Virus record (IMG/VR): IMGVR_UViG_3300047375_000952
Span: 85,404 to 149,403 of that record
Strand: one strand, 5' to 3'
Source of the DNA: a virus
Length of the DNA: 64,000 nt
Under the pieces are notes generated by a model, which made no database searches, was not told the DNA's origin, and worked only from the letters and a program-made list of their open reading frames with translations. Shown here piece after piece: positions 1-64,000 of the stretch. Made by a program: the position numbers and the translations under genes. How positions within the stretch are numbered: position 1 is the stretch's first letter; the number at the start of each line of letters is the position of its first letter.

Positions 1-708
1 CGTGCTCGTGCCTCCATAGACGCTCTGATTGTAGACCCAATTAAGTGCTGACCTAGACTTCATGTGTCCTGTGAAGCCCGCGATGATGTAAAGTTCTTTC
101 CTCTTAAAGCCTCCGAGAGCGTTGTCGATTACTTCAAGTCCTGTTTTTGGTAAGACTTCTACTTTAGTGTCCTTTACTTTCTGATACTCCTCCCAAAACT
201 CATCTCCATCACCGAGCGCCTCGCCTCCAATGCGCGATCCGAACGTAGGTGTCATCACTCCATGTAGTTGCTGAAATATGTACTTCCCCGCGTCACGCGC
301 TCCCTTAAGAATACGCTTTTTCTTTCCCTCTTTGATCTCGATCCCATTTCGAGTGATTTCTTTCACCTGAGCCATTGTCTCACTCAGGGAAATAACCCTC
401 GCGTCCTCTACTTGCTTCTCAATTAAGAAGATGAAGTCTCCACGATAAGCGGGATCGACAGAGGCGAGGGAACGGATTCGGTCAGCTTCATCGTATTGAT
501 TATTTGAGTCGAAAAACTGAATGGCGGTGTTCTGCACAGGTAGGTGAGAGTGCTGAGAAACGAAGTCTTTGATGTACTCATAGATCGTCACGTCAGTTGG
601 GAGATCGAACCTTAAGATAGACTCCCTGAGCGCAGAGTAGTTTTGGAGCATCGCTTTAGCGTCGTCGCCAATGCGGGGGTCAGGTAATATGCTTCTAAGA
701 ATCTTCAT
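1..708 (-). CDS. DnaB-like replicative helicase (partial, C-terminus beyond window)
   Basis: The first 236 residues are in the window. An N-terminal helical region (about 1-150) precedes a RecA-like ATPase core that begins TGLEVIDNALGGF and contains a Walker A motif GFTGHMKS at about 211-218. The 'GL..ID..LGG....ELYIIAG..G..KS' layout is that of DnaB/gp41-type helicases, with KaiC/RadA-type ATPases as the alternative. Its ATG overlaps the TGA of the upstream gene (ATGA), so the two are probably translationally coupled. That neighbour looks like a helicase loader, which supports a role in unwinding at the phage fork. Walker B and the arginine finger lie outside the window and cannot be checked. 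Confidence 0.75.
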   Translation of the reverse strand, partial: MKILRSILPDPRIGDDAKAMLQNYSALRESILRFDLPTDVTIYEYIKDFVSQHSHLPVQNTAIQFFDSNNQYDEADRIRSLASVDPAYRGDFIFLIEKQVEDARVISLSETMAQVKEITRNGIEIKEGKKKRILKGARDAGKYIFQQLHGVMTPTFGSRIGGEALGDGDEFWEEYQKVKDTKVEVLPKTGLEVIDNALGGFKRKELYIIAGFTGHMKSRSALNWVYNQSVYGGTST

Positions 709-1442
709 AGTTTCATCGTCTTATGTCGGGCTTGAGGGAGTCCTTGAGCGGTGTTGGAGCTTACGTCCTGAACAGTAAGTCCTCCACCCTTTCTCTGAAT
801 AGGCTTTGTTGCTTTAGCTGTACCCATGAGAGGTACTTGCTCCCAACCATCAAGCGCGTCATCCACAGCCCTAGACCATGAAATATGACCTTCTTCTAAG
901 GGCTTATCTGTTTCTTCCACAACCCAAGTTGGCTTACCTAAGTGTTGTCTCAGCTCAATCGTCTCAGCGAGTACTTCAGGCATCGCGCTATTTCTAGCTG
1001 TCTTAACGCCAAGTCGAATGATGAGGAGAGTAGGTGACTCAGCCAAGTCTTCTAAGCTCGCCACTCTCAGCTCACGGATGTAGTCGGGGTCGATCACATC
1101 CTTGTCAGAGCGCGCGAGGTTTGAGAGCCAAGCAGAAATAAGAGTTGCGTCAGAAACTACTTTTACGAACTCTTCAGGTCGGGCGTGGTGTGCGAGAGCT
1201 GATCTGAGGTGGATCATCAGATCAGCCTTGTTCGCCGTGACTACGATGTTCTCGCGAATCTTTCCTTTGAGTAAACTGCTTCTCTTAACAGGTACGATTT
1301 CGAGCCCTCCCCAAGCCTTTCTCGCTTGGACGCTCAGGGCTCTCTTAAGCACGCATGAACAAGGGACGGCTTGAGGCATCCCATAATGCCCCTCGTCCAC
1401 TTGGACATAACCGTGTCCGTGACACTTCTTGCAGACCGCCAT
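705..1442 (-). CDS. Helicase-loader-like zinc-finger protein (DnaC/DnaI-like, degenerate)
   Basis: A 245-aa protein. The start is placed at 1442 because AGGAGAGG lies five bases upstream of it, while an in-frame ATG at 1457 has no comparable site. The N-terminus carries a DnaJ-type zinc motif: CKKC at residues 4-7, then GHGY, then CSC at about 28-30. The rest resembles the ATPase region of DnaC/DnaI loaders in its order of strands (VVSDATLISAWL, then TLLIIRLG with following MPEVLAETIELRQ), but no GxxGxGKT P-loop is present where loaders have one. Position, coupling to the DnaB-like gene and the N-terminal finger argue for a loader or adaptor that no longer binds ATP itself. The loader call is inference. 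Confidence 0.5.
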   Translation of the reverse strand: MAVCKKCHGHGYVQVDEGHYGMPQAVPCSCVLKRALSVQARKAWGGLEIVPVKRSSLLKGKIRENIVVTANKADLMIHLRSALAHHARPEEFVKVVSDATLISAWLSNLARSDKDVIDPDYIRELRVASLEDLAESPTLLIIRLGVKTARNSAMPEVLAETIELRQHLGKPTWVVEETDKPLEEGHISWSRAVDDALDGWEQVPLMGTAKATKPIQRKGGGLTVQDVSSNTAQGLPQARHKTMKL

Positions 1443-1481
1443 GACCTCTCCTTTCATCTCTGTGGTAAGTATGTCTTACCC

Positions 1482-1490
1482 ATATCAGAA
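1482..1490 (-). promoter_or_regulatory. Promoter-like motif TTCTGATAT, copy 1
   Basis: The minus strand reads TTCTGATATGGG about 40 nt upstream of the loader-like gene start. The same nine bases occur at a similar distance before three other minus-strand genes. It resembles an extended -10 (TGnTAT) without an evident -35 element. Confidence 0.5.
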
Positions 1491-1514
1491 TAAGCGGAGG
1501 TCAGAGCAGTTTTT

Positions 1515-3107
1515 CTACAGGCTTCTAGCGTCCTCCAAAAGACCATCAAAGAGGTCGGCTACCTCCGATTGTCCCATCTCTACAACGGACTCTCCATCTG
1601 TCTCAGACTTAAGTCTCTTTCCGAGCACAGACTCGATGAGGTTCATCTTGACCCCTAGTGTTTTCATCACGCGATCATCAATCGTCTTGGGGGCGCAGAT
1701 GTGGTAGGAAAAGACCCTATCGTGGATAGACCCGATACGGATCATGCGACCAATAATCTGAAGGTAGTCACCCGCGCTCCAAGGGGTGTCGTAGAACACA
1801 ACAGCCTTTGCAAGCTGTAAGTTGACACCCTCAGCGGCGGCCATTGTGATGAGACACACTCTCGTCTCATTCTCAGGGTCTTGAAATGCTTTCTGACTCG
1901 CCACGCGCTGATCGCCGTTCTCCGCCCCTGTGATTCGACAGGTCTTGATCTTTCTGCCCTCTAGCTCAGCTTCAAGAATATCAACCATCGACCTGAAGCG
2001 CGAGAACACGATTACTTTCTCGCCGTCCAACTCATTCTCTAGGAGGTCGATCAGAGTGTCGAGCTTCCCACTGTCTCCATCACAGTTAACGAGAGAGGGG
2101 TGATTGACTATTTGCTGACAGATGGTGACTGCTGTGAGCTTCGTCACTTCTCTTTCTATCACCTCACCTGTTTCGGGGTCGATGACCTCTAAGAGTCCCT
2201 GTAGCGCCTCCTCATATTTCGCTTTCTGAGCTTTCGAGAGGGGGCATGGGATTGTCTTAGTCGTGAGAGGGGGTAGCTCCTGAGCCACTTCGTGCTTGGG
2301 ACGCCCAATGAAATAGGGGTCGATGACCTCTCGAAAAGCCTCGATGTCTCTCTTTCTGTGGCCTACGACGATCTTAATGCGTCGCCTACCGCCAGGGAGG
2401 GTCTGATCGCGGGTGATGCAGTATTCTCTCATAAAGTGAGTCTTAGTCGTGAAGAGGTGAGGGACAGTGACCTTATAGATCGCCCACGCCTCCATGAGCC
2501 TGTTCTTGATGATAGTCGCAGAAAGACTCCAAACGCGCTCCGCAGATCCCGCTAGGTGCTTACATACCTGATGGACTTGAGATGAGTCATTCTTAAAAGC
2601 GGTAGCCTCATCAAAGATCATCACATGACCGTTCATGTGCTGTAGGTGTTGGAAGTCCATGACAGCGGTACGGTAGCCCATCACAAGAGCTTTCGGTCCG
2701 TCTGAGTAGCTCTGAAACTCCTCGTGAATCTTAGCTCTCTTTTTCTTTGTGCCGAGACACTTGAATATCTTCACACCATTAGTGAATCGAGCAAACTCTG
2801 ATTCCCACTGCCCCACGGCACTCTTGGTGGTGCAGATGAGGGCGGGGATTTCGGGCTTCTTCTCCCACAAGTAAGAAAGAGCTGATATCGTCTGCAAGGT
2901 CTTGCCTAGACCTGTATCATCACCGAGAACGAATCGGGGCATGGCGAGGAGATGGAGAATCCCCTGTATCTGATACTGCCTCAAAGTGAGTGGAGCGCCG
3001 TTATCAAGGGTAGTCTTGAGAATCGTTGAGGGGGGTGCTTTGAGATCTTCTTTCGTCCTGATCTTTCTTAGTTTCTCGATGGTGGAGAGTAGCTTTTCAC
3101 TTTCCAT
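1515..3107 (-). CDS. SNF2-type DEAD/DEAH helicase
   Basis: A 530-aa superfamily 2 helicase/translocase. Motif I is GDDTGLGKT (62-70), motif II is DEAT (166-169), motif III is LSAT (195-198), and the second RecA domain has VIVFSRFRSMVDILE, AAAEGVNLQLA and QIIGRMIRIGS (motifs V and VI). Spacing and the W(S)AGDYLQIIGRMIRIGS form are SNF2/RapA-like. It probably remodels or translocates on DNA during phage replication, recombination or transcription, comparable in role to T4 UvsW. It has AAAGGA upstream of the ATG and the TTCTGATAT motif about 44 nt before the start. It lies upstream of, and in the same direction as, the loader and DnaB-like genes. The family call is secure; the exact biological role is inferred. 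Confidence 0.9.
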   Translation of the reverse strand: MESEKLLSTIEKLRKIRTKEDLKAPPSTILKTTLDNGAPLTLRQYQIQGILHLLAMPRFVLGDDTGLGKTLQTISALSYLWEKKPEIPALICTTKSAVGQWESEFARFTNGVKIFKCLGTKKKRAKIHEEFQSYSDGPKALVMGYRTAVMDFQHLQHMNGHVMIFDEATAFKNDSSQVHQVCKHLAGSAERVWSLSATIIKNRLMEAWAIYKVTVPHLFTTKTHFMREYCITRDQTLPGGRRRIKIVVGHRKRDIEAFREVIDPYFIGRPKHEVAQELPPLTTKTIPCPLSKAQKAKYEEALQGLLEVIDPETGEVIEREVTKLTAVTICQQIVNHPSLVNCDGDSGKLDTLIDLLENELDGEKVIVFSRFRSMVDILEAELEGRKIKTCRITGAENGDQRVASQKAFQDPENETRVCLITMAAAEGVNLQLAKAVVFYDTPWSAGDYLQIIGRMIRIGSIHDRVFSYHICAPKTIDDRVMKTLGVKMNLIESVLGKRLKSETDGESVVEMGQSEVADLFDGLLEDARSL

Positions 3108-3150
3108 CGTCTGTCCTTTCTCTGCGCGTGGTTGTGGTTACGCGCATTAT

Positions 3151-3159
3151 ATATCAGAA
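3151..3159 (-). promoter_or_regulatory. Promoter-like motif TTCTGATAT, copy 2
   Basis: The minus strand reads TTTTTTCTGATATATAATG, ending about 44 nt before the SNF2 helicase start. This copy extends into a TATAAT-like stretch and is the best -10 match of the four. Confidence 0.5.
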
Positions 3160-3171
3160 AAAAGATGGTGT

Positions 3172-3660
3172 TCAGGTGAAGAATAGCCTCAACAGCTCTC
3201 TGTACCTCATGCGGTGGATCAATCCGATGTTTCTGAGGAGCGCGTATTCTCTGATGTGGAGATCCACGAACTCTAAGCCACCGCCTCTTAAGAGTAGCTT
3301 CGCCATTGCTGTCGGTGACCAAAACCTGTAGACCCACAGAATCGCGTTTCTGAGAAGAGTGTTGACCTCCACTGACTGACCAAGAGTGAGTTGAACCTTA
3401 TCCCGGCTGAAAGGCACTCGGCTTCCTCCATAAGTCCGTTCTTTCTCCGCGTATATCCTCCCAAGAGTAATAAACTCTAAAGAGATTCTTCGGGTATCTC
3501 TAGGAAGCCTGTAGCCGTTCTTAAACTTTCTCATCGCGATGGTTCTGACGAGAGGGTCTTGGGTCTTACTCAGAATTTTCACGACTTCTCGGATGGCGAC
3601 TTGACATAGCTTAGCCATCGTCGCGTGTGTGTCTCTAAACTCTCTACTTCGTGTGCTCAT
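3172..3660 (-). CDS. Hypothetical protein, basic, 162 aa
   Basis: I do not recognise this protein. It is basic and mostly helical, with many Arg and Lys residues (RLPRDTRRISLEFITLGRIYAEKERTYGG), no cysteine pairs and no membrane segment. A leucine- and arginine-rich C-terminus (RMRYRELLRLFF) could be an amphipathic helix. It is first in a minus-strand group with the SNF2 helicase, which starts 65 nt beyond its stop and has its own promoter-like motif. Its leader shares a sequence block with the leader of the gene starting at 57345. Confidence 0.7.
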   Translation of the reverse strand: MSTRSREFRDTHATMAKLCQVAIREVVKILSKTQDPLVRTIAMRKFKNGYRLPRDTRRISLEFITLGRIYAEKERTYGGSRVPFSRDKVQLTLGQSVEVNTLLRNAILWVYRFWSPTAMAKLLLRGGGLEFVDLHIREYALLRNIGLIHRMRYRELLRLFFT

Positions 3661-3697
3661 GATCTCTGCCCCTTAGTCGGTTATTTTCTTATGGGGA
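3661..3697 (-). promoter_or_regulatory. Leader block shared with the 57345 gene
   Basis: Reading the minus strand toward the gene starting at 3660, the leader has TCCCCATAAGAAAA, then ACCGACTA, then GGGGCAGAG. The leader of the gene at 57345 has TCCCCATCAGAAAA, ACCGATTG and AAGGCAG in the same order and spacing. The block covers the ribosome binding region, so it may be a promoter plus leader or a binding site for a regulator. Confidence 0.4.
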
Positions 3698-3734
3698 TAG
3701 ATAGAAAACCTATCAGAGAAAGGAAAGTGACTTT

Positions 3735-4133
3735 ATGAAGTGCTTAAAACCGTTTTTCTTCGAGAATTCTAAGATTCCCGTATGGCTATCAAAGTTTGCC
3801 CCTATTGAAATCAGCGCGATCACTCTCTTCTGTTTCGTGTTTTCTAGGGGCACGCTCAGTGAGGAAACCAAGAGGCATGAGACGATTCACTTTCAGCAGT
3901 ATCTTGAGACTTTCGTAGTTGGCTTCCTACTGATTTACTTGTTCGACTATCTGTGGAGCGCGATCGTCAGAAAGAAGGGTTTCACCCGCGACTCTTACCT
4001 TGCCATCAGGTTTGAGCAAGAGGCTTGGGAATGTGACAAGTTCATCAACTACCTAGACACGAGAAAGAGGTATTCTTGGATGAGTTACCCTCTTGGTGGG
4101 TTAGACTCTTCAGAGAAAGATCAGGATCGCTAG
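3735..4133 (+). CDS. Small membrane-associated HExxH protein
   Basis: A 132-aa protein with RHETIHFQQYLE at about residues 49-60. This contains HExxH, the zinc-binding signature of metallopeptidases, and is followed directly by a membrane segment VVGFLLIYLFDYLW. The downstream FEQEAWECDKFINYL resembles a short family of bacterial proteins (known to me from Bacteroidetes) with HE.IH, a membrane helix and FE.EAY..E..L.YL. The second acidic region may supply the third zinc ligand (FEQEA). A proteolytic role at the host membrane is plausible but unproven. It reads divergently from the gene ending at 3660, and a short plus-strand gene follows after 16 nt. Confidence 0.65.
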   Translation: MKCLKPFFFENSKIPVWLSKFAPIEISAITLFCFVFSRGTLSEETKRHETIHFQQYLETFVVGFLLIYLFDYLWSAIVRKKGFTRDSYLAIRFEQEAWECDKFINYLDTRKRYSWMSYPLGGLDSSEKDQDR

Positions 4134-4149
4134 GTTGGGGAGGTTTTCT

Positions 4150-4401
4150 ATGAAGAGAAACCCCTCAAAGATGGACATCTTTATTCAGATGAGTAGACAC
4201 GATAAGGATCGAGTCTCTCTTGACGGTAAATCTTTGTTCTTTCTAGGTTATCCTTACGATGCTTATAGGATGCTCAAGAATATGTACCCTGAGTATAGTG
4301 TGGACTACCTATCAAGCTCTTTACTTATTGTTCGAGGGGATGGTTTCTCTCATCGGTTAATACTTGATGAGTTTCTCCCTGAGATGTATGAGATTAAGTG
4401 A
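4150..4401 (+). CDS. Hypothetical protein, 83 aa
   Basis: I do not recognise this protein. It is soluble and mixed alpha/beta, with aromatic residues in the middle (GYPYDAYRMLKNMYPEY). The start at 4150 is chosen because GGGGAGG lies six bases upstream; a TTG at 4135 in the same frame is less likely. It follows the HExxH gene by 16 nt and is probably co-transcribed. Confidence 0.6.
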   Translation: MKRNPSKMDIFIQMSRHDKDRVSLDGKSLFFLGYPYDAYRMLKNMYPEYSVDYLSSSLLIVRGDGFSHRLILDEFLPEMYEIK

Positions 4402-4456
4402 TTAATCTTTTATAGTCATCTTTCTTTATTGACGGCCCCTTGAACGGAGAAAGAAC

Positions 4457-5296
4457 ATGAGAAGAACAGCTTCAGAAATAGTCAACTACCTTGAGATGAG
4501 AGTAGCAAGCCTCGAAAAGCAGGCGATCTTCGGTCTTTTTAAGGGTCGAGAAGAGGTAACTCTTGAGAGCGAGCAAAAACTTCTAGAGAGCCACGTCAAA
4601 GCGACAAGAGGTGTTTCTGATGTTTCTATCGACTTATCTGACAAGAAGAAGATAACGATGGACGTAAGATTTCATGGAGTTCATTTCCATTTCGTAGGGA
4701 AGTGTATACAAGACTTAGAGAGGGTCTACGACGGATATTACAAAAGCGCGAACCCTTCGCTGTTCTTAATGCAGAGAGCAAGGTCTACGGGAAGATCCCC
4801 AAGTTTAGGTGGTGGGAGACGTATGGGAGGCATTGGGAATATATATAGTTTCCAACATGGCGACACTCGCTTTTCTCTCCACACAGATTCAGGAGAGATC
4901 TATCGTAAGAATAACAACGAGATCTACGAGAAGCTCAAGGCGCTACTCTCTAAGAATTCAGGGTCTCTTGAGAAGAGAGCGGGGGGAGGTATTGGTTTCT
5001 TCTCTATGCTCATTCTTATGCAGAGAGAGTTAGATAGAGAAGATGATATTTACGTCACCTCAGAAGAGTTGGAAACCGCTTTAAAAGACTATCTTTCTCT
5101 ACATGGCTTACCTATACAGACTAAATTTGAGAAGGTAGATCTCGACCTGTACAGAGATCCCGATGGTTTAGAGCTTACTTTTGAGGCTGATGGTAGATAC
5201 TTTTATACAGAGCTAAGTTGGAATGAAGAGGGTCGATACGAAACACGGGATATAGAGCCCTCTTTTAAGAAAGGCAAAGTGAGAGAGCTTAAATGA
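4457..5296 (+). CDS. N-terminally tagged protein (RTASE..RVASLEKQA type), 279 aa
   Basis: The first 29 residues carry the recurring tag MRRTASEIVNYLEMRVAS followed by LEKQAIFGLFKG. The body is unrecognised: a mixed alpha/beta region, a glycine/arginine-rich linker (about 112-127) and an acidic C-terminal half. The tag combines the MRRTASE form also found at 60431, 62137 and 62492 with the RVAS...EKQA.FGLF form found at 54718, which links the two tag types. The leader CGGAGAAAGAACATG matches the leaders of the other tagged genes. It converges on the GIY-YIG gene with an 8-nt overlap. The product is possibly a virion or internal protein. Confidence 0.75.
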   Translation: MRRTASEIVNYLEMRVASLEKQAIFGLFKGREEVTLESEQKLLESHVKATRGVSDVSIDLSDKKKITMDVRFHGVHFHFVGKCIQDLERVYDGYYKSANPSLFLMQRARSTGRSPSLGGGRRMGGIGNIYSFQHGDTRFSLHTDSGEIYRKNNNEIYEKLKALLSKNSGSLEKRAGGGIGFFSMLILMQRELDREDDIYVTSEELETALKDYLSLHGLPIQTKFEKVDLDLYRDPDGLELTFEADGRYFYTELSWNEEGRYETRDIEPSFKKGKVRELK

Positions 5297-5609
5297 GGTT
5301 CTTGCCTCTGCACCATTTAGACTGTTCCTCTGTCCAGTATAACCTAGCCTTACCTCGCTTCTTCTTAAGAGCTAACTCTGCTTTCATAGCTTCAGATCTG
5401 TTAGCGTATGTGCCATAGGTACACATGAGCTTCCAAGGTCTATGCTTTGATGTATATTTACCCCCACCTCTTATTTCTCCGTTGTGTTGTCTCAGTCTAC
5501 GGCTAACATCTGTAGTACACCCAACGTAGAAGAATCCCTCAGTAGGCTTTCCACTTGCTGTCTTTCGAGGTTGCTGACTCTGAATGACATATACGACCCA
5601 TTCGTTCAT
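5289..5609 (-). CDS. GIY-YIG nuclease domain protein
   Basis: A 106-aa single-domain protein. It has the two strands of the GIY-YIG fold as VYVIQS (about 6-11) and FYVGCT (27-32), the arginine-rich helix DVSRRLRQHN, then KYTSKHRPWKLM and the helix SEAMKAELALKKKRG, which is typical of the UvrC-N/YhbQ-like small group. It probably cleaves DNA as a small structure-specific or free-standing homing-type endonuclease. It sits alone on the minus strand between plus-strand genes and has its own TTCTGATAT motif, which fits a mobile cassette. Confidence 0.85.
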   Translation of the reverse strand: MNEWVVYVIQSQQPRKTASGKPTEGFFYVGCTTDVSRRLRQHNGEIRGGGKYTSKHRPWKLMCTYGTYANRSEAMKAELALKKKRGKARLYWTEEQSKWCRGKNLI

Positions 5610-5641
5610 GTTAGATCCTTTATACTTAACTGTTTTTAACT

Positions 5642-5650
5642 ATATCAGAA
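5642..5650 (-). promoter_or_regulatory. Promoter-like motif TTCTGATAT, copy 3
   Basis: The minus strand reads TTTTCTGATATAGTT, about 33 nt before the GIY-YIG start. TG-A-TATAGT fits an extended -10 element. Confidence 0.5.
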
Positions 5651-5664
5651 AAGACATTTCTTTA

Positions 5665-5673
5665 GGGGGGGGG
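5665..5673 (+). repeat. Homopolymer tract of nine G upstream of the 765-aa gene
   Basis: Nine consecutive G residues end six bases before the ATG at 5680 and overlap the place where the Shine-Dalgarno site must lie. Such tracts are prone to slippage and could alter ribosome-site spacing. A matching nine-C tract lies at 61783-61791. Confidence 0.6.
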
Positions 5674-5679
5674 TGTTAG

Positions 5680-7977
5680 ATGAGCGCATCAAGAAGAGTC
5701 GCTTCAAGATACCTGAAAGCACTTAAAAAATCAGAGAGCGAGACAGTCTTTGACCTTATCGACAAAAAGTTTAAAGATTGGGAGGACTGTTTCAAGCCTA
5801 CAGGAAACATTGTTCAGTACACCACAGTGAAGGGATGGTCTTACCTTTCAGAGAAAGAAAGAGCTGATCCTCTAAACAAAGCTAGATATGATTTCGCTCT
5901 CAAGTTATTTGAGGGCTTCAACGAAGCGGTTCAGAAAGACATCTCCAAGCAGGTTGTTGAGAACTTATCTAAGCCTAATCTCGGGCTACCTGAAGACGTC
6001 TTTTCTGATAACAAGCTCAACCTGACTCTCCAAGAGACTTCTGAAGAGTCCTTAAAAGCTTTAGCGAGTGAGGTTAGTCGTAGCTTTAAGACTGATGGTT
6101 TTCAGAGGGGTGCGTTGAAGCAGTTTTGGGACGCATCTATCGGCGACGAGTTTCTAAGAAGAACTCCGAAGATGCTCGGAGATATTCTGTCTCTTAAGGT
6201 CTTGAAGTCAAAGAAAAAAGATGAGAATCCTGAAGTCAGGCAGATGGTTAGAAATTGCTCTCTTAATTGGACTATGACTACGGTTCTCCCCCTGTTAGGT
6301 TGGGGCGCTGGAGCTCAAGGGGGGGTTGCTTCTGTTAATGCGGTTGCGGGGTTAGCGACCACCAATATCTTAACTGCTTTAGGTGCTACAGGTGTGGTTG
6401 CTACAGTGGGGTCTACCGCAGTTGCTTTTGGGGCGGGGATGGTTTTCTACAAGAAAGCACTACATCAGCTCTCAAGCAAAAGGAGAGAAAGTGCCTCTAA
6501 CTTCGACAGCCTAGCTTCAGATATATACTCAGGCTATCAAACTCCCGAAGGGGTGGAGGCTGAGTACAGTAAAAAGCTACAGTCTGTCTTAGAAGACAAA
6601 TCTCTTTCTCCAAAAGACGCGAGAGAAAAGATATGTGGGCTTTATTCTGACTTTCAAGAAAACGCAAGACCCTCGATAGATAAGGGTCTAAAACAGTTAG
6701 GTTATGAGGGTCACTCAGAGGCGTATACTCCGATGAAGAAGTTTCAGAGTTTCTTTAACTCCCTGAAGCTCGGTTCAGAAGATAAGTTACCTACTTTCGT
6801 AATGTTGGCGCGGATGAAACACTTCTATGACGTTCAAGACATGATTTTAGAAGAGTTAGAGAAAGACCCTGTGGGGATAGGTAATGAGATGAGGTCTTAC
6901 TTAAGCGGAGAGAAAGAAATAGACCAAGAGCTAGTAGATGCCCTTAGCTTAAGTAAGAAAAGCTCAAAGACCTCTTCAGCAAGTAGGGTTCTCGATAAGT
7001 CGTTAATGAAGCCATATAAGAAAACGATCCCCCATTCAGAAAGAGAGCTAGAAATGGATCAAAGACATTTGAAGAGACAGGTTGTCCGTCAGGTTATGCA
7101 GAGAAGAGCGAGTCAGAACTCTTACGAGGGTCAGATCAGAACCGCTGCTATGTACTATCAGGCGGGCGCGAAAGACTCACTTAAGGCGATGCTTCTTAAG
7201 TATGTCGTGAACCCTATCGACAAGTTCCGCAGACATCTCGACCTTTTCACGATGCCTGTAGATGACCTCATGGATGACGTGATTGAGGCGATTGCCCCTG
7301 AAGTCGCGGAGAAGATGCTTGAGGCAGAGGTTGACGCAGACTTTGAAGAGTTTGAACAGGGTGCAAAGCTCCGTAACCAAGAGCGCGCCATGTCTCGCGG
7401 AGGCTATGTAGATGAGCTCGATCCTCCTAGCGATAAGAGCCCTGAGTTTATTGAGGGTTATGTGTGGGGAGACACTAACCAACTCCCTGTACCTCCATCA
7501 GTTAAGAAGAAGTTGGTTGAGGAGGCTGCTCAGGAGCACAGTAAGAAAGTTATTGAGAGAGCCCTCAAGAAAGCATGGCATACGATCAACCCCATCGAGA
7601 TCATCAAACACGCCTTTGAGATCATTAAGAAATACGGTTGGGATGCAGATGCAGATAAACAGTGGTATATCAAGTGGCCTATGCGCGTATTCAAGGTTGT
7701 TCTCATGGCAATCGCGGTGGCGTTTGTGGAGGTTCTTGAGCACTACCTCTTGCCTTATGTCTTAGTTAAGCTGACAGGCATTGAGGCGCTTTGGGCGACT
7801 GCTTCTATCCCTCTTCTTGAGATCATCACACCTATCATTATCGCGTACTTCAAGGGCGCGAAAGACGATGTGGTCGATGAGCCAGGTCACCTCGATTGGT
7901 ATGAGGAGAACTACGGTGAGATCGAAGAGGTTCTAGATGATAACGTGTTCGGAAAGAATGCCTCTTACGCCTACTAA
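5680..7977 (+). CDS. Large tagged protein with hydrophobic segments, 765 aa
   Basis: The N-terminus MSASRRVASRYLKALKK is the RVASRYL form of the recurring tag. Two hydrophobic regions stand out: a glycine/alanine/threonine-rich stretch at about 197-258 and a C-terminal pair of membrane-like helices at about 673-724 (VLMAIAVAFVEVLEHYLLPY and following). The middle is charged and helical. At about residue 473 there is an internal MQRRASQ followed by RTAAMYYQAGAKDS, which looks like a second tag-like start. The protein may therefore be a fusion, or contain two modules. No enzyme motif is recognised. A membrane-active virion or injected protein is a guess. It converges on the Nudix gene with stop codons overlapping (CTAA). 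Confidence 0.75.
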   Translation: MSASRRVASRYLKALKKSESETVFDLIDKKFKDWEDCFKPTGNIVQYTTVKGWSYLSEKERADPLNKARYDFALKLFEGFNEAVQKDISKQVVENLSKPNLGLPEDVFSDNKLNLTLQETSEESLKALASEVSRSFKTDGFQRGALKQFWDASIGDEFLRRTPKMLGDILSLKVLKSKKKDENPEVRQMVRNCSLNWTMTTVLPLLGWGAGAQGGVASVNAVAGLATTNILTALGATGVVATVGSTAVAFGAGMVFYKKALHQLSSKRRESASNFDSLASDIYSGYQTPEGVEAEYSKKLQSVLEDKSLSPKDAREKICGLYSDFQENARPSIDKGLKQLGYEGHSEAYTPMKKFQSFFNSLKLGSEDKLPTFVMLARMKHFYDVQDMILEELEKDPVGIGNEMRSYLSGEKEIDQELVDALSLSKKSSKTSSASRVLDKSLMKPYKKTIPHSERELEMDQRHLKRQVVRQVMQRRASQNSYEGQIRTAAMYYQAGAKDSLKAMLLKYVVNPIDKFRRHLDLFTMPVDDLMDDVIEAIAPEVAEKMLEAEVDADFEEFEQGAKLRNQERAMSRGGYVDELDPPSDKSPEFIEGYVWGDTNQLPVPPSVKKKLVEEAAQEHSKKVIERALKKAWHTINPIEIIKHAFEIIKKYGWDADADKQWYIKWPMRVFKVVLMAIAVAFVEVLEHYLLPYVLVKLTGIEALWATASIPLLEIITPIIIAYFKGAKDDVVDEPGHLDWYEENYGEIEEVLDDNVFGKNASYAY

Positions 7978-8375
7978 GTCTTAGGTGGCGCGATGGGCTG
8001 AGGGGGCTTTATTTCTTTCCTGAACAGGTGGTTGATCGGCTTCCTATCTTTAGGGTGTAGAGGCAGAGAGAGAACACTTGATTTCTCGAACCACCTCCAT
8101 TCAGAGTGTTCTTCGTTGAGCGTGGGTGCGAAAAAGTAGTCCACGTCAGCTAGAAAGAGCGTGTAGCCTCTTGTGTCTATGTGGTCATAGACCCTAAAAG
8201 GGGGCGTCTCTCCTATCTCTTCATTCATTTCTCTGAGAGCGGTCTGATAGCGAGACTCTCCCATCTCTGAGCTTCCGCCAGGACAGTTCCAATATCCTCC
8301 CCATTGGTCGTTTCTTCTATTTCTCTTGAGGAGGAGAACCCTCCCATCTTTCTGTAATAAGACTCCTGCGCCCAT
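7974..8375 (-). CDS. Nudix hydrolase
   Basis: A 133-aa protein with a complete Nudix box: GSSEMGESRYQTALREMNEE followed by IGE, fitting Gx5Ex7REUxEExGU. The flanking beta strands (GVLLQKDGRVLLLKRN and WRWFE) are typical. It hydrolyses a nucleoside diphosphate derivative; phage members often act on oxidised nucleotides, ADP-ribose or RNA caps, and the substrate cannot be read from the sequence. AAAAGGAG precedes its ATG. It starts back to back with the 536-aa gene and shares the divergent promoter region 8376-8437. Confidence 0.92.
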   Translation of the reverse strand: MGAGVLLQKDGRVLLLKRNRRNDQWGGYWNCPGGSSEMGESRYQTALREMNEEIGETPPFRVYDHIDTRGYTLFLADVDYFFAPTLNEEHSEWRWFEKSSVLSLPLHPKDRKPINHLFRKEIKPPQPIAPPKT

Positions 8376-8437
8376 ATCTGTACTCCTTTTATGTGTTCGA
8401 CTGCACTGTAAAGACTACCATATAAGGAGTTCAGAGG

Positions 8438-10048
8438 ATGACATCTCGAAGACCTATAAAACCGCCCCTACTTTTTAATAATCTTGGAGACAGAACAAGG
8501 TGTGACGGGCCTGATTTAATCAGGGAAAGGATCAGAACAGTCTACGGACCTGAGATTACAGAGTCTGAAATAGACGGTATGTTTGTTGTTCACTCAAGAA
8601 ACTATGATCTTCAAAGAAAGTACGAAAACCTTGTATACGCCAATCAGAATTTGACCCACCGCTATTTCCATAGATTAGACAACCATCCCTATGAGGGGGA
8701 TACGGTAGAGATTACTCTTGAGTTGACGTCGCACTCTCAAGCCCGAATGGATTCACGCTGTGTTCCAAAAGAAGAGCTTATAAAAGCTATTCAGAATTAC
8801 CTTGACGGCCTCGCCGAACTTTGGAACTCAGGTGATAAGAGCGAATACAAGGAGAGAGCGAGGCACTTTCTAGAGGGTTCGCGAGCAAAAAATGATGGTA
8901 TTTTTTACCGAAGTGAAAGAGAAGAAAGAATGGAGTTCAGACTACCTGTGGTGGGAGGCGGGGTGGTATCATACGAAGGCTATAAACTACCTGCTCAATC
9001 AATAACTTTAAAAGTCCCTAGTCTTGTTAATACGTCAGGAAAAGGTTCTGCGGGGCGCTTAACTAGAGGGGAGATCAAGGTTAAGAAGTGTATTAATAAG
9101 TTAGAGGATCTTAACTTCATAGTTAACACCCCATCTAACCAAAGAAGAGCTTCTTTCGGAGGTCCTTACACTGTAGTTGTCCCAAGTATGGGAGATTGGT
9201 TGCCCCGAGCTAGAGGGCAGGTTAAAACCCTTTCTATTTCTGTCAATCTGAACGGGAAAGAACGAGAGATTGGGGACATCAAGGGAGGGAACTTGAGAAG
9301 ATCTCTCAAGCCATTCACTTTAGCTCTCCAAACTTGGGTTAGGTTGAACTTGAGAGATAAAGCGCAGAGTGATGACCCTGAATATGTCAGGAACGCGGAA
9401 GCCTTCTACAAAAATGGATTTACCATCACTGACTCGGAAGGCGTCTCTTACACTCTCAGCCCTAGTCGTGGATTCAAACCCTTAAGAGGATCTTTCAGAG
9501 GCTTCAACAGAGTGTACTTTTCAGCAGACACTATGTATGGCTCTCCTAATACCATAGAAGCAGAGCTTGTTCTTTCTGACATCAGCGCGGGGGCTTCTTC
9601 AGAGCTTTCAAATCAGAGGAAGATTAACAGGGTTTTGAAGGAGTGTCTTGATATTCTCTTAGATGATGGTCATCAGGTGATCGACCCTCTCGGTCAAGAG
9701 GTTACTCGCGATCAAATTAGGACAGCGCGCTTCTTTGGGCTTCTCAGCACACCGATGTCTAACTTTGAGATGAAGAGGTTTGTAGACCAACTGAGGTGGA
9801 TGTTCAGAAAAGGTCAGCTAGACGTAGTACACCACGTTGACAGGACAAACACTTTCCACATCATCAGGCTCTCCGCTAAGGGCGTTACGGTCGAGGTAAA
9901 GGGCTTCTTCGTCAACCAAGATGGACCAGGGTCTAACTATAAGAATATAAGAGTCGTCGTGGATGGTGTTCCTAAGAGGGTGGGCGAACCTAAAGAGGCG
10001 CAAGATTTCATCTTTGAGGTGTTCTCTGAGCTCGGCCTCAGAAGGTAA
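8438..10048 (+). CDS. Hypothetical protein, 536 aa
   Basis: I do not recognise the whole protein. A short stretch ELTSHSQARMDSRCVPKEEL (about 97-116) recalls the H.RM..R.I....L motif of DUF4258/BrnT-like small RNase-fold domains, but the match is short and may be chance. Several beta-rich regions follow (VVGGGVVSYEGYKLPAQSIT; SPSRGFKPLRGSFRGFNRVY). There are no membrane segments and no clear catalytic motif. It precedes the tagged acetyltransferase-like gene by 11 nt and is probably in the same transcript. AAGGAG lies about 12 bases upstream of its ATG. Confidence 0.6.
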   Translation: MTSRRPIKPPLLFNNLGDRTRCDGPDLIRERIRTVYGPEITESEIDGMFVVHSRNYDLQRKYENLVYANQNLTHRYFHRLDNHPYEGDTVEITLELTSHSQARMDSRCVPKEELIKAIQNYLDGLAELWNSGDKSEYKERARHFLEGSRAKNDGIFYRSEREERMEFRLPVVGGGVVSYEGYKLPAQSITLKVPSLVNTSGKGSAGRLTRGEIKVKKCINKLEDLNFIVNTPSNQRRASFGGPYTVVVPSMGDWLPRARGQVKTLSISVNLNGKEREIGDIKGGNLRRSLKPFTLALQTWVRLNLRDKAQSDDPEYVRNAEAFYKNGFTITDSEGVSYTLSPSRGFKPLRGSFRGFNRVYFSADTMYGSPNTIEAELVLSDISAGASSELSNQRKINRVLKECLDILLDDGHQVIDPLGQEVTRDQIRTARFFGLLSTPMSNFEMKRFVDQLRWMFRKGQLDVVHHVDRTNTFHIIRLSAKGVTVEVKGFFVNQDGPGSNYKNIRVVVDGVPKRVGEPKEAQDFIFEVFSELGLRR

Positions 10049-10059
10049 GGACATAAAAA

Positions 10060-10569
10060 GTGAAGCCTTGCGAGAGAGTAGCCTCTATGTACCTGTCAGC
10101 GTCTTCTTCTCTTGTTTATGTCAGAGAAACAGATGGAGACCACTTCTACATAGTTCTTTATAAAAGAACTACGGGTGAGAGGTCAAAGGTAGTGGGGCTC
10201 ATCAATGCCAGTCTAGCAACCTTTGACCTCACTAGTTCTAATGATCTGACAAACTCACCTTGCATTCGTGATGTGAGAATCCTACTCCAAGAGTTTCCCT
10301 CTCTTCGTGGTAGGGGAGGTGAGGTGACAGTGCTTATCATGAACGAAAGCGAACTTAACTCAGAATATCAAAATCAAGGAATAGGCAAGAGCCTATATCT
10401 GAAGTGTATGGGAGAGGGTTGGAAAGACAATGGGCGCAAGCCATTCCTCTTTGTACCCCACTATTGCATGGATGGCGTGACCTCAAACGAGGCAAGGCGG
10501 GTCTGGACATCCTTAGCAAGAAGGTATCCTTCATCGGGCGATTGTATCGCAGTACTTGAAGCCCCCTAA
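10060..10569 (+). CDS. Tagged GNAT-like acetyltransferase
   Basis: A 169-aa protein starting at GTG, with TAAGGA upstream. The N-terminus MKPCERVASMYLSASSS is the RVAS tag. The C-terminal half has SEYQNQGIGKSLYLKCM, matching the acetyl-CoA binding motif A (Q/RxxGxG/A) of GNAT enzymes, then PFLFVPHYCMDGVTSNEARR and VWTSLARRYPSSGD. The last block recurs almost unchanged in the gene at 13236, so the two are paralogues with the same tag. The substrate is unknown. Its stop overlaps the stop of a small broken gene on the other strand. Confidence 0.65.
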   Translation: MKPCERVASMYLSASSSLVYVRETDGDHFYIVLYKRTTGERSKVVGLINASLATFDLTSSNDLTNSPCIRDVRILLQEFPSLRGRGGEVTVLIMNESELNSEYQNQGIGKSLYLKCMGEGWKDNGRKPFLFVPHYCMDGVTSNEARRVWTSLARRYPSSGDCIAVLEAP

Positions 10570-10723
10570 TCAAGAAGAGGAGAAAGAGCACGAGTCTTAA
10601 GTTTGTCTTCTTGTTCTTTTAGAATCCTTGACTCATCTCCAAGATACTCGTGAGAATAGCAGAGGCGATCAGCATTGATCAGGGCGCGGAGCACTTTGCT
10701 AGAGTTATGACCCTAGCTCCCAT
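10566..10723 (-). pseudogene. Small frameshifted gene, about 55 codons
   Basis: On the minus strand AGGAGG lies six bases before an ATG (10723), but that frame stops after 14 codons. The adjacent frame reads KVLRALINADRLCYSHEYLG, then DESRILKEQEDKLKTRALSP and LLD, ending with TAG at 10566-10568. That stop overlaps the stop of the plus-strand gene (CTAA), exactly as at the Nudix gene. A one-base change near the GGG run at about 10711-10713 would join start and body as one protein. Either a real frameshift or a sequence error explains it. Function unknown. Confidence 0.45.
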
Positions 10724-10765
10724 TTGTGCCTCCTATCTATTAGTGTCTTAACACCTTACAAGGAG

Positions 10766-10800
10766 GCATAAAACGTCTAAGATTGATGGATCGTTTATGC
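10766..10800. promoter_or_regulatory. Imperfect inverted repeat before the Gly-rich repeat protein gene
   Basis: GCATAAAACG and CGTTTATGC can pair with one bulged base across a 16-nt loop. The element lies 45 nt before the ATG at 10845, followed by the palindrome TTCTATAGAA (10807-10816). This is the only structure I see in the 121-base gap 10724-10844. It could be an operator or an RNA hairpin. Confidence 0.3.
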
Positions 10801-10844
10801 AATAGCTTCTATAGAAATCCCATGCCCAAGATAGGACTTAACTG

Positions 10845-12104
10845 ATGTCTAGGAAGATCACACTAACACATACAGGTAGAGGGCCTATCGACCCTCGTAC
10901 AAACACCGAACTTACAGGTGAAGGGTACACTCTTTACTTCAACGACCTTGCTGATAATCTCGATCAGAGTCAGTACACAAGATCACTCGCACCTCCCTCA
11001 AGTTTGACTTTCACTACAGGTGGAAATAATACAGTCTCTATGGCTCTCACAGATAGAGTGGAACAATCTATCGAGAGTGGGTCAATCGCTTACTACCTCG
11101 CTAATGGCTATGTGGCAGTAACCTACGAGGGTGAGCTAGGGGGGGCTTTAGATTTAGTCGAAGGCACTGAACTCTTTAATCGTGACCCACATGATGGACA
11201 GGATGAGGTAGGTGACGCTAATGACCAAGGGTTAAGATTGAAAGGGAAGAGTGGTATCAATAATGGGTTTGTTGACATCTTTTATGATGACTCTACTTCT
11301 GCCTTGCGGGTTGTTTCTCACGCACCTACAAATCAAGAATTTGCACCGGGTGAACCCGATGCTGATGATGCCGATATGTACTTCTACACCTCAGAGGGGT
11401 ACAAGCTCATAGGTGATGTGGACTCAGATGTTGGCAGTGGCGGAGAGTTCAGAGTTTATACAGGTAAGGGGTATGACTCAAACCCTCAAGATGAGGAAGG
11501 ATCGAAAGGGGGGAGTGTACATTTCAACACAGGTAATGGAGGTCTGTTTGGTGGGGAGGGTGGAGACTTCAACATTCGTCTTGGTACAGGTCATCAAGAG
11601 AGTGGTGGTCGAGTAGAGATCCAATGTGGGGACAGCGAAAATGACAGTGATGGTGGAGACTTTTATTTAACCACAGGTCAAGGTGATAGTGTCGGGAATC
11701 AGAGTGGAGACATTACTCTTGAGATACCTAATGGGGCGAATGGTGCAGATGGAGGTAATCTAATCATCCCACATCTAGCAGAGGGTGTTCTTTCCGTAGA
11801 CGCAGATGGCGTTGTAGGTACTCGCAACTATCAAGGTCGAGAGACTCTCAACTTAGCTAACGGTGCTCAAGGAACTACCCTAACGATCACACCACCAGTA
11901 GTCGGAGTCTTAACCGCCACTTCATCTATCGTGGTTTCTCTACAGCTTGATAATGCTCTACAGCTTGCCACGACTTTGATTACGACTCTTCCTCTTGTTG
12001 CTGAGATAGACGCACCTAATAATCAGTTTGCTGTGGTATTGGACATCACCAATAATGCAGTCCAAGCTCAAGACTATTACATCTCTTACATCATCGCTAG
12101 TTAA
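10845..12104 (+). CDS. Glycine-rich repeat virion-surface-like protein, 419 aa
   Basis: The N-terminal part (1-195) is beta-rich. Residues about 197-305 form degenerate repeats of roughly 20-25 residues of the type GG.F.(V/L).TG.G (GGEFRVYTGKG, GGSVHFNTGNG, GGDFNIRLGTG, GGDFYLTTGQG, SGDITLEIPNG). This pattern suggests a stacked beta-solenoid. The C-terminal 100 residues (GTTLTITPPVVGVLTATSSI and following) are hydrophobic and Thr-rich, like a trimerisation or attachment domain. It starts the run of genes that leads into the tail region. A fibre, spike or decoration protein is likely; the exact role is not determined. Confidence 0.55.
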   Translation: MSRKITLTHTGRGPIDPRTNTELTGEGYTLYFNDLADNLDQSQYTRSLAPPSSLTFTTGGNNTVSMALTDRVEQSIESGSIAYYLANGYVAVTYEGELGGALDLVEGTELFNRDPHDGQDEVGDANDQGLRLKGKSGINNGFVDIFYDDSTSALRVVSHAPTNQEFAPGEPDADDADMYFYTSEGYKLIGDVDSDVGSGGEFRVYTGKGYDSNPQDEEGSKGGSVHFNTGNGGLFGGEGGDFNIRLGTGHQESGGRVEIQCGDSENDSDGGDFYLTTGQGDSVGNQSGDITLEIPNGANGADGGNLIIPHLAEGVLSVDADGVVGTRNYQGRETLNLANGAQGTTLTITPPVVGVLTATSSIVVSLQLDNALQLATTLITTLPLVAEIDAPNNQFAVVLDITNNAVQAQDYYISYIIAS

Positions 12105-12116
12105 GGGATGTAAGAA

Positions 12117-12869
12117 ATGAAGGTTATAGAGACTCTTGAAATGATGGGGAACAGACTACAAATCGCTATTGTAGTCTGTGATTACCCTAAAGATAAATCA
12201 GGTGATCTTGAAATAAGATTTGCGAACACACCCGCTTCACACTTATTCGGCTATCAACATTTAGAAATGGTGGGCTTAGATGTACGCAAGTTAATGCCCG
12301 AAAGTATCTCTTCAAACCACAGGTCTTATGTGAACTCCTATAAGGAAGGTTCAGATTCGGGTAGGTCTGTGCGTAGTAGTGGGATTATGGGTAGTTGGAG
12401 AAAGCTAGAGGCAGTCCGAAAAGACGGCTCTTTGGTTTCATTGTCTGCAAATGTTGCAGACATCAAGAACTCTGAAGAACGATACTTTGTAGCTTTATTT
12501 GTTGATCGTAGTTCGGAAGTCGAAAGAGAGAAGCAACTACAGTCGAGTATCGAGGAGAACCATAAGGTTATTGAAGAGCTTGAGAAATTAAAAAAAGAGT
12601 CTGATGAAGCAAAGATGAAAGCGGAAGAGTCCTTGCTACAGGAAAAGAAGATAACAGGTCAGATCACACTCTTAAGACAAATATTCACTGGCACAGTAGG
12701 CTTGATAACAATGCTAGGCGTCCTCATTATAACTTCTTGGATTACAGGTAATAACGAAGCTAAAGACTCACTCGCTATGATTGAGCGAGTGCTACTCGTC
12801 CTAACAGGCATATTAGGTTCTGCTATGGCGAGTGTGTTTGACTCAAGAAACAATACCGAAAGGAAATAA
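12117..12869 (+). CDS. PAS-domain protein with coiled coil and two membrane helices
   Basis: A 250-aa protein in three parts. Residues about 31-131 are a PAS domain (FANTPASHLFGYQHLEMVGL, then LMPESISSNHRSYVNSY, then LEAVRKDGSLVSLSANVADI). Residues 132-186 are a charged coiled coil. The C-terminus has two membrane segments, FTGTVGLITMLGVLIITSWI (about 190-209) and IERVLLVLTGILGSAMASVF (222-241), with a short polar turn. There is no kinase or cyclase domain. PAS domains sense small ligands, redox state or light; here the signal would pass through the coiled coil to a small membrane module resembling a two-helix holin. A lysis-timing or membrane-sensing role is speculation. It is followed one base later by the nuclease gene. 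Confidence 0.8.
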   Translation: MKVIETLEMMGNRLQIAIVVCDYPKDKSGDLEIRFANTPASHLFGYQHLEMVGLDVRKLMPESISSNHRSYVNSYKEGSDSGRSVRSSGIMGSWRKLEAVRKDGSLVSLSANVADIKNSEERYFVALFVDRSSEVEREKQLQSSIEENHKVIEELEKLKKESDEAKMKAEESLLQEKKITGQITLLRQIFTGTVGLITMLGVLIITSWITGNNEAKDSLAMIERVLLVLTGILGSAMASVFDSRNNTERK

Positions 12870-12870
12870 A

Positions 12871-13239
12871 ATGAAGAGCTTATATCACTACAAAGCAGAG
12901 GTCATTTCTGTCTATGACGGAGACACTGTGACCTTGATGATTGATCAGGGCATGAAGCACTTCGCGCGCGTCAAAGTCAGGCTTGTTGGGATCAACACCC
13001 CTGAGATCAGAACAACAGACCTCGAAGAGAAAGAAAGAGGCTACTCGGCAAAAAACTTTCTTAAGGAATTGATCGAGGGAAAGACTGTCATCGTCCACAC
13101 TGTTAAGAAGGGTAAGTTCGGGAGGTGGCTCGGTGTCCTGTGGCTCTATGAAGAGGACATGACTGAGCTAGGTCAATCCCTTAATGACCTCATGATCCAA
13201 GAGGGTCACGCAGTTGCCTACGACGGAGGCAAGCGGTGA
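12871..13239 (+). CDS. Thermonuclease (Staphylococcal nuclease family)
   Basis: A 122-aa SNase-fold protein. The start at 12871 has AAAGGA upstream and begins one base after the previous stop. Key elements are VYDGDTVTLMID (calcium-ligand Asp, residues 15-25), VRLVGINTPEIR (catalytic Arg and Glu; the usual Asp is Asn here, as in other phage members), YSAKNFLKELIEGKTV and KFGRWLGVLW with the second catalytic Arg. No signal peptide is seen, so it acts in the cytoplasm or is packaged. It would cleave DNA or RNA with calcium. It overlaps the next gene by four bases (GTGA). Confidence 0.9.
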   Translation: MKSLYHYKAEVISVYDGDTVTLMIDQGMKHFARVKVRLVGINTPEIRTTDLEEKERGYSAKNFLKELIEGKTVIVHTVKKGKFGRWLGVLWLYEEDMTELGQSLNDLMIQEGHAVAYDGGKR

Positions 13240-13808
13240 GTATGTCGATCCGAGTCGCGAGCCGACACATGATGGCAAAAGGCACTCTACCTGAAGATTA
13301 CTCACTTACGCCTGAGAGGATGTCGAGAGAGCGCCGTCTCGTCGCTAAGTCTCAAGTCTCTTTCCACAGAGAGAGCGGTTGGGACATAGACTCCGACTCG
13401 TTGACGAGTGTCATACAGGCATACTCTGAAGACAAGTTAATAGGCGATTTTGAGGCTACGGTTTCTCTAGTCCATATGGATGAGCTAGATGAGTACGTCT
13501 GCTATGAGGAAATGGCTGAGCTTGTCTCTGACCATTCAGCTCTCCTCAATCCTGATGGTAAGGTATACGTCGTGGAAGTGATTAACTCCTACTTAGAAGA
13601 GGGCTTCAGGGGGCGTAAGTGTGGTCTTGAGGGCTACTTAAGACTCGCCCACTACGTCTTTGAGAGACGCACTAAGAGAGTCCCTTTCTTGTTCATTCCC
13701 AACTACTGTAACTCGAACCCCACTTCAGATCACGCTCTGCGTGTGTGGCGCTCGCTTGCAAGGAGATACCCATCTAAAGATGATGTGGTCGTGATCAACA
13801 AGTCTTAG
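13236..13808 (+). CDS. Tagged GNAT-like protein, paralogue of the 10060 gene
   Basis: A 190-aa protein starting at GTG (13236) with GGAGG six bases upstream; ATG 13242 is the alternative. The tag is SIRVASRHMMAK. The C-terminal half has EEGFRGRKCGLEGYLRLAHY in the acetyl-CoA motif A position, then VPFLFIPNYCNSNPTSDHAL and RVWRSLARRYPSKDD, closely matching the 10060 product. The two differ in the first half, so they may act on different substrates. It overlaps the thermonuclease gene and converges on the sigma-like gene, with the stops sharing three bases. Confidence 0.65.
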   Translation: MSMSIRVASRHMMAKGTLPEDYSLTPERMSRERRLVAKSQVSFHRESGWDIDSDSLTSVIQAYSEDKLIGDFEATVSLVHMDELDEYVCYEEMAELVSDHSALLNPDGKVYVVEVINSYLEEGFRGRKCGLEGYLRLAHYVFERRTKRVPFLFIPNYCNSNPTSDHALRVWRSLARRYPSKDDVVVINKS

Positions 13809-14770
13809 ATGCTGAGAGACACGATCTCTCTGAGAGCGCGGTTCGACCGTAGGCTGTCCCTGACGATGGACTTGAGGTACTTGACCTTCTGCTTTGAGAC
13901 AGACCAAGCATCAGCCCATTCTAGGTCTGAGCGATAGCTCTTGTCCATCATCTCTTGCATCACATTGTAGAGAGTCTCTACGTCAGCCTCCTCGTTCGCT
14001 ACAGACGCGAAAGCCTCGCAGATGTGAGAGTCTATATCTTTCTTCTCAAGCTCCTCAGAGGTCGGGTCTGTATCCGAATCGTAGTACCAATCTTCACTCG
14101 ATACGCGCCCACTTTCGTCGGTCGAGCTGATCGCGGTGGATGCGTAGTTTGGAGATGTAATCTTAAACTCCCCGACCTTCTTCTCTTGTTGGGTGCGGTT
14201 TTTCTTATCGCGGTGTCTAGAGAGACCATCTTTACCTTGCTTCTCTCGTAGTCGAGACACCCACTGAACGAACATCTGACCCCGTACCCAATGGTACATG
14301 ATAGGGTCAGATGTTCGCCCCTGAAACTTGTCTTTCTTAACGAGCCACACCATGAAGCTAGACGCTAGGTCGTCTGCGTCGTGCTCATTGTAAGCGAGGC
14401 GCTTGCGTAGCGCGTATTTAGCGATTCTTTCTTGCCATTCTATGAAGCGATTGTGCTTCACATCGTAGAGGTATTTTGCAGTCTCGTTGGGAGAGCTTAC
14501 TGACTCTTCTCTACGAGAGGTTCTCTTTCTCTCTCTCCTACTCGTATTCAAGAGCTTAAGAGAGGTCTTCGGTGACTTGGGTATTAGCTCTTTCTCAAGC
14601 TCAGAAAAAGTAGCCTCAAAAGACCCACTCACTTCGGGCATTAGTTCTTTCTCAATTTGGATGAAAGTAGCCTCAAAAGATTCGCTCACTTCGGGCATTA
14701 GTTCTTTCTCAAGCTCAGAGAAAGTAGCGCCGAATGAACGACAAACTGTCGTCATTACTGTGTTTGTCAT
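13805..14770 (-). CDS. Candidate sigma-like factor with N-terminal tandem repeats, 321 aa
   Basis: Residues 12-68 are three 19-residue repeats of SFEATFSELEKELMPEVS type. A Ser/Arg-rich linker follows. Residues about 105-190 resemble sigma-70 region 2: helix FIEWQERIAKYALRKRLAYN, then DADDLASSFMVWLV, then MYHWVRGQMFVQWVSRLREK with a basic tail. Residues about 279-305 (SDLEWADAWSVSKQKVKYLK and onward) could be a region 4-like helix-turn-helix. Phage late sigma factors such as T4 gp55 keep mainly region 2. This gene may thus direct host RNA polymerase to tail-gene promoters. The match is by pattern only; a terminase-like or other helix-turn-helix protein remains possible. It is alone on the minus strand, divergent from the tail block. 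Confidence 0.45.
   Translation of the reverse strand: MTNTVMTTVCRSFGATFSELEKELMPEVSESFEATFIQIEKELMPEVSGSFEATFSELEKELIPKSPKTSLKLLNTSRRERKRTSRREESVSSPNETAKYLYDVKHNRFIEWQERIAKYALRKRLAYNEHDADDLASSFMVWLVKKDKFQGRTSDPIMYHWVRGQMFVQWVSRLREKQGKDGLSRHRDKKNRTQQEKKVGEFKITSPNYASTAISSTDESGRVSSEDWYYDSDTDPTSEELEKKDIDSHICEAFASVANEEADVETLYNVMQEMMDKSYRSDLEWADAWSVSKQKVKYLKSIVRDSLRSNRALREIVSLSI
14567..14737 (-). repeat. Three tandem 57-bp repeats inside the sigma-like gene
   Basis: Three in-frame direct repeats of 57 bp encode 19-residue units beginning SF(G/E)ATF and ending EVS or PKS. Units differ by substitutions but keep length and frame. Confidence 0.9.
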
Positions 14771-14918
14771 GTATATGTACGCCTCATAAGGGAGGGATGT
14801 TAGCGGAGCGGTGATGAGATTGCCTCAGCTCCAAAGCCACCCATCTTGTACTACACTATCCGACACAGATCAAGCCATAATAGATTATTTATCTTGATAC
14901 GTGGGTAGGATATAAAAT

Positions 14919-17900
14919 ATGACCTTAATGGAGATGACTATGCTTCTTTCTGCACACGAGATCGTGCCTTCAATACTTTCCTTAGAGGAGATTGGCACTC
15001 GACCCGCTTCAGACATCAAGACGGCATCAATCAATGCTAAAGTTGGTGTGGCACTCAGAAAGAAGATCGCCTCTTCTTTCTCTAAGATTGCCGTAACTCG
15101 CGAGGACAGACTCGCGGTGCGCGAGTTACTCGGTTCTTTCCGCTTCATGATTCACAACACCGCGCTCATTTACGCTCTTGGTCTTGATGTTGAGGATTTC
15201 CCTTCTCAACAGGCATTCAGAAGGTTCAGGACTCTTTCTGAGCCCTCTCAACTTGTCCGAGCACTCAAGAAGCTCAAGACTCCCGAGGGTGTTTCATTCG
15301 CTGAGGTGGTTTTTCAAGGTACAGGTGTGGCAGACGCTCAGAAAGATCAGCTTTTAAGAAAGATTATTGATCGGTCGATTGAGGTCACTTACAGCATTGA
15401 GTGGGTTGTCGCGAGCATCGTTAAACAGAGAGTCGGTAAGGGCGGTATGCTTTACGAGCAAGCTCAGTACATCGGTGGTTACCCTCTCGGAGAGTACGTC
15501 GTCGAGAAGATTCTAGAGGCGCTAATCGGGCGGTCAGAGGACGTTGGTTCAGAAGAGGATTTTCTTTCTCGGTCATCTCTTAAGAAAGGCCCAAAGAGTG
15601 GGACTCTCTTCTATAAGCTCTTTAGGTCAGCTACTCTCCGAAAGAAGAAGATCGAAGCACTCGGTGAGAACGACCCTAAGATTGGTAAAGGCGTGTTCTC
15701 ATGGAAAAACAGGTCACGATTCATTTTTAGCCAAGTCTCTCGCGTTAACCACACGATGCTCGACATCATTGACCGAGCGGTTAAAGAAGACAAGTCTGCG
15801 AGCTTCGGTAATCAGGAAGCTTTCGACGTTGTTCTTGAGAACGTGAGTCAGGCTTACTCTGATCTCGTGGATGTCGTCAATAAAGAAAGAACGCAGTCAG
15901 ACACAGGTGAGGCGCGTGAGTCTCTTTCGGATGCGAGGGCTACCTATAAGAAAGGCAGTCCTTCTGAGGAAGAGAAGTCGGACTATGCACACGCTATTCT
16001 TGACCTTGTGACTACGGATAGGGTCACTAAAGAGGATCTGCGTTTCTTACTTGATAATCTCTCTCTCATTTCTGACTCAGAGAGTAATCAGAAGAAGCTC
16101 AGGGGAATCGTCTATGACAAGCTCTTCAGGCGCGGTCAGCTTGAGCCAAGAGAGCTCGTTTTCCTTGACGGTGGTTATGATGAAGCCACCCTTAAGAGAG
16201 AGTCTCGTAGCTTGATCAAGAGTCGTAGTGCTCAGATTAACGCCCCTGTAGAAGATGATATTGACGGTGATTACGATAAGCTCGAAAATATTGAGTCTGT
16301 TGTGGGTGAGTTGTACCTAGTTTTAAACACAGCTCCTACAGAGATTTACAGCTTAAGAGATGCGTCTTTTTATGTGTCTTCTAAGCGTTTAGTCAAAGCC
16401 TTTAAAGATGCCATCAAAGAGGTCGCTGACAAGTACGACTTTTCAGGCGATATTGATGAAGATAGCGATATGGGAGGGCTAAGGGATCATATAGAGAGTC
16501 AGCTCTCTTATATTGATAAGATCAATCAGCGCAGAAGTGAGCTGACTCTCCTACCTGTAGGGGAAAGTTCAGGACACCCGCTTTCTCGCTATAGTGTCTC
16601 AGACTACACTCCTGTTCAGGGGTCTAAGAGTGTGGATGCTGTCACAGCTATTGCGGGTATGGCGACAGGATCAGGTTTGAAAGGCTTAAGTGCGAGAGAC
16701 TTGAGCGTTGCAAACGCCATTCAGAGAAACCTCACCACAGAGGCTAAGCAAGCAGTAGATCAGTCTACAAGTGAGCTGAGGGATCTTGTGAGAGTTCAGC
16801 AAGCGATCTCTACCCTTACTTCTAAAGGCAAGAAAAAACAGGAAGATGTCGATTACGCCTTTGAGACTCTTGGGCAAGTGAGTTCAACAGATCAGGAGTT
16901 GATTGAGGAAGCGTATAGTATCCTCGACTTGTTCGACGAGGGAGACAAGCAAGCGGGCAAAGAAGCCAAGAAATTACTCACTAAGATTGTGGTTGAGGTT
17001 GATGCTCAGAAAGAAATCCTCAGTGAAACCTACAAGGAGTCTCTCGGAAGCACAGTCAGCTCACTTCTCAGAGACTCAATTAAAGAGAACGTGGGCGACC
17101 CCGCTAGAAGGATCGGGTCTCACTACTTCCCACACGAAGCAGTTGCCGACCGAACGAGCCGTCAGGTTCTTAAATCTCTCGGTTGGGACACGTTTGTCGC
17201 GCAGAAAACTCTTTCTTTCGCAGAAAAGAGCTCTGATCCGACAACTTCAAAGATTCTTACTTCAATCAGAAATGAGATCATCAAGCATTCAGGTTCCGCC
17301 GAAACCTTTGACAAGGTGTGTAAGAAGAAGGGCTTTGAGGTGACTGTTGATGCTAAGGGTAAAGTGACTCCGGGTGATAACAAGAAAGGCAAGAAGCTCA
17401 CCAACCGCAACGCCAAGTCGATCATGACAGGGGCGTCAAAAGAGTTGAGGGTTTCTAACAGCTTCTTTGACGAAGCTATGTCTAAGTCTGAAAAGCAGAT
17501 TGAGGAAGAGATCTCTATAGGGTCGAAGGAGATCAGGGATTTCCTCAGTGGTAATCTTGACGCGATCAGAGCTTTCGACTCTTTCTCAAGGAATATGGCT
17601 AATGGCTATGTTCAGAAAGCCACCGAAGCACAGAGTAAGCTTACTGAGATTGTTGAGGGCGAAGAACTTCTCAAGAAAGTCACGGAGCTTCGTACCGCTT
17701 ACATTCACTCTAATATCGTGACTTTTGAAGATCGCGTTAAGAAAGAGTTGAAAGAGGAGCATGAGGCGAACCTTGAGAGCATCTCAAAAGAGCTTGAGAC
17801 TCGTATAGAGTCTCTTGAGGGTCAAGATACCGCAGAGGCGAGGGAAGAGCTCGACGACATTGAGTCAGGTACTCATGAGATTCAAAGAAAGCGCGGTCAG

Positions 17901-18935
17901 GCTAGAAAGAAGTATCAAGAGGACGTTCGAGATGCTCTCAGACTAGCCCGACAAGATCGCGGTGTTTCTAAGAACTACCGTTATGCGCCCGCAGTTGAAG
18001 AGCAAGAAGAAGCCATTTTAGAATCATACAACAAGGTTGTTCAAGCGGGTATCTCTGCTGTCGTTAATCTTGAAGCAACTGGCGTGGGTGAGTTCTTTGG
18101 AGAGAACTCCAACATCCTAACTAATGTTAAGGATCTTTCAGTTGCGAACAGGGCGAACGCTATTCGTAAGATTAACGCCCTCAGAAACAAGTACCCTTTC
18201 GAGAGCCGTACTTTCTTGCCTGTGTATGAGAACACGAGAGAAGCTCAAGTTGATAAGATCACCGACTTGATTCAGAAAGACCCTACGTCTTTCCCTTCTG
18301 TGAGTCAGGACGAGCTTGAGAGAGGGCTTCTTTTTGCTTTCTTAAAGACCCCTTACCCTGACACTAACAGCGTTGTTCTAGTAGATACAGAGGGTAGAGC
18401 TTATTCTTATCCTAAGCCCAATGTGTTCTCAGATGTCGGCTTTTCAGTACACCTTCAGAGTTTCTTCAGAAACCTTGTCGGAGCGGTGCATCCTGAAATC
18501 AAATCTGACGATGAATACAAAGATTTCCGAAAGGGGTATGACTCTACACCTCAAGGTCTGGCTATTTTAAATGAAGAAGAATCTTCTTTAGTCCTTACTC
18601 AAGCTCTAGGCAAGGGTATGAACTATCTTTCAGGAAATCTCGATACGCTTGTAGAGAAGATTGAAGATGGTAAACAATGGCAAGGTCTTCTCGGAGGCAC
18701 TAACTCGATTACCTTCTCCCTTTACAAAAACACTCTGAATAACTTCAAGGGTCTGCTCGCAGACCTGAACCTTCTTATGTTCCTCGCCTCCGATGTGGTT
18801 GGCGATAGTGAGATTGTTGAAGTGGGTATTAACCCTAACACGGTTGAGAGCTTGGCTGAGATATATAAGATGAGCGAAGAGCAGATCGAAGCAATGGTTC
18901 GCGCTGACTTTGAAAAAGAAGTAGAGGATATCTAA
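14919..18935 (+). CDS. Large helical protein of the tail block, 1338 aa
   Basis: I do not recognise this protein. It is strongly helical and charged throughout, with coiled-coil-prone stretches (for example about residues 940-1000, RVKKELKEEHEANLESISKE and following), no membrane segment, no Walker motif and no RNA polymerase metal motif. Starts at 14919 (AGGA six bases upstream) and 14940 (TGGAG upstream) are both possible. It opens the uninterrupted plus-strand tail block and sits directly before the gp25-like and J-like baseplate genes. A tape-measure-like, hub or packaged internal protein is possible from size and position only. Confidence 0.65.
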   Translation: MTLMEMTMLLSAHEIVPSILSLEEIGTRPASDIKTASINAKVGVALRKKIASSFSKIAVTREDRLAVRELLGSFRFMIHNTALIYALGLDVEDFPSQQAFRRFRTLSEPSQLVRALKKLKTPEGVSFAEVVFQGTGVADAQKDQLLRKIIDRSIEVTYSIEWVVASIVKQRVGKGGMLYEQAQYIGGYPLGEYVVEKILEALIGRSEDVGSEEDFLSRSSLKKGPKSGTLFYKLFRSATLRKKKIEALGENDPKIGKGVFSWKNRSRFIFSQVSRVNHTMLDIIDRAVKEDKSASFGNQEAFDVVLENVSQAYSDLVDVVNKERTQSDTGEARESLSDARATYKKGSPSEEEKSDYAHAILDLVTTDRVTKEDLRFLLDNLSLISDSESNQKKLRGIVYDKLFRRGQLEPRELVFLDGGYDEATLKRESRSLIKSRSAQINAPVEDDIDGDYDKLENIESVVGELYLVLNTAPTEIYSLRDASFYVSSKRLVKAFKDAIKEVADKYDFSGDIDEDSDMGGLRDHIESQLSYIDKINQRRSELTLLPVGESSGHPLSRYSVSDYTPVQGSKSVDAVTAIAGMATGSGLKGLSARDLSVANAIQRNLTTEAKQAVDQSTSELRDLVRVQQAISTLTSKGKKKQEDVDYAFETLGQVSSTDQELIEEAYSILDLFDEGDKQAGKEAKKLLTKIVVEVDAQKEILSETYKESLGSTVSSLLRDSIKENVGDPARRIGSHYFPHEAVADRTSRQVLKSLGWDTFVAQKTLSFAEKSSDPTTSKILTSIRNEIIKHSGSAETFDKVCKKKGFEVTVDAKGKVTPGDNKKGKKLTNRNAKSIMTGASKELRVSNSFFDEAMSKSEKQIEEEISIGSKEIRDFLSGNLDAIRAFDSFSRNMANGYVQKATEAQSKLTEIVEGEELLKKVTELRTAYIHSNIVTFEDRVKKELKEEHEANLESISKELETRIESLEGQDTAEAREELDDIESGTHEIQRKRGQARKKYQEDVRDALRLARQDRGVSKNYRYAPAVEEQEEAILESYNKVVQAGISAVVNLEATGVGEFFGENSNILTNVKDLSVANRANAIRKINALRNKYPFESRTFLPVYENTREAQVDKITDLIQKDPTSFPSVSQDELERGLLFAFLKTPYPDTNSVVLVDTEGRAYSYPKPNVFSDVGFSVHLQSFFRNLVGAVHPEIKSDDEYKDFRKGYDSTPQGLAILNEEESSLVLTQALGKGMNYLSGNLDTLVEKIEDGKQWQGLLGGTNSITFSLYKNTLNNFKGLLADLNLLMFLASDVVGDSEIVEVGINPNTVESLAEIYKMSEEQIEAMVRADFEKEVEDI

Positions 18936-18949
18936 GAGAATAAATGCTT

Positions 18950-19000
18950 TATCTCACACTCTCTTTCGTGAGTCATTATTCAGAAAGAGAGTGTGAGATA
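18950..19000 (+). promoter_or_regulatory. 18-bp perfect inverted repeat covering the start of the gp25-like gene
   Basis: TATCTCACACTCTCTTTC (18950-18967) and its exact complement (18983-19000) flank a 15-nt loop. The right arm contains the GAGAG ribosome site and ends on the A of the ATG at 19000, so the folded RNA would hide the start. No U-tract follows, which argues against a simple terminator. It could be a translational switch or a protein-binding site. Confidence 0.85.
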
Positions 19001-20046
19001 TGAGCAAAGACGCTCAGATAGCCCATGCGTGTCCTCATTACATCAGGTTCGAGGACGTTACCATCTTAGGCGGTCGAGAGATCGTGACCCTCTCTCCTAT
19101 TTCGGGACAGGGCTTGCTCGACCTCCGAAGAGACGGCGTAAGCATCCCACCTGAAGGGCTAAGAAAGAGCTCTGAAACAGTCTTTCCAAGCGCATCTCCC
19201 TATCGCGTAAAATCAGGGGAAGACGTGCTCGTCATAGAAGGGTCAGGTATCTCTAGAAAAGAGATCAAGTTACCCTCTAAGATTATTTCTCAAGCAGAGA
19301 TGGTCAGGGTGCTGAATGAGGCTCTCCCATACCCTCTTTCAGCAGAGGCTCACAAGACCTCCGTAAAGATCACAGACTCGCTTCTTTCTGACGGGTTCAA
19401 GATCAGTGGGTCAGTAGTTAAGAAACTAGGCTTCAGTGCGAACTCCTACAGAGCCAAAGGGAAAGAGGTCTTCCCCTCATGGAAAATCGTCAAGCAGAGG
19501 AACTTCGTGGGCTACAAGATTCTTCTTTCTAAGCCGTATTACTCTGAGGGTGTTCTTGATGTCTCATACACAGCAGAAAAGAGTTACTGTAGGCGGTGCT
19601 CGGGTACGGGTGTAGAGAATGACTTCAGATTTGACGATTATGGTGGGCTCAAGGTAATCGAGGGATATGATCTTCTCTATCAAAGAGTCGCCAAAGCTCT
19701 GCTCACAACGAGAGGGTCGAACCCCTATCAAACTTTCTATGGTTCTACTGCCCCTAGCTTGATTGGTCAGAAAGTGAGCGCGGGCGTGGTTCAAGCCCTC
19801 AAGTCCTCTGTGAGAGACGCGCTCGATAACCTCATCGACGTACAGACGCAACAGGCGAGAGTACAGACCATGAGTTATGAGGAAAGAATTAAGAAAGTCT
19901 TGGGCGTCGAGGTGTCTACGATTGGGGATGATGAGACAGCTTACTTAGTGAGAGTGATTGTCGAGAGCTTTTCTGCTCAGCCCGTCAGTATAAACATCAT
20001 CTTCGCAGTACCCGGCTCGATCCCTCTTGATGGAGATTTATCATGA
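19000..20046 (+). CDS. Baseplate wedge protein, gp25-like
   Basis: A 348-aa protein. The C-terminal part (about 224-340) follows the gp25/GPW pattern: YDLLYQRVAKALLTTRGSNP, TFYGSTAPSLIGQKV, then helix VVQALKSSVRDALDNLIDVQ and closing strands VRVIVESF...INIIFAV. This fold joins the baseplate wedge to the sheath in myoviruses. The extra N-terminal 200 residues include a zinc-type motif CRRCSGTG (about 197-204), which is unusual beside a gp25 fold. Its start lies in the 18-bp hairpin, and its stop overlaps the next ATG (ATGA). Together with the J-like neighbour it shows that the phage has a contractile tail. Confidence 0.75.
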   Translation: MSKDAQIAHACPHYIRFEDVTILGGREIVTLSPISGQGLLDLRRDGVSIPPEGLRKSSETVFPSASPYRVKSGEDVLVIEGSGISRKEIKLPSKIISQAEMVRVLNEALPYPLSAEAHKTSVKITDSLLSDGFKISGSVVKKLGFSANSYRAKGKEVFPSWKIVKQRNFVGYKILLSKPYYSEGVLDVSYTAEKSYCRRCSGTGVENDFRFDDYGGLKVIEGYDLLYQRVAKALLTTRGSNPYQTFYGSTAPSLIGQKVSAGVVQALKSSVRDALDNLIDVQTQQARVQTMSYEERIKKVLGVEVSTIGDDETAYLVRVIVESFSAQPVSINIIFAVPGSIPLDGDLS

Positions 20047-23000
20047 TTGAATATATAGTTACACCCGAAGGCAAGAGAGCGCCTCTTCCTTCTACTTTCT
20101 CTACCGCGAAAGAGAGTCTATTTCTTAGGGGCTTCTCTTCAGGTACGTCGAGCGTAGACGTTCAATACAAGGGAGAGACATTCACCTCCGCTAGTGGTGA
20201 TGTCTTGCTTGATGTAGACGGCGCTTTCACGTTCCCTAACCCTTCTGTCTTTCCCGAAGGCTTTGACCTCTCTTCAGGGGTCAATACCTTTACTCTGAAA
20301 GAAGACTCAAACCGAGATGGTTTTGTAGTTAATGTGATTCTCTCAGATGAGGCGGTCGGCTTGCCTGAACCACCTACAGGGCTCGTAGTAAAGAGGAGGA
20401 GTAATGCAGTTGAGATTTCTTTCTCCCACACTGACTCAGAGGTGTCTTACTACGCGCTGTATGCGAGTACCATCTCAGGGGGTGGTGCGGAGGGTTATCA
20501 GCAAGTTAACTTTGAGCCTCTTGACCCTGTTAAGTATGGCTCACGGACAGAGGTAGTTGAAGAGATCGGACAGCTTCAGACTGATGTCGTTCTTGAGTCT
20601 GCTGACCCTTTATTCGCCGAGATTCTAGTCAACCAAAAAGATGGGGATACCGCGCTCTCTACCACCTCTTTAGGGGAGAAAGAAATCCCTGAGTACGCGA
20701 ATAGGCTGAGGGTGTCTAGCGCAATCAATAACGTGTACCTTAAAACTAGTATTTCTTTCTTGCACAACCGCTCCGCCACAGAGTTCTCAACTCCAAAGAC
20801 AGTTCAGGTAGGGCTTTTCACTAGTCTCCCTTCTTCTGAGCCTCTTTATTACATCGTGAGCGCAACAAAAGTCGTTAACGGTGTAGAGGTGGAGTCCTCT
20901 TATTCTTCTGAGGTGGCTGGCAAGCCCGTTCAAATCTCAAGCTCAAACTCTTCGATCCCTGTGGTGACGAGAGATCAGCTCGTTGCTGACATGGTTCAGA
21001 CTATTTACTTGGCGCAACCTGATGTGTCGGTTGTGGCGGGATCTGTAGTGAGGGATGTGATCATTGACCCAATCGCGTCAGAAATGGAAAGAGCAAGGTT
21101 CTTGCTCGATTTCTCATACAGGAGCTCAAGCTTTCTAGGGCTTCTTCAGATTGACGACCCACTTAACGAGGGAACATCTATTGCTGTGGAGGACAGTCAG
21201 TACAAGTCTGCGCTTCAGTCATCACTCTTTCTAGAGTCTCCTGATCAAGTGCAGATCTTAATCGACAGCGCCTTTGAGAAGCTCGCCTCTAACTTCGGCG
21301 TTCAGAGACGACTTTCTTCTCAGGCGAGTGGAGTGGTCGAGTTTTTCACCACTACGCCCCCTACTTTCTCTTTCTCGATCCCTAGTAGTACGAGAGTGAC
21401 AGGAGGCGGTCAGAACTTCATAACCACCACGTCAGCGTCTATTCCACTAGAGGACGCATCGCGTTTCTACAACCCTGTGACAAAGAGGTACTCAATAAGA
21501 GTGCCTATCGTCGCTGAAATTGGCGGTGTTAGAGGCAACCTCACTACAGGGATGATCAATCGAGGCGCGCCTCTAGGTCTTTCTGTGATGAACCCCTCCC
21601 CAACCTTTGGAGGAGACGATGTTGAGAATAACATTGAGCTAGCGATCAGGGCTCTCAGCTCTCTCGACTCTGTAGACGGAGGGACTAAGGGAGGGTATGA
21701 GAGGCTGAGTAGGTCTGTGGCGGGAGTCTTAGACTCTTTTGTGGTAGACGCGAGTAGCGAATACATGAAAAGAGATGATGGGAGAGGGGGCAAAGTAGAC
21801 GTGTGGGTTAAGGGGGAATCTTTAGCCAACGTGACAGACGTATTTGCCCCCTCATATCAGTCTATATTTGGCTCTCGGTTCATTCCCATAGGTGGCATCG
21901 GGGCTTATCGTTTTAGGTCTTTAGACGCTACTGTAGAGACTCCTATCTTTGAGCTGATTGACCGTACTTTCTCCTCAGTAAGATTTGGACTATACAACGC
22001 CACTACAAAGACTTACTTCGACCTTACAGGGTACGTTGTGGAGGACTATCGGACAATCCGACTCGACTCCTCTATCAGTCAGCCCTCTTACAACTTAGGG
22101 GACATCTTCACAGGGGATTGGAGGAGCGACTTCTCTTCAGAGCTAGTTCTTTCTAGACAGCCTGTCAGAGAGGTTCTTTCTGTGGTCGATGAGGATGGCG
22201 CGGAGATCGCCAATTATTCAGTCAAGAATAACAATGACCCTCTCTTCTTGGGGAGGTCTTCAAGAGACACAGCGAGTGTTGTTCTTTCTAACACGTCAGA
22301 GGACAAGATCAGAACCGTTTCTGATGAGAACCATGTCATCACTGGATTCTATGAGGAGAGGCTATTGAAGCTTGGCGCTGATCCTCTTTCTATCGTAGTT
22401 AAGAATCTTTCTAACGTGACTTACGACAGTCCTTACACAGTTGACCCTGACTACTCGATCTTGAGCGACGGCGTGGGTCAACTCTCAATCAAGAGAACAG
22501 AGGGATCTAGGATCACAGATGGAGAGACGATTCTCATTTCCTACAACTATCTTGAGAACATTGTCGTGACGTACTCGACAAACCTAGTAGTCAAGAACGC
22601 ACAGGACTTGTTAGATACTCAGAAAAACTTAGGCGCGGATGTTCTCGTGAAAGAAATTAGAGAAGCACCTCTGAACATCAACGCTTCGATTGTTCTTGAA
22701 AGGGGATTCTCATCTTCGGATGTGAACTCGCTCCTACAGTACAACTTGTCGAGCTTCATTGTCTCTACGAACATCGGAGGCGTGATTAGACCTTCAGAAA
22801 TAATCAGAGAGATCAACTCAACAGAGGGAGTGAGCCATGTGAGCCTTCCCCTTGTTAAGCTCTCTTTTGCAGAGGGTACTTCGATCATCAGGGAAAAGGT
22901 TAAGGTTGCTTTAAGCGAGTACCGAGAGAACGGCTCTCTTTCTAACGGTCTTTCTCGCGTGTGGGTCATAGACACAAGGCTGTTGAACACGCCCATAGAC

Positions 23001-23333
23001 TCAGGTGGTTTGAACGCTCGGGTCTTTAAGAAAAGCCTATCTACAGGAGTAGAGACTGATCTCTCTGTATTGAGTGACATTGAAAGAAATAACTCGGCAA
23101 ATTGGAAGTCGAACACCGCAACAATCTTAGGAGACTCAGGGATAGTCGGTCTTGAAGATAGCGCGAGCAAGATTGCCGTAGGCTTAGAGGTAGGAGATGA
23201 CCCTTACAGCTATGTTTTCTACGTCGATTACACAGTCGCGGATAAGATTGAGGTTATTTCTGAAGCTCGCCTGAACGAGTTTTCTTCTTTCTCTGTGGGG
23301 GAGCTGAGCTTCACTTTTGAGGAGGAGTCCTGA
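20043..23333 (+). CDS. Baseplate J-like protein with fibronectin III-like domain, 1096 aa
   Basis: Residues about 103-160 look like a fibronectin type III domain (PPTGLVVKRRSNAVEISFSH). From about 307 the baseplate J/gp6 pattern begins: VTRDQLVADMVQTIYLAQPD, then GSVVRDVIIDPIASEMERAR. It continues with a glycine-rich core (PIVAEIGGVRGNLTTG), GGTKGGYERLSRSV and GGKVDVWVKGE, and near 870 EIREAPLNINASIVLERGF, which is typical of the C-terminal domain. J/gp6 proteins form the wedge ring of the contractile baseplate. It is much longer than simple P2 gpJ, as in large phages. It is coupled to both neighbours by start/stop overlap. Confidence 0.85.
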   Translation: MIEYIVTPEGKRAPLPSTFSTAKESLFLRGFSSGTSSVDVQYKGETFTSASGDVLLDVDGAFTFPNPSVFPEGFDLSSGVNTFTLKEDSNRDGFVVNVILSDEAVGLPEPPTGLVVKRRSNAVEISFSHTDSEVSYYALYASTISGGGAEGYQQVNFEPLDPVKYGSRTEVVEEIGQLQTDVVLESADPLFAEILVNQKDGDTALSTTSLGEKEIPEYANRLRVSSAINNVYLKTSISFLHNRSATEFSTPKTVQVGLFTSLPSSEPLYYIVSATKVVNGVEVESSYSSEVAGKPVQISSSNSSIPVVTRDQLVADMVQTIYLAQPDVSVVAGSVVRDVIIDPIASEMERARFLLDFSYRSSSFLGLLQIDDPLNEGTSIAVEDSQYKSALQSSLFLESPDQVQILIDSAFEKLASNFGVQRRLSSQASGVVEFFTTTPPTFSFSIPSSTRVTGGGQNFITTTSASIPLEDASRFYNPVTKRYSIRVPIVAEIGGVRGNLTTGMINRGAPLGLSVMNPSPTFGGDDVENNIELAIRALSSLDSVDGGTKGGYERLSRSVAGVLDSFVVDASSEYMKRDDGRGGKVDVWVKGESLANVTDVFAPSYQSIFGSRFIPIGGIGAYRFRSLDATVETPIFELIDRTFSSVRFGLYNATTKTYFDLTGYVVEDYRTIRLDSSISQPSYNLGDIFTGDWRSDFSSELVLSRQPVREVLSVVDEDGAEIANYSVKNNNDPLFLGRSSRDTASVVLSNTSEDKIRTVSDENHVITGFYEERLLKLGADPLSIVVKNLSNVTYDSPYTVDPDYSILSDGVGQLSIKRTEGSRITDGETILISYNYLENIVVTYSTNLVVKNAQDLLDTQKNLGADVLVKEIREAPLNINASIVLERGFSSSDVNSLLQYNLSSFIVSTNIGGVIRPSEIIREINSTEGVSHVSLPLVKLSFAEGTSIIREKVKVALSEYRENGSLSNGLSRVWVIDTRLLNTPIDSGGLNARVFKKSLSTGVETDLSVLSDIERNNSANWKSNTATILGDSGIVGLEDSASKIAVGLEVGDDPYSYVFYVDYTVADKIEVISEARLNEFSSFSVGELSFTFEEES

Positions 23334-25930
23334 TGAAAGTCTATTACGACAACCGTAGTGTGAAAGACCCTCTAGGAGAGCAATCCACACCTACAAGAAA
23401 GCTCGTCAAAACCCTCACTCAGAAAATCAGCACCTCGATTGCTTCAGGTACTGCGTCGAACTACAAGTCTACACAGTACGGCGCGAACCATAAGATCATC
23501 TATGACGGCGTTTCTGAGATATTCGCCAACATGGTCTTAGACATCGCTGACTTGAGTGATGACCTTGATTACTCGGACTTAAGAGTGGAGTTCCTGACAA
23601 CTAAGCTCACCTCTCTCATCTTCGAGGAAGATCAAGAACCGACCGCGAGCGATGATCTCACCCTGAAAGAAATAATCTTAGCGACTGTAGTGGCGTTGAT
23701 TGAGGGGTCGAAAGAGAGCGCGATCCTCGACTTGCTCTCAACCTCTTCGGGTGGCTCTAGGGTCGAGATCACTCAGGTTGACAATCACCTGATAAGCGTC
23801 CTTACGTCTATCTTAAGTTACACAAAGGTGGCTGATGGGCATAGACACTTCGTATTCGCTCCTGATCAGGGGCTCGGGTCAACCCTTTCTCCTATCGGCT
23901 ACTCTTGGGGAGATGATCTCCACCAACATGATGTCATCAACGGAGAGGTTCAACCCTACACTAACTCAGAGGGCGCGGAGCACACACACGAAATAGACTT
24001 CGGACTACCTCAGCAAGTGCTTGAGCTCCAAGCGAACATCAGAAAACTCTTAAACGTCACTAAGCCCGCCCACGTCAAGATAGGAGAGGTGAGTTCTCTA
24101 CTAGGTGAGAGCATCACGCACCCCTCGTTCAAGACGGTTACTTTCCTGAGAAATAATCCGACTGAGGCTACCCCCGAGTATGACGAGGTTTCTTCAGAAG
24201 ATGGTCTTGTCGAGTGGGGAGATTTGAGCCCCTTGTGTCTCACTTACGCCTCTTCTTTCCAACAGAACATGAGGAAAGCAAGAGCTGGTACTTATGAGAG
24301 CGTGGTCTATGGGTATGGAGTAGGGAAAAGCATCCGAGTCTTTAAGAGTCTTGTGGAGGAATCGGGAGGTCTTCTAACGAGAGCTGTGGGCTACACAGGA
24401 GCAATCGGAGTTGGAGTCAAGCATCAAGTCAGGCGCGCTGTCTCTATAGAGGAGATTAGACCTGAAGATGGAGTTTATTCTTGGGAAGCACCACGTCTGT
24501 CTCAGTCAGGAACAAGCTCGATTACCAATGGGTACTTTACGAACGACTTAGGGAACAGCCTCCTCTCTTTCTTAGGGGAGGGAGAGCTTCTTCTGTTAGA
24601 TGGGTCTGCTTTCTTCATCGAGGTGCGCGCGAGAAACACTTTCTATGTTAGGGCGCTTGAGGTCATCTCAGACAACATCGCTACCACAGACGGCTTTTCA
24701 GAGGTTACTTTCCGAGACTACTCTTGGAAGAGCGCACCTTTAAGGTACAGATCAACTCAAGTCACAGTTCAGAATGACCCTACTGACACACAGACCACTG
24801 TTGAGCTGAGTCTCCCCCTGAGAAAGACATTCAAGGGGATGCCTATCATCGCGAGTGACCTTACGAGCATAGATGGGCTCGTTATTGAGAGTTACGACGC
24901 GATCACTAATAGACTGACCCTTTCAACACTTGAGGCCGAAGGTACAGTTCTTTCTTTCAGAGTTCCCTATGGAGAAGGTGATGTGTTCTCGTACACAGAC
25001 CTCAACAGCCCTTCTTTTGTACTCAACAACGGAAGGCGAGTCACGACACCTGATTCAGACGCGAACCGGGGCTTATATCAGGAGAAAAGTCTAAGGGTAT
25101 TAGGCACTTCGAGCCTACCCGCTCTAGGCTTATTTCCGGCATCTCCTGAGACACCGCTCACGAAAGAGCTTTTTAGCGTCAAAACCTCTGTGAAGAGGAC
25201 TCACGGGCTTAACAACGCGAACTTGATTTTGGGCGCGCTGAAGCTCAATCAATCGGATCTCTTTCAAGGGATTGAGAAAGAAAGAATATCAGACTTAGCG
25301 AGAGGGAACGCAAAGGTCATCAATGGTTCAGTACCACTCCACGCCTTCGGTTTCATCCCTAGCTACATCATCACCCTCACGCTCTTGTCAGACAGCTCCG
25401 AGATCGCTGATTACAGAGTCGATAGCGGTGTCTTATACATAGACGGTCTTGATGGAGAAATGGTGCGCTTAGAGGCGATCTCAAACCGTCCTCTGACAGC
25501 CAACCAAGATTGGAACAGAGGTGGGGAAACTCTGAGTGAAGGACAAGTGCCTTTCATTGAGCCTAAGACCTATAACTTCGACCCTAAACTGAGTATAGAG
25601 ACGCCCTCTGTAGAAGCTCTCATGAGCAACCCTCAAGGGAGAAGACTCTTAACAGGGGGTCATGTAGGCGACACAGAAAGAACTTTCTATCATAGGAAAG
25701 AAGAGTCTTCTTCAGGAAGGTCAGGCGAAGAAGTCTTCTATGACGATGATCTCACAGACGTTGATTACTCAGGCTTCAAAGCGCCAATGCCTGTTCTTGT
25801 GGACGAGGGCAGTCTGTATGCACCTAACTTAGTCTTGAATCAGTCTACGAGCTTGGTTGGAGACTCGACTCGGCTTAATCAGAGCCCGAATGTGATTAGG
25901 GATTATGTGATCACATTAACGGTATTGTAG
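23333..25930 (+). CDS. Baseplate-associated protein with histidine cluster, 865 aa
   Basis: The start overlaps the previous stop (TGATG). I do not recognise a named family. Residues about 168-222 hold several histidine motifs (DGHRHF, LHQHD, EHTHE) that could bind iron or zinc, as His-x-His sites do in phage tail spikes. The rest is beta-rich, with short repeated domains typical of baseplate or fibre-connector proteins, ending in a hydrophobic YVITLTVL. Position and coupling to the J-like gene imply that it joins the baseplate periphery or carries fibres. Confidence 0.6.
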   Translation: MKVYYDNRSVKDPLGEQSTPTRKLVKTLTQKISTSIASGTASNYKSTQYGANHKIIYDGVSEIFANMVLDIADLSDDLDYSDLRVEFLTTKLTSLIFEEDQEPTASDDLTLKEIILATVVALIEGSKESAILDLLSTSSGGSRVEITQVDNHLISVLTSILSYTKVADGHRHFVFAPDQGLGSTLSPIGYSWGDDLHQHDVINGEVQPYTNSEGAEHTHEIDFGLPQQVLELQANIRKLLNVTKPAHVKIGEVSSLLGESITHPSFKTVTFLRNNPTEATPEYDEVSSEDGLVEWGDLSPLCLTYASSFQQNMRKARAGTYESVVYGYGVGKSIRVFKSLVEESGGLLTRAVGYTGAIGVGVKHQVRRAVSIEEIRPEDGVYSWEAPRLSQSGTSSITNGYFTNDLGNSLLSFLGEGELLLLDGSAFFIEVRARNTFYVRALEVISDNIATTDGFSEVTFRDYSWKSAPLRYRSTQVTVQNDPTDTQTTVELSLPLRKTFKGMPIIASDLTSIDGLVIESYDAITNRLTLSTLEAEGTVLSFRVPYGEGDVFSYTDLNSPSFVLNNGRRVTTPDSDANRGLYQEKSLRVLGTSSLPALGLFPASPETPLTKELFSVKTSVKRTHGLNNANLILGALKLNQSDLFQGIEKERISDLARGNAKVINGSVPLHAFGFIPSYIITLTLLSDSSEIADYRVDSGVLYIDGLDGEMVRLEAISNRPLTANQDWNRGGETLSEGQVPFIEPKTYNFDPKLSIETPSVEALMSNPQGRRLLTGGHVGDTERTFYHRKEESSSGRSGEEVFYDDDLTDVDYSGFKAPMPVLVDEGSLYAPNLVLNQSTSLVGDSTRLNQSPNVIRDYVITLTVL

Positions 25931-25990
25931 CGTGGTAGACGGTCTATAATTTATGAGTCAGAGAAGTTATCACCCCGACAGGAGGAAATG

Positions 25991-26623
25991 ATGAGTAAGA
26001 TTAATGAGAAAGTAACACCCCCAAGAGTCGTTGGGATCGGCGCAAGTCTCGCTCTGAAGGAGACTACCTACAAGATCAGAGGAGATGTCTTTGGGCGTAT
26101 CCTTCATCCTGATGGGCGCGAAGAGGTCGTGATCGACAAGAGGAACGTCTACACTCTTGATGGAGGCATCTTAGCATCCATGCTCTTTAGTGGTCAGGTA
26201 GGCGTGGGCGGTTTAAGTATGCTCGCGCTCGGAAATGGGGCTTCAGGAGACATCACGAACCCTGACATAGCCGTGAACACACAGAGAAGTCTGAACAATG
26301 AGCTGATCAGAAAGCCTTTCTCTTCTATCGTCTACAGGAACAGCGTGGGCGAGGAAGTCTCTTACCCTACAAACGTGATCGACCTGACCACTGTGTTCAC
26401 TGAGACAGAGGCTTCGGGGGCAAGTCTTACTGAGATGGGTCTGCTTTCTACCGTGAACGCCAATCCCTCAGTCACAAGCCCTGTCGCGAATAACTCAGAT
26501 AGAGAGGGCGCTAATGCAGTTGACCTCTCTACAAATGACGTTCTCGTCAACTATATTACTTTCCCTGTAATCCATAAGTTAGCAGGTAGCGTTCTCGCGC
26601 TTACTTGGAGACTTACTTTTTAA
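25991..26623 (+). CDS. Tail-fibre-like protein, 210 aa
   Basis: The start at 25991 has GGAGG five bases upstream; ATG 25988 is only two bases away from it. The protein has an N-terminal strand-rich region with VFGRILHPDGREEVVID. Its C-terminal pattern, TETEASGASLTEMGLL followed by YITFPVIHKLAGSVLALTWR, is common at the ends of phage tail fibre proteins (EAN..ITE.GL ... L..R..F..I.K.....L...W). It starts a new transcription unit after a 60-nt gap containing CTATAATTTATGAG, which could be its promoter. Confidence 0.6.
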   Translation: MSKINEKVTPPRVVGIGASLALKETTYKIRGDVFGRILHPDGREEVVIDKRNVYTLDGGILASMLFSGQVGVGGLSMLALGNGASGDITNPDIAVNTQRSLNNELIRKPFSSIVYRNSVGEEVSYPTNVIDLTTVFTETEASGASLTEMGLLSTVNANPSVTSPVANNSDREGANAVDLSTNDVLVNYITFPVIHKLAGSVLALTWRLTF

Positions 26624-26635
26624 GAAAGGTGAGTC

Positions 26636-29600
26636 ATGGCTGACTATATTTCTACAGTATCACGACACCTTGATCCGACCTCTCGATCATGGGTTTCTGT
26701 CGTCTATCAGACAGGTAAATCAATCCTTGATAGTGAGCTGAACTTAGCTCAGAGTATACAGGGTCAGAGACAAGCGAAGAACCTCCCAAGTGGTGTTATT
26801 TCTGAGTACCCTACAGGGAGTGAGGGGGGCTTTGTTTTCTATGCCCCCACAGACCCAAGCTTCGAGGCTAATCAACTCGTCATTGAGCCCTTTCACGTCA
26901 ACATTGGCGGTCAAGAGGTGTACGTCTCAGCGACTAACGATGGCGGAGGCACAGGGTTCAACTACATTAATCTGAGCGCCCCCTCGACGCCCACAGGTAC
27001 AGCACCCGACATCAAGAGAACCGATTTCGTTTTCTTGGAGGTGTGGAGGGCGCTCGTTAATCCCGCGACGAACGCTTCAGGATACTTCAGAGTAAACAGC
27101 AACGCATCCCTCGCACCCAATGATATTGTGACTTTAGATGGGACTCCTGTAGGCGCTCCGTCTGCTGTTGTGCTGACCGCTGACGTGGACTTTTCTATCG
27201 GAGTTACGGAAGCAGAGACAGCGAGAAATATCAGAGACGCGATCAACGCGCTCGCTCCTGTTGATCTTGGCGGAGTTTCTGTCACCGCAACGACAAGAGG
27301 CACAGGGTTTGTCTTTCTTACTTTCGACAGCGGTGTTGATGGGAACAACATTATTCTCAGCACCACAATAGTGGCAGACCCCTCTGCGATCTCTGTCTCC
27401 AATCCTACAGGTGGGTCAAACGGAGAAGGCATCCCCTCCCCCAATAAGATTTACTATGTGGGAAACACGGAGTCTGACGCGAGCTCTCATCTCACAGATG
27501 ACATCACTGACCCTACACTCAATGCGGAGACGACTCGGCGCGTTCAGATGCAGTACAGGTTCAGAGTTTATTCTGAGGACTACAACTTCACGTTAGGGAC
27601 AGGCATCGGAGTCAATCCGAAAGTACAGCCTGACGGCTTCAGTAACTCGGACATCCTCGCGAGAGGAGGGAGCTTGTCTCCTCAAGGCGGATACTCTTTC
27701 TCAAGAGCTACAGACGGATCTTTCCCTTTCCAAGACACAGGTCTTTACTATGCGGGAGACGGAACACAGAACTCAGCAACAGATCTTAATACTGTAGATG
27801 GGTATGTGTACGCGATTCCTATCTGTTTCGTGTTCAGGAGAAATGAGGGGGAGTTCAACCCTGAGAATCAGGCTAACAATGGGCTACTCTATGATCACGC
27901 GCTCACCACGAACACTTCACTTGACACAGGCGGTGCTATTTCTATTCCTGTGGGTAAGTCTGATCGACCTGATGGGCTCTTTGCAGATCAGGTCGCGAGC
28001 TCGGATGTTCTCGATCTCAGAAAGAAAGTGTTTCCTAGAGGTGTAGACTACAGCGCGGAGCTCGACCGTCAGTTCGGAACACTCCTCGATAACGCCTTAC
28101 AGACGTGGTTCATGGACTCTTCAGACTTTAGGGATCTCGCTAATGGTAGTGGTGAGCAAAGCGTCCTTCCTCTCGTATGCGACGAGATTGGGCGCTCTCA
28201 GTTCGCACCCACTCCAGGTCAGGGTAGTCTCACAGGTAGAGGGAGCTTCATCCGTAACTTCGATCATGTGGCTACAAGGTTCTCTGACGCCCCTCACTTA
28301 GCTCGCTTAGTCTTAGAGGTGTTTCCTGATGGCACGAACAACCATGACGGCGCTGTGGTTGTCTCAGGAACAGGCACGAAATGGTATGAGGGAGATGAGG
28401 TCACAGTAGACATCTCACAGCTCGACTCCTCTTCCGCTTTTAGGTATTGGGAGGACGTGCTGTTAGCAGGTCAAGACCTCGACCTTAATGATCTCTTTCC
28501 TACAGGAACGAAGGTCATTGACGTACTTGAGAATGAGTGTTGGCACGATGATGGAGATTACAACTCGATTGTGAATCAGAGCACTTATTTCTCTAAGGTC
28601 GAGGGGCTAGGGACAACCTCTATCACGTTGACAATGGGGAGAAACCTCACCGATGTGACAGGCGGTCAGAATATCGCCTCCTACAAGATGGTAGGAAACC
28701 CTACAGTGGGTGAAGTCGGCTCTCCTCGGAGAGTCTTTCTTACTTTGCTCGTAGAGTACCCCGCTCAAGAGGGTCTGTCAGCCACTCCATCAGGATCTTC
28801 TCTTTCCCCTGACGTAGAGGTTTTTCCGACAGGATCAGTGGTCGAGCATGACTCTACTCAAAGAGCTTCAGACTCAGAGGCGCAACCTCCCCTGATTTTC
28901 TTTCGTGAGGGAGTGCGCGAAGTCGCGCTAGAAAGAGTCGTGAACCCGATTACGGATACTTTCGTGACGAGCCTTTCTACCGCACTAAGACTACCTTGGA
29001 AGTTGCACGTTGATGACTCGGGATCTTTTGAGCCTACTGTGACGGATAACACGAATGGCAACGCGGTTGTGACTCTAGACCTTCTTTCTAGCGGGTTGGG
29101 TTCGACCAACTCTTATCTCTCATGGAACGCGCCTTTCGCGGGTCATCGCCTCGTTACTGTCGAGACATACCCTAGAAGCGCAGTGCCAAGCAGTGGTATC
29201 AACGGCTATCAGGTGGGTGTCTACTACCGAGCCAAGTCTTCTCAGACTTTTGGGGCGAAGAACGCCCCTCTCAATGTGCCTAATGAGGTGACGCTCAAGC
29301 CGATCAAAGTCTCAGAAAAGCTGTGGTCGATACAGGCGGGGTCATCAACCTCTGAAGACGCTTACCCTTACACCGCGCCGTCAGTGCAGTTGGGAGTCCA
29401 CCCTAGTGTCGTTTCTTTCTCGGGCGAGAGCGATCTTATGGGGTCAACGAGGATGGTTCTTGAAGACATCTCTCTTAACTCAGGAATGATGGCTCTTTCT
29501 ACTGTTCTCCCTATGGACTCAACAGGGAACATCACGCTCACTAGCCCTGACCTTGACGCGGAGAGAAGGGTAGTCTACAAGGAGGTATCTTCAGGCTACT

Positions 29601-29869
29601 TACCTAACGCTTATTCTCAGTCTTTAGACGAGAGTGTGCTCCACAAGAACGCGCTCCCTTTCCTAGCAAAGATTGAAAGCACAAGCGCGGGGGACAACGA
29701 GATTCACTTCAGAAATGGAGAGATCGTACTCGTGGTTCTCGTTCGTTTATCTCACCTCCCTTATGAGTCAAACGACAGCTCAAGAAAGAACAAAGTCTTG
29801 TTCTCTAGTGAGAGTCGTACCGTCGCTTGTATTTACAAGACTCAAGACCTTCTTCTTAGCGGAGTTTAA
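26636..29869 (+). CDS. Large tail fibre protein with DUF4815-like N-terminus, 1077 aa
   Basis: Residues 22-39 read VVYQTGKSILDSELNLAQ. This resembles the G..(L/I)...EL...Q opening of DUF4815-type tail proteins. Further blocks are DFVFLEVWRALVNP (near 130), TRRVQMQYRFRV (near 300), GYVYAIPICFVFRR (near 388) and RPDGLFADQVASSDVLDLRK (near 443). All of these recur in order in the 47390 product, so the two are paralogues sharing an attachment domain. The C-terminal two thirds are beta-rich and differ. It probably binds the baseplate through the shared domain and presents a distinct distal part. It is 12 nt after the previous gene. Confidence 0.65.
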   Translation: MADYISTVSRHLDPTSRSWVSVVYQTGKSILDSELNLAQSIQGQRQAKNLPSGVISEYPTGSEGGFVFYAPTDPSFEANQLVIEPFHVNIGGQEVYVSATNDGGGTGFNYINLSAPSTPTGTAPDIKRTDFVFLEVWRALVNPATNASGYFRVNSNASLAPNDIVTLDGTPVGAPSAVVLTADVDFSIGVTEAETARNIRDAINALAPVDLGGVSVTATTRGTGFVFLTFDSGVDGNNIILSTTIVADPSAISVSNPTGGSNGEGIPSPNKIYYVGNTESDASSHLTDDITDPTLNAETTRRVQMQYRFRVYSEDYNFTLGTGIGVNPKVQPDGFSNSDILARGGSLSPQGGYSFSRATDGSFPFQDTGLYYAGDGTQNSATDLNTVDGYVYAIPICFVFRRNEGEFNPENQANNGLLYDHALTTNTSLDTGGAISIPVGKSDRPDGLFADQVASSDVLDLRKKVFPRGVDYSAELDRQFGTLLDNALQTWFMDSSDFRDLANGSGEQSVLPLVCDEIGRSQFAPTPGQGSLTGRGSFIRNFDHVATRFSDAPHLARLVLEVFPDGTNNHDGAVVVSGTGTKWYEGDEVTVDISQLDSSSAFRYWEDVLLAGQDLDLNDLFPTGTKVIDVLENECWHDDGDYNSIVNQSTYFSKVEGLGTTSITLTMGRNLTDVTGGQNIASYKMVGNPTVGEVGSPRRVFLTLLVEYPAQEGLSATPSGSSLSPDVEVFPTGSVVEHDSTQRASDSEAQPPLIFFREGVREVALERVVNPITDTFVTSLSTALRLPWKLHVDDSGSFEPTVTDNTNGNAVVTLDLLSSGLGSTNSYLSWNAPFAGHRLVTVETYPRSAVPSSGINGYQVGVYYRAKSSQTFGAKNAPLNVPNEVTLKPIKVSEKLWSIQAGSSTSEDAYPYTAPSVQLGVHPSVVSFSGESDLMGSTRMVLEDISLNSGMMALSTVLPMDSTGNITLTSPDLDAERRVVYKEVSSGYLPNAYSQSLDESVLHKNALPFLAKIESTSAGDNEIHFRNGEIVLVVLVRLSHLPYESNDSSRKNKVLFSSESRTVACIYKTQDLLLSGV

Positions 29870-29871
29870 TC

Positions 29872-32800
29872 ATGCCAAAGACAACTGACCCAAGTGATCT
29901 TAGAGTAGGCGCGGGATCGAGCAAGTGCAACGACCACGCGAGGGGCAACAACTCCACTCAGATTTTGATGAACCAAGATGCGTATGATGCTTCTCAAATC
30001 TCTGCTGAGAACCCTTTCGAGACGTACCTGGGTGATGAGGCGCAGAGTCACTTTGATGACCTCGCTTCTCAGGTGAAAAACAAGCCTCCGAGACTCGGAG
30101 AGACGAATAAGACTTACTCTTTCGGTTCTCTCTCTGCGACCCACTCAGGAGAGCCCGATTGGGGGATGCTCAAGCAAGCAGACAGCCCCGTGTGGGAAAG
30201 AAAGACGAGCATCACTTTTGAGGGGGTCACGGTAGCCGACACTGCTAGCCATTTCTTACTACCCACTCAAGATACTTTCGGCTATCACTTGACCATGCCT
30301 AATCCATCAGGAGACGGATCGGGCGCTGACCCTAGAACAGACTCTACGTTCAATGTTCTCGATAATCCGATCACGCTCTTAGGTGGAGGTGAGGGTGCTT
30401 CTTTCTTAAGTAGTATGCAGAAAGACACAGGTCGGGTTCATCAGCACACTAGAGTAGTGCCTAGAGATGACGTGAACCTCACTGAGCTCTCTTCTGCGAA
30501 AGAGGGTTTCACCGTGTCGGGGCTTCTCTTTCCTTCTGATCGAGGAACTCTAGCTCTCTTAAGGTGGGAGGATGGAGTCACAACTAATCTTTCTTTCTCA
30601 CCCGCCTCAAGTGTCGCTGACATAAAGAGCCGAGTAGTCTGTGCGGTTAATCTGAGCATGGGTCTTGAAGAGACAGACAAGCCGATTTTCATCTCAGGAG
30701 ACGATCAGTTTACTTTCCCTAGCAAGCTCACAGGACAGTTTGATCTGTACGAGATGCAGACAGGAAAGAAGAGAGCTGACTTGAGCGGTGGAGGAGTTGC
30801 CGTCGCTGAGCTCCAAGCGAACAAGGGTACATCTCTAGGGTCAGTAAGACTCTTGAGAGAAGTCAACGCTTGCTACTTTGGAGACGGAGTGCCGACTACC
30901 GACACCGTGAAGGGTCATCTTCCTGTGTTGGGTGGGGCTTATTCTTGGGACGGTGCGTCTTGGGTTGAGGGAGCGACTAACTTTCTTTCTTACAGGCTTC
31001 CTATGCTCTCGACATATGAGCCGAGTGGGTTAACTACACCTACTTCAGAAAGAGAGAGGTTCTTCTCTGTCGTACAGCCTGCGTCTACCTCGACTCCGTT
31101 CACTACGGCGGGCAACTATGTGACCTTTGGAGAGGATCATTATACTTTCCAAGTGGCGCGGTTTAGACACGTCGTAGACTACTCACTCTTAGACCCTTCT
31201 TTGAGTGATACAGGTCGATCTAAGGGTTCGTATGCGCTCGTCCATTTCAAGACTGAAGACGCTTTCGAGAACCTTGTCAGAGACGGCATTCAGCCTTCAG
31301 AAGATGAGCTGTGGAGTGTCAACTTCCTCAACGCCCTTGAAGCGGAGAACGTAGACAACATCGCAGTAGATTCGGACGGGTTTTCTGAGACAGGCGTCCC
31401 ACAGATCGAGCCCTCCACAGCATCTGTTTCTAACTCTCTTGTACGCCCCAATGTCAGAGTCTTAACGAGAAGCACTGACTATTGGCATCATGACACTCTC
31501 TCGCTTCAAGGTTTCTACCCTGATTTTCTAGGAGGAGTTGACCCTCTGCTCCCCTCACAGGGGTATTTCACTGTGATCTCGGGAGTCAAGTATCTTGTAC
31601 CGAAGGGGAGCGTTCCTCTTAAGTACCAAAACGTCGTCAATCAGCCTGAGAAAAGAAACCGACTCGCTTTCTACCTCAAGTCTCTCGCGCTCCTCACGAT
31701 CACAGGCGACTATGAGTACCCACATTACCTTGAAGCTGAAGAGAGCGCGTCGGTCAGGAAGTTCAAAGAGCCGTTCAACATCTACGAGATTTCCATCGCG
31801 AGTCTTACAGGGGGAGATCAGGTCACGGCTTACACAACAGACCTGTCTCAGTTGGGCGTAAATACACAGCACATCATGGTGACACCTGATCAGAGTAATA
31901 CAAACTTGAGCACAAATATTGTGAGCGATACAGGGAAGATTGATCTGCTCATTTACCCTGAAGGTGACAATGGCTTTTGTTCTTTCTCTGAGGGCGCGCT
32001 GACAGGTCTTTATGTGAAAGACCCCACATACCACTACGATGGACTCGCGACCTCTAAGACTGTACTACCTAATCAGGCGGGTGGAGATGAACTCAGTGCT
32101 TCTAGGAAGTTGCTCTACCATTCATCTAGGCTTTACTCTCTCATTGAATCAGCGCCCACTAAGACTGCATACGTTACTTTCTACTATCCTGCGGGATATC
32201 AGCAATCCGACTACTATTTCTCGGTGTTCAGGTATGACCAAGAGGGCTTCAGAGTATATCAGACCTTGACTCTCACAGGGTCAACAGAAATTGAGGAAGC
32301 GAACTCCTCTCACCCGACTGTGCCGTACCCTATTTACAGGGCTAACTCGAACTCCACGAATGGGGCTTCCCCTGAGATTTCAGGTTCTTTCTTAGCAGTA
32401 GAGAGTGAGAAATACTACATTGAGTATGGGTCTGAGCTTTATGCTAAGAGACTGACCGCGCCTCAACCTATTTTCTTGGTAGTGATTTCTACAGAGGAAG
32501 AAGCGACAGCAAACGGTCAAGACTTAGCGACATGGACGCTCGGGGGCGCAACGACAGCTCAGAACACTGTCACACCTAACATGACTCAATGGGACAGGCT
32601 CTCTTTTGGAACTGACTTCGGTGTCTCAGAGTTTGCGGTAGACAGCGTGGGTCTAGTGACTCACACAGGGGATCTGACCTTTAATACTTTCTTACCTGTT
32701 GCTTTCGACGTAAACACTTTCAATCTTCATGAGGTTTACCCAACAGGTTCAGCGCCCACTTACGGCAACTTCTTAGAGACTGATACAGGGATCACTGCGG

Positions 32801-33975
32801 TTCATGGGATCGGTAAGGGGCAGATAGATACGATCATCAACCTCTCTGCCTATGACGAGTCGGTTGTTCCTATGAGAAGAAAGCCTCATAGTAGTATCTT
32901 AACGGCTAGGAAAGATACTCAAGAGCGATTCCTAGACGAGTCCTACAGGCTTGACTACAGGTTTACGGACATCACGTCAGAGAATAATCTTATTGGCGGA
33001 GGTCTGCCTCTAGGGTTCAACCCTATTTCTCTTTCTGTGCGAGATGACGGAGCGACCTCTGACACAGGCGCTAACGCCAAGCATGGGAGCGCGGGCTACC
33101 TCAGAAATAACTACCATTGGGAGTGGTCGGCTTACTCAGGATCTCAAGGTGTTGAAGGCAACGCGCAAGTGAGGGGCTTACCGATTGTCGCAGATAGCGT
33201 CTTGAGTGGAGGTAAGTACGGACAGCCACGAAGAGGAGTCTTAACTCGCCCATTAGACAACTACTTAGACACTTCTTTCGTACCTAACGCGAGCTACAGC
33301 GCAGATTGGGATAATATCTATCATCTAGGTGCGTACACGGCGGGGATCACCTCTAAGTATTACGGTCAGCCGAACTACGACATAGCAACCCCTTCTGCCT
33401 TCGTTGAAAGAGACTTTTCTTTCGTTCGAGTCTTTGATGTTTCTTTCTCACAGTCAGGCGCTCCCGAGAGCATGGTAGGTACGAGTCGATTTAAGCTCAG
33501 ACTTGTTGGCCTTGAGTTTGAGAACTTCAGGTACTTGGGGAATGTACCTGTGGCTGATGACAGGGGCGTTGAGATTTACGCTAAAGTGCCCGGCCTTACC
33601 ACTTGGATGGACGTAGGTAGGAACGATGGAGAAGGACCTAGCAAACAGCACATCAATCAGGATGGCGCGGGATGTCTCATTTCTCATCAAGAAGGTGTGT
33701 TAAAAGAAGAGGCTCTTTACTTCACTGATCTTGAAATCGAGGTGGGCGGTAATGCTTCTTTCTTCACTAACTCTGAAGGTGAGTGTCCTGTGCTTGTGAA
33801 GGTCGTATTCCCTTATAATACAAAGGGAACAGATGGCTCTTTGTTCTTTGGTCACAGCCCGAGTGCGATGGCTACAAACACGCCATTCCGAGAAAGGAGA
33901 GGGCTCGTGGGTATAGATGTCTTAAGGATGTCTAACGGAAAGAACTTCGATGAGGACGAGGTTGTGTTCCTCTGA
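29872..33975 (+). CDS. Large tail or fibre protein, 1367 aa
   Basis: I do not recognise a family. The protein is beta-rich with many Gly, Ser, Thr and aromatic residues, no membrane segment and no enzyme motif. This composition is typical of fibre or tail-surface proteins. It starts two bases after the previous stop and is translationally linked with the DUF4815-like protein. The last 300 residues (from about VRVFDVSFSQSG) look like a jelly-roll-type binding domain (FRYLGNVPVADDRGVEIYAK), which could contact receptors; this is inference. Confidence 0.6.
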   Translation: MPKTTDPSDLRVGAGSSKCNDHARGNNSTQILMNQDAYDASQISAENPFETYLGDEAQSHFDDLASQVKNKPPRLGETNKTYSFGSLSATHSGEPDWGMLKQADSPVWERKTSITFEGVTVADTASHFLLPTQDTFGYHLTMPNPSGDGSGADPRTDSTFNVLDNPITLLGGGEGASFLSSMQKDTGRVHQHTRVVPRDDVNLTELSSAKEGFTVSGLLFPSDRGTLALLRWEDGVTTNLSFSPASSVADIKSRVVCAVNLSMGLEETDKPIFISGDDQFTFPSKLTGQFDLYEMQTGKKRADLSGGGVAVAELQANKGTSLGSVRLLREVNACYFGDGVPTTDTVKGHLPVLGGAYSWDGASWVEGATNFLSYRLPMLSTYEPSGLTTPTSERERFFSVVQPASTSTPFTTAGNYVTFGEDHYTFQVARFRHVVDYSLLDPSLSDTGRSKGSYALVHFKTEDAFENLVRDGIQPSEDELWSVNFLNALEAENVDNIAVDSDGFSETGVPQIEPSTASVSNSLVRPNVRVLTRSTDYWHHDTLSLQGFYPDFLGGVDPLLPSQGYFTVISGVKYLVPKGSVPLKYQNVVNQPEKRNRLAFYLKSLALLTITGDYEYPHYLEAEESASVRKFKEPFNIYEISIASLTGGDQVTAYTTDLSQLGVNTQHIMVTPDQSNTNLSTNIVSDTGKIDLLIYPEGDNGFCSFSEGALTGLYVKDPTYHYDGLATSKTVLPNQAGGDELSASRKLLYHSSRLYSLIESAPTKTAYVTFYYPAGYQQSDYYFSVFRYDQEGFRVYQTLTLTGSTEIEEANSSHPTVPYPIYRANSNSTNGASPEISGSFLAVESEKYYIEYGSELYAKRLTAPQPIFLVVISTEEEATANGQDLATWTLGGATTAQNTVTPNMTQWDRLSFGTDFGVSEFAVDSVGLVTHTGDLTFNTFLPVAFDVNTFNLHEVYPTGSAPTYGNFLETDTGITAVHGIGKGQIDTIINLSAYDESVVPMRRKPHSSILTARKDTQERFLDESYRLDYRFTDITSENNLIGGGLPLGFNPISLSVRDDGATSDTGANAKHGSAGYLRNNYHWEWSAYSGSQGVEGNAQVRGLPIVADSVLSGGKYGQPRRGVLTRPLDNYLDTSFVPNASYSADWDNIYHLGAYTAGITSKYYGQPNYDIATPSAFVERDFSFVRVFDVSFSQSGAPESMVGTSRFKLRLVGLEFENFRYLGNVPVADDRGVEIYAKVPGLTTWMDVGRNDGEGPSKQHINQDGAGCLISHQEGVLKEEALYFTDLEIEVGGNASFFTNSEGECPVLVKVVFPYNTKGTDGSLFFGHSPSAMATNTPFRERRGLVGIDVLRMSNGKNFDEDEVVFL

Positions 33976-34041
33976 TTGTTCTTTAATCAACCACCCTTCA
34001 TTGCATGGTTCATGTAAAATATTAAGCGAAGGAAATCACCT

Positions 34042-37000
34042 ATGGCTTCTACGAATGATCTTGATCGCCTAAAGAAATCTGCTCAAGGAATCCAAGCCAC
34101 AAATGACACTTCTTCTGAGAGCTTCTCAAGGGATCGAGTCATTAGAGCTGAAGAGGTAAAAACAGGTCTTTCTCGACTCAACGGCTCATGGGCTAGTGAG
34201 TACCGAGTAGAGGACGCGACAGACACTAGTTCAGAGTTAACTATCAGGACAGGTCTAGGTCAGGTGGGTGTAGGGGATATTGACTTCATCCCTTACACCG
34301 AGAATACCAATAGAATAGGTGTTAAGGGAGCGCCCTCGCTAGGCTCTCCGATTTCTTTCGAGGTGCTAGGAGCTACCCTCAAGTCTCCGCTCGTCGATTG
34401 GACGTGGACTCTCGACAATACAGGAAACACGCTCACGATCAACCATGCCACTAAGACTATCCTCACCGAGTACGGAATCGGACAGGCTTCTGATAGCCCT
34501 GAAGTGATCTCTCTTGAGGACTTAGAGGCGGATCACGGTGGGCTCTATGTTGTAGTCAACTATGTAAGTAACTCTTATGAGAAATGGGCGAGCACTTGGA
34601 CTCCCCCAACTTATGTGGCTAGAGACGATATCCACCGCGCTCAAGATCAAATCTTCAGGGTTGAGTCTATGACCTCAACCGAGATCACTCTTTCTAGTCG
34701 CACTCCTCTTTCAGATTGGTTCGACTCAGGGGGAGATGTAGTGGGGGTCATGTTCCTTAGAAAGAAAGCATCTCGTATGCTTGAAGCTCCTCAGAGTGGG
34801 GGGACTACTTTCTTTGTGATGCCACCTGAAACATCTGCCTCATTGGACTTCGAGCCTCCTCTTTCTAATTGGAAAGTAGGAGACTTCCACACAGAGGCTA
34901 CGTCAGGGACAGCCTCTAACTATGGACTTAAAAACAAGACCGCAGTACCTACAGAGCTGACTCATTCTGAGAGCAAACTAGTCGGTAATCTTGTAGGCAC
35001 TCCGACTAGTGCTAGTGAGTTTAAAGTCTCTATCTACCCTGAAGGCTCTTCTGCTCCGTCACAGGGAGCTCAGGCTATCACTTCATACGGCACGTCTTTC
35101 CTCGTCGGAAAGTGCTTGAGAATTACGTCTGTCAGTGGCGGTAGCGAGCTCACTACAGAGCAAGTAAACTCTTTCTATGGTTTCTATGAGATCATCAGCA
35201 TTGTAGGTGGCGGTGCTCCCTACACGATCACGTTAAGAAGAGTGAGCGAGCAGAACCTCTCAACGGGCAAGGTCACTTGGGATGCGAGCTATGCTTTCGA
35301 CGTGAGTGTGACGTTCACTCTCCACAACACGGTGAGTGACTTACTTTCTAGCGCGGTGGCTCAGAAAGTGGAGATTGAGTCAGCGCGCGTCAAGGCTCTT
35401 ATCTCGCCTTCACTTACGAGCAACAACGAAGCGATCACTCTTAGTGAGTCGTCTCTTGGTCGGGGCGGTAGCTCCTCTTGGAGTGGTGCAGAGCCCTCCA
35501 ACCTCCTTGATCTTGGCTTTGGCGTTGTTGTCTACCCCACTAAGATTAGTGCAGACACAAACTCTCTTGTAGCTGACTATGAGAACCCTCTTTCTCCCGA
35601 CCTCTATGACGTCGATTATGAGGGGGCTACCGTCTACCTCAAGAGCGCATATAGTCAGGACTTGAGTATCACGTCTCACGCCACCAATCCGAGTGGCAAA
35701 ACTGTGCTCTTCATTTCTTGTGTTGCGCTCTCTCAAGAGGCGAGCTTCGGTATGAGGCTCACCACACTAGACGAGGGTATGGAGAAAGGCGCGTACCTAC
35801 TCCCTAAGATCCCTCAGATTATGGCGTCTGACGATCTTCTCGATATCAGCACTGTGGATCACTCGATCTTTTGGGATGGAACAAACTCGATCTTTATCCC
35901 TTCTCTTTCTGTCGATCAAGTCCCACACACAGGGCGTATCGAAGCGGATATCCTCGACACGTTCGCTTTCCCTGAGACGACTAAGACTTTAGGATTTATC
36001 TACAGGGGCGTCTCGACCCTCAACAATGGGATCAAGCTCGACAATGTGAAAGTAGATTTTGACTCGACCTTCTACGGAATGAAGATCGAGTCTACGACCA
36101 CGTTCAGATTCAGTCGTCATGGTCGTCTTTCTTTCAAGCAATCCGCGCTAGTAGGGCGCTCTGCTAGAAGTGAGTCTATCACTTTCAATGACGGAGGTCT
36201 TTCTTACAACCCTGACGGAAGTATTTCTCTTTCCATCAGCGGTCTGAGGACAGACGAGAGCACTCTCATCTATGACTCTAACACACGAAAGTGGACTATA
36301 GATTCGAGTAGGTACGAAGTAGGTCTTGAGCTTAAGAGAGGTGATCTTGTCGCCTCTAATGTAACTGAGCTCCCTGCTGATCAAATGACCGTCGCGCCTG
36401 TCGTATTTCTTTCTACGAGTAACACAGATCAGGATGAGATCACGAACGACTCGCACATGATCACTCTTGATGCGAGCGCCTTTGAGAATCTTGGCGATGA
36501 AGTGCCTGACTATACGGGCTTCTACCTTAACGTGGAGGGCGCATCCGTTCTTTCTAAGAAAGTAGTTTCTTTCACGAACGGTGCGAGGATCATCGTAGGT
36601 CTTGACTCAGCGAATACGCCATCTAACCCTTGGCAGAGTAAGTTCCTCGCTTATAGGAATGACACAGGGTCAGCTCAAACAGACATTGAGCTCTCTACTG
36701 CGCTTAATACCGCGCTCAAGAACACTTACACAGATACTTACCCCACAGTAAGAGACTATTTCTACGCCTCTAGCACAAGTCAGATCATGATCTCAGGGCG
36801 GAGTCCAAGTGTTTTTCCCTCATACTCTTATTTATCTACTGCGAACCTTCCTTTTATCGTAGAAAGTCTTTCTGAGGGTAACTTTAGTGACCTAGCGAAA
36901 CTCCCCTCTCATAGATATCTTCTTTCTCTTGAGGAGGTCGGTGGGGGTAAATGGGTGACTGTAGCTGTTTCTGTAGCGGAGACGGACTTCCCTCACTCTT

Positions 37001-40000
37001 TAGTTGATATGAGCGGTGATTTCTCTAAGACTCTCGACGTGGCAAAAGCGATATGCGAGTCTCTAAACGAAGACCTTTACTTCGGACACTCTGCGCGCTT
37101 GCTCAACAGAGCGGGCTTCTATGAGGGCTTCCATCAGGAGTATGACAACGGCACAGGGGATGTGACCCTAAACCCTACTCTCCAAGCTAAGATTGATGCC
37201 TACGGAAATCACACTGTTTATGGTGAACGACAAGTTCTTTGGGTCACTAATGATGACCCTAGACACTCCAACAACGGCTCGGCTCTGTGGACAGATGTCA
37301 CAATAGAGTTGATCTGCACAGGGCGTGGGTGTGGGAAAATCCCTTTCATTGAGGGGGGTATTTCAGGAGACAATCTCAAAGACGAGGCAAGTAAAACTGA
37401 GAACCAACTTATTAACGTCATAGCCTCTTTAGGTAGAGCAGAGCAAGCGACAGGATCGACTGTTTACGACATTATATTTGAGGGTCAAGATCATAAAGAC
37501 TACAACCGAATAGGCTTATATTGGGAGTCAGAAACACTCCCTGATACTGCGACTGCTGAAGTTAAGAGTGTAAGTGCTCAAGCAGAGGGGAATACAACTG
37601 AGCTTGGTTTCGATAGAAATGGGTTCTTGCCTGTCGGACCTTGTGTTGGGTCATCTAGAAAAATCTATAGTCAGTCATACAGTAGCTACCCTCAGCCATC
37701 GCTCTATTTAAGACTCTTAGATGGGATCTATGACGGAAACGAAAGAGACTCAGGAAGCCCGATCAGAAACAGGATCGCCCCTGACTACTACACTAACGAC
37801 GGCACTGGATACTTTGACCTCCTACCTTTCTTAGACGCGACAGGCGGTCAAAAGAACGTGGGAGAATCTTTCGATTTCTTGGCTCAAGACCATTGGCTCG
37901 ACAATCCACACTTCGGCTTCAGTTCAGAAGATGATCTCAATGAGGAGGAGCTAGGGCTTTACACATGGGTATCTCGTGACTATGTATACCCTACGTCAAC
38001 AGACGTTCAGGAGAGCACTTATCTCGGTTTAGTCTGTACTTTCTCTGTTAACAAAAGAGAAAGGTCTAGCTTCTTTAAGCCCTTGATGAGCGAGTTCCAC
38101 ACGGGATATGAAGACATGATTGTCTCTGTGTCTTCAGAGTATTTCTCTCGCGACCTCTACTCACCTAACGTGATCGAGCTAGGTGACGACATCTACTTGA
38201 ACGCAAGTGTTTCGGGAACTCCGAGAATCGCTAAGGCGAAAGTAACATGGCGCTCTCAGAGCTCGGTAGGTAAGTACGAGTATCAGGCTTCTCTTAAAGC
38301 GGTGAACGGACAGTACGGGGGCTTCAGTGGGCTTTCTTACTATCAGCCTGTCTTTGCCCATGTGAGCGAGCAGAGCTTCAGTGCTTCTTTCACAGAGGCG
38401 ACAGGGAGCAACTTAATCTCAGCTTCGGTTGTAGGGGGCAACAGCTTCTTTTGGACTCAAGGCAACTTGAGGAGTCTCCTGACCACCGCTTCAGTGCCTA
38501 CACAGCTCGGTTATTCTGAGTTCTCTGAGAACAGAGACGTGGGCGCAATTGATGGAGGCTTCGGCTCTTTCGGAACACAGAGCGCGTCTCTTCTTTCAGG
38601 GGGTCGATTGGGTCTGTTCAACGGACTTCCTCAGACTCATGCGGGGATCAGCTTCGCTTCTGTCTCAGGCGGTCTTGGTACTTCAGGCTACAGAGGTGGT
38701 CAGGACGTTGGTCAGTACGGAGAAGATGAGTTAAGAGTATTCGAGACTTTCCTTGAGCATGGTGTGTTCTCCTATGTGAGCTTGCCTTTAGGAACAGGAG
38801 GTTCTTTCTCTAGTACGATTGGTCATACTACGAGAGAGAAAGGAAAGAAGTCAGACTATAAGTCGGCGGTGTTCGGGGGGAACTCAGGTCTGCGTGTATC
38901 AGGTGATATCAACCTGTTCATCAGAAACATGAGGATCTTGGGGTCTGACGATAACACCGCGTTTGTCATGCACACGGACTATGCGCCTCCTACCAACACT
39001 GATTTCTTAATCTCGAACGCTGACGTGACTCTCGATGTGACCTCTGCTTTCTTGCCCTACAATCAGACAGGTACAGGCCCGACCACATCAGGACTACAAG
39101 CTCAGAAATCAGCACAGGGTTTCACTAACCTCAGTCTGAAGTCTCAGGGGGGCGCTCATATGCCGTCAGGCGCGGGATTGTTCGGCCCTGTTTCGAGTGG
39201 AGCAATCACGGATGTTTCTGTGCGTAGAACAGCCACGATTTCTTTGGGTCTTACCCTAGCAGATCTTAAGGGTATCTCCAAGAGTCTCGGGCGTGAGGTT
39301 TCTGAGCCTGTAGGGAGCACAGAGAGACAAGTCTCGGCTAACTTCCCGAATCAGTACGGTACTGAGGCTGACATCGGTAGCGCGCTCTTCCATATGGCGC
39401 AGTTCTCTTCTTCAGAAATACCGACGATGGCACTCCCTTCTTTAAGAGATGCTTACGTCGCTCTGATGAGATATAAGCACACAGACGGCTCTGATGTTAA
39501 CCATGACGACAACTGGGGTATCTACAAGATCATAGACACTCCTGTCTTAATGCCTGTGGACGCTTCTGACATTGAATCAGGTCAGGGTACTAGAAATACT
39601 CTTCATGGCTATGGGAGCGATTATACGACCCATACGAGATCATCTCTTAACACCATCGTGGCGAACATCATGGTGCGTGTCGAGTCCGATGAGATCAGGT
39701 CTATCTACCCTGATCAGTCTGCTTCTAATCAGGGGGCTAATGCGCTCACTCCTTCAGAGTTAGTGATCGGCTCTACCTACTACGAGAACTCTCTTCTTTC
39801 TAAGCCTACAGCTAAGCTAGGTCACAGTTGGAGAGTGCTGAAGAGGAGCGCGGGCAACTACTACCATGACGTAGTGGTCTTTGACGTCGTGGATCAAGGG
39901 GGCAGTCCTTCAGGCGCTCCTTCAGACTTACACGGTCTTGAGGTGAACCCTAGAGCATTGGGTCGAGATTCTTTCCCCGCAGAAATCGTTCCGCTCGGTT

Positions 40001-43000
40001 ACTCAGATAACCACAACGCAGATATGCCCCTGAGCCTTGAGCTCGCGCCGATGGATTACTTCGATTCAGACGAGACGCTCAGGGACACTACTCTAGGACT
40101 AAGACTTCTCGGTGTCCATCGAAATATGGATCATAGAGGAAAGACATCTTCCCTTGCGTTCTTGACCTCTTATCAGACGACCTATCAGGGAGAGACTCTT
40201 TCTAGAGAGCCCTTGAGCTTCGTTGACTCTTTAAGAACTCGCATTGGAGACTTCATCGGAGACTCACCCGCCCGTCTAGCTGTCTACTCTTCAGAGAGAT
40301 CAGATCGACTTGACGAGTCAGCGAGCAGTACAACCAAGCAACTCTTTGAGAATGGTGAGTCAGGGTATGTGTCTCTTGGCTACCCTGAGAGGTTCGGCTT
40401 AGGTGTTGTTCTCGATGGTGGTCTTGGCGTGGTTTCGGGTAACGCTGTTCGAGTACATCCGCAGAAAGGAAACTTCGACTCACTAGGTAGTCTTAGTATC
40501 TATTCTAGCCCACTCATGGACTCTCGCCTCGACTTGAGAGACGGCAACGCTGTCTCCCTCCCAAGTCGTTTCAACCGCGCCGAGTTCTATGGCGATGTGG
40601 TTGTCGCGGGTCATGACTCAGACTTAGTAATTGATGATGCGCGCACAGCAAACGGTGCTTTCGCTAGAAAGAACGAGGCCGATCTATCAGCGAGCACTAC
40701 TAAGAGTTATCAGTCAAGGCTCTTGAGTTTCGGAGAGAGATGGAGCGCCTTCGGTGCTTGGAATGGCGGAAATAACTCACAGGGTTACATCGCTCTCATT
40801 CAAGACTCCATCCCTAACTCTTATGGCACAGGCTCTCTACCTAGCTACTTCTTGAGCGCGCCACCTCCACCTCTGCCTAGTGATACAATCTTGCCTTGGT
40901 CAAAGACAGGGATCAGGGTTAAGACAGGAGGCACAGTTGTCTACGAAAGAGCTTTCAGACCACAAGACGCAACAGGTGCAGATATCGTCGCTTCTATGGC
41001 GAAGGGAGCTAAGTCTGACCGAGGCTTGAGAGGTCTTGAAATCCCGACTTACGGTGAGTGTATGTTGCTTCCGAAAGGACCTTCTACTCTTGGGGGTAGG
41101 GTCTTTGAGCGCGCCAACAGCTTCACCGAAGAGCTTACCTCGATTGGGTACGGGTCAAAGACTAAGATTAGGACAGGTATTTCTCCTACGGACTTGCCTC
41201 TGTACGAGTTCTATAACGGACCTTCTAGGTTTGCGTATGGAGGCAACTTTGCTGTGACTCTTGGGAACGTCATGCAAGAGCATGGTGTCTTTGAAAGAGA
41301 AACAGCGTCAAGTCGATATTTCCCTGTCAGCCACAGCCCTAAGACTAACTCGGGCGGAGGGATTTCGGATAGAGTAGATGAGTTTGATGCGGGCATTCTT
41401 TCTCAGGCTTACCACCACTCACGCTCAAACGAGAGCGTGACATGGGGTGGTCAGAGTGTTCTTTTCGAGAATCCCTCAGACACTCGCACGATCTATGTTT
41501 ATGCTTACTACAACAGCTCGTCAGCTAACAGTGACGAGGGCTTCGCTGTTTTCTATCTCGACTATAATAAGAGAAAGGTCTTTGTGGAGATAGATACCGC
41601 GACTTACGGTGCAACCGCTACTGCACCCATAGAGCAGAAAACTGACCCTGTAGGAAATGGGCGACCTTTTGTTAAGGCTGCTAACTCAGCTAACTTGCCT
41701 ACGGGTGGAGGCACTTGGAACGCGGGGGGTGCTTTCGATCTGCCTTTATATGTTGATAGATTCTATGTAGTTACGGGCGCTAACGTAGCTGACACAGGCA
41801 CGCCTGACTTGTCTGTCCTTTTCTTCAGATTAGCTAGTATAGACACAGCTCTTTATGGGTTCAGCTTAGGTTTCAGCACAACCTACAGCTCCTCCACTCC
41901 ATACCTCGACCTATACCCTGATGTGCAGAGTGCTCTTTCTCAGGCAGACGACAACAGATATGTTAATAAGATTGACTACCCTGTAGGGTTACCTGACTGG
42001 GGTGTAAACAACACATATGACTATGACTTCAACCTCACTCAAAATGATCTGATCTCTGAGGGTTTATCAGCGACTCAGAGAAGCGATATCCTAGAGTCTC
42101 CTGATGACCCTATGACATCAAATATGCAAGTAAGACTTCTTGATGGGATGATACTTGAAGATGTTACCACAGGTACTTTCTACACAGTAGGTGATGTCGG
42201 AAGGTATAGAGGTTGGCACTCTCACCTTAAGCCCATTTCTCAGCCTGGAGATGTGGTTAAGTATGCACACAACAACCTCTATTTCTCAGATTACGATGAG
42301 CTAGACTCAAACCCCAACCTTTCTTTCTCCCGCGCTCCGATAAGAAAAATGACTGCGGGGAGCGCGATAGGCAATAATGGCAACACGTCACCTGAGATTT
42401 TCTATGATCTCTCAGGTGACTTTGACTACGAGCAAGACTGCTTAGACAGAAACGACGCGAGCTCTCAGAAAAACGGCTTCGGAGATGTCTCCGACAATGG
42501 CTATGTTCGTAGACCTCTTGTCGGACATAAGTTCAGAGTTGTGCCTAATGTGGAGTTCGTTCCTGTGCTCGGTCACAGATCAGTTAAGGGTGGGATCGCT
42601 GTGCCGTTCGATAAGGCGACCTCCTACACGACTTACATTGAGGAAGCTGACGCGATTTTCTATGATCGAGACTACTCTTTCTTAGAGAGTGACATCGGTA
42701 GAAAAATATACGTCTGTGGGACTTACGAGTACGCTTATGTGGGTTGGTACGTCATCATCGACATTCAGAAAGACTATCTCGTCAACCCATACACAGGGAT
42801 CTCTTCAGCTAATCTCGACCTCTTTGACGTGGCTGTGGTTAGAAAGATTAAGAGAAGCGGTGAGTACATTAGGGATTGGAAGTCGGGAGACGGCTCTGTT
42901 CTCCCAATGCGCTCTAGAAACATGGTACTTGGGGCGTGTCTCGATGCTTCCTCTAATGGAAAGAGAATCTACCTAGACGACGCAGAGAAAGACTACGACG

Positions 43001-46000
43001 TCCACGTAGCTGATCCTTTCTTCCCTGTTTCTTCTGAATTCTCGGAGTCTTTTTTAGCTTCCTACTCAGGCACTACTGTCTCAGGAAGAGCAGATCAGAA
43101 TCTCGTAGGGTACGAGCCAACCTCTCCTCTTTGGATGGGCGTTAACCTTTGGGCTGAGGACGGCTCGAATAGGTTCTTCGGAGTAGTTGCAGACCACTCA
43201 GTCTTAGACCCTGTAACTTCGCTAATCAACGAGGGGTCTACCGATCTACTTGTAAGATTTTTGAATGATAACAACAACTTCAACGGTGTTCGTATCGGAA
43301 GCTCTCTTAAAGCATACAACCAAGCGAACAGCGCGACGTACACAGGTTGGGGTTCTTACGCAGACGCTAAGTGGATCAAGTGGAAAGTTAAGTATGCCGT
43401 ACCTGACTACAACGCTCGTTTCCCTGTCCTCGGGAGCAAGGGATTTGTAGTGTGTGGCATCACTTGCGAGATCGACACCTCGCTTCTCACGAAGCTTCAG
43501 AGAAAGAACGTAGTCAACAGAGGATGTTTCTTACAGGTGGACTTACAGTTCCACCCTCAGATTGACTCAACCACTCATCTTTCTACTGACAAGACGACCC
43601 TATCTCACGATAGGGAGTCTAGAGGGTTCTTCAGACTGAGCGGAGTCAACTCCAACATCAGTGTGGCTTGGGCAGACAAGAACAGCTACTACCCTAATCA
43701 GTATGAGGGCTACTCTACAAACGCGAGCTTGAGCGCATTTAACTATGACGTATATGTCTTAGATCAGAATGACCCGACATACGTTATGACCCCTCGCACT
43801 TTCGATCTTGCAGATGAGACTCTCTACACTAAGAGTCAGTCAGCAAGTGGCGGTATTCGTTGGGTGTTCTCAGCGCCTCTTCTTGAGGAAAACGTGGGGT
43901 CTTACGTCCACCTCACTAAGCCTCGACCTTATCGCTTTGGACAGCCTACATACACTCAGAATGAGCGCCTTCAAAACGAGCTTCCTAGCACCTATGTGAA
44001 TCCTTTCGCGTGGGCATCTGGTTGGCAGAGAAAGAAAGACCTTGAGAATAACGATCCGTTCGACTTGGGTACGGACATTTTCAGGGTGAACCGATGCCCC
44101 TCTACAGGAGATATTCTCTTGGGAGGCGACTGCGAGTCTTACTCTGTTGAGGACATCATCTGTCGAACGAGAGGCGGTTTCACTCAGAAAGGGATTGAGG
44201 TTTCCTACGCCCCTCTTTCTGTGATGGGTAATTGGCCTGACTCCGAAACAAATGAACTACCCGACACAGGATCTCTTAACTTCCCTATTCTCTATGCCCT
44301 TCAGCCTGTAGCGAGAGAAAGGATAGTGACGATTAAGCCTTCCTCAGCTAACTCATCTGTGGTGATGGCTCATGGTCAGTATGGTGTTGCACCTATGGTT
44401 GTCCCCGCGTCTCCGCTTGCCCTTGAGACTACAGGGGCTATAAATACGAGGTTTACAGACCCTCTCAACTTCATCCAAGAACATGGGAGTGGTTTCTTAA
44501 TCGTAGATGATGACCCCACCACAGTGCCTGGAGATGATGTGCCTTCAGTCTCAATCGCATCTACACTTGATAGTGGTTGGGGCTCAGATTATGTGTTCGG
44601 AGAGCGCATCATGATGGATGTCTCTCGCCCTTGGCTTCTCATGGGTCGAGAGAACGCATCTCAGAGCTACAGGTATTTTGGAACTGTTACCACTATCGGT
44701 AACACTAACCCTAAGACGGGCAATCCTTTCGTACACGCAAGTAAAAACGGAGGTCAGCTCGCTTGGAATCCCCATACAGAGGGTGGGAACACTGAATCTA
44801 AGAGAAGTTATGACAAGTACAGTGACGTTTCTGACACAATGATCAACGCCATCTACACTTGGAGTCCTTCAGGTGAGTGGTGGCAGATTCAAACGCCACT
44901 CTACATTGGTTTTAAGAGCGCCTTCATAGATGAGACGACGCCACCTCCGACTCTGAGAATTGACCTCACGGACAGCTTCACTCAGTCTAGCTCGGTTGGG
45001 TCGGGGATTAACAGTCCCTATCTCGGGCGCACACCGAAAGGCTCAAGACTAACTAGGATGTGGATCAACTTTGGGTTGAACGGAGACTTCGCAGACCTAC
45101 CTGGATCACTGTTCGACACGAACTCGAAAGAGCACTACAACTCAGTAGCTTCAGGTAGATATGACAACCTTGATAACACTGTCACACGAACAGAAAGAAT
45201 CTCTCAAGCAGAAGATCCTTCAGATTATGAGTTCTACAAGAGAAAAGCCACGAACTCTGCGATGACCTTTAACCTCGTCGTAGAAATACCCGGATCCATC
45301 GGAAACTCTGAAGACACCTTCTTCATGGACAGATCAGACAACTCGACTGATGATTGGTCTGACCTCATGGATCAGGAGTACAGTTTCTCGTCTATCGGTG
45401 GCGGTAACGGAAGCGCCTTTGGTGGGCGCGCTCCTACTTCTTCTTATAACCATTCAAGCAACTCGACGCGGTACTCGATTGTGGATGGCGTTTCTGCGCT
45501 CAGAGGAAAGCCCCGTTTCTCAGGAGGCACAATCATCGTGCCTCTCTATGTGAACCGAGAAGCGGGAGACTTGATGCCTAACGTCATGGAGAGGTTCGTC
45601 ACAGTAGGCCCTGTTCGATTTAAGAGAGATGGCGGAGCTGTGAGCGATTGGTCTGTAGGCGACGCCTACACAGGTTTTGGAGCGAAAGGAAATACGGTTT
45701 CTTCATTCCAATATCCTGAGAGTCTTTCTGCGACAGGCACAGTCAACGGACACCTTCGCTCCACGGCATCTGAGAACCACATCTATTCAGACTTTGACGT
45801 AAACTCTTTCTCTCCGATTGTGTGGGGTGGTCAGAACTTCTACTCTTCAGAAACCACACTTACAAATTGGAAGGGTCTAGGGGCAAACATCAATCTGCCC
45901 GATCTCGCGACTTTTGAGGATATTAGAAGCGCCTCAGTCTTAGCGAGCCCTATGCCACGATCTTCGAGGACAAGTGGTGGTGTTCTTTCTTCTTTCTCTT

Positions 46001-46656
46001 CAGGCTTATTCTCAGACACAGGGATGTTCTCTCCTGAGAACACTAACTATGAGCTCGCTCTCCATCACTCGGCGAGCACAGGGATTACGATTGCTCACCC
46101 ATCCATTTCTCTTGAAACCTTCATCAATGAAGAGGACTTTCAAGGCGGTAACTTCGGAACGACAGACGCCAACTCTTTAAGACAGTCTCCTAAATCTAGC
46201 CCCCACAGTTTCACTATAGCACTCACTCCTGTAGGGGATGCTTTTGAAGCTCCGAGTTCTGCGATCACTATGCCTAAGCTTAGTGGAGGAAGCTTGTACG
46301 CAGACACCCTCTACACGGACATCTCAGGCAGACAGTTTGCCTCTCTTGGTAGATATGGGCGCTCACTTGAGGTGAGTCGAGGAACAGACCCGAAAGACAG
46401 ACGCTTCAAGGTCGGTAACTGGCTCGATAAGATTTTGGACTACTACGGCATCCCCTCTCAGAGTGGTTCGATGCTCCCTGTTGGAGCGCGAGTCTATCTT
46501 GAGGCGACTGTGCCTTGGCCTAGCCGACCTTTTGGGGGTCTGACTTCTTTCTCAAACAACGGAGCTTGGATTTCTTCTGTGAAATGCGCGTTCGAGGTTG
46601 AGACTGCTGATGGTACAGCTTGGACACTCGATGTGAACACGATGGGAGAAGACTGA
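34042..46656 (+). CDS. Giant tail/adhesin-like protein, 4204 aa
   Basis: One open frame of 12.6 kb with AAGGAAATC before the ATG. It has no signal peptide, membrane segment, protease or kinase motif that I can see. The content is beta-rich and dense in Ser, Thr, Gly, Asp and Tyr, and appears to be a long chain of non-identical domains rather than short tandem repeats. It lies between two fibre proteins that share a DUF4815-like domain. The size is far above usual phage fibres (often 500-1500 aa). It probably forms a very long fibre or a massive tail-tip surface. Its last bases overlap the next ATG (TGATG). Confidence 0.75.
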   Translation: MASTNDLDRLKKSAQGIQATNDTSSESFSRDRVIRAEEVKTGLSRLNGSWASEYRVEDATDTSSELTIRTGLGQVGVGDIDFIPYTENTNRIGVKGAPSLGSPISFEVLGATLKSPLVDWTWTLDNTGNTLTINHATKTILTEYGIGQASDSPEVISLEDLEADHGGLYVVVNYVSNSYEKWASTWTPPTYVARDDIHRAQDQIFRVESMTSTEITLSSRTPLSDWFDSGGDVVGVMFLRKKASRMLEAPQSGGTTFFVMPPETSASLDFEPPLSNWKVGDFHTEATSGTASNYGLKNKTAVPTELTHSESKLVGNLVGTPTSASEFKVSIYPEGSSAPSQGAQAITSYGTSFLVGKCLRITSVSGGSELTTEQVNSFYGFYEIISIVGGGAPYTITLRRVSEQNLSTGKVTWDASYAFDVSVTFTLHNTVSDLLSSAVAQKVEIESARVKALISPSLTSNNEAITLSESSLGRGGSSSWSGAEPSNLLDLGFGVVVYPTKISADTNSLVADYENPLSPDLYDVDYEGATVYLKSAYSQDLSITSHATNPSGKTVLFISCVALSQEASFGMRLTTLDEGMEKGAYLLPKIPQIMASDDLLDISTVDHSIFWDGTNSIFIPSLSVDQVPHTGRIEADILDTFAFPETTKTLGFIYRGVSTLNNGIKLDNVKVDFDSTFYGMKIESTTTFRFSRHGRLSFKQSALVGRSARSESITFNDGGLSYNPDGSISLSISGLRTDESTLIYDSNTRKWTIDSSRYEVGLELKRGDLVASNVTELPADQMTVAPVVFLSTSNTDQDEITNDSHMITLDASAFENLGDEVPDYTGFYLNVEGASVLSKKVVSFTNGARIIVGLDSANTPSNPWQSKFLAYRNDTGSAQTDIELSTALNTALKNTYTDTYPTVRDYFYASSTSQIMISGRSPSVFPSYSYLSTANLPFIVESLSEGNFSDLAKLPSHRYLLSLEEVGGGKWVTVAVSVAETDFPHSLVDMSGDFSKTLDVAKAICESLNEDLYFGHSARLLNRAGFYEGFHQEYDNGTGDVTLNPTLQAKIDAYGNHTVYGERQVLWVTNDDPRHSNNGSALWTDVTIELICTGRGCGKIPFIEGGISGDNLKDEASKTENQLINVIASLGRAEQATGSTVYDIIFEGQDHKDYNRIGLYWESETLPDTATAEVKSVSAQAEGNTTELGFDRNGFLPVGPCVGSSRKIYSQSYSSYPQPSLYLRLLDGIYDGNERDSGSPIRNRIAPDYYTNDGTGYFDLLPFLDATGGQKNVGESFDFLAQDHWLDNPHFGFSSEDDLNEEELGLYTWVSRDYVYPTSTDVQESTYLGLVCTFSVNKRERSSFFKPLMSEFHTGYEDMIVSVSSEYFSRDLYSPNVIELGDDIYLNASVSGTPRIAKAKVTWRSQSSVGKYEYQASLKAVNGQYGGFSGLSYYQPVFAHVSEQSFSASFTEATGSNLISASVVGGNSFFWTQGNLRSLLTTASVPTQLGYSEFSENRDVGAIDGGFGSFGTQSASLLSGGRLGLFNGLPQTHAGISFASVSGGLGTSGYRGGQDVGQYGEDELRVFETFLEHGVFSYVSLPLGTGGSFSSTIGHTTREKGKKSDYKSAVFGGNSGLRVSGDINLFIRNMRILGSDDNTAFVMHTDYAPPTNTDFLISNADVTLDVTSAFLPYNQTGTGPTTSGLQAQKSAQGFTNLSLKSQGGAHMPSGAGLFGPVSSGAITDVSVRRTATISLGLTLADLKGISKSLGREVSEPVGSTERQVSANFPNQYGTEADIGSALFHMAQFSSSEIPTMALPSLRDAYVALMRYKHTDGSDVNHDDNWGIYKIIDTPVLMPVDASDIESGQGTRNTLHGYGSDYTTHTRSSLNTIVANIMVRVESDEIRSIYPDQSASNQGANALTPSELVIGSTYYENSLLSKPTAKLGHSWRVLKRSAGNYYHDVVVFDVVDQGGSPSGAPSDLHGLEVNPRALGRDSFPAEIVPLGYSDNHNADMPLSLELAPMDYFDSDETLRDTTLGLRLLGVHRNMDHRGKTSSLAFLTSYQTTYQGETLSREPLSFVDSLRTRIGDFIGDSPARLAVYSSERSDRLDESASSTTKQLFENGESGYVSLGYPERFGLGVVLDGGLGVVSGNAVRVHPQKGNFDSLGSLSIYSSPLMDSRLDLRDGNAVSLPSRFNRAEFYGDVVVAGHDSDLVIDDARTANGAFARKNEADLSASTTKSYQSRLLSFGERWSAFGAWNGGNNSQGYIALIQDSIPNSYGTGSLPSYFLSAPPPPLPSDTILPWSKTGIRVKTGGTVVYERAFRPQDATGADIVASMAKGAKSDRGLRGLEIPTYGECMLLPKGPSTLGGRVFERANSFTEELTSIGYGSKTKIRTGISPTDLPLYEFYNGPSRFAYGGNFAVTLGNVMQEHGVFERETASSRYFPVSHSPKTNSGGGISDRVDEFDAGILSQAYHHSRSNESVTWGGQSVLFENPSDTRTIYVYAYYNSSSANSDEGFAVFYLDYNKRKVFVEIDTATYGATATAPIEQKTDPVGNGRPFVKAANSANLPTGGGTWNAGGAFDLPLYVDRFYVVTGANVADTGTPDLSVLFFRLASIDTALYGFSLGFSTTYSSSTPYLDLYPDVQSALSQADDNRYVNKIDYPVGLPDWGVNNTYDYDFNLTQNDLISEGLSATQRSDILESPDDPMTSNMQVRLLDGMILEDVTTGTFYTVGDVGRYRGWHSHLKPISQPGDVVKYAHNNLYFSDYDELDSNPNLSFSRAPIRKMTAGSAIGNNGNTSPEIFYDLSGDFDYEQDCLDRNDASSQKNGFGDVSDNGYVRRPLVGHKFRVVPNVEFVPVLGHRSVKGGIAVPFDKATSYTTYIEEADAIFYDRDYSFLESDIGRKIYVCGTYEYAYVGWYVIIDIQKDYLVNPYTGISSANLDLFDVAVVRKIKRSGEYIRDWKSGDGSVLPMRSRNMVLGACLDASSNGKRIYLDDAEKDYDVHVADPFFPVSSEFSESFLASYSGTTVSGRADQNLVGYEPTSPLWMGVNLWAEDGSNRFFGVVADHSVLDPVTSLINEGSTDLLVRFLNDNNNFNGVRIGSSLKAYNQANSATYTGWGSYADAKWIKWKVKYAVPDYNARFPVLGSKGFVVCGITCEIDTSLLTKLQRKNVVNRGCFLQVDLQFHPQIDSTTHLSTDKTTLSHDRESRGFFRLSGVNSNISVAWADKNSYYPNQYEGYSTNASLSAFNYDVYVLDQNDPTYVMTPRTFDLADETLYTKSQSASGGIRWVFSAPLLEENVGSYVHLTKPRPYRFGQPTYTQNERLQNELPSTYVNPFAWASGWQRKKDLENNDPFDLGTDIFRVNRCPSTGDILLGGDCESYSVEDIICRTRGGFTQKGIEVSYAPLSVMGNWPDSETNELPDTGSLNFPILYALQPVARERIVTIKPSSANSSVVMAHGQYGVAPMVVPASPLALETTGAINTRFTDPLNFIQEHGSGFLIVDDDPTTVPGDDVPSVSIASTLDSGWGSDYVFGERIMMDVSRPWLLMGRENASQSYRYFGTVTTIGNTNPKTGNPFVHASKNGGQLAWNPHTEGGNTESKRSYDKYSDVSDTMINAIYTWSPSGEWWQIQTPLYIGFKSAFIDETTPPPTLRIDLTDSFTQSSSVGSGINSPYLGRTPKGSRLTRMWINFGLNGDFADLPGSLFDTNSKEHYNSVASGRYDNLDNTVTRTERISQAEDPSDYEFYKRKATNSAMTFNLVVEIPGSIGNSEDTFFMDRSDNSTDDWSDLMDQEYSFSSIGGGNGSAFGGRAPTSSYNHSSNSTRYSIVDGVSALRGKPRFSGGTIIVPLYVNREAGDLMPNVMERFVTVGPVRFKRDGGAVSDWSVGDAYTGFGAKGNTVSSFQYPESLSATGTVNGHLRSTASENHIYSDFDVNSFSPIVWGGQNFYSSETTLTNWKGLGANINLPDLATFEDIRSASVLASPMPRSSRTSGGVLSSFSSGLFSDTGMFSPENTNYELALHHSASTGITIAHPSISLETFINEEDFQGGNFGTTDANSLRQSPKSSPHSFTIALTPVGDAFEAPSSAITMPKLSGGSLYADTLYTDISGRQFASLGRYGRSLEVSRGTDPKDRRFKVGNWLDKILDYYGIPSQSGSMLPVGARVYLEATVPWPSRPFGGLTSFSNNGAWISSVKCAFEVETADGTAWTLDVNTMGED

Positions 46657-47375
46657 TGATCATCATGACCCGAAAAGACGACCTACCCGTTCAGACTATC
46701 AAGTCTTTCGACGAGTATGTCTACATGAACGGAAAGTATATCCTCGACTTTCCTGACTGCATAGAGATAGGAAATGAGCTAGGGGCTAATAACCCTTTCG
46801 ATCTCCCTACTCTTATTTCTAGCATAGAGGGTAAGTTCTTGGAGTCTTACCCCTCCTACGACCACCTGATTTACAAGCCTCTCCTCGACTCCTCTGCGGA
46901 GTTTGATGGTTCGGCTCTCTTTCCGAAAGAAACGGGGCATATCCCTTGTCGATTTAGGGTAGGAGAGACACCCAACGTGGCTTGTGTTCCAAAGGAAACT
47001 CCTGCGGGTAGGAACGGTTTGCTCATTACTCAGAATATCGACCTGACAGCTCTTACGAGTGACGGTGAAGGTCGAGAGACTTTCTTGATGTATTGGCGCA
47101 TCGTGAGAAAGGGAGTAAGGCATGACACCACTCCTGTAGATCTCACCAATTACGCAGACGCAGATAAGAATGAGCCTACCGTGATGAGATATGTCGAGGC
47201 TTCTGAGAGCGAGTATTCTGTTTATATATCTGAGAACGATGGAAATACATACGAGAAGATCGAACGCCTCGCTCCTTTTTCTTTCGAGCAAAAGACAGGA
47301 GAGGTTCGGATCGCTTTCCTTAATGAAAGCTCCATTAACGATCTCTACATACTCTCGTATGCCCTTATATTTTAA
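46656..47375 (+). CDS. Tail-associated protein, 239 aa
   Basis: The start at 46656 overlaps the stop of the giant gene and has GGGAGAAG upstream. I do not recognise a family. It is a mixed alpha/beta soluble protein with an N-terminal SFDEYVYMNGKYILDFPDCI and a C-terminus of alternating strands (YSVYISENDGNTYEKIERLA). Tight coupling to the giant gene suggests that it is a chaperone, adaptor or small subunit of that fibre. That is inference from position only. Confidence 0.6.
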   Translation: MIIMTRKDDLPVQTIKSFDEYVYMNGKYILDFPDCIEIGNELGANNPFDLPTLISSIEGKFLESYPSYDHLIYKPLLDSSAEFDGSALFPKETGHIPCRFRVGETPNVACVPKETPAGRNGLLITQNIDLTALTSDGEGRETFLMYWRIVRKGVRHDTTPVDLTNYADADKNEPTVMRYVEASESEYSVYISENDGNTYEKIERLAPFSFEQKTGEVRIAFLNESSINDLYILSYALIF

Positions 47376-47389
47376 GGAGAATATTGAAA

Positions 47390-50300
47390 ATGGCTGATAA
47401 CTTCAAAGATGGTGTAAGCAGAGTGATGGAGGTCATAGACCGTCAACTCTCACAGGTGATATGGCAAGCGGGAAAGCCCCCTATGGACAGCGAGCTCAAC
47501 CTCGTTGGGCAAATAGGGTCAGAGGCTCTTTCTGAAGTGATTAGAAAGACGACTCACAGTGGTTTCCTACTTGACCCAACAAGAGCTGACGACGATTTCT
47601 CTTTCTTCGATCAGTCTACAAACTACTTTGAAGTTAAGAGAGGTTTAGACAACCCTCTCGTAGCTCTCGTAAATGGGTGGGTTATCCCTGTGATCGGGAC
47701 TGAGAGTTCTGATGGGGTCACTAACGTAGTTAAGCTCCCCACACCGCCCACGACTGACTCTGAAACGAATGTAGTCTTTCTCGAAGTTTGGAAGGCAGTC
47801 TTAGATCCTAGCGACTCAAACAACAGACCTGACGCATCTACAGTCTATCCGTATGGAAACGTGCTGTATACCGCCTCTAGCTTTGCCGATGAGATGATCG
47901 ACCCCACACTAGGGTTCGAGACAACTAAGAGAGTCCAAGTTCAGTACCGCTTAAGAGTTCAAGGTGCAAACGTAGACATCGTGAGTCACCCTTCAGGTCT
48001 CGGTGATGCAAACGTCTTAGCTCAGGGCGCTACTGCAAATCCTGTGCTCGGCTACACGTTCTCCAATCAGAAAGAAAACGGCGACGTGGGTCTTTGGAGA
48101 GCGGGGGATGGAGACACAGCTTCTAAGAATGACTTGGGAGCTGTAGACGGTTATGTGTACGCGATCCCTGTATGTGCGGTGTTCAGAAGGAACTCTAATC
48201 TCTATCAAGCGATCTCTGCGGGTGCTCCTAACCACAATGGCTCTATTTCTCGCAGACCTACGGAGTCTTCAGAGTTACTTTCTGAGACAACACTAGGGAC
48301 AGCACTCAGCTATGATGACGCAGTGCCATCTGCGAACATCAGCTATGCGACATCAGGGGGGTTCAGCTCCGCGCTCGACGACCCTTCTTTCTTCGGCATA
48401 GCTCAGGGGGGGTCAGGAAAGAGATTCTTAGTAATCGGTGAAGGTCAGGAGAAAGAGGTCATCTCCATAAGCGCGGTAGATACAGGTGCTAAGACATTTA
48501 CTATCGAGGGGAGAGGGCGAGCTGGCACACAAGCCAAGAACCACGCAGTAGGCAGTAAGATTGAGATCCACGTAGCCCGACCCGATGGTCTTTTCGCAGA
48601 CCAAATCGTGAGTGATGATGTCCTCGATCTCAGGCACTCTGTTTCTCTCGGTGAGTGGGACTACAACCGAATCTTAGAGAGCTCTGTGCGTGACTTGCTT
48701 GTAGGAGACATGAGGACCACCTACAAGCAAGCGGGTTCAGGATCGAATAGCATAGGAAAGAAAGTAGAGGAGGTTTCTGTCCTCGTTAGTCTTGGAGGAG
48801 AAGCACGCAACTATGCGAGTATCGTTGACGCTCCCGATGGGATTAGAACTACTTGGTCAGATGCCCCTGTAAGACAAGACGATGTTACTTTCTTAGTAGA
48901 CCCTACGACAGCGACGAACTCGAATGGTCTTACATCCGTATCTATAGATGCGTCTCTTCTTTCTACATGGACTATCGGTGCGAAGTTCAATCCTACGGCG
49001 TTCTTTTACGCGACGAACCCTGTTCAGAATGGCTCTTTCATTAAGTTCAATATCGGCGGTTCTGACAATGCGTCAGGGGCGCGTGGGGGGCTCAAGCCTG
49101 ACCTCGACACAAAAGTGGTGAGGTTCATTTCTCCTGAAGAGTCAGAGGGTCGATTTGACCCATTCAAGATTAAGTTCACGAACTACAACAGACCGAATGG
49201 TTTTGGAGAGTCGGGTACTCAAGGTGAGTATGTGTCTCCAACAGCGGTTAGTAAGTTTGAAGATCCCTATATCGTGCTTGGTGAGGATTTCTTTACTGCG
49301 AGTGGACTAGTCGCAGAAACCACCACAGGAAATCTTAGGAATCTCGCGTGGGAAAGAAGGACTGCGATCTACACGGATGTGTGGGCAATCAAGGTAGCTT
49401 CAGACTTAGACGCGATCTACACCGCCAACATTCTTTATAACACAACGACTCTTGATGATTTGATTACAGATAATCAGCGCGATCTGAGTGGTCTTTCCTC
49501 AAAGGCGTATCTAGTCCTTTATGGAGACAAAGATCAGCAGATCACGAATAATGGTGTCTTTAAGATTATTGGTGCGGGGTCTAACTCTTCTCTCCTTGAA
49601 GGCGGGATTCTTTCTTACAATGACGCGCCCACATACACAGCATGGAATGGGGAGGGAACTCCACAAAATTGGGTGTATCTTCTCAGAGTTGGGTCTAACG
49701 ACAGTCTGTTCGTCAATGAGCCGACGCATACTCTCTTTGCAGAGATGAGGACTCAGTACCTCGACAGCCGAGACGACGAGTGCATGATCGCGTTTACGTC
49801 TTGTTCAGATTCGGACAGAGCTACACACGCGAACCTCCCTCTCGTAGCAGAAAGAAGCGCGCCAATCGCCATCTCGACAACCTTGCAGTATCCGCCCGCG
49901 AGGGGCGCGAGCGCGAGGGTACTTGATGACATCCATACCATCGCTTTAAGAAACATCACCTCTGACTATCTCAGGAACGCACCTTCTCGTCTTGATGTGG
50001 ACGCTGTGAATGAAATGCCTCTCCCTAATGGTGAAGTCTATCTCCCTGTGAATAACCACATTGAGAGTTGGAGTAAGCTCGACCCTGAAGACAGGGAAGA
50101 AATCTCTAACAGCGAGATTAAGAAAGAATCCGAGGCTTTCATTGATGTTGGGTCTAAGACGGTTGTTCTCAGACCTTTCTCAGATCAGGGTATCAGACTT
50201 TCAGGACACACCCTTTCTTCGAGCGTGTTAGGAAACGAGAAATACGCAGATGGGAACACAGATAAGTTCGGCGCTCTTAACTTGTTTAACGACGCAAGGA

Positions 50301-52744
50301 CTGAGGTCTACGCCGTTCCTCAAGAGATCATGCCCACTTTCGGTAGGCAAGACATCCCTTACCATGTGAAGACGAGTGACGTAGACCCTTACATGGAGGG
50401 CTACAACCACCTTTTCTCAGATCAAAGAAACACCACCTCTTCTTCTTTCAGAGTGATTGGCGGTCAGTACAACGGATCAGGTGTTTACCCTCTCGTTTTC
50501 GCCACAGGAGTGGGGGGGAGCACTTACGGCCAATGGGTGGCGAACTCTAACCTCGCTAATCAGGGCGCTTTCGTAGCTAAGAAGATCAGCCTCACAGGGA
50601 AGCCTTCATCCGAGTTCGGAGATGTCTTAAACGGCATCAAGCTCCCTCCATTCTTTGGCATTGTGCGCCTGTACGGTATTTATGAGGCTCAGGACTTCAA
50701 CGCGCTCGCTCCTAACGCGAGCATCGGCTCACATGAGACGGACAGAGAGACGCCAACAGGCAACGCGGGGGGTCTTCCTCCAACTAACCTCTTGAGGAAA
50801 GACAGTGATCTCTTCCCTCTCTATATTCTTAGAGGAGGTGGAGCTGAGATCACGGTGGAGGGTGAAGAGGAATCCCACACTTATGTGGTGACAGAGCACG
50901 CTCTCGACATCTCCAAGATCCCAACTTATGTAGACGGCAACTCTTTCTCAGACTTTGAGTACGTCGTTGAGTGTACAGTCTTTGGTTTCGGTGTAGGCTT
51001 CATCAATGAGAACAACTTTGTTCTCGCTAGAAAGTACGATGCCTCTGACAGCCTCGTAGGTGTTGGGGGAGGGACTGCGCTCACTAACATAAGAATGTGT
51101 CTTCCCTCTCCTGTTTCTCACACAGATGAGGTCTACATCGCGGGTACTCGAACAGTGTATCAGGGCGACCCTTTCCAAACGATTGGAGGCGCGTCCCCTA
51201 GCTATACTGATCAGGCGTATAGGTATGGTTTAATACCTCCTTCAAACACCTATCTTCTTAACACTCCGAGAGGACAGGAAGAGACAGATGGGACGAGCGC
51301 GATTGAGGTAGCTAACAAGAGGTCTTTGGAGGTGCTTGCCTCTATGGATTTCTACACGACGATGGGAACAGGGGCTATGGGCGGTCTTGTTCGTCGCAAT
51401 ACTCTAAAAGACGTGGGCTACTCTAACTACATCTCTGACTCTGCTCTTATCGCATCAGGAGAGCGCGTGGCCCTGAGTCCGACTCAGGCTCTCCCTCAAA
51501 CTAAGATTGGTCTTTTCACAGAGGTGTTGGGAGATGGGTCTGAGAGAGCGAGCGCGACAGTCACGATCTTCTTCCTTTTCTTTGACTTCTACTCAAACAG
51601 TAATGGCTCGGATTCTTACTTAATGATTGAGGTTGATGACTCAAGGGGTCAGGGGATCTTTACTTACCAAGTAGACGTCAATTCACCGCCCGCGAGCTTC
51701 AGTGATCTCGTACAGGAAATCGTGGCTTCTTTTAACGGCACTCTCGTTGACTTTGTGACTGAAGAAAGAAACACCTCTGTTTCTTTCACCTTCTTCTCTC
51801 CCACGTTAGGTGAAGACGGTAACAACACAACTCTTAGTGTATCATTACTTTCTGCTTCTACAGGTGGAGCACGCTCTGACACAGGCATCAAAACGAAGCT
51901 GTTCAGCGGTGGTCGAGTAGGGTCTAACTATGACAACCCGACCTTGAGCACCGTGAGCATGACAGGAGGTAAGACTAAACCTGTCAATGCGATTTCTTTC
52001 CTGTCTGATTTCGAGGCAAGAGACATCGACATTTCTCTTGTTGGACTCACTTCTAGACTCCCTTTAGGGATTCTCGTAAGTGATCACGATTTCATGTGTG
52101 AGGACATCTTAAGAGACGGCTCTGCTCGCCTCCAAACCTTTGGAAGTAAGCTGACATCCTTGCCTTCGTCTGTAGGAGCTGATGAGAAGGGTAGACCTTA
52201 CACTAAGATTACGGGTGGGTCAGGTGAGGTTCTCCACATGGGAGACGGAGACGTTCTTTCTTACGGCGCGTTCCCCTTAGCGGGAGGCACAAAGAAATAC
52301 AGGGTCTTTAGAGGTGGCGGTAGTGTGTACGGCGGATCAGGTGACGTGAAGGGCGCTCCTCTGACTTTCCTCAACGACTCTTTCTCTGAAGAGCTAAATC
52401 CTGTACTAAAGGGATCAGCCCTCGCTTGTCGTGCGATGCTCGTCAGGAACTTCGAGGAGACTGCTTTCAACGCACAGAACCTTTCTGTGCGATCACATGG
52501 TGATGAGATACAGCTCTTAATCGCCACGCAAGCTGTCTTTAAGGGCAAGAACGACAGGCTCTCGCCTCTGCCCCTCAAGATAGGTGGGGAAATCTCTCCT
52601 AGCGGATATGGTGAAGGATTCGCTTGTGCCGACCGCTTCAGAGTCAAGGGTCTACCTTTGATGAAGGGCAACAGTCAGCCTCCTGAAGATAATGATCCAG
52701 CTAAGCTGAGTCTTGATAAGAGTATCTTCAACTTTAAAAACTAA
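47390..52744 (+). CDS. Large tail fibre protein, paralogue of the 26636 gene, 1784 aa
   Basis: The start is ATG 47390 with AAGGAG ten bases upstream; a TTG at 47384 is less likely. Residues 23-40 are VIWQAGKPPMDSELNLVG. VFLEVWKAVLDP (near 128), TKRVQVQYRLRV, GYVYAIPVCAVFRR (near 253) and RPDGLFADQIVSDDVLDLR (near 397) match the 26636 product in order. It is about 700 residues longer and has a different distal region, beta-rich with glycine motifs. Both probably dock to the same kind of site and present different receptor-binding parts. It is the last large gene of the tail block. Confidence 0.65.
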   Translation: MADNFKDGVSRVMEVIDRQLSQVIWQAGKPPMDSELNLVGQIGSEALSEVIRKTTHSGFLLDPTRADDDFSFFDQSTNYFEVKRGLDNPLVALVNGWVIPVIGTESSDGVTNVVKLPTPPTTDSETNVVFLEVWKAVLDPSDSNNRPDASTVYPYGNVLYTASSFADEMIDPTLGFETTKRVQVQYRLRVQGANVDIVSHPSGLGDANVLAQGATANPVLGYTFSNQKENGDVGLWRAGDGDTASKNDLGAVDGYVYAIPVCAVFRRNSNLYQAISAGAPNHNGSISRRPTESSELLSETTLGTALSYDDAVPSANISYATSGGFSSALDDPSFFGIAQGGSGKRFLVIGEGQEKEVISISAVDTGAKTFTIEGRGRAGTQAKNHAVGSKIEIHVARPDGLFADQIVSDDVLDLRHSVSLGEWDYNRILESSVRDLLVGDMRTTYKQAGSGSNSIGKKVEEVSVLVSLGGEARNYASIVDAPDGIRTTWSDAPVRQDDVTFLVDPTTATNSNGLTSVSIDASLLSTWTIGAKFNPTAFFYATNPVQNGSFIKFNIGGSDNASGARGGLKPDLDTKVVRFISPEESEGRFDPFKIKFTNYNRPNGFGESGTQGEYVSPTAVSKFEDPYIVLGEDFFTASGLVAETTTGNLRNLAWERRTAIYTDVWAIKVASDLDAIYTANILYNTTTLDDLITDNQRDLSGLSSKAYLVLYGDKDQQITNNGVFKIIGAGSNSSLLEGGILSYNDAPTYTAWNGEGTPQNWVYLLRVGSNDSLFVNEPTHTLFAEMRTQYLDSRDDECMIAFTSCSDSDRATHANLPLVAERSAPIAISTTLQYPPARGASARVLDDIHTIALRNITSDYLRNAPSRLDVDAVNEMPLPNGEVYLPVNNHIESWSKLDPEDREEISNSEIKKESEAFIDVGSKTVVLRPFSDQGIRLSGHTLSSSVLGNEKYADGNTDKFGALNLFNDARTEVYAVPQEIMPTFGRQDIPYHVKTSDVDPYMEGYNHLFSDQRNTTSSSFRVIGGQYNGSGVYPLVFATGVGGSTYGQWVANSNLANQGAFVAKKISLTGKPSSEFGDVLNGIKLPPFFGIVRLYGIYEAQDFNALAPNASIGSHETDRETPTGNAGGLPPTNLLRKDSDLFPLYILRGGGAEITVEGEEESHTYVVTEHALDISKIPTYVDGNSFSDFEYVVECTVFGFGVGFINENNFVLARKYDASDSLVGVGGGTALTNIRMCLPSPVSHTDEVYIAGTRTVYQGDPFQTIGGASPSYTDQAYRYGLIPPSNTYLLNTPRGQEETDGTSAIEVANKRSLEVLASMDFYTTMGTGAMGGLVRRNTLKDVGYSNYISDSALIASGERVALSPTQALPQTKIGLFTEVLGDGSERASATVTIFFLFFDFYSNSNGSDSYLMIEVDDSRGQGIFTYQVDVNSPPASFSDLVQEIVASFNGTLVDFVTEERNTSVSFTFFSPTLGEDGNNTTLSVSLLSASTGGARSDTGIKTKLFSGGRVGSNYDNPTLSTVSMTGGKTKPVNAISFLSDFEARDIDISLVGLTSRLPLGILVSDHDFMCEDILRDGSARLQTFGSKLTSLPSSVGADEKGRPYTKITGGSGEVLHMGDGDVLSYGAFPLAGGTKKYRVFRGGGSVYGGSGDVKGAPLTFLNDSFSEELNPVLKGSALACRAMLVRNFEETAFNAQNLSVRSHGDEIQLLIATQAVFKGKNDRLSPLPLKIGGEISPSGYGEGFACADRFRVKGLPLMKGNSQPPEDNDPAKLSLDKSIFNFKN

Positions 52745-52755
52745 GGAGTTCCGAG

Positions 52756-52968
52756 ATGGGTAGAAAGAAAGGTCAAGGCAAAGCGGTGAGAAACCATTTT
52801 TGTTGCACTGTGTGTGGTCTTGGTCTTCCGAAAGAGCCTATTGATTGGGGACTCTCTTGGTCAGACGATTCGGGTGTCTGTAGCCCTTGTCTGACTAGTC
52901 TCAGAGCTAAGTTCCCTAAGAAAAGAAAGGCAAGCCATGACCTCCCTAGAACTCTTGAAGATGATTAA
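52756..52968 (+). CDS. Small zinc-finger protein, 70 aa
   Basis: AAGGAG lies upstream of the ATG. Cysteines C17 and C20 (CTVCG) and C42 and C45 (CSPC) form a four-Cys zinc site, with basic ends (MGRKKGQGKAVR and KFPKKRKASH). It probably binds nucleic acid or a protein partner. It overlaps the start of the next gene by 32 bases. Confidence 0.65.
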   Translation: MGRKKGQGKAVRNHFCCTVCGLGLPKEPIDWGLSWSDDSGVCSPCLTSLRAKFPKKRKASHDLPRTLEDD

Positions 52969-53251
52969 GTCTATCTGCCAAGCGCCACTCGGCTCTTTCC
53001 CTAGAGGGGATATCACCTCTTCTTTAAGAGTGACGCTCGCTATGACGCCAAACTCAGTGGCGTTAAAAGACAAGAAAGGCGAGTCTGTAGTCATCCGAAT
53101 CGTAGGTGACGATAAGTTCAACGTCGAAGCCTCAAGTGGTCTTGGGGGACATTCTCTTATTGAGTGCGATATTGAACGGGCGCTGGTCTTCGCAGTTGAT
53201 TCAATCGTCCATGAAGAGATCAGGAGAGTGGTGCGCGAGACGCATAAATGA
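52937..53251 (+). CDS. Hypothetical protein, 104 aa
   Basis: I do not recognise this protein. It has an N-terminal helix (SLELLKMIKSICQA), central strands (SSLRVTLAMTPNSVALKDKK) and a C-terminal helix (ALVFAVDSIVHEEIRRVVRE). AAAGG is six bases upstream of the ATG, and the start is inside the previous gene. It converges on the zincin gene with a 51-base overlap, which is unusually long for this genome. Confidence 0.55.
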   Translation: MTSLELLKMIKSICQAPLGSFPRGDITSSLRVTLAMTPNSVALKDKKGESVVIRIVGDDKFNVEASSGLGGHSLIECDIERALVFAVDSIVHEEIRRVVRETHK

Positions 53252-54223
53252 GCGCCCCGCTCGATAGCTCATCCTAAGCGTTTCTTTCATTCTTTCAAGA
53301 GCCTTCTCAGAGAGCATCTCGGGCTTAAGAATGAAGTGAGCGAAAGTCTCCGCGAAGTCTTCATACGGATCTCTGTGTCCATAAGGCGTGGGGATGCCTA
53401 GACTTCTAAGAGTTTCGTTCTTAGACGCCTGTTCATAGGTGAGGTAGTTCATGCCTTTCGGGATGACGCCTTCCCATGACTTATTCCAATAATCTCTAGC
53501 GTCTACAGAAAGAAAGTCTAAATGAAGCCAATGGCCTATCTCATGGACAAAGGTGAAGACGATGCTTTTTAAGCCTGAGATGTGACAGGTTTGGTCAAGC
53601 AAAGTGTCGTAGAGGCAGACGATCTTTTTTCCTTGAACATACACCGCGCCAGAGATGCCCCAACCGCCCTCTATTTCGTCTTCAGGGTTTGATCGGAGAA
53701 CGACCTTACTGAGAGACTCATGAAGGAGAACTGTGACCTTTCTTTTCTTAAAGAGGTGGTCGAGGAGATCAAGAGGCTCAAGCATGGCTTCAATAACCGC
53801 CTCACTGAGATCCTTCGCCTCAACCTTAAATCCTTTATGGGTAAAGGCTTTTCTCTCTATCGTCTCTTGGTCTTTGAACCTACGATCTCTTTCTTTGACG
53901 AGAGGCTCTAGGGTCTTTACTTTCTCAAGTAAATCCTCATAGTCTCTGATTGTCCCGTAGGTATTCTGAGACATCTTGAAGATCTCCAAGAAATAGCCGA
54001 AGTCCCTCCCCCAATAGTTATTCTCAGCAACAGTTCTGCGCCCATAGAGGTGTTGAACTGAGAGCCTGAAGTCTCTATCTAGCTCGCGGTTCACCGCCTC
54101 AAACTCTTGAGGAAGCATATGTTCTTGGTAGGGGGGGTATTCCCACATCGAATCCACAGAGTTCACCATGCTCTTGATCAATTTCTTGATTCTAAACAGA
54201 GGGGTGTTTCGCAAGCTAGGCAT
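53201..54223 (-). CDS. Zincin-type metallopeptidase, 340 aa
   Basis: FVHEIGHWLHLDFLS holds HExxH at 227-231; the two His bind zinc and the Glu is catalytic. About 55 residues later YEDFAETFAHFIL (287-299) offers the third ligand, as in gluzincin and phage ImmA/IrrE-like or toxin-type peptidases. The N-terminal 200 residues are helical and unrecognised, with GGWGISGAVYVQGKKIVCLY leading into the catalytic helix. No signal peptide is present. It could process virion proteins or cleave a host target. It is last in a four-gene minus-strand group with two tagged proteins. Confidence 0.8.
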   Translation of the reverse strand: MPSLRNTPLFRIKKLIKSMVNSVDSMWEYPPYQEHMLPQEFEAVNRELDRDFRLSVQHLYGRRTVAENNYWGRDFGYFLEIFKMSQNTYGTIRDYEDLLEKVKTLEPLVKERDRRFKDQETIERKAFTHKGFKVEAKDLSEAVIEAMLEPLDLLDHLFKKRKVTVLLHESLSKVVLRSNPEDEIEGGWGISGAVYVQGKKIVCLYDTLLDQTCHISGLKSIVFTFVHEIGHWLHLDFLSVDARDYWNKSWEGVIPKGMNYLTYEQASKNETLRSLGIPTPYGHRDPYEDFAETFAHFILKPEMLSEKALERMKETLRMSYRAGRSFMRLAHHSPDLFMDD

Positions 54224-54229
54224 GGGAGA

Positions 54230-54718
54230 TTACCTGTAAACGCTCGTAGTACTGATGTCTAGCTGACGTACAACCTCATCCTGAGTCTTGATGTACGCTT
54301 TAGGAACACGCTCTTTCCTAAGAAGATCTCTCAAGAAGCTCTCAAGCTCTCTGTCTGAGATGTTAGAATCAACGCCCGACGCCGTAATCGTAGTGAAGAG
54401 GTCTGTGATGTTGTCTCTGTAGTCCCTGTTTTTCTGAAGAACTTTTGTCCCGACAGTGACGAGGATCTCTTTCCCTTTGAGGCTCAATGTAATGGAATCT
54501 TGACCGCGCTCGAAGCCGAGACTGTTTTTAAGCCATTCAGCCTGAACGCCCCTCTGAGGGCTACCAAACATCATAAGAGTATAGCTGTTGTAGCTTGTCT
54601 TATGATGTTTTGAACTGTCAGGGCTGTCCTTGAACATCTTGTCAAATAACCCGAATAAAGCTTGCTTCTCCATGTGAGCAGAAGCGACTCTTATAATCAT
54701 TCTTTTCTTAGTACTCAT
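54230..54718 (-). CDS. Tagged protein (RVAS...EKQALFGLF type), 162 aa
   Basis: The start is at 54718, where AGGAG lies six bases upstream; an ATG further out (54784) lies inside the upstream gene and lacks a ribosome site. The N-terminus holds IIRVASAHMEKQALFGLFDK, nearly the same as the RVASLEKQAIFGLF of the 4457 product. The body is unrecognised, with a strand pair SITLSLKGKEILVTVGTKVL and a C-terminal helical part. It follows six bases before the zincin gene. The shared tag suggests common targeting with the 4457 protein. Confidence 0.65.
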   Translation of the reverse strand: MSTKKRMIIRVASAHMEKQALFGLFDKMFKDSPDSSKHHKTSYNSYTLMMFGSPQRGVQAEWLKNSLGFERGQDSITLSLKGKEILVTVGTKVLQKNRDYRDNITDLFTTITASGVDSNISDRELESFLRDLLRKERVPKAYIKTQDEVVRQLDISTTSVYR

Positions 54719-54726
54719 AGTATCTC

Positions 54727-55293
54727 CTAGAACTTGTAATCGAGCCCGAGTTTCGGGACTTGGGTGGTGGGTAAAAGACAGCAAATCCCTACGATCAGGG
54801 CTTTAGCCCCTCCTGTCTTAGCTATAAGGTCAGCGTCATCATCATTACAGAGCAGTCCGTTTTCTGAGACTTTAAGCTCTTGATTGAGCTGATAGTTGGC
54901 GGGGAGAGTCCTGTTTCCCTGAGCGTCTAGTCTGAAAGACTCGAACTGTTTGAAAAGAAAGCGCCCTCCACCTGCCACTAGCGTAAGCGTCGCAGTACCT
55001 AGAGCGGGTGCGATTGAAGAGGTATTCTGATAGCTAGTGAAGTTGCGGTAGTTAGACACTCTCGCGTTGTCATAATCTTCACTCCCGTAGATCACGAAAC
55101 CACAGGTATAAATGCCGTCTGATTTCTCTACCGTGAAGCTCGTAGTGTCGATTTCATCTTCGACATACTTAACCCAAGTACCACCTTTCCATTTCGACCT
55201 TCTGAGGAGAGGCCCAATAGTAGCGGCGAAGCGATCACCATTACGGATGATATCTAAGTTCTCGGGTGTCTCATTTAGAGTTAGTGATGACAT
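54727..55293 (-). CDS. Hypothetical beta-rich protein, 188 aa
   Basis: I do not recognise this protein. It has alternating strands (GGTWVKYVEDEIDTTSFTVE, IYTCGFVIYGSEDYDNARVS), no catalytic motif, and a hydrophobic C-terminal stretch GGAKALIVGICCLL. It overlaps the upstream tagged gene by 23 bases and ends eight bases before the next start. It may be a minor virion protein. Confidence 0.6.
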   Translation of the reverse strand: MSSLTLNETPENLDIIRNGDRFAATIGPLLRRSKWKGGTWVKYVEDEIDTTSFTVEKSDGIYTCGFVIYGSEDYDNARVSNYRNFTSYQNTSSIAPALGTATLTLVAGGGRFLFKQFESFRLDAQGNRTLPANYQLNQELKVSENGLLCNDDDADLIAKTGGAKALIVGICCLLPTTQVPKLGLDYKF

Positions 55294-55744
55294 AGCCTTT
55301 TCTCCTCATTACTTTCTTAACGACCTCTTTCTTGATCTGCTTCATGTCTTTAGATGCTTCAGGAAGAGGCTCTTCAGGGTCTACTTTCGGCGCTTCCCCG
55401 AAGCCCTTTGGAACACCCTTTACTTTCTCTTCTGTGTCGATGACGAGTTGGTTAAGAGTGGAAAACTCTTTTCCGCCAGGCTTTTCTTTGATTTCTGAAG
55501 GAGGGGGTGGAGCTACGAGAGCCTCTTTCTTAGCTTCTTCTTTAGTCCTGTCAGGGTTGTCGGACATCCCTATGCTGTGCTTAGCTGTGTCGGGGTCATT
55601 AGAAAGAGCCTTGGACTCAGCGAGTTGCTTCACAGACTTATGGAGAGGGTTGTCAAAAAACACATCTTCAGCTTTCGTACTTTTTACTTTCGATGTGCGT
55701 TCAAGGCGAGCTACCCTGACCATCAAATCATACAGTCTATCCAT
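55271..55744 (-). CDS. Tagged, charged, proline-rich protein, 157 aa
   Basis: The N-terminus MDRLYDLMVRVARLERTSK is a variant of the tag (RVARLER). The rest is highly charged and likely disordered (Lys, Glu and Pro rich, with APPPPSEIKEKPGGKE). It ends in a basic helix (IKKEVVKKVMRRKGY). AAGAAGGTGAG precedes the ATG. It is first of a minus-strand group that includes another tagged gene and the zincin. The composition resembles scaffold or internal head proteins, but this is inference. Confidence 0.6.
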   Translation of the reverse strand: MDRLYDLMVRVARLERTSKVKSTKAEDVFFDNPLHKSVKQLAESKALSNDPDTAKHSIGMSDNPDRTKEEAKKEALVAPPPPSEIKEKPGGKEFSTLNQLVIDTEEKVKGVPKGFGEAPKVDPEEPLPEASKDMKQIKKEVVKKVMRRKGYVITNSK

Positions 55745-55785
55745 GACTCACCTTCTTTCTTCAGTTAAGACATTCGGGATATAAA

Positions 55786-56064
55786 GTGAGTATTAATCGA
55801 GCGCAAATAAGGGAAGCCCTCTCTATCTACTTTCAAACAGAGGACTTCTCTGATCAAGACCACTTAGAGAAAGATCAAGATAAAGGCTCTGTTACTATGA
55901 TGATGTCGCACATAATAAAAGCCCTGTCACTACCCTCAGTGTATGTAGAAGAGGGGGGAGACAGGGCTTCGTTAAGAGCGGTGGTTAGTCAAGAGGTGAG
56001 ACTGATGAGTCAGAGACACCTATGCCGACGAGTCAGGTGGGGTCGCTATCGTCCTCATAAGTAG
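55786..56064 (+). CDS. Hypothetical protein, 92 aa, GTG start
   Basis: A lone plus-strand frame divergent from the tagged gene at 55744. It starts at GTG with no clear ribosome site; GGATATAAAG lies immediately upstream. The N-terminal part is helical (INRAQIREALSIYFQTEDFS) and the C-terminus is basic. It overlaps the RHH gene on the other strand by 32 bases. I do not recognise it. Confidence 0.35.
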   Translation: MSINRAQIREALSIYFQTEDFSDQDHLEKDQDKGSVTMMMSHIIKALSLPSVYVEEGGDRASLRAVVSQEVRLMSQRHLCRRVRWGRYRPHK

Positions 56065-56221
56065 GGATTGAGGGATAAGACTTAATCTCTTCTTGAGCGA
56101 TGAGCCAAGCCTTCCTCAGTAGCCAACTCGTAGTGCGGTCAAGTCTCTCCGCTTCTTTCCCGATCTCTTGTCTGACTTCTTCAGTCAGATAGATTGTGAT
56201 CTTTCTCTTGTCTCTTGGCAT
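56033..56221 (-). CDS. Ribbon-helix-helix protein, 62 aa
   Basis: MPRDKRKITIYLTEEVRQEI (strand plus helix A) and DRTTSWLLRKAWLIAQEEI (helix B) form an Arc/MetJ-type ribbon-helix-helix DNA-binding dimer. The wording KRK.T.Y...E...EI..EA.R.DR..SW....AW.IA..EIK..PS closely recalls TIGR04563-type small proteins that I associate with Myxococcales. It probably represses or activates phage genes by binding operators as a dimer. It overlaps the zinc-finger gene upstream by 41 bases. Confidence 0.75.
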   Translation of the reverse strand: MPRDKRKITIYLTEEVRQEIGKEAERLDRTTSWLLRKAWLIAQEEIKSYPSIPTYEDDSDPT

Positions 56222-56555
56222 CCTTACGCTCTTTCTTCTTGCGCTGTTTGTAATCCCATCGGTTCTGTCTCTTTCGACAGACTTCTGAGCAATGTCTTAA
56301 CTTGTTGGGAGCGACAGGCTGATCGCACCGATACCATGCACATATAGGAGTAGTCTTAGGGGGGTCTTGAACTTCTTCAAGTCCCCCCTCGATGAGAGGG
56401 TGTATGACTCGCTCAGCGCGCCCTTTACATTGGTAGTGATAGCAGACTTCAGAAGATTCTCTGAACGCCTTACCTTGATTGAGCCAATACCGAGAGCACC
56501 TCCATTTCCAAGTAACGTCCTCTTGCAGTTCCCATTTAACGAAGCACTTACCCAT
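56181..56555 (-). CDS. Cysteine-rich zinc-finger protein, 124 aa
   Basis: The start at 56555 has GAGG just upstream and overlaps the previous stop by eight bases. Cysteines at 72, 77, 89 and 93 (CAWYRC and HCSEVC), followed by RKRQNRWDYKQRKKKERK, resemble the CSxxC(R)..xRWxxxxR zinc finger of CGNR and similar proteins. A second group, C20, C38 and C43, may form another site. It probably binds nucleic acid. No catalytic motif is seen. Confidence 0.6.
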   Translation of the reverse strand: MGKCFVKWELQEDVTWKWRCSRYWLNQGKAFRESSEVCYHYQCKGRAERVIHPLIEGGLEEVQDPPKTTPICAWYRCDQPVAPNKLRHCSEVCRKRQNRWDYKQRKKKERKDAKRQEKDHNLSD

Positions 56556-57345
56556 CGACCTCAACTTCTTTCTCTGAACTATTAGGTTCATCCTCTACAG
56601 GAGACTCAGGCTCTTCTGTAGGAGACTCAGGCTCTTCTGTAGGAGACTCAGGCTCTTCTGTAGGAGGCTCAGGGAGGTTTATCATTGGAGGCACGATCAC
56701 AGAAAGAACATCTTCATGGTCTAAGAATAGGTTCTCCCCTTCAAGGCAGAGAGCGCCGTCCTTCTCGTATGCGTTTCTCATCACTAGATAGCCCTCAATG
56801 TGGTCTTTTGTGACTCCCGAAACCATGACACAACACACTAAGAAATGATCGCCGTATTCATCCTCTGCAAAGTCATCGTCGTCATAGAGAAAGAACGTGA
56901 ACGAGTTCACTTGCTTGACCCCATCAGCTTCGACTTCAGGATTCCACAGCTCAGCGAGGTAATCTTTGACTGTGGGTCGCTCCGCTTCAGGTATCCATGT
57001 GAGCGGTTTTGAGACTTGAAGATCCCCATCTTTGAAAGCGCCACGAACACCACAGGAGAAATAGGTGTCTGCTTTACGATTCGTTAAGAACTGCTCTAGA
57101 GTCAGATCAACGTCATCGTTGCTGAGATAGTAGTTAGTGCCTTTCTCCAAGTAGGAGAAAGAGACGTTCGCCATATTCTCTACAGCATAGCGGAAGAGGA
57201 AGTTCTCAATGTTAATCTGAGGCTTCCCCACCATGTTCTTGAGGAGTCTTTTCTTCTTGAGACGAGCCTTAGCCTTTCTCTTTCGGCGGAGGGCTTTCTT
57301 TTGCTTGTTAAGGTTTCTTGCTTTCGCGACAGACTTTTTATTCAT
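56548..57345 (-). CDS. Protein with basic N-terminus and EEPESPT repeats, 265 aa
   Basis: Residues 1-40 are strongly basic (KKALRRKRKAKARLKKKRLL), as in nucleic-acid or ribosome-binding tails. The middle (45-215) is a mixed domain I do not recognise. The C-terminus has EEPESPT repeated three times exactly, plus partial copies, then an acidic tail. The charge split suggests one protein bridging nucleic acid and a partner. Its leader contains a 10-bp inverted repeat and a block shared with the 3660 gene. Confidence 0.6.
   Translation of the reverse strand: MNKKSVAKARNLNKQKKALRRKRKAKARLKKKRLLKNMVGKPQINIENFLFRYAVENMANVSFSYLEKGTNYYLSNDDVDLTLEQFLTNRKADTYFSCGVRGAFKDGDLQVSKPLTWIPEAERPTVKDYLAELWNPEVEADGVKQVNSFTFFLYDDDDFAEDEYGDHFLVCCVMVSGVTKDHIEGYLVMRNAYEKDGALCLEGENLFLDHEDVLSVIVPPMINLPEPPTEEPESPTEEPESPTEEPESPVEDEPNSSEKEVEVDG
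56600..56662 (-). repeat. Three perfect 21-bp tandem repeats
   Basis: Three identical 21-bp units plus a partial fourth encode the EEPESPT repeats near the C-terminus of the 56548 gene. Identity at DNA level indicates recent expansion or slippage. Confidence 0.95.
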
Positions 57346-57357
57346 CTCTACTGCCTT

Positions 57358-57396
57358 TCAATCGGTACTTTTCTGATGGGGATTTATACCGATTGA
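57358..57396. promoter_or_regulatory. 10-bp inverted repeat TCAATCGGTA/TACCGATTGA in leader
   Basis: Perfect 10-bp arms (57358-57367 and 57387-57396) flank 19 bases containing TTTTCTGATGGGGATT. The left arm plus C (TCAATCGGTAC) also occurs at 63820-63830. Both copies lie 12 bases from a minus-strand start. It is a likely regulator-binding site or RNA hairpin. Confidence 0.55.
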
Positions 57397-57446
57397 GTCC
57401 GTCGCTTTCCACAACCTGAAAATATAGGTGCGGTAGATGTCCTAAC

Positions 57447-58250
57447 CTACCCTTGATCGCTAAGATTGCCTCCTGTATGAGAGGCTTTGACTAATCGGTT
57501 GTACTTCTTTCTCACAGAGAAAACTGACTTCTGTAGGCGAGCTGAGATTTCTCGGAAAGAAAGCCCTTGATCATCTCTAAGAGAGAGTAAGGTGGAATTC
57601 TCTTCATCTGTCCACCGATTGCTCGGCGCAATCATCAAACATCTCGCTTTCGCTCTTACAGCTTCAGGGCTTCTCCCTAGCTCTTGAGAGAGCGCGGTGA
57701 AAGACACTCCCTCTTGAATGCGTTGAGTTAAGGTTTCAAAGTCACTTTCAGTCCAAGGATTGATCTGTAGTGAAAGATTCATCTTAGTGGCTTTCAACTT
57801 GATTGAGAGGGGAGTACGCTTTATATGCTCCGAGATCTCTAGGGATGTCATCAGACCTACATTTTCCCTTAAGAAAGAAGTCTCTTTCCGAGTCCACTCT
57901 CCTTTTCTTTTCTTGGTTCTCTTGTAACCTCTAACCGAGCGCACAGGAATCCCCAAGTGACGGAGCTTGTAGTTAACCGAACTGACAGACCTTTTGAGGT
58001 GAGAAGCCATTTCAGGGATGGTCTTCTTCTTTACCGCTGTCTTAAGATATTTGATCTCATCTTCAGACCACGAGCTAGGAGGCTTCTTTCTCGATTGATG
58101 GTGCTTGACCCTCAGACCCAAAGAATGGAGCTTTCGCCTCACCGCGCCTTCACTGCGCCCCATTCTCTCGCTCAGTTCTTTAAGAGTGAGAAAGTCCACC
58201 ATCACAGAAATGGTAAGCACATCTTCAACTGACCACTTAGGAGCGCCCAT
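57447..58250 (-). CDS. Protein with five tandem Myb/SANT-like helix-turn-helix modules, 267 aa
   Basis: Five modules begin with W plus acidic residues at 6, 61, 119, 166 and 213 (WSVEDV, WSEDEI, WTRKET, WTESDF, WTDEEN). Each continues with a pattern like L..EIS..L.RS..SV..K...LGI. This is the Myb/SANT or GcrA-like trihelical DNA-binding fold, and the repeats make up nearly the whole protein. A multi-module array would read a long or repeated site. It may be a transcription regulator or a DNA-organising protein. The modules are diverged from each other, so the array is old. It starts six bases after the gene upstream ends. Confidence 0.75.
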   Translation of the reverse strand: MGAPKWSVEDVLTISVMVDFLTLKELSERMGRSEGAVRRKLHSLGLRVKHHQSRKKPPSSWSEDEIKYLKTAVKKKTIPEMASHLKRSVSSVNYKLRHLGIPVRSVRGYKRTKKRKGEWTRKETSFLRENVGLMTSLEISEHIKRTPLSIKLKATKMNLSLQINPWTESDFETLTQRIQEGVSFTALSQELGRSPEAVRAKARCLMIAPSNRWTDEENSTLLSLRDDQGLSFREISARLQKSVFSVRKKYNRLVKASHTGGNLSDQG

Positions 58251-58256
58251 TCTAAC

Positions 58257-58472
58257 TCACTCTTCGATAACGTGGACTTCGTAAAACTTAATGACCCAAC
58301 CATAGGTGTCTGAGATGTGGTCAAGTAAGTCGTGCTCATCAATCTCACCATGATCCTCGCCAAGAGGAATCTCGATCTTTTCAGGCAACTCAGAGTAAGG
58401 GGTCTCACCTTCGTAAGTCAGGCCGTCTACGGTGGGTTCTACCCACTTCAACACAACTCTCAAATGCTTCAT
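58257..58472 (-). CDS. Hypothetical acidic protein, 71 aa
   Basis: I do not recognise this protein. It is small and acidic, with strands MKHLRVVLKWVEP and WVIKFYEVHVIEE around an acidic helix (EDHGEIDEHDLLDHISDTY). It overlaps the upstream gene by four bases and is part of the minus-strand group that runs from 59226. Confidence 0.6.
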   Translation of the reverse strand: MKHLRVVLKWVEPTVDGLTYEGETPYSELPEKIEIPLGEDHGEIDEHDLLDHISDTYGWVIKFYEVHVIEE

Positions 58473-58696
58473 CTTTGACCTTCTTTCATAAGTCTTTTCA
58501 AATTATAGTAGGATGATTTTGACATCTCAACGACCCTACAGTCACCCACGCTTAAGAGATCAGGTCGAGGGCTAAAGCTAACGTACTGAGTTACACCTTG
58601 AGATTCACAGATGTGGACTTCCACAATCCTTGTGAGGTCTAGGTAAAAAAATAAGATAAAGAGTCCAATAAAGGCGACTGCACCTAGTTTCTCCAT
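58469..58696 (-). CDS. Small membrane protein, 75 aa
   Basis: One N-terminal membrane helix (LGAVAFIGLFILFFYL, about 4-19) is followed by a soluble tail with two Cys (C29, C53). This is the topology of a small anchored protein. It follows two bases after the SLOG gene stop, overlaps the next gene and has no recognised family. Confidence 0.6.
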   Translation of the reverse strand: MEKLGAVAFIGLFILFFYLDLTRIVEVHICESQGVTQYVSFSPRPDLLSVGDCRVVEMSKSSYYNLKRLMKEGQR

Positions 58697-58698
58697 GT

Positions 58699-59226
58699 TC
58701 AGTTCTCTTCCTTCAGAGCCCTCAGAAAATCTGCGAACTCTTCTTTCTGTGTTCTCAGGTTGTAGGTCGGAATACCGATGGCGCTCGCTGCTCTCACGGC
58801 ATAGCGCGTCCCACCTGAATCCCGACCTTCTTCCAAAGGATTTCCGTTACTCCAATAGACCACGAAGTCTACGGGGATGATACCCTCTACGGATTCAGAA
58901 TCACCGTAGATTTGATACATATTTCGAGTGATTAAGCCGATGGTGTAAGCCTTCATCTTTTCGAGAGGGTACTCCCAACAGACGTCAGAGGCTTTCTCAA
59001 TAGCCCACTCCTGTAGAGGGAAGTGACTCTCAGAGGGTCGCCATATCTGCTTGAACCCCCTGACGTTATTACACCCACGCTCAAAGTAAGTATCTGCGCC
59101 CTTTGCCCCTCCTGAGCGAAGCACATAGCCTTTCTCAGCGAAGAAAGAGCCGATCTTCTCCATCTGAAGTAGGACTTTCTGTGGTGTCTCACGCGAGCCG
59201 ATTCCTGTATAGTGTTTGACTCTCAT
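58699..59226 (-). CDS. SLOG/DprA-like Rossmann protein, 175 aa
   Basis: HYTGIGSRETPQKVLLQMEK opens a Rossmann fold. VLRSGGAKGADTYFERG is the classic (L)RSGGA.GAD..FE.G motif of the DprA/SLOG family seen in many phages. A later strand, DFVVYWSNGNP, and GGTRYAVRAASAIGIP complete the fold. SLOG proteins bind nucleotides or nucleotide-derived ligands, and single-domain phage copies have unclear roles. It is first of the minus-strand group 59226-56033 and has the TTCTGATAT motif upstream. Confidence 0.85.
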   Translation of the reverse strand: MRVKHYTGIGSRETPQKVLLQMEKIGSFFAEKGYVLRSGGAKGADTYFERGCNNVRGFKQIWRPSESHFPLQEWAIEKASDVCWEYPLEKMKAYTIGLITRNMYQIYGDSESVEGIIPVDFVVYWSNGNPLEEGRDSGGTRYAVRAASAIGIPTYNLRTQKEEFADFLRALKEEN

Positions 59227-59259
59227 TCTTATACCCTTTCATTCGAGTCTCCCAACCAC

Positions 59260-59268
59260 ATATCAGAA
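59260..59268 (-). promoter_or_regulatory. Promoter-like motif TTCTGATAT, copy 4
   Basis: The minus strand reads GGTTCTGATATGTGG about 34 nt before the SLOG gene start. The distance agrees with the other three copies. Confidence 0.5.
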
Positions 59269-59411
59269 CCTATGCGAGCCCTCCCATAGTTTATTTATCG
59301 GGGAGATGACCTTTTGGCGTATCTGCCTACCCACCACGTTAAGAAAGAAACCGCCATGAGAAACAGAGTGCTTTTAGCCGTCCTTACTCTTAGCAGTCGG
59401 TGAGGGCTGAG

Positions 59412-59549
59412 ATGCTTTACAAGCTGTGTGCCTGCGTCCTCTCTCTGCTCGCGCTCTTTGGTATTGCTCAGGCAGAGCCTAAGAAAGTAGAAGAGAAAAG
59501 AGTTTACTTTTCGAGCTCGGCTAAAGACTCTTTGAGGCACTCCAACTGA
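59412..59549 (+). CDS. Small secreted protein candidate, 45 aa
   Basis: An ATG with GAGGG five bases upstream opens a 45-codon frame. It starts with a signal-peptide-like stretch CVLSLLALFGIAQAEPKK, with likely cleavage after AQA, then a charged tail. Two tiny frames precede it (17 and 15 codons, the first ending as the second begins in ATGA). It overlaps the end of the minus-strand coiled-coil gene by 46 bases. The pattern recalls small exported or Rz1-like proteins, but there is no lipobox Cys after the cleavage point. Confidence 0.4.
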   Translation: MLYKLCACVLSLLALFGIAQAEPKKVEEKRVYFSSSAKDSLRHSN

Positions 59550-59686
59550 GCTTTTGTCTTCTCAATCTGCTCTCTGAGATCTCTCTCTTTATCTCTCTTA
59601 GTAGTTTTATGACCTCTAGGAAGTGAGGGAGACTCATTCATCTTTTTGATTACCTCGATACACCACACAGCAAACCTCTTTTCCAC
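59504..59686 (-). CDS. Small coiled-coil protein, 60 aa
   Basis: The C-terminal half (RDLREQIEKTKAQLECLKES) is a clear short coiled coil with heptad spacing. The GTG start at 59686 lacks a good ribosome site; ATG at residue 16, with GAGG about ten bases upstream, is an alternative giving 45 aa. I do not recognise it. The following gap to 59846 holds an A/T-rich weak hairpin and a 17-codon frame only. Confidence 0.45.
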   Translation of the reverse strand: MEKRFAVWCIEVIKKMNESPSLPRGHKTTKRDKERDLREQIEKTKAQLECLKESLAELEK

Positions 59687-59846
59687 ATAGATTTAGGTGT
59701 GTAAGAATACCTCTCAGTGAAGCAAAGAACACCAAAAACATGAGGTTTTTTTAAGGGATGGGACTTACTATGTCCAACCTAACAAGAAAGCTCAAAAGAG
59801 AATACGCAAAGAAAGGACTTTAGAGCGTATTTATTTAAAAGCTGAC

Positions 59847-60431
59847 TTAACTAAGGTTAATACTAACCTTAACATGATCCCCTTTTCTTCTAGAGTCATA
59901 TAAGTCCCAATGCCTCATAAATTCATTAAGATCAATCGCCTTTCCAGATTTTCGAGTGGAAGATACTACTCTTCCGTCAGAGTCCGACACGAACAGATAA
60001 CTGAACGCGATCTGCTCAGGAAACTCGTGTGAGAAAGAGAACTCTTGATGGTTAAAGGACACCAAAAAGTTAAACCGATCTTCAGAAGAAGTAACTCTAA
60101 TGGAAACAAGGTTACGATTCAAGCTTTCCCCAAGACCCATGCCCGCGATGATAGGCGTGATCTTATCCTCAAAGAATCTTAAAACAGACTCTCGATTTGA
60201 AACAAAAGAGGGCCTGATAGTAGACGCTTTTTTCCCCGATGTATCAAGTTCACTAACGTGGGGCTGATGGCCACATTTCTCACAAAAATAATAACCCCCA
60301 CCTAAAGCTTCAAGTGGCGTGTGGTAGCAATCGGGACAGTACAGATCGCCGTCATAATGAGTTGACTGTTTCTCAAGACGAGCAATCCTGTTCTCAAGAT
60401 TATGAAGGACTTCTGATGCAGATCTTCTCAT
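59847..60431 (-). CDS. Tagged zinc-ribbon protein, 194 aa
   Basis: The start at 60431 has CGGAG eight bases upstream. The tag is MRRSASEVLHNLENRIARLE followed by KQS. A zinc ribbon follows with C32, C35 (CPDC), C50 and C53 (CEKC). The C-terminal domain (about 75-194) is a mixed alpha/beta region I do not recognise, with strands NRNLVSIRVTSSEDRFNFLV and FSYLFVSDSDGRVV. The overall plan (tag, linker, alpha/beta domain of about 100 aa) is like the 4457 product. Function unknown. Confidence 0.65.
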   Translation of the reverse strand: MRRSASEVLHNLENRIARLEKQSTHYDGDLYCPDCYHTPLEALGGGYYFCEKCGHQPHVSELDTSGKKASTIRPSFVSNRESVLRFFEDKITPIIAGMGLGESLNRNLVSIRVTSSEDRFNFLVSFNHQEFSFSHEFPEQIAFSYLFVSDSDGRVVSSTRKSGKAIDLNEFMRHWDLYDSRRKGDHVKVSINLS

Positions 60432-60522
60432 GGTTTTTCTCCGTTTAGCTGTTAAAGAGATCATTTGTGAGAAAACATATAAAGTCTACCGAATAAGAAC
60501 GCCTCTGACCCCCTCCTCAATC

Positions 60523-60663
60523 TCAGCCCCATTTTGGGTTGATTTCTTTCTTAGATGACTCTCTGTCTGAGCAATTCTCTTTACGGTTAGTGGTAGGGCA
60601 TTTTGACCCCTCCCACGTCTCGCGTTTACACTTTAAGCAGTAGATTGTTCGCTCTGCGTACAT
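60523..60663 (-). CDS. Tiny cysteine-motif protein, 46 aa
   Basis: AAAGGAC lies about 11 bases before the ATG. The protein starts MYAERTIYCLKCKRETWEGS and has Cys at 9, 12, 22 and 31, a likely zinc-finger arrangement. The frame reads cleanly to TGA. It sits in the gap between the tagged zinc-ribbon gene and the 108-aa gene, on the same strand. It may be a small DNA- or protein-binding factor. Confidence 0.5.
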   Translation of the reverse strand: MYAERTIYCLKCKRETWEGSKCPTTNRKENCSDRESSKKEINPKWG

Positions 60664-60739
60664 TTCACATAAGTCCTTTCTTAATGTAAAGTGGGTAGGG
60701 ATGGGCTGTCAGAGGATATCAGCGCGATTTCGATCTCTG

Positions 60740-61066
60740 TTAAGAGTCCTTATCACAGATCGAGGGAAACTCATTTTCGATCTTTTGGGCGATATCTAAG
60801 ATATTATATAAAGAAAGATCAGTTGTACACTCCTCTTCCGCTCTCCCATACTCATATGAGAACGCAAAATCGAGTGCATAGGTTTTGATGTCGGGGCTCA
60901 TTTCTCTGCCCTGAGAAAGATACGTTGCCACGATCTTCGCGCCGTTCAGAATGTCTTCAATTGTAGGGTAATCCCCTAAGCCACAGGAATGTAGGTAAAC
61001 GAGATGATCTCTTGAGGTTGAGATTGCTTGTTCAGTGATATGGAGTGTCTCTTGACTGATCTTCAT
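60740..61066 (-). CDS. Hypothetical helical protein, 108 aa
   Basis: I do not recognise this protein. It is mostly helical and acidic, with EDILNGAKIVATYLSQGREM and YNILDIAQKIENEF, no Cys pairs and no membrane segment. AAAGGG precedes the ATG by about eight bases. Confidence 0.55.
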   Translation of the reverse strand: MKISQETLHITEQAISTSRDHLVYLHSCGLGDYPTIEDILNGAKIVATYLSQGREMSPDIKTYALDFAFSYEYGRAEEECTTDLSLYNILDIAQKIENEFPSICDKDS

Positions 61067-61111
61067 TACAGGACCCTTTTTTTCATTCTTATTTATGTAC
61101 TTGATAAGAAC

Positions 61112-61204
61112 CTATTCTTTCTTAAATAAATAGAAGAGAGTCACCCCCATCAAAAAACAATAGATGAACACTGAATAGTCGGGCAATATCTGTTCTGAGG
61201 GCAA
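61112..61204 (-). CDS. Tiny membrane peptide candidate, 30 aa
   Basis: A TTG start with AGGA eight bases upstream opens a 30-codon frame ending in TAG. It encodes a short polar start, one membrane helix (YSVFIYCFLMGVTLFYLF) and a KKE end. It lies between the tRNA-Arg(UCU) gene and the 108-aa gene on the same strand. Support is limited to composition and the ribosome site. Confidence 0.35.
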   Translation of the reverse strand: MPSEQILPDYSVFIYCFLMGVTLFYLFKKE

Positions 61205-61242
61205 GGGCTTTATCCTATTAAGAAAGAATAAGGTTAGATAAC

Positions 61243-61314
61243 GCACCAAGTAGGGCTCGAACCTACGACCTTGGGCTTAGAAGGCCCCTGCTCTTCCGAC
61301 TGAGCTATTGGTGC
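61243..61314 (-). tRNA. tRNA-Arg (anticodon TCT)
   Basis: A perfect 7-bp acceptor stem (GCACCAA/TTGGTGC), D arm GCTCAGTCGGAAGAGC, anticodon loop CTTCTAA (TCT, reading AGA) and T arm GTAGG-TTCGAGC-CCTAC. The top pair of the anticodon stem is a G-A mismatch. CCA is not encoded. It is the most distal of three genes in the minus-strand cluster. Confidence 0.9.
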
Positions 61315-61397
61315 TTAATGTTCCTTTTTTACCACAACCCACTAGGAACGACAGTGGGTGGAAGAAGCACTTTAAGTGCTACGTGATTATCTATACC

Positions 61398-61475
61398 TTA
61401 TTTACCTTTTGGCGCGTTACCTCGACCACCACCGCTTGGGTTAGGTGTCGAAGATGGATAGTTAGGGTTTCCCAT
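61398..61475 (-). CDS. Tiny protein, 25 aa, Pro/Gly/Asn-rich
   Basis: TAGGAG lies eight bases before the ATG, and the 25-codon frame ends in TAA. The product begins MGNPNYPSSTPNPSGGGRGN and ends APKGK; it is basic and disordered. TATAAAAATA lies just upstream and could be part of a promoter. It is between the two tRNA-Arg genes on the same strand. Confidence 0.45.
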   Translation of the reverse strand: MGNPNYPSSTPNPSGGGRGNAPKGK

Positions 61476-61646
61476 GACTATACTCCTATTTTTATATTGT
61501 ACTCTTAAGTGTAGTGGAGAAGTTTCTTAGCTTCTTAGGTCTAAGAGTTTGACCTACCTTGTTCCATATCAGTTCCTCACGACTAAGGGCTTTTGTGAGT
61601 TTACTGTCCTTGTGCTTGCTTTAAAGCTAAATCGCACCTACACGAT

Positions 61647-61677
61647 TTTCTTTTATTTAAGGAAGTAATAAAAGAAA
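61647..61677. terminator. 11-bp A/T-rich perfect hairpin between tRNA genes
   Basis: TTTCTTTTATT and AATAAAAGAAA pair perfectly around a nine-base loop. It lies just downstream of tRNA-Arg(CCT) on the minus strand. It lacks a GC-rich stem, so it may be a processing signal rather than a terminator. The rest of 61476-61693 shows nothing else to me. Confidence 0.35.
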
Positions 61678-61693
61678 GTAGATATGGTCTAAT

Positions 61694-61765
61694 ACACTCA
61701 ACAGGGCTCGAACCTGTGACCCCCACTTTAGGAAAGTGGTGCTCTTCCGACTGAGCTATGAGTGC
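61694..61765 (-). tRNA. tRNA-Arg (anticodon CCT)
   Basis: Acceptor GCACTCA/TGAGTGT (G-T at the end pair), D arm GCTCAGTCGGAAGAGC identical to the first tRNA, anticodon stem CCACT/AGTGG with loop TTCCTAA (CCT, reading AGG), and T arm ACAGG-TTCGAGC-CCTGT. CCA is not encoded. Confidence 0.92.
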
Positions 61766-61782
61766 TTAAAAAGACTACAGCA

Positions 61783-61791
61783 CCCCCCCCC
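61783..61791 (-). repeat. Homopolymer tract of nine C (G on the minus strand)
   Basis: A nine-base tract lies 18 bases upstream of the tRNA-Arg(CCT) gene. It matches in length the G tract before the 5680 gene. Confidence 0.6.
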
Positions 61792-61852
61792 GAAGTTGCT
61801 AAACCTTACTCTCAAACTACGATGTTGTAAGAAAGTAAGGAGGTAGTCTAGC

Positions 61853-61926
61853 ACACCTAACAGGAATCGAACCTGTAGTAGTCAGAGGAAGCCCACTGAC
61901 CGCTCTTTCCGTTGAGCTTTAGGTGT
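61853..61926 (-). tRNA. tRNA-like gene with enlarged anticodon loop (specificity unclear)
   Basis: Acceptor ACACCTA/TAGGTGT, D arm GCTCAACGGAAAGAGC and T arm ACAGG-TTCGATT-CCTGT are sound. The anticodon stem GTCAG/CTGAC encloses ten bases (TGGGCTTCCT) instead of seven, with a four-base variable loop. Candidate readings are TCC (Gly) or GGG (Pro). It may be a degraded or modified-function tRNA. It is nearest to the cluster promoter. Confidence 0.7.
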
Positions 61927-61995
61927 GGAGTAAGACTTATGCGAAATGTCAAAGATCAGAGGGCTGAGATCGAAGTCCTCTCAGCGCCATGTTAC

Positions 61996-62025
61996 ATTAT
62001 ACCGTAATCCGCACAGGCCGAATAA
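61996..62025 (-). promoter_or_regulatory. Sigma-70-like promoter for the tRNA cluster
   Basis: On the minus strand TTATTC, 18 bases, then TATAAT (perfect -10), about 70 bases upstream of the first tRNA-like gene. This is the only consensus -10 of this quality that I noticed in an intergenic gap. Confidence 0.55.
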
Positions 62026-62136
62026 GATTTTTTAGCTTTTCCCTACGAGCTTCCTCATATTTTTTGTCTCTTTACACTTTGGTAGTTAGTTTATTAAGCC
62101 TGAATGTGTACAGCCACCCATGAATGGAGAAAGACT

Positions 62137-62475
62137 ATGAGAAAAACAGCTTCAGAAGTAATCAATGAGCTTGAGAGGCGCATCACTCGTCTCGAAAGAA
62201 AGGCTTCTGTGAAGTACGTTGACCTCGAATATATCTACAAACTCGCACTGCTTTTTGGGCGTCAAAGGGGAGTTGAGAGCGTAAAGAAAGAGCTTCAGAG
62301 TTCTGGTCGAAATAGTGTCTCTATCTATCTAGCTAATGGAAACGTACTCTCTTATGAGATACACATGAGAAATGGACTCTTGGCGCTAACACCTGATGGT
62401 GCTGTTGGGTGGGGTCCTGTTTCTTTCGACGCCATGAAAGATATCCTTAATACGGATATTCAGAAGTACTCTTAA
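62137..62475 (+). CDS. Tagged protein (RKTASEV type), 112 aa
   Basis: The start at 62137 has TGGAGAAAG upstream, like the 4457 leader. The tag is MRKTASEVINELERRITRLE followed by RKAS. The remaining 85 residues form a small alpha/beta domain (VDLEYIYKLALLFGRQRGVE, then strands NSVSIYLANGNVLSYEIH) similar in plan to the ends of the other tagged proteins. Function unknown. It is followed 16 bases later by another tagged gene. Confidence 0.65.
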   Translation: MRKTASEVINELERRITRLERKASVKYVDLEYIYKLALLFGRQRGVESVKKELQSSGRNSVSIYLANGNVLSYEIHMRNGLLALTPDGAVGWGPVSFDAMKDILNTDIQKYS

Positions 62476-62491
62476 AATAAAGGAATCAGTC

Positions 62492-62755
62492 ATGAGAAGA
62501 ACAGCTTCAGAAATCATCCAAGATCTTGAAATGAGAATCGCCCGTCTTGAACTTGAAGATCCTAATAAAGAGACGAAGGTTCTTGAGACTCTCTTTGTCC
62601 AACTAGACGAATCATTCAAGAACTCTGTTGACTTACAACACATAATCAATAGGGACAGAGAGTTAAGAAATCATATCGCTGAGTACCTCAAGATCGAGGG
62701 TGCTAGCCGTAAGAAGCTTCAGAACTACGTCAAGAAAAGGTTGTTGGAAGCCTGA
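62492..62755 (+). CDS. Tagged helical protein (RRTASEI type), 87 aa
   Basis: The tag is MRRTASEIIQDLEMRIARLE; its first 23 nt are identical to those of the 4457 gene. The rest is fully helical (LETLFVQLDESFKNSVDLQH and GASRKKLQNYVKKRLLEA). AAAGGA precedes the ATG by about nine bases. It is the shortest member of the tagged set. The gap to 62830 contains only an 18-codon frame. Confidence 0.65.
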   Translation: MRRTASEIIQDLEMRIARLELEDPNKETKVLETLFVQLDESFKNSVDLQHIINRDRELRNHIAEYLKIEGASRKKLQNYVKKRLLEA

Positions 62756-62830
62756 GAGTCAGGGTCAATGATGAAAGCGATTAAGAGTGCCTTGAGTGAT
62801 GGAAACAACCTTAGTCAATCTTGAAGACAT

Positions 62831-63433
62831 CTAAAGCCTAGTGATCTTATGAGCGGAGTATCTAAAAGTCTGATACATAGATCCTCTTGTCTTAGACAAG
62901 TAGACGTTTTCTAAGGTTTTTCTAGTGTTCTCCCGATAACCTTTTAGGCTTAAGTAAAGAAGGTTACCATTGACCTCAACTGATTGTTGGTCTGCCCCCC
63001 AAAACTTGGCTACTCCAACCTCATGATGTCGATCATTGTTAAGACAAGCGGTTCTCAGCTCGCATTGAGTGTAGTCTCTCGGAAAACGCATGAGCTTGTC
63101 ATACAGGTCATCAGGCGCTTGGAGACACCACTTGATCTTTTCGTCTAAGCCATCCCTTATGTGACATTCCTTACGACACCAAGAGGTCAGCATCTCGTAC
63201 ATCTTCTTTTCAGAGTAAGACTCTGAACAGTTATACATCCCATACGCCGAGTTAGTCATTGTGAACGAATGTTCCCCATTGAAGATGTAAGTGCGACTTC
63301 CGCATGAGGTCTGTATGCCACAAGGCATCTCCCCACTCATTAGCCTAATGAGGCGATATGTGAAGGGGTCTGTCCAAATAATCCAATCTTTGCAGTGACT
63401 TAGTTTATCGTAGTAGTATCTCTTTGCGCCCAT
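62831..63433 (-). CDS. Hypothetical cysteine-rich protein, 200 aa
   Basis: I do not recognise this protein. It has nine Cys residues, in groups such as MPCGIQTSCGS, SWCRKEC and CELRTACLN, many aromatics and a basic end. LNNDRHHEVGVAKFWG recalls an HNH-type strand but lacks the full motif. TTAGGAG precedes the ATG. Confidence 0.55.
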   Translation of the reverse strand: MGAKRYYYDKLSHCKDWIIWTDPFTYRLIRLMSGEMPCGIQTSCGSRTYIFNGEHSFTMTNSAYGMYNCSESYSEKKMYEMLTSWCRKECHIRDGLDEKIKWCLQAPDDLYDKLMRFPRDYTQCELRTACLNNDRHHEVGVAKFWGADQQSVEVNGNLLYLSLKGYRENTRKTLENVYLSKTRGSMYQTFRYSAHKITRL

Positions 63434-63505
63434 GATTTTCTCCTAAGAGTATGATGATTACCCTTAGTCACCCAATCCTGATACCTCACCAATACCTCAA
63501 GGTAA

Positions 63506-63808
63506 TCAGCGTCGATACCTCATACGGTAATCTCGGGGCATTCTCAAGATGCCGAAGTTGTCTTTCTCAACTGCGTCTTTAGCATACTGAGCGAACTCTT
63601 TGTCCTCATCTGAACCTGATGTTAAGAGTGTTTCGATAGTCAGCTTTATTTCTTTCGTGTAAAGCTGATCCTTATCGAACACCTCGCGAGCCCAAGCCAT
63701 CACGCGACCTACTTTCTCAGCGTCGATACCATCGACGTTTGACAGGTAGTTGTGTAAGCGACCCATAGCTAGACATTCCTTGTCGAACCCCCAAAGAGTC
63801 TTTCCCAT
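63506..63808 (-). CDS. Hypothetical protein, 100 aa
   Basis: ATG 63808 is chosen because GAGGAG lies seven bases upstream; ATG 63814 is only one base from it. The protein is helical, with AEKVGRVMAWAREVFDKDQL and EIKLTIETLLTSGSDEDKEF. I do not recognise it. The leader contains TCAATCGGTAC, also found before the 57345 gene. Confidence 0.55.
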   Translation of the reverse strand: MGKTLWGFDKECLAMGRLHNYLSNVDGIDAEKVGRVMAWAREVFDKDQLYTKEIKLTIETLLTSGSDEDKEFAQYAKDAVEKDNFGILRMPRDYRMRYRR

Positions 63809-63863
63809 TTCCATGCTCCTCAATCGGTACTAAGATTAGTAAGGGTAAGCACCGCGCTCACCC

Positions 63864-63880
63864 ACTATACATCATATAGT
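63864..63880. promoter_or_regulatory. Palindromic element between divergent genes
   Basis: ACTATA-CATCA-TATAGT is a 6-bp inverted repeat in the divergent gap 63809-63895. It could serve as a -10 element in either direction or as an operator. Confidence 0.35.
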
Positions 63881-63895
63881 AAAGAGGTCTGAGTT

Positions 63896-64000
63896 ATGGA
63901 AGATAATCTAGTGTTTCTAGAGCCGAGAGAAGCCTTTGACCCGATGATCATAGGAATCGCCCGCGTTAATCACAACGCAGTGCTCGCTTATGACCAAGAC
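63896..64000 (+). CDS. Hypothetical protein (partial, runs off right edge)
   Basis: The ATG at 63896 has GAGG about nine bases upstream. Thirty-five codons are in the window (VFLEPREAFDPMIIGIARVN, then HNAVLAYDQD). The D..IIG.A......AV.AYD pattern recalls a common family of small uncharacterised phage proteins, but too little is visible to name it. Confidence 0.5.
   Translation, partial: MEDNLVFLEPREAFDPMIIGIARVNHNAVLAYDQD

Follow-up and report, generated by a model that had tools for sequence, protein, structure and literature searches.

Many proteins of a group of uncultured jumbo phages begin with related short peptides, and according to the present data these may act as N-terminal addresses by which accessory proteins made late in infection are loaded into the phage particle. 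We give this reading, for the peptide family called class A and probably for a second one, class B, a probability of about 0.49. The address would lead the proteins to the assembling particle, most likely the prohead, where the short coiled-coil-like helix L-E-x-R-I/V-A-x-L-E would dock onto a head component. When the particle next infects, the loaded cargo could then enter the cell along with the DNA, and any cleavage of the tag would be a further, hypothetical step. A genome would gain cargo by placing the tag before new genes, in one phage together with the 5' leader and the promoter region.

More tentatively, the peptide might belong to an open-ended cargo system in a widespread uncultured jumbo-phage clade, in which a mobile start module, accompanied by promoter and leader in at least one phage, is copied before unrelated genes, some 30 proteins per phage are perhaps delivered at the start of infection, and several interchangeable dialects, among them class A and class B and perhaps more, are served by one loading machinery. 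If the address reading is right, the delivered cargo of uncultured jumbo phages could be read from sequence alone, where purified virions would otherwise be needed. Moreover, very large capsids could be loaded with proteins by means of a compact N-terminal handle, and virion cargo would be added by copying one start module and not by a new signal for each protein.

The two peptide families in the window

The window is the whole stretch of 64,000 nucleotides analysed here, and all nine ORFs of the original prediction are present in it at the starts given. It had been proposed that nine otherwise unrelated proteins carry related N-termini; the shared sequences are real, but they form two families instead of one, and the proteins starting at 10060 and 13236 share homology along 120 residues (33%, E 5e-19), so that "unrelated" was too strong. 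Class A has the consensus M-R-R-T/S-A-S-E-h-h-x-x-L-E-x-R-I/V-A-x-L-E. By profile it is strong in four window proteins, namely at 4457..4525 (+; 23 codons, 56.0 bits), 60363..60431 (−; MRRSASEVLHNLENRIARLEKQS, 54.4 bits), 62137..62205 (+; MRKTASEVINELERRITRLERKA, 48.8 bits) and 62492..62560 (+; MRRTASEIIQDLEMRIARLELED, 52.0 bits), and weak at 55691..55744 (−; MDRLYDLMVRVARLERTS, 18.6 bits). The 4457 product (4457..5296, +; 279 aa) has two homologs, G005_155 and G005_314, which are tagged too, and the 55744 protein has homologs in 4/8 other phage contigs and in LR745208.1.

The profile was seeded with nine class A sequences, and all potential starts in the 275-kb version of the phage were scanned with it. 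It found 11 strong tags at 41-57 bits and one at 18.6, the next matches running from 11.4 downward, while three shuffled control sets reached 8.1, 7.6 and 11.8 bits; as the seeds come from this phage its own scores are favoured, and the other genomes are the independent test.

Class B, with the consensus R-V-A-S-x-Y/H-L/M, is carried at 5680..5721 (+; MSASRRVASRYLKA, on a 765-aa product), 10060..10098 (+; MKPCERVASMYLS), 13236..13277 (+; MSMSIRVASRHMMA, with a Met at 13242 as a possible alternative start) and 54644..54718 (−). These RVAS-type starts are a second, weaker family: 54718 alone appears among the 45 matches listed for the class A profile (7.2 bits, E 1.7). Of the 255 called proteins of the phage, 6 have the pattern R[VI]A..[YFHW][LMI] among their first 40 residues, with 0.8 expected. 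This count does not include 10060, which was missed by the simple custom gene caller; some other starts were also missed or trimmed (60431 and J 138794). The 4457 product does bridge the two types, as had been noticed: its tag runs on into IFGLF (RVASLEKQAIFGLF), and the class B start at 54718 (RVASAHMEKQALFGLF) has the flank EKQALFGLF in common with it.

The GNAT-like, zinc-ribbon and membrane labels once given to the bodies were not confirmed, since 0/9 products had a Pfam match above the curated cut-off, and PHROGs gave nothing convincing for the nine window proteins. An AlphaFold model of the 4457 product from one sequence was uninformative (mean pLDDT 38.7).

Spread, selection and copying of the tag

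The tag was searched in 16 MCP-related contigs, nine of them gene-called, from a search that reported 517 MCP-related stretches. Profile A2 at E <= 0.01 matched 13 of the 16, some weakly, and the largest number of tag places in one phage was 31, in the 375-kb G005. This search of the phage and its relatives, which the original prediction had proposed, gave 114 tagged proteins in the nine related contigs at a score of at least 12 bits (91 at >= 20 and 68 at >= 30 bits). Blastp at 1e-5 sorts them into 85 body groups, a threshold that leaves room for remote homology between groups, and one of these groups is a set of nine paralogs in G008 and G010. The tag is N-terminal in 104/114 and internal in 10/114, some of the internal cases resembling gene fusions or starts further downstream in the same frame. 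The peptide is both N-terminal and portable, as had been claimed. It moves independently of the protein bodies: in three phages a 2H-phosphoesterase-like body begins with an RVAS-type start, whereas it has another start in the phage of the window and no N-terminal extension in G010.

In alignments of 104/114 tagged proteins the mean column identity is 5%, and in the tag columns of the same proteins L12, R15 and E20 are invariant and M1, E13, A17 and L19 reach at least 90%. In the part constant across phages, L-E-x-R-I/V-A-x-L-E, the hydrophobic residues show a 3-4 spacing, as in short coiled coils. The pattern R-h-x-x-h-E is present in 111/111 aligned tags (of 114), and both the profile and the regular expression used favour it. 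R-h-x-x-h-E is the trimerisation motif of trimeric coiled coils.

The tag is under selection as a peptide, with a pN/pS of 0.36-0.45 within phages and of 0.39 between G005 and J. It was also shown to be copied at the DNA level within a genome: third-position identity among tags is 0.50-0.73, against 0.28-0.34 expected from codon usage, and in G005 many tags are preceded by a common 5' leader.

A motif common in unrelated bacterial proteins would have spoken against the original prediction. One strict class A pattern had 0 matches in 84,980 prokaryote genomes (genome_contigs); the same pattern recovered 3/4 strong window tags and 129/302 fetched loci, and nothing in 100 shuffles. Within the searches made, the tag was seen in phage contigs only. 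A tblastn search of the 29-aa tag, run with a limit of E <= 10 on 50,697 phage records, gave no match, although a query of this length makes the test a weak one. In the open-licence PMC literature searched we found no report of the tag strings or of such a tag, and no virion proteomics for the tagged clade.

A promoter-like motif before tagged genes

A promoter-like motif precedes 21/31 tagged and 35/392 untagged genes in G005 (p 1.5e-13, an optimistic value because the motif was picked after the upstream regions had been viewed, as were the motifs of the other phages). The corresponding counts are 8/11 and 24/250 in G007, where the tagged count is 8 or 7 depending on slightly different windows, and 8/12 and 10/69 in G009. 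When only genes with an upstream gap of at least 50 nt are taken, p is 2.5e-10, 3.9e-3 and 1.4e-3, respectively. The motif is found before 0/9, 0/9 and 0/3 DNA-metabolism orthologs in these three phages, and in G005 also lies upstream of the lead gene of the MCP operon, a baseplate wedge gene and a tail protein gene. Among structural-region genes, listed by hand from position and a few PHROG matches, it precedes 10/32, 5/20 and 3/13 (the last with p 0.28, not significant); these counts are low because many such genes lie within operons.

In the phage of the window a looser element was found before 7/12 tagged and 20/236 other genes (p 4.6e-5), 7/33 structural-region genes and 1/9 DNA-metabolism genes. 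An example is CTTTTATAG at 4407..4415 (+), 42-50 nt upstream of the 4457 start, a proposed promoter element common to virion genes. Class B genes have the motif in 2/6, 4/7 and 1/2 cases, and in 2/7 in the phage of the window, so that the motif lends little support to class B. We infer that the motif is a late promoter and that tagged proteins are probably made late in infection.

Comparison with known systems and alternative explanations

Head-targeting peptides at the N-terminus are described in the cited parts of work on T4 and P1 (PMC9026906, PMC9024508). According to the T4 passages, IPIII needs no more than its first 10 residues to enter the head, and cargo of foreign origin is tolerated (PMC9026906). 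The tag resembles the capsid targeting sequence (CTS) of the T4 internal proteins IPI-IPIII as described there, being a short N-terminal peptide on divergent bodies (PMC9026906), whereas a single phage here can have as many as 31 tagged places. In P1, the N-terminal 30 residues of DarB send a reporter to the capsid; the cited part of that work states that Dar N-termini have no consensus (PMC9024508), whereas the jumbo-phage tag has one consensus over many bodies. The SPN3US/phiKZ-like giant phages, compared for their ejection proteins, have many inner-head proteins, two of them with N-terminal propeptides of 20-24 residues, whereas the remaining SPN3US propeptides measure 111-254 residues, and one common short peptide is not described in the cited parts (PMC10052503, PMC5694885).

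The T4-like address first proposed for the tag is consistent with its confinement to phage contigs in the searches made, its N-terminal position, its portability, its selection and the motif in common with virion genes. What found no support is a single family and A-S-E as a conserved prohead-protease site. The E of A-S-E is replaced or absent in the dialects of other phages (TASQKIAQLE, SAQQIRSLE, MISQKLASLEARIAKLEQ), and cleavage there was set aside as the core function because this residue varies. T4 propeptides are cleaved by gp21, whereas no conserved cleavage site was found across the tag dialects compared. The genome does encode a head maturation protease (phrog_18299, 1.6e-15), a portal and an MCP.

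The helix might instead oligomerise proteins, or attach them, within some other late assembly such as the tail, the baseplate, the collar or a complex that they share, which we consider unlikely. R and E are kept at the right spacing for this, and the promoter-like motif suits any virion part. However, if one phage had homotypic coiled coils on dozens of its proteins, these should cross-oligomerise, and no match to tail or baseplate PHROGs families was found among the 104/114 tagged proteins scanned. A little less likely still is that the tag sends proteins to a site in the infected cell, such as the membrane or a replication or assembly site, and not to particles. Short N-terminal helices are capable of such targeting, and confinement to phage contigs suits any phage-specific receptor, but an intracellular address would be predicted for early genes too and not for late ones alone, and the G005 motif stands before two-thirds of the tagged genes (21/31) and none of the nine DNA-metabolism orthologs.

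The common G005 leader and the excess of third-position identity also suit an expression cassette, in which promoter, 5' leader and first codons are copied jointly to drive new genes and the peptide is a by-product. We regard this as improbable, since the low pN/pS within phages and between G005 and J, as well as a helix core that persists from phage to phage despite different first codons, argue against it, and the motif also lies upstream of 35 untagged G005 genes. That these are ordinary coiled-coil N-termini, alike by chance or simple paralogy, is very improbable: some bodies are indeed paralogous (10060 and 13236, and the nine in G008/G010), but there are 85 body groups (by a threshold that may miss remote homology between them), shuffled controls do not exceed 11.8 bits where the strong tags score 41-57, and the prokaryote genomes gave no match to the one strict pattern.

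The bodies that the proposed particle address would carry are seldom named by Pfam, PHROGs and PADLOC (104/114 scanned; the other ten are two that cross locus joins and eight of G008/G010, mostly paralogs). All Pfam matches to WGR (two ORFs), HAD and pentapeptide repeats fall on ORFs whose tag is internal, and the one N-terminally tagged class A protein with a match above cut-off is a cupin (G008_177). PADLOC gave three weak matches, and one protein matched a polynucleotide-kinase PHROG.

As a separate observation, the head protease has V-R-V/I-A-S-G in 9/9 sequences, considered as a relative of class B and as a lead only; an AlphaFold model of this family from nine sequences was poor (pLDDT 42.7). 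The major head protein is 88.6% identical to that of LR745208.1, an uncultured 485-kb phage, 47.0% to that of the Tunturiibacter phage Tunturi_5 and 38.2% to that of Bacillus phage G. The latter has the same portal, decoration and MCP gene order as the phage of the window, and J_086 is called a putative decoration protein solely on the ground that it precedes the MCP, which is the gene order of phage G; a neighbouring protein, J_085, is scaffold-like. Profile A2 at E <= 5 gave no class A match in these three phages, an empty result that weighs little alone. LR745208.1 has 5 class B-like starts, against 0.5 expected, in 396 of its 485 kb.

Two classes of shared N-termini

All nine open reading frames on which a common N-terminal peptide had been noted exist, but their starts separate into two classes. 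Class A (M-R/K-R-T/S-A-S-E-h-h-x-x-L-E-x-R-I/V-A-x-L-E) is found on the products starting at window positions 4457, 60431, 62137 and 62492, and weakly on 55744; class B (R-V-A-S-x-Y/H-L/M) on those starting at 5680, 10060, 13236 and 54718. The bodies behind these tags, described as unrelated, are not all so, since 10060 and 13236 are homologous (E 5e-19). A tRNA-Arg pair (61242-61314 and 61693-61765, anticodons tct and cct) lies near tagged genes 62137 and 62492.

The window spans bases 85404-149403 of a virus record of 149,403 bases, and the same phage is represented at 99.99% identity by another IMG/VR record, 275,102 bases long (reverse-complemented and called J here, window position being J position minus 187,413). 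Over all possible start codons of J, the class A profile gave 11 matches of 41-57 bits, 18.6 for 55744 and 11.4 for the next, the best scores in three shuffled sets being 8.1, 7.6 and 11.8 bits. Class B is present in six J proteins versus 0.8 expected, its motif being shorter and its statistics weaker than those of class A.

Among the products of J are a portal protein (PHROG 2.5e-33), a major head protein, MCP (3.9e-51), a head maturation protease (1.6e-15; its match to a functionally uncharacterised family is better, 1.6e-25), baseplate wedge proteins and one tail protein, as well as SbcC/SbcD-like, UvsX-like, RuvC-like and PhoH-like proteins, a clamp loader, a helicase and thymidylate kinase. 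The MCP has 517 related stretches among viral contigs, and 211 records of named phages carry a relative, led by LR745208.1 (88.6%), Tunturi_5 (47.0%) and Bacillus phage G (38.2%). Identity of the MCP (L019:7497-8372) is 91-100% across the 80 stretches listed of the 517, and 95-98% between J and eight other contigs despite GC contents from 31% to 47%.

Spread, dialects and copying of the tag

The tag is much more widespread than first described. Of 16 MCP-related contigs, 13 contain matches to the class A profile A2 (E <= 0.01), ranging from 31 places in G005 (375 kb) and 26 in G008 (312 kb) to a single weak match, and the other three have none. According to our own gene calls in nine phage contigs, 114 class A proteins reach at least 12 bits (91 at least 20, 68 at least 30): 10 in J, 31 in G005, 24 in G008, 16 in G002, 12 in G009, 11 in G007, 9 in G010, 1 in G013 and 0 in G014. 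The tag is N-terminal (match beginning at residue 13 or before) in 104 of them, and the tagged proteins form 85 body groups (blastp 1e-5), 62 being singletons. Among viral contigs, 134 of the 149 stretches carrying the first nine tag residues also match by tblastn; no named phage was matched by tblastn with the 29-residue tag. As for the concern that the motif might be common in bacterial proteins, one strict DNA pattern had no exact match in genome_contigs (84,980 species, one genome each, contigs of at least 3 kb); in controls it recovered three of four strong window tags and 129 of 302 fetched loci.

The tag occurs in dialects: MRRTASEILSDLE in J, MRRSASEIIRNLE in G005, G007 and G009, MRTASEVLRSLEARIARLE in G002, NKVSAQQIRSLEMRIARLE and RQLTASQKIAQLE in G008 and G010, and MISQKLASLEARIAKLE in G013, where most copies score under the 12-bit limit. 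In an alignment of 104 of the 114 tagged proteins, mean column identity is 5%, with L12, R15 and E20 invariant, and the helix core L-E-x-R-I/V-A-x-L-E is kept across dialects. A-S-E, originally seen as a possible protease site, is not kept, nor was any conserved cleavage site seen.

In 13 pairs of proteins sharing a body, the partner's tag is mostly no closer than the other tags of the same phage (the exception being G005_019 and G007_163, clearly closer at 0.95); thus, the tag moves for the most part separately from the body behind it. Inside one phage, tags agree at the third positions of fourfold codons in 50-73% of cases, against 28-34% expected from codon usage (the G002 figure comes from 16 comparisons), which indicates that tags were copied as DNA; a 5' leader and promoter region are common to many G005 tags. 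The low pN/pS (0.36-0.45 within phages, 0.39 for G005 versus J) shows that the peptide itself is kept.

Tagged bodies and their upstream motif

Most bodies of 104 tagged proteins received no named function from Pfam and PHROGs. Pfam identified WGR (two), pentapeptide repeats, an RNA-repair-type HAD and a cupin/JmjC-like domain (one each), with HAAS below cut-off; PHROGs added one polynucleotide-kinase match. The WGR and pentapeptide domains follow, and the HAD precedes, internal tags, so that among proteins with a Pfam match above cut-off only the cupin protein G008_177 has an N-terminal tag. The class A tag at residue 303-306 of G005_091, G007_257 and G009_042 is in frame, has an ATG of its own and separates a J_145-like part from a WGR part, an arrangement that could reflect either gene fusion or an internal start.

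Class B starts occur on a HAD_SAK_1 protein encoded by J, on three of its homologs (two others have none) and on 2H-phosphoesterase-like proteins (Pfam tRNA_lig_CPD, 7e-8). The latter begin with RVAS-type starts in G005, G007 and G009 and with LIRIAYENPHLRNKILP in J; the G010 body has no N-terminal extension, and a second, weaker G005 homolog (G005_238, 29%) has no tag. One G002 body starts with the class A helix and its G005 homolog with MRRTA alone. Members of the J_227 family (window 55744) begin with class A-like starts in five phages. In LR745208.1 the family's domain follows a relative of J_093 (a gene located close to the MCP in J) within one fused protein and is directly preceded by SRVAKRFLEAQ. 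These few cases suggest that both classes do related jobs.

The promoter-like motif TAGTTTATTTAT (two mismatches allowed, TTTAT fixed) has 79 sites in G005 versus 13.0 in shuffles, 58 of them at a distance of 25-130 nt (median 57) ahead of a start. It precedes 21/31 tagged versus 35/392 untagged genes in G005 (p 1.5e-13), 8/11 versus 24/250 in G007 (2.8e-6) and 8/12 versus 10/69 in G009 (4.0e-4), p-values that are optimistic because motifs were picked after inspection of upstream sequences. The signal stays with upstream gaps of at least 50 nt (2.5e-10, 3.9e-3 and 1.4e-3, respectively). For class B, in the same order of phages, the figures are 2/6 (0.099), 4/7 (0.003) and 1/2. Among structural-region genes, from a list we assembled, 10/32 (1.4e-4), 5/20 (0.03) and 3/13 (0.28) have it; in G005 these include the genes for a baseplate wedge protein and a tail protein, as well as the one preceding the MCP. 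None of the DNA-metabolism orthologs has it (0/9, 0/9 and 0/3). In J, a looser element precedes 7/12 class A versus 20/236 other genes (4.6e-5; 4.4e-4 in comparison with genes whose gap is at least 50 nt), 2/7 class B (0.12), just 7/33 structural-region genes and one of nine DNA-metabolism genes, the clamp loader. A role of the motif as late promoter is inferred from the kinds of genes behind it. GTAACCC, a candidate early promoter, is found in the 130 nt upstream of 57/429 G005 genes, nearly all without a J homolog.

A possible role in head loading

Loading of tagged proteins into the head is partly supported, the tag's function being read from genomic context. The tag would be a helix that docks onto an inner-head component before DNA packaging, as in T4; the neighbouring scaffold-like J_085 could be guessed as receptor. 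In its mode of action the tag would resemble the head-entry N-terminus of T4 IPIII, of which the first ten residues alone are needed (PMC9026906), and the P1 DarB signal, for which 30 N-terminal residues suffice for capsid targeting (PMC9024508). The main rival is that the helix is a short coiled coil, whose pattern it fits. With their virion-type upstream motif, RNA-repair-like enzymes would make more sense as cargo carried into the next infection than as enzymes acting late, an argument drawn from few class B proteins. Cleavage of the tag is possible, because a head protease is present. The N-terminus of that protease (alignment A3, residues 21-29) has W-D-K/R-V/I-R-V/I-A-S-G in nine of nine phages, reminiscent of class B.

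Other shared motifs were noticed. A third N-terminal pattern, approximately L/M-I-R-x-A-Y/H-x-N, is found in J_016 (L023:11270-11920), J_114 (L017:17349-17921) and J_095 (J 99026-100576), the last being Lys-rich, near head genes and carrying it in repeated form. Several small proteins of about 110 residues in G008, G007 and G005 loci share a start close to N-G-x-R-x-W. In the EF-hand family of J_162 (L015:14900-15523), the homologs G005_242, G002_202, G013_161 and G014_161, and not J_162 itself, have a Q-P-L-R/M-x-x-x-D-Y-G segment resembling the MCP N-arm (TQPLRLRRDYTS), possibly a case of capsid mimicry.
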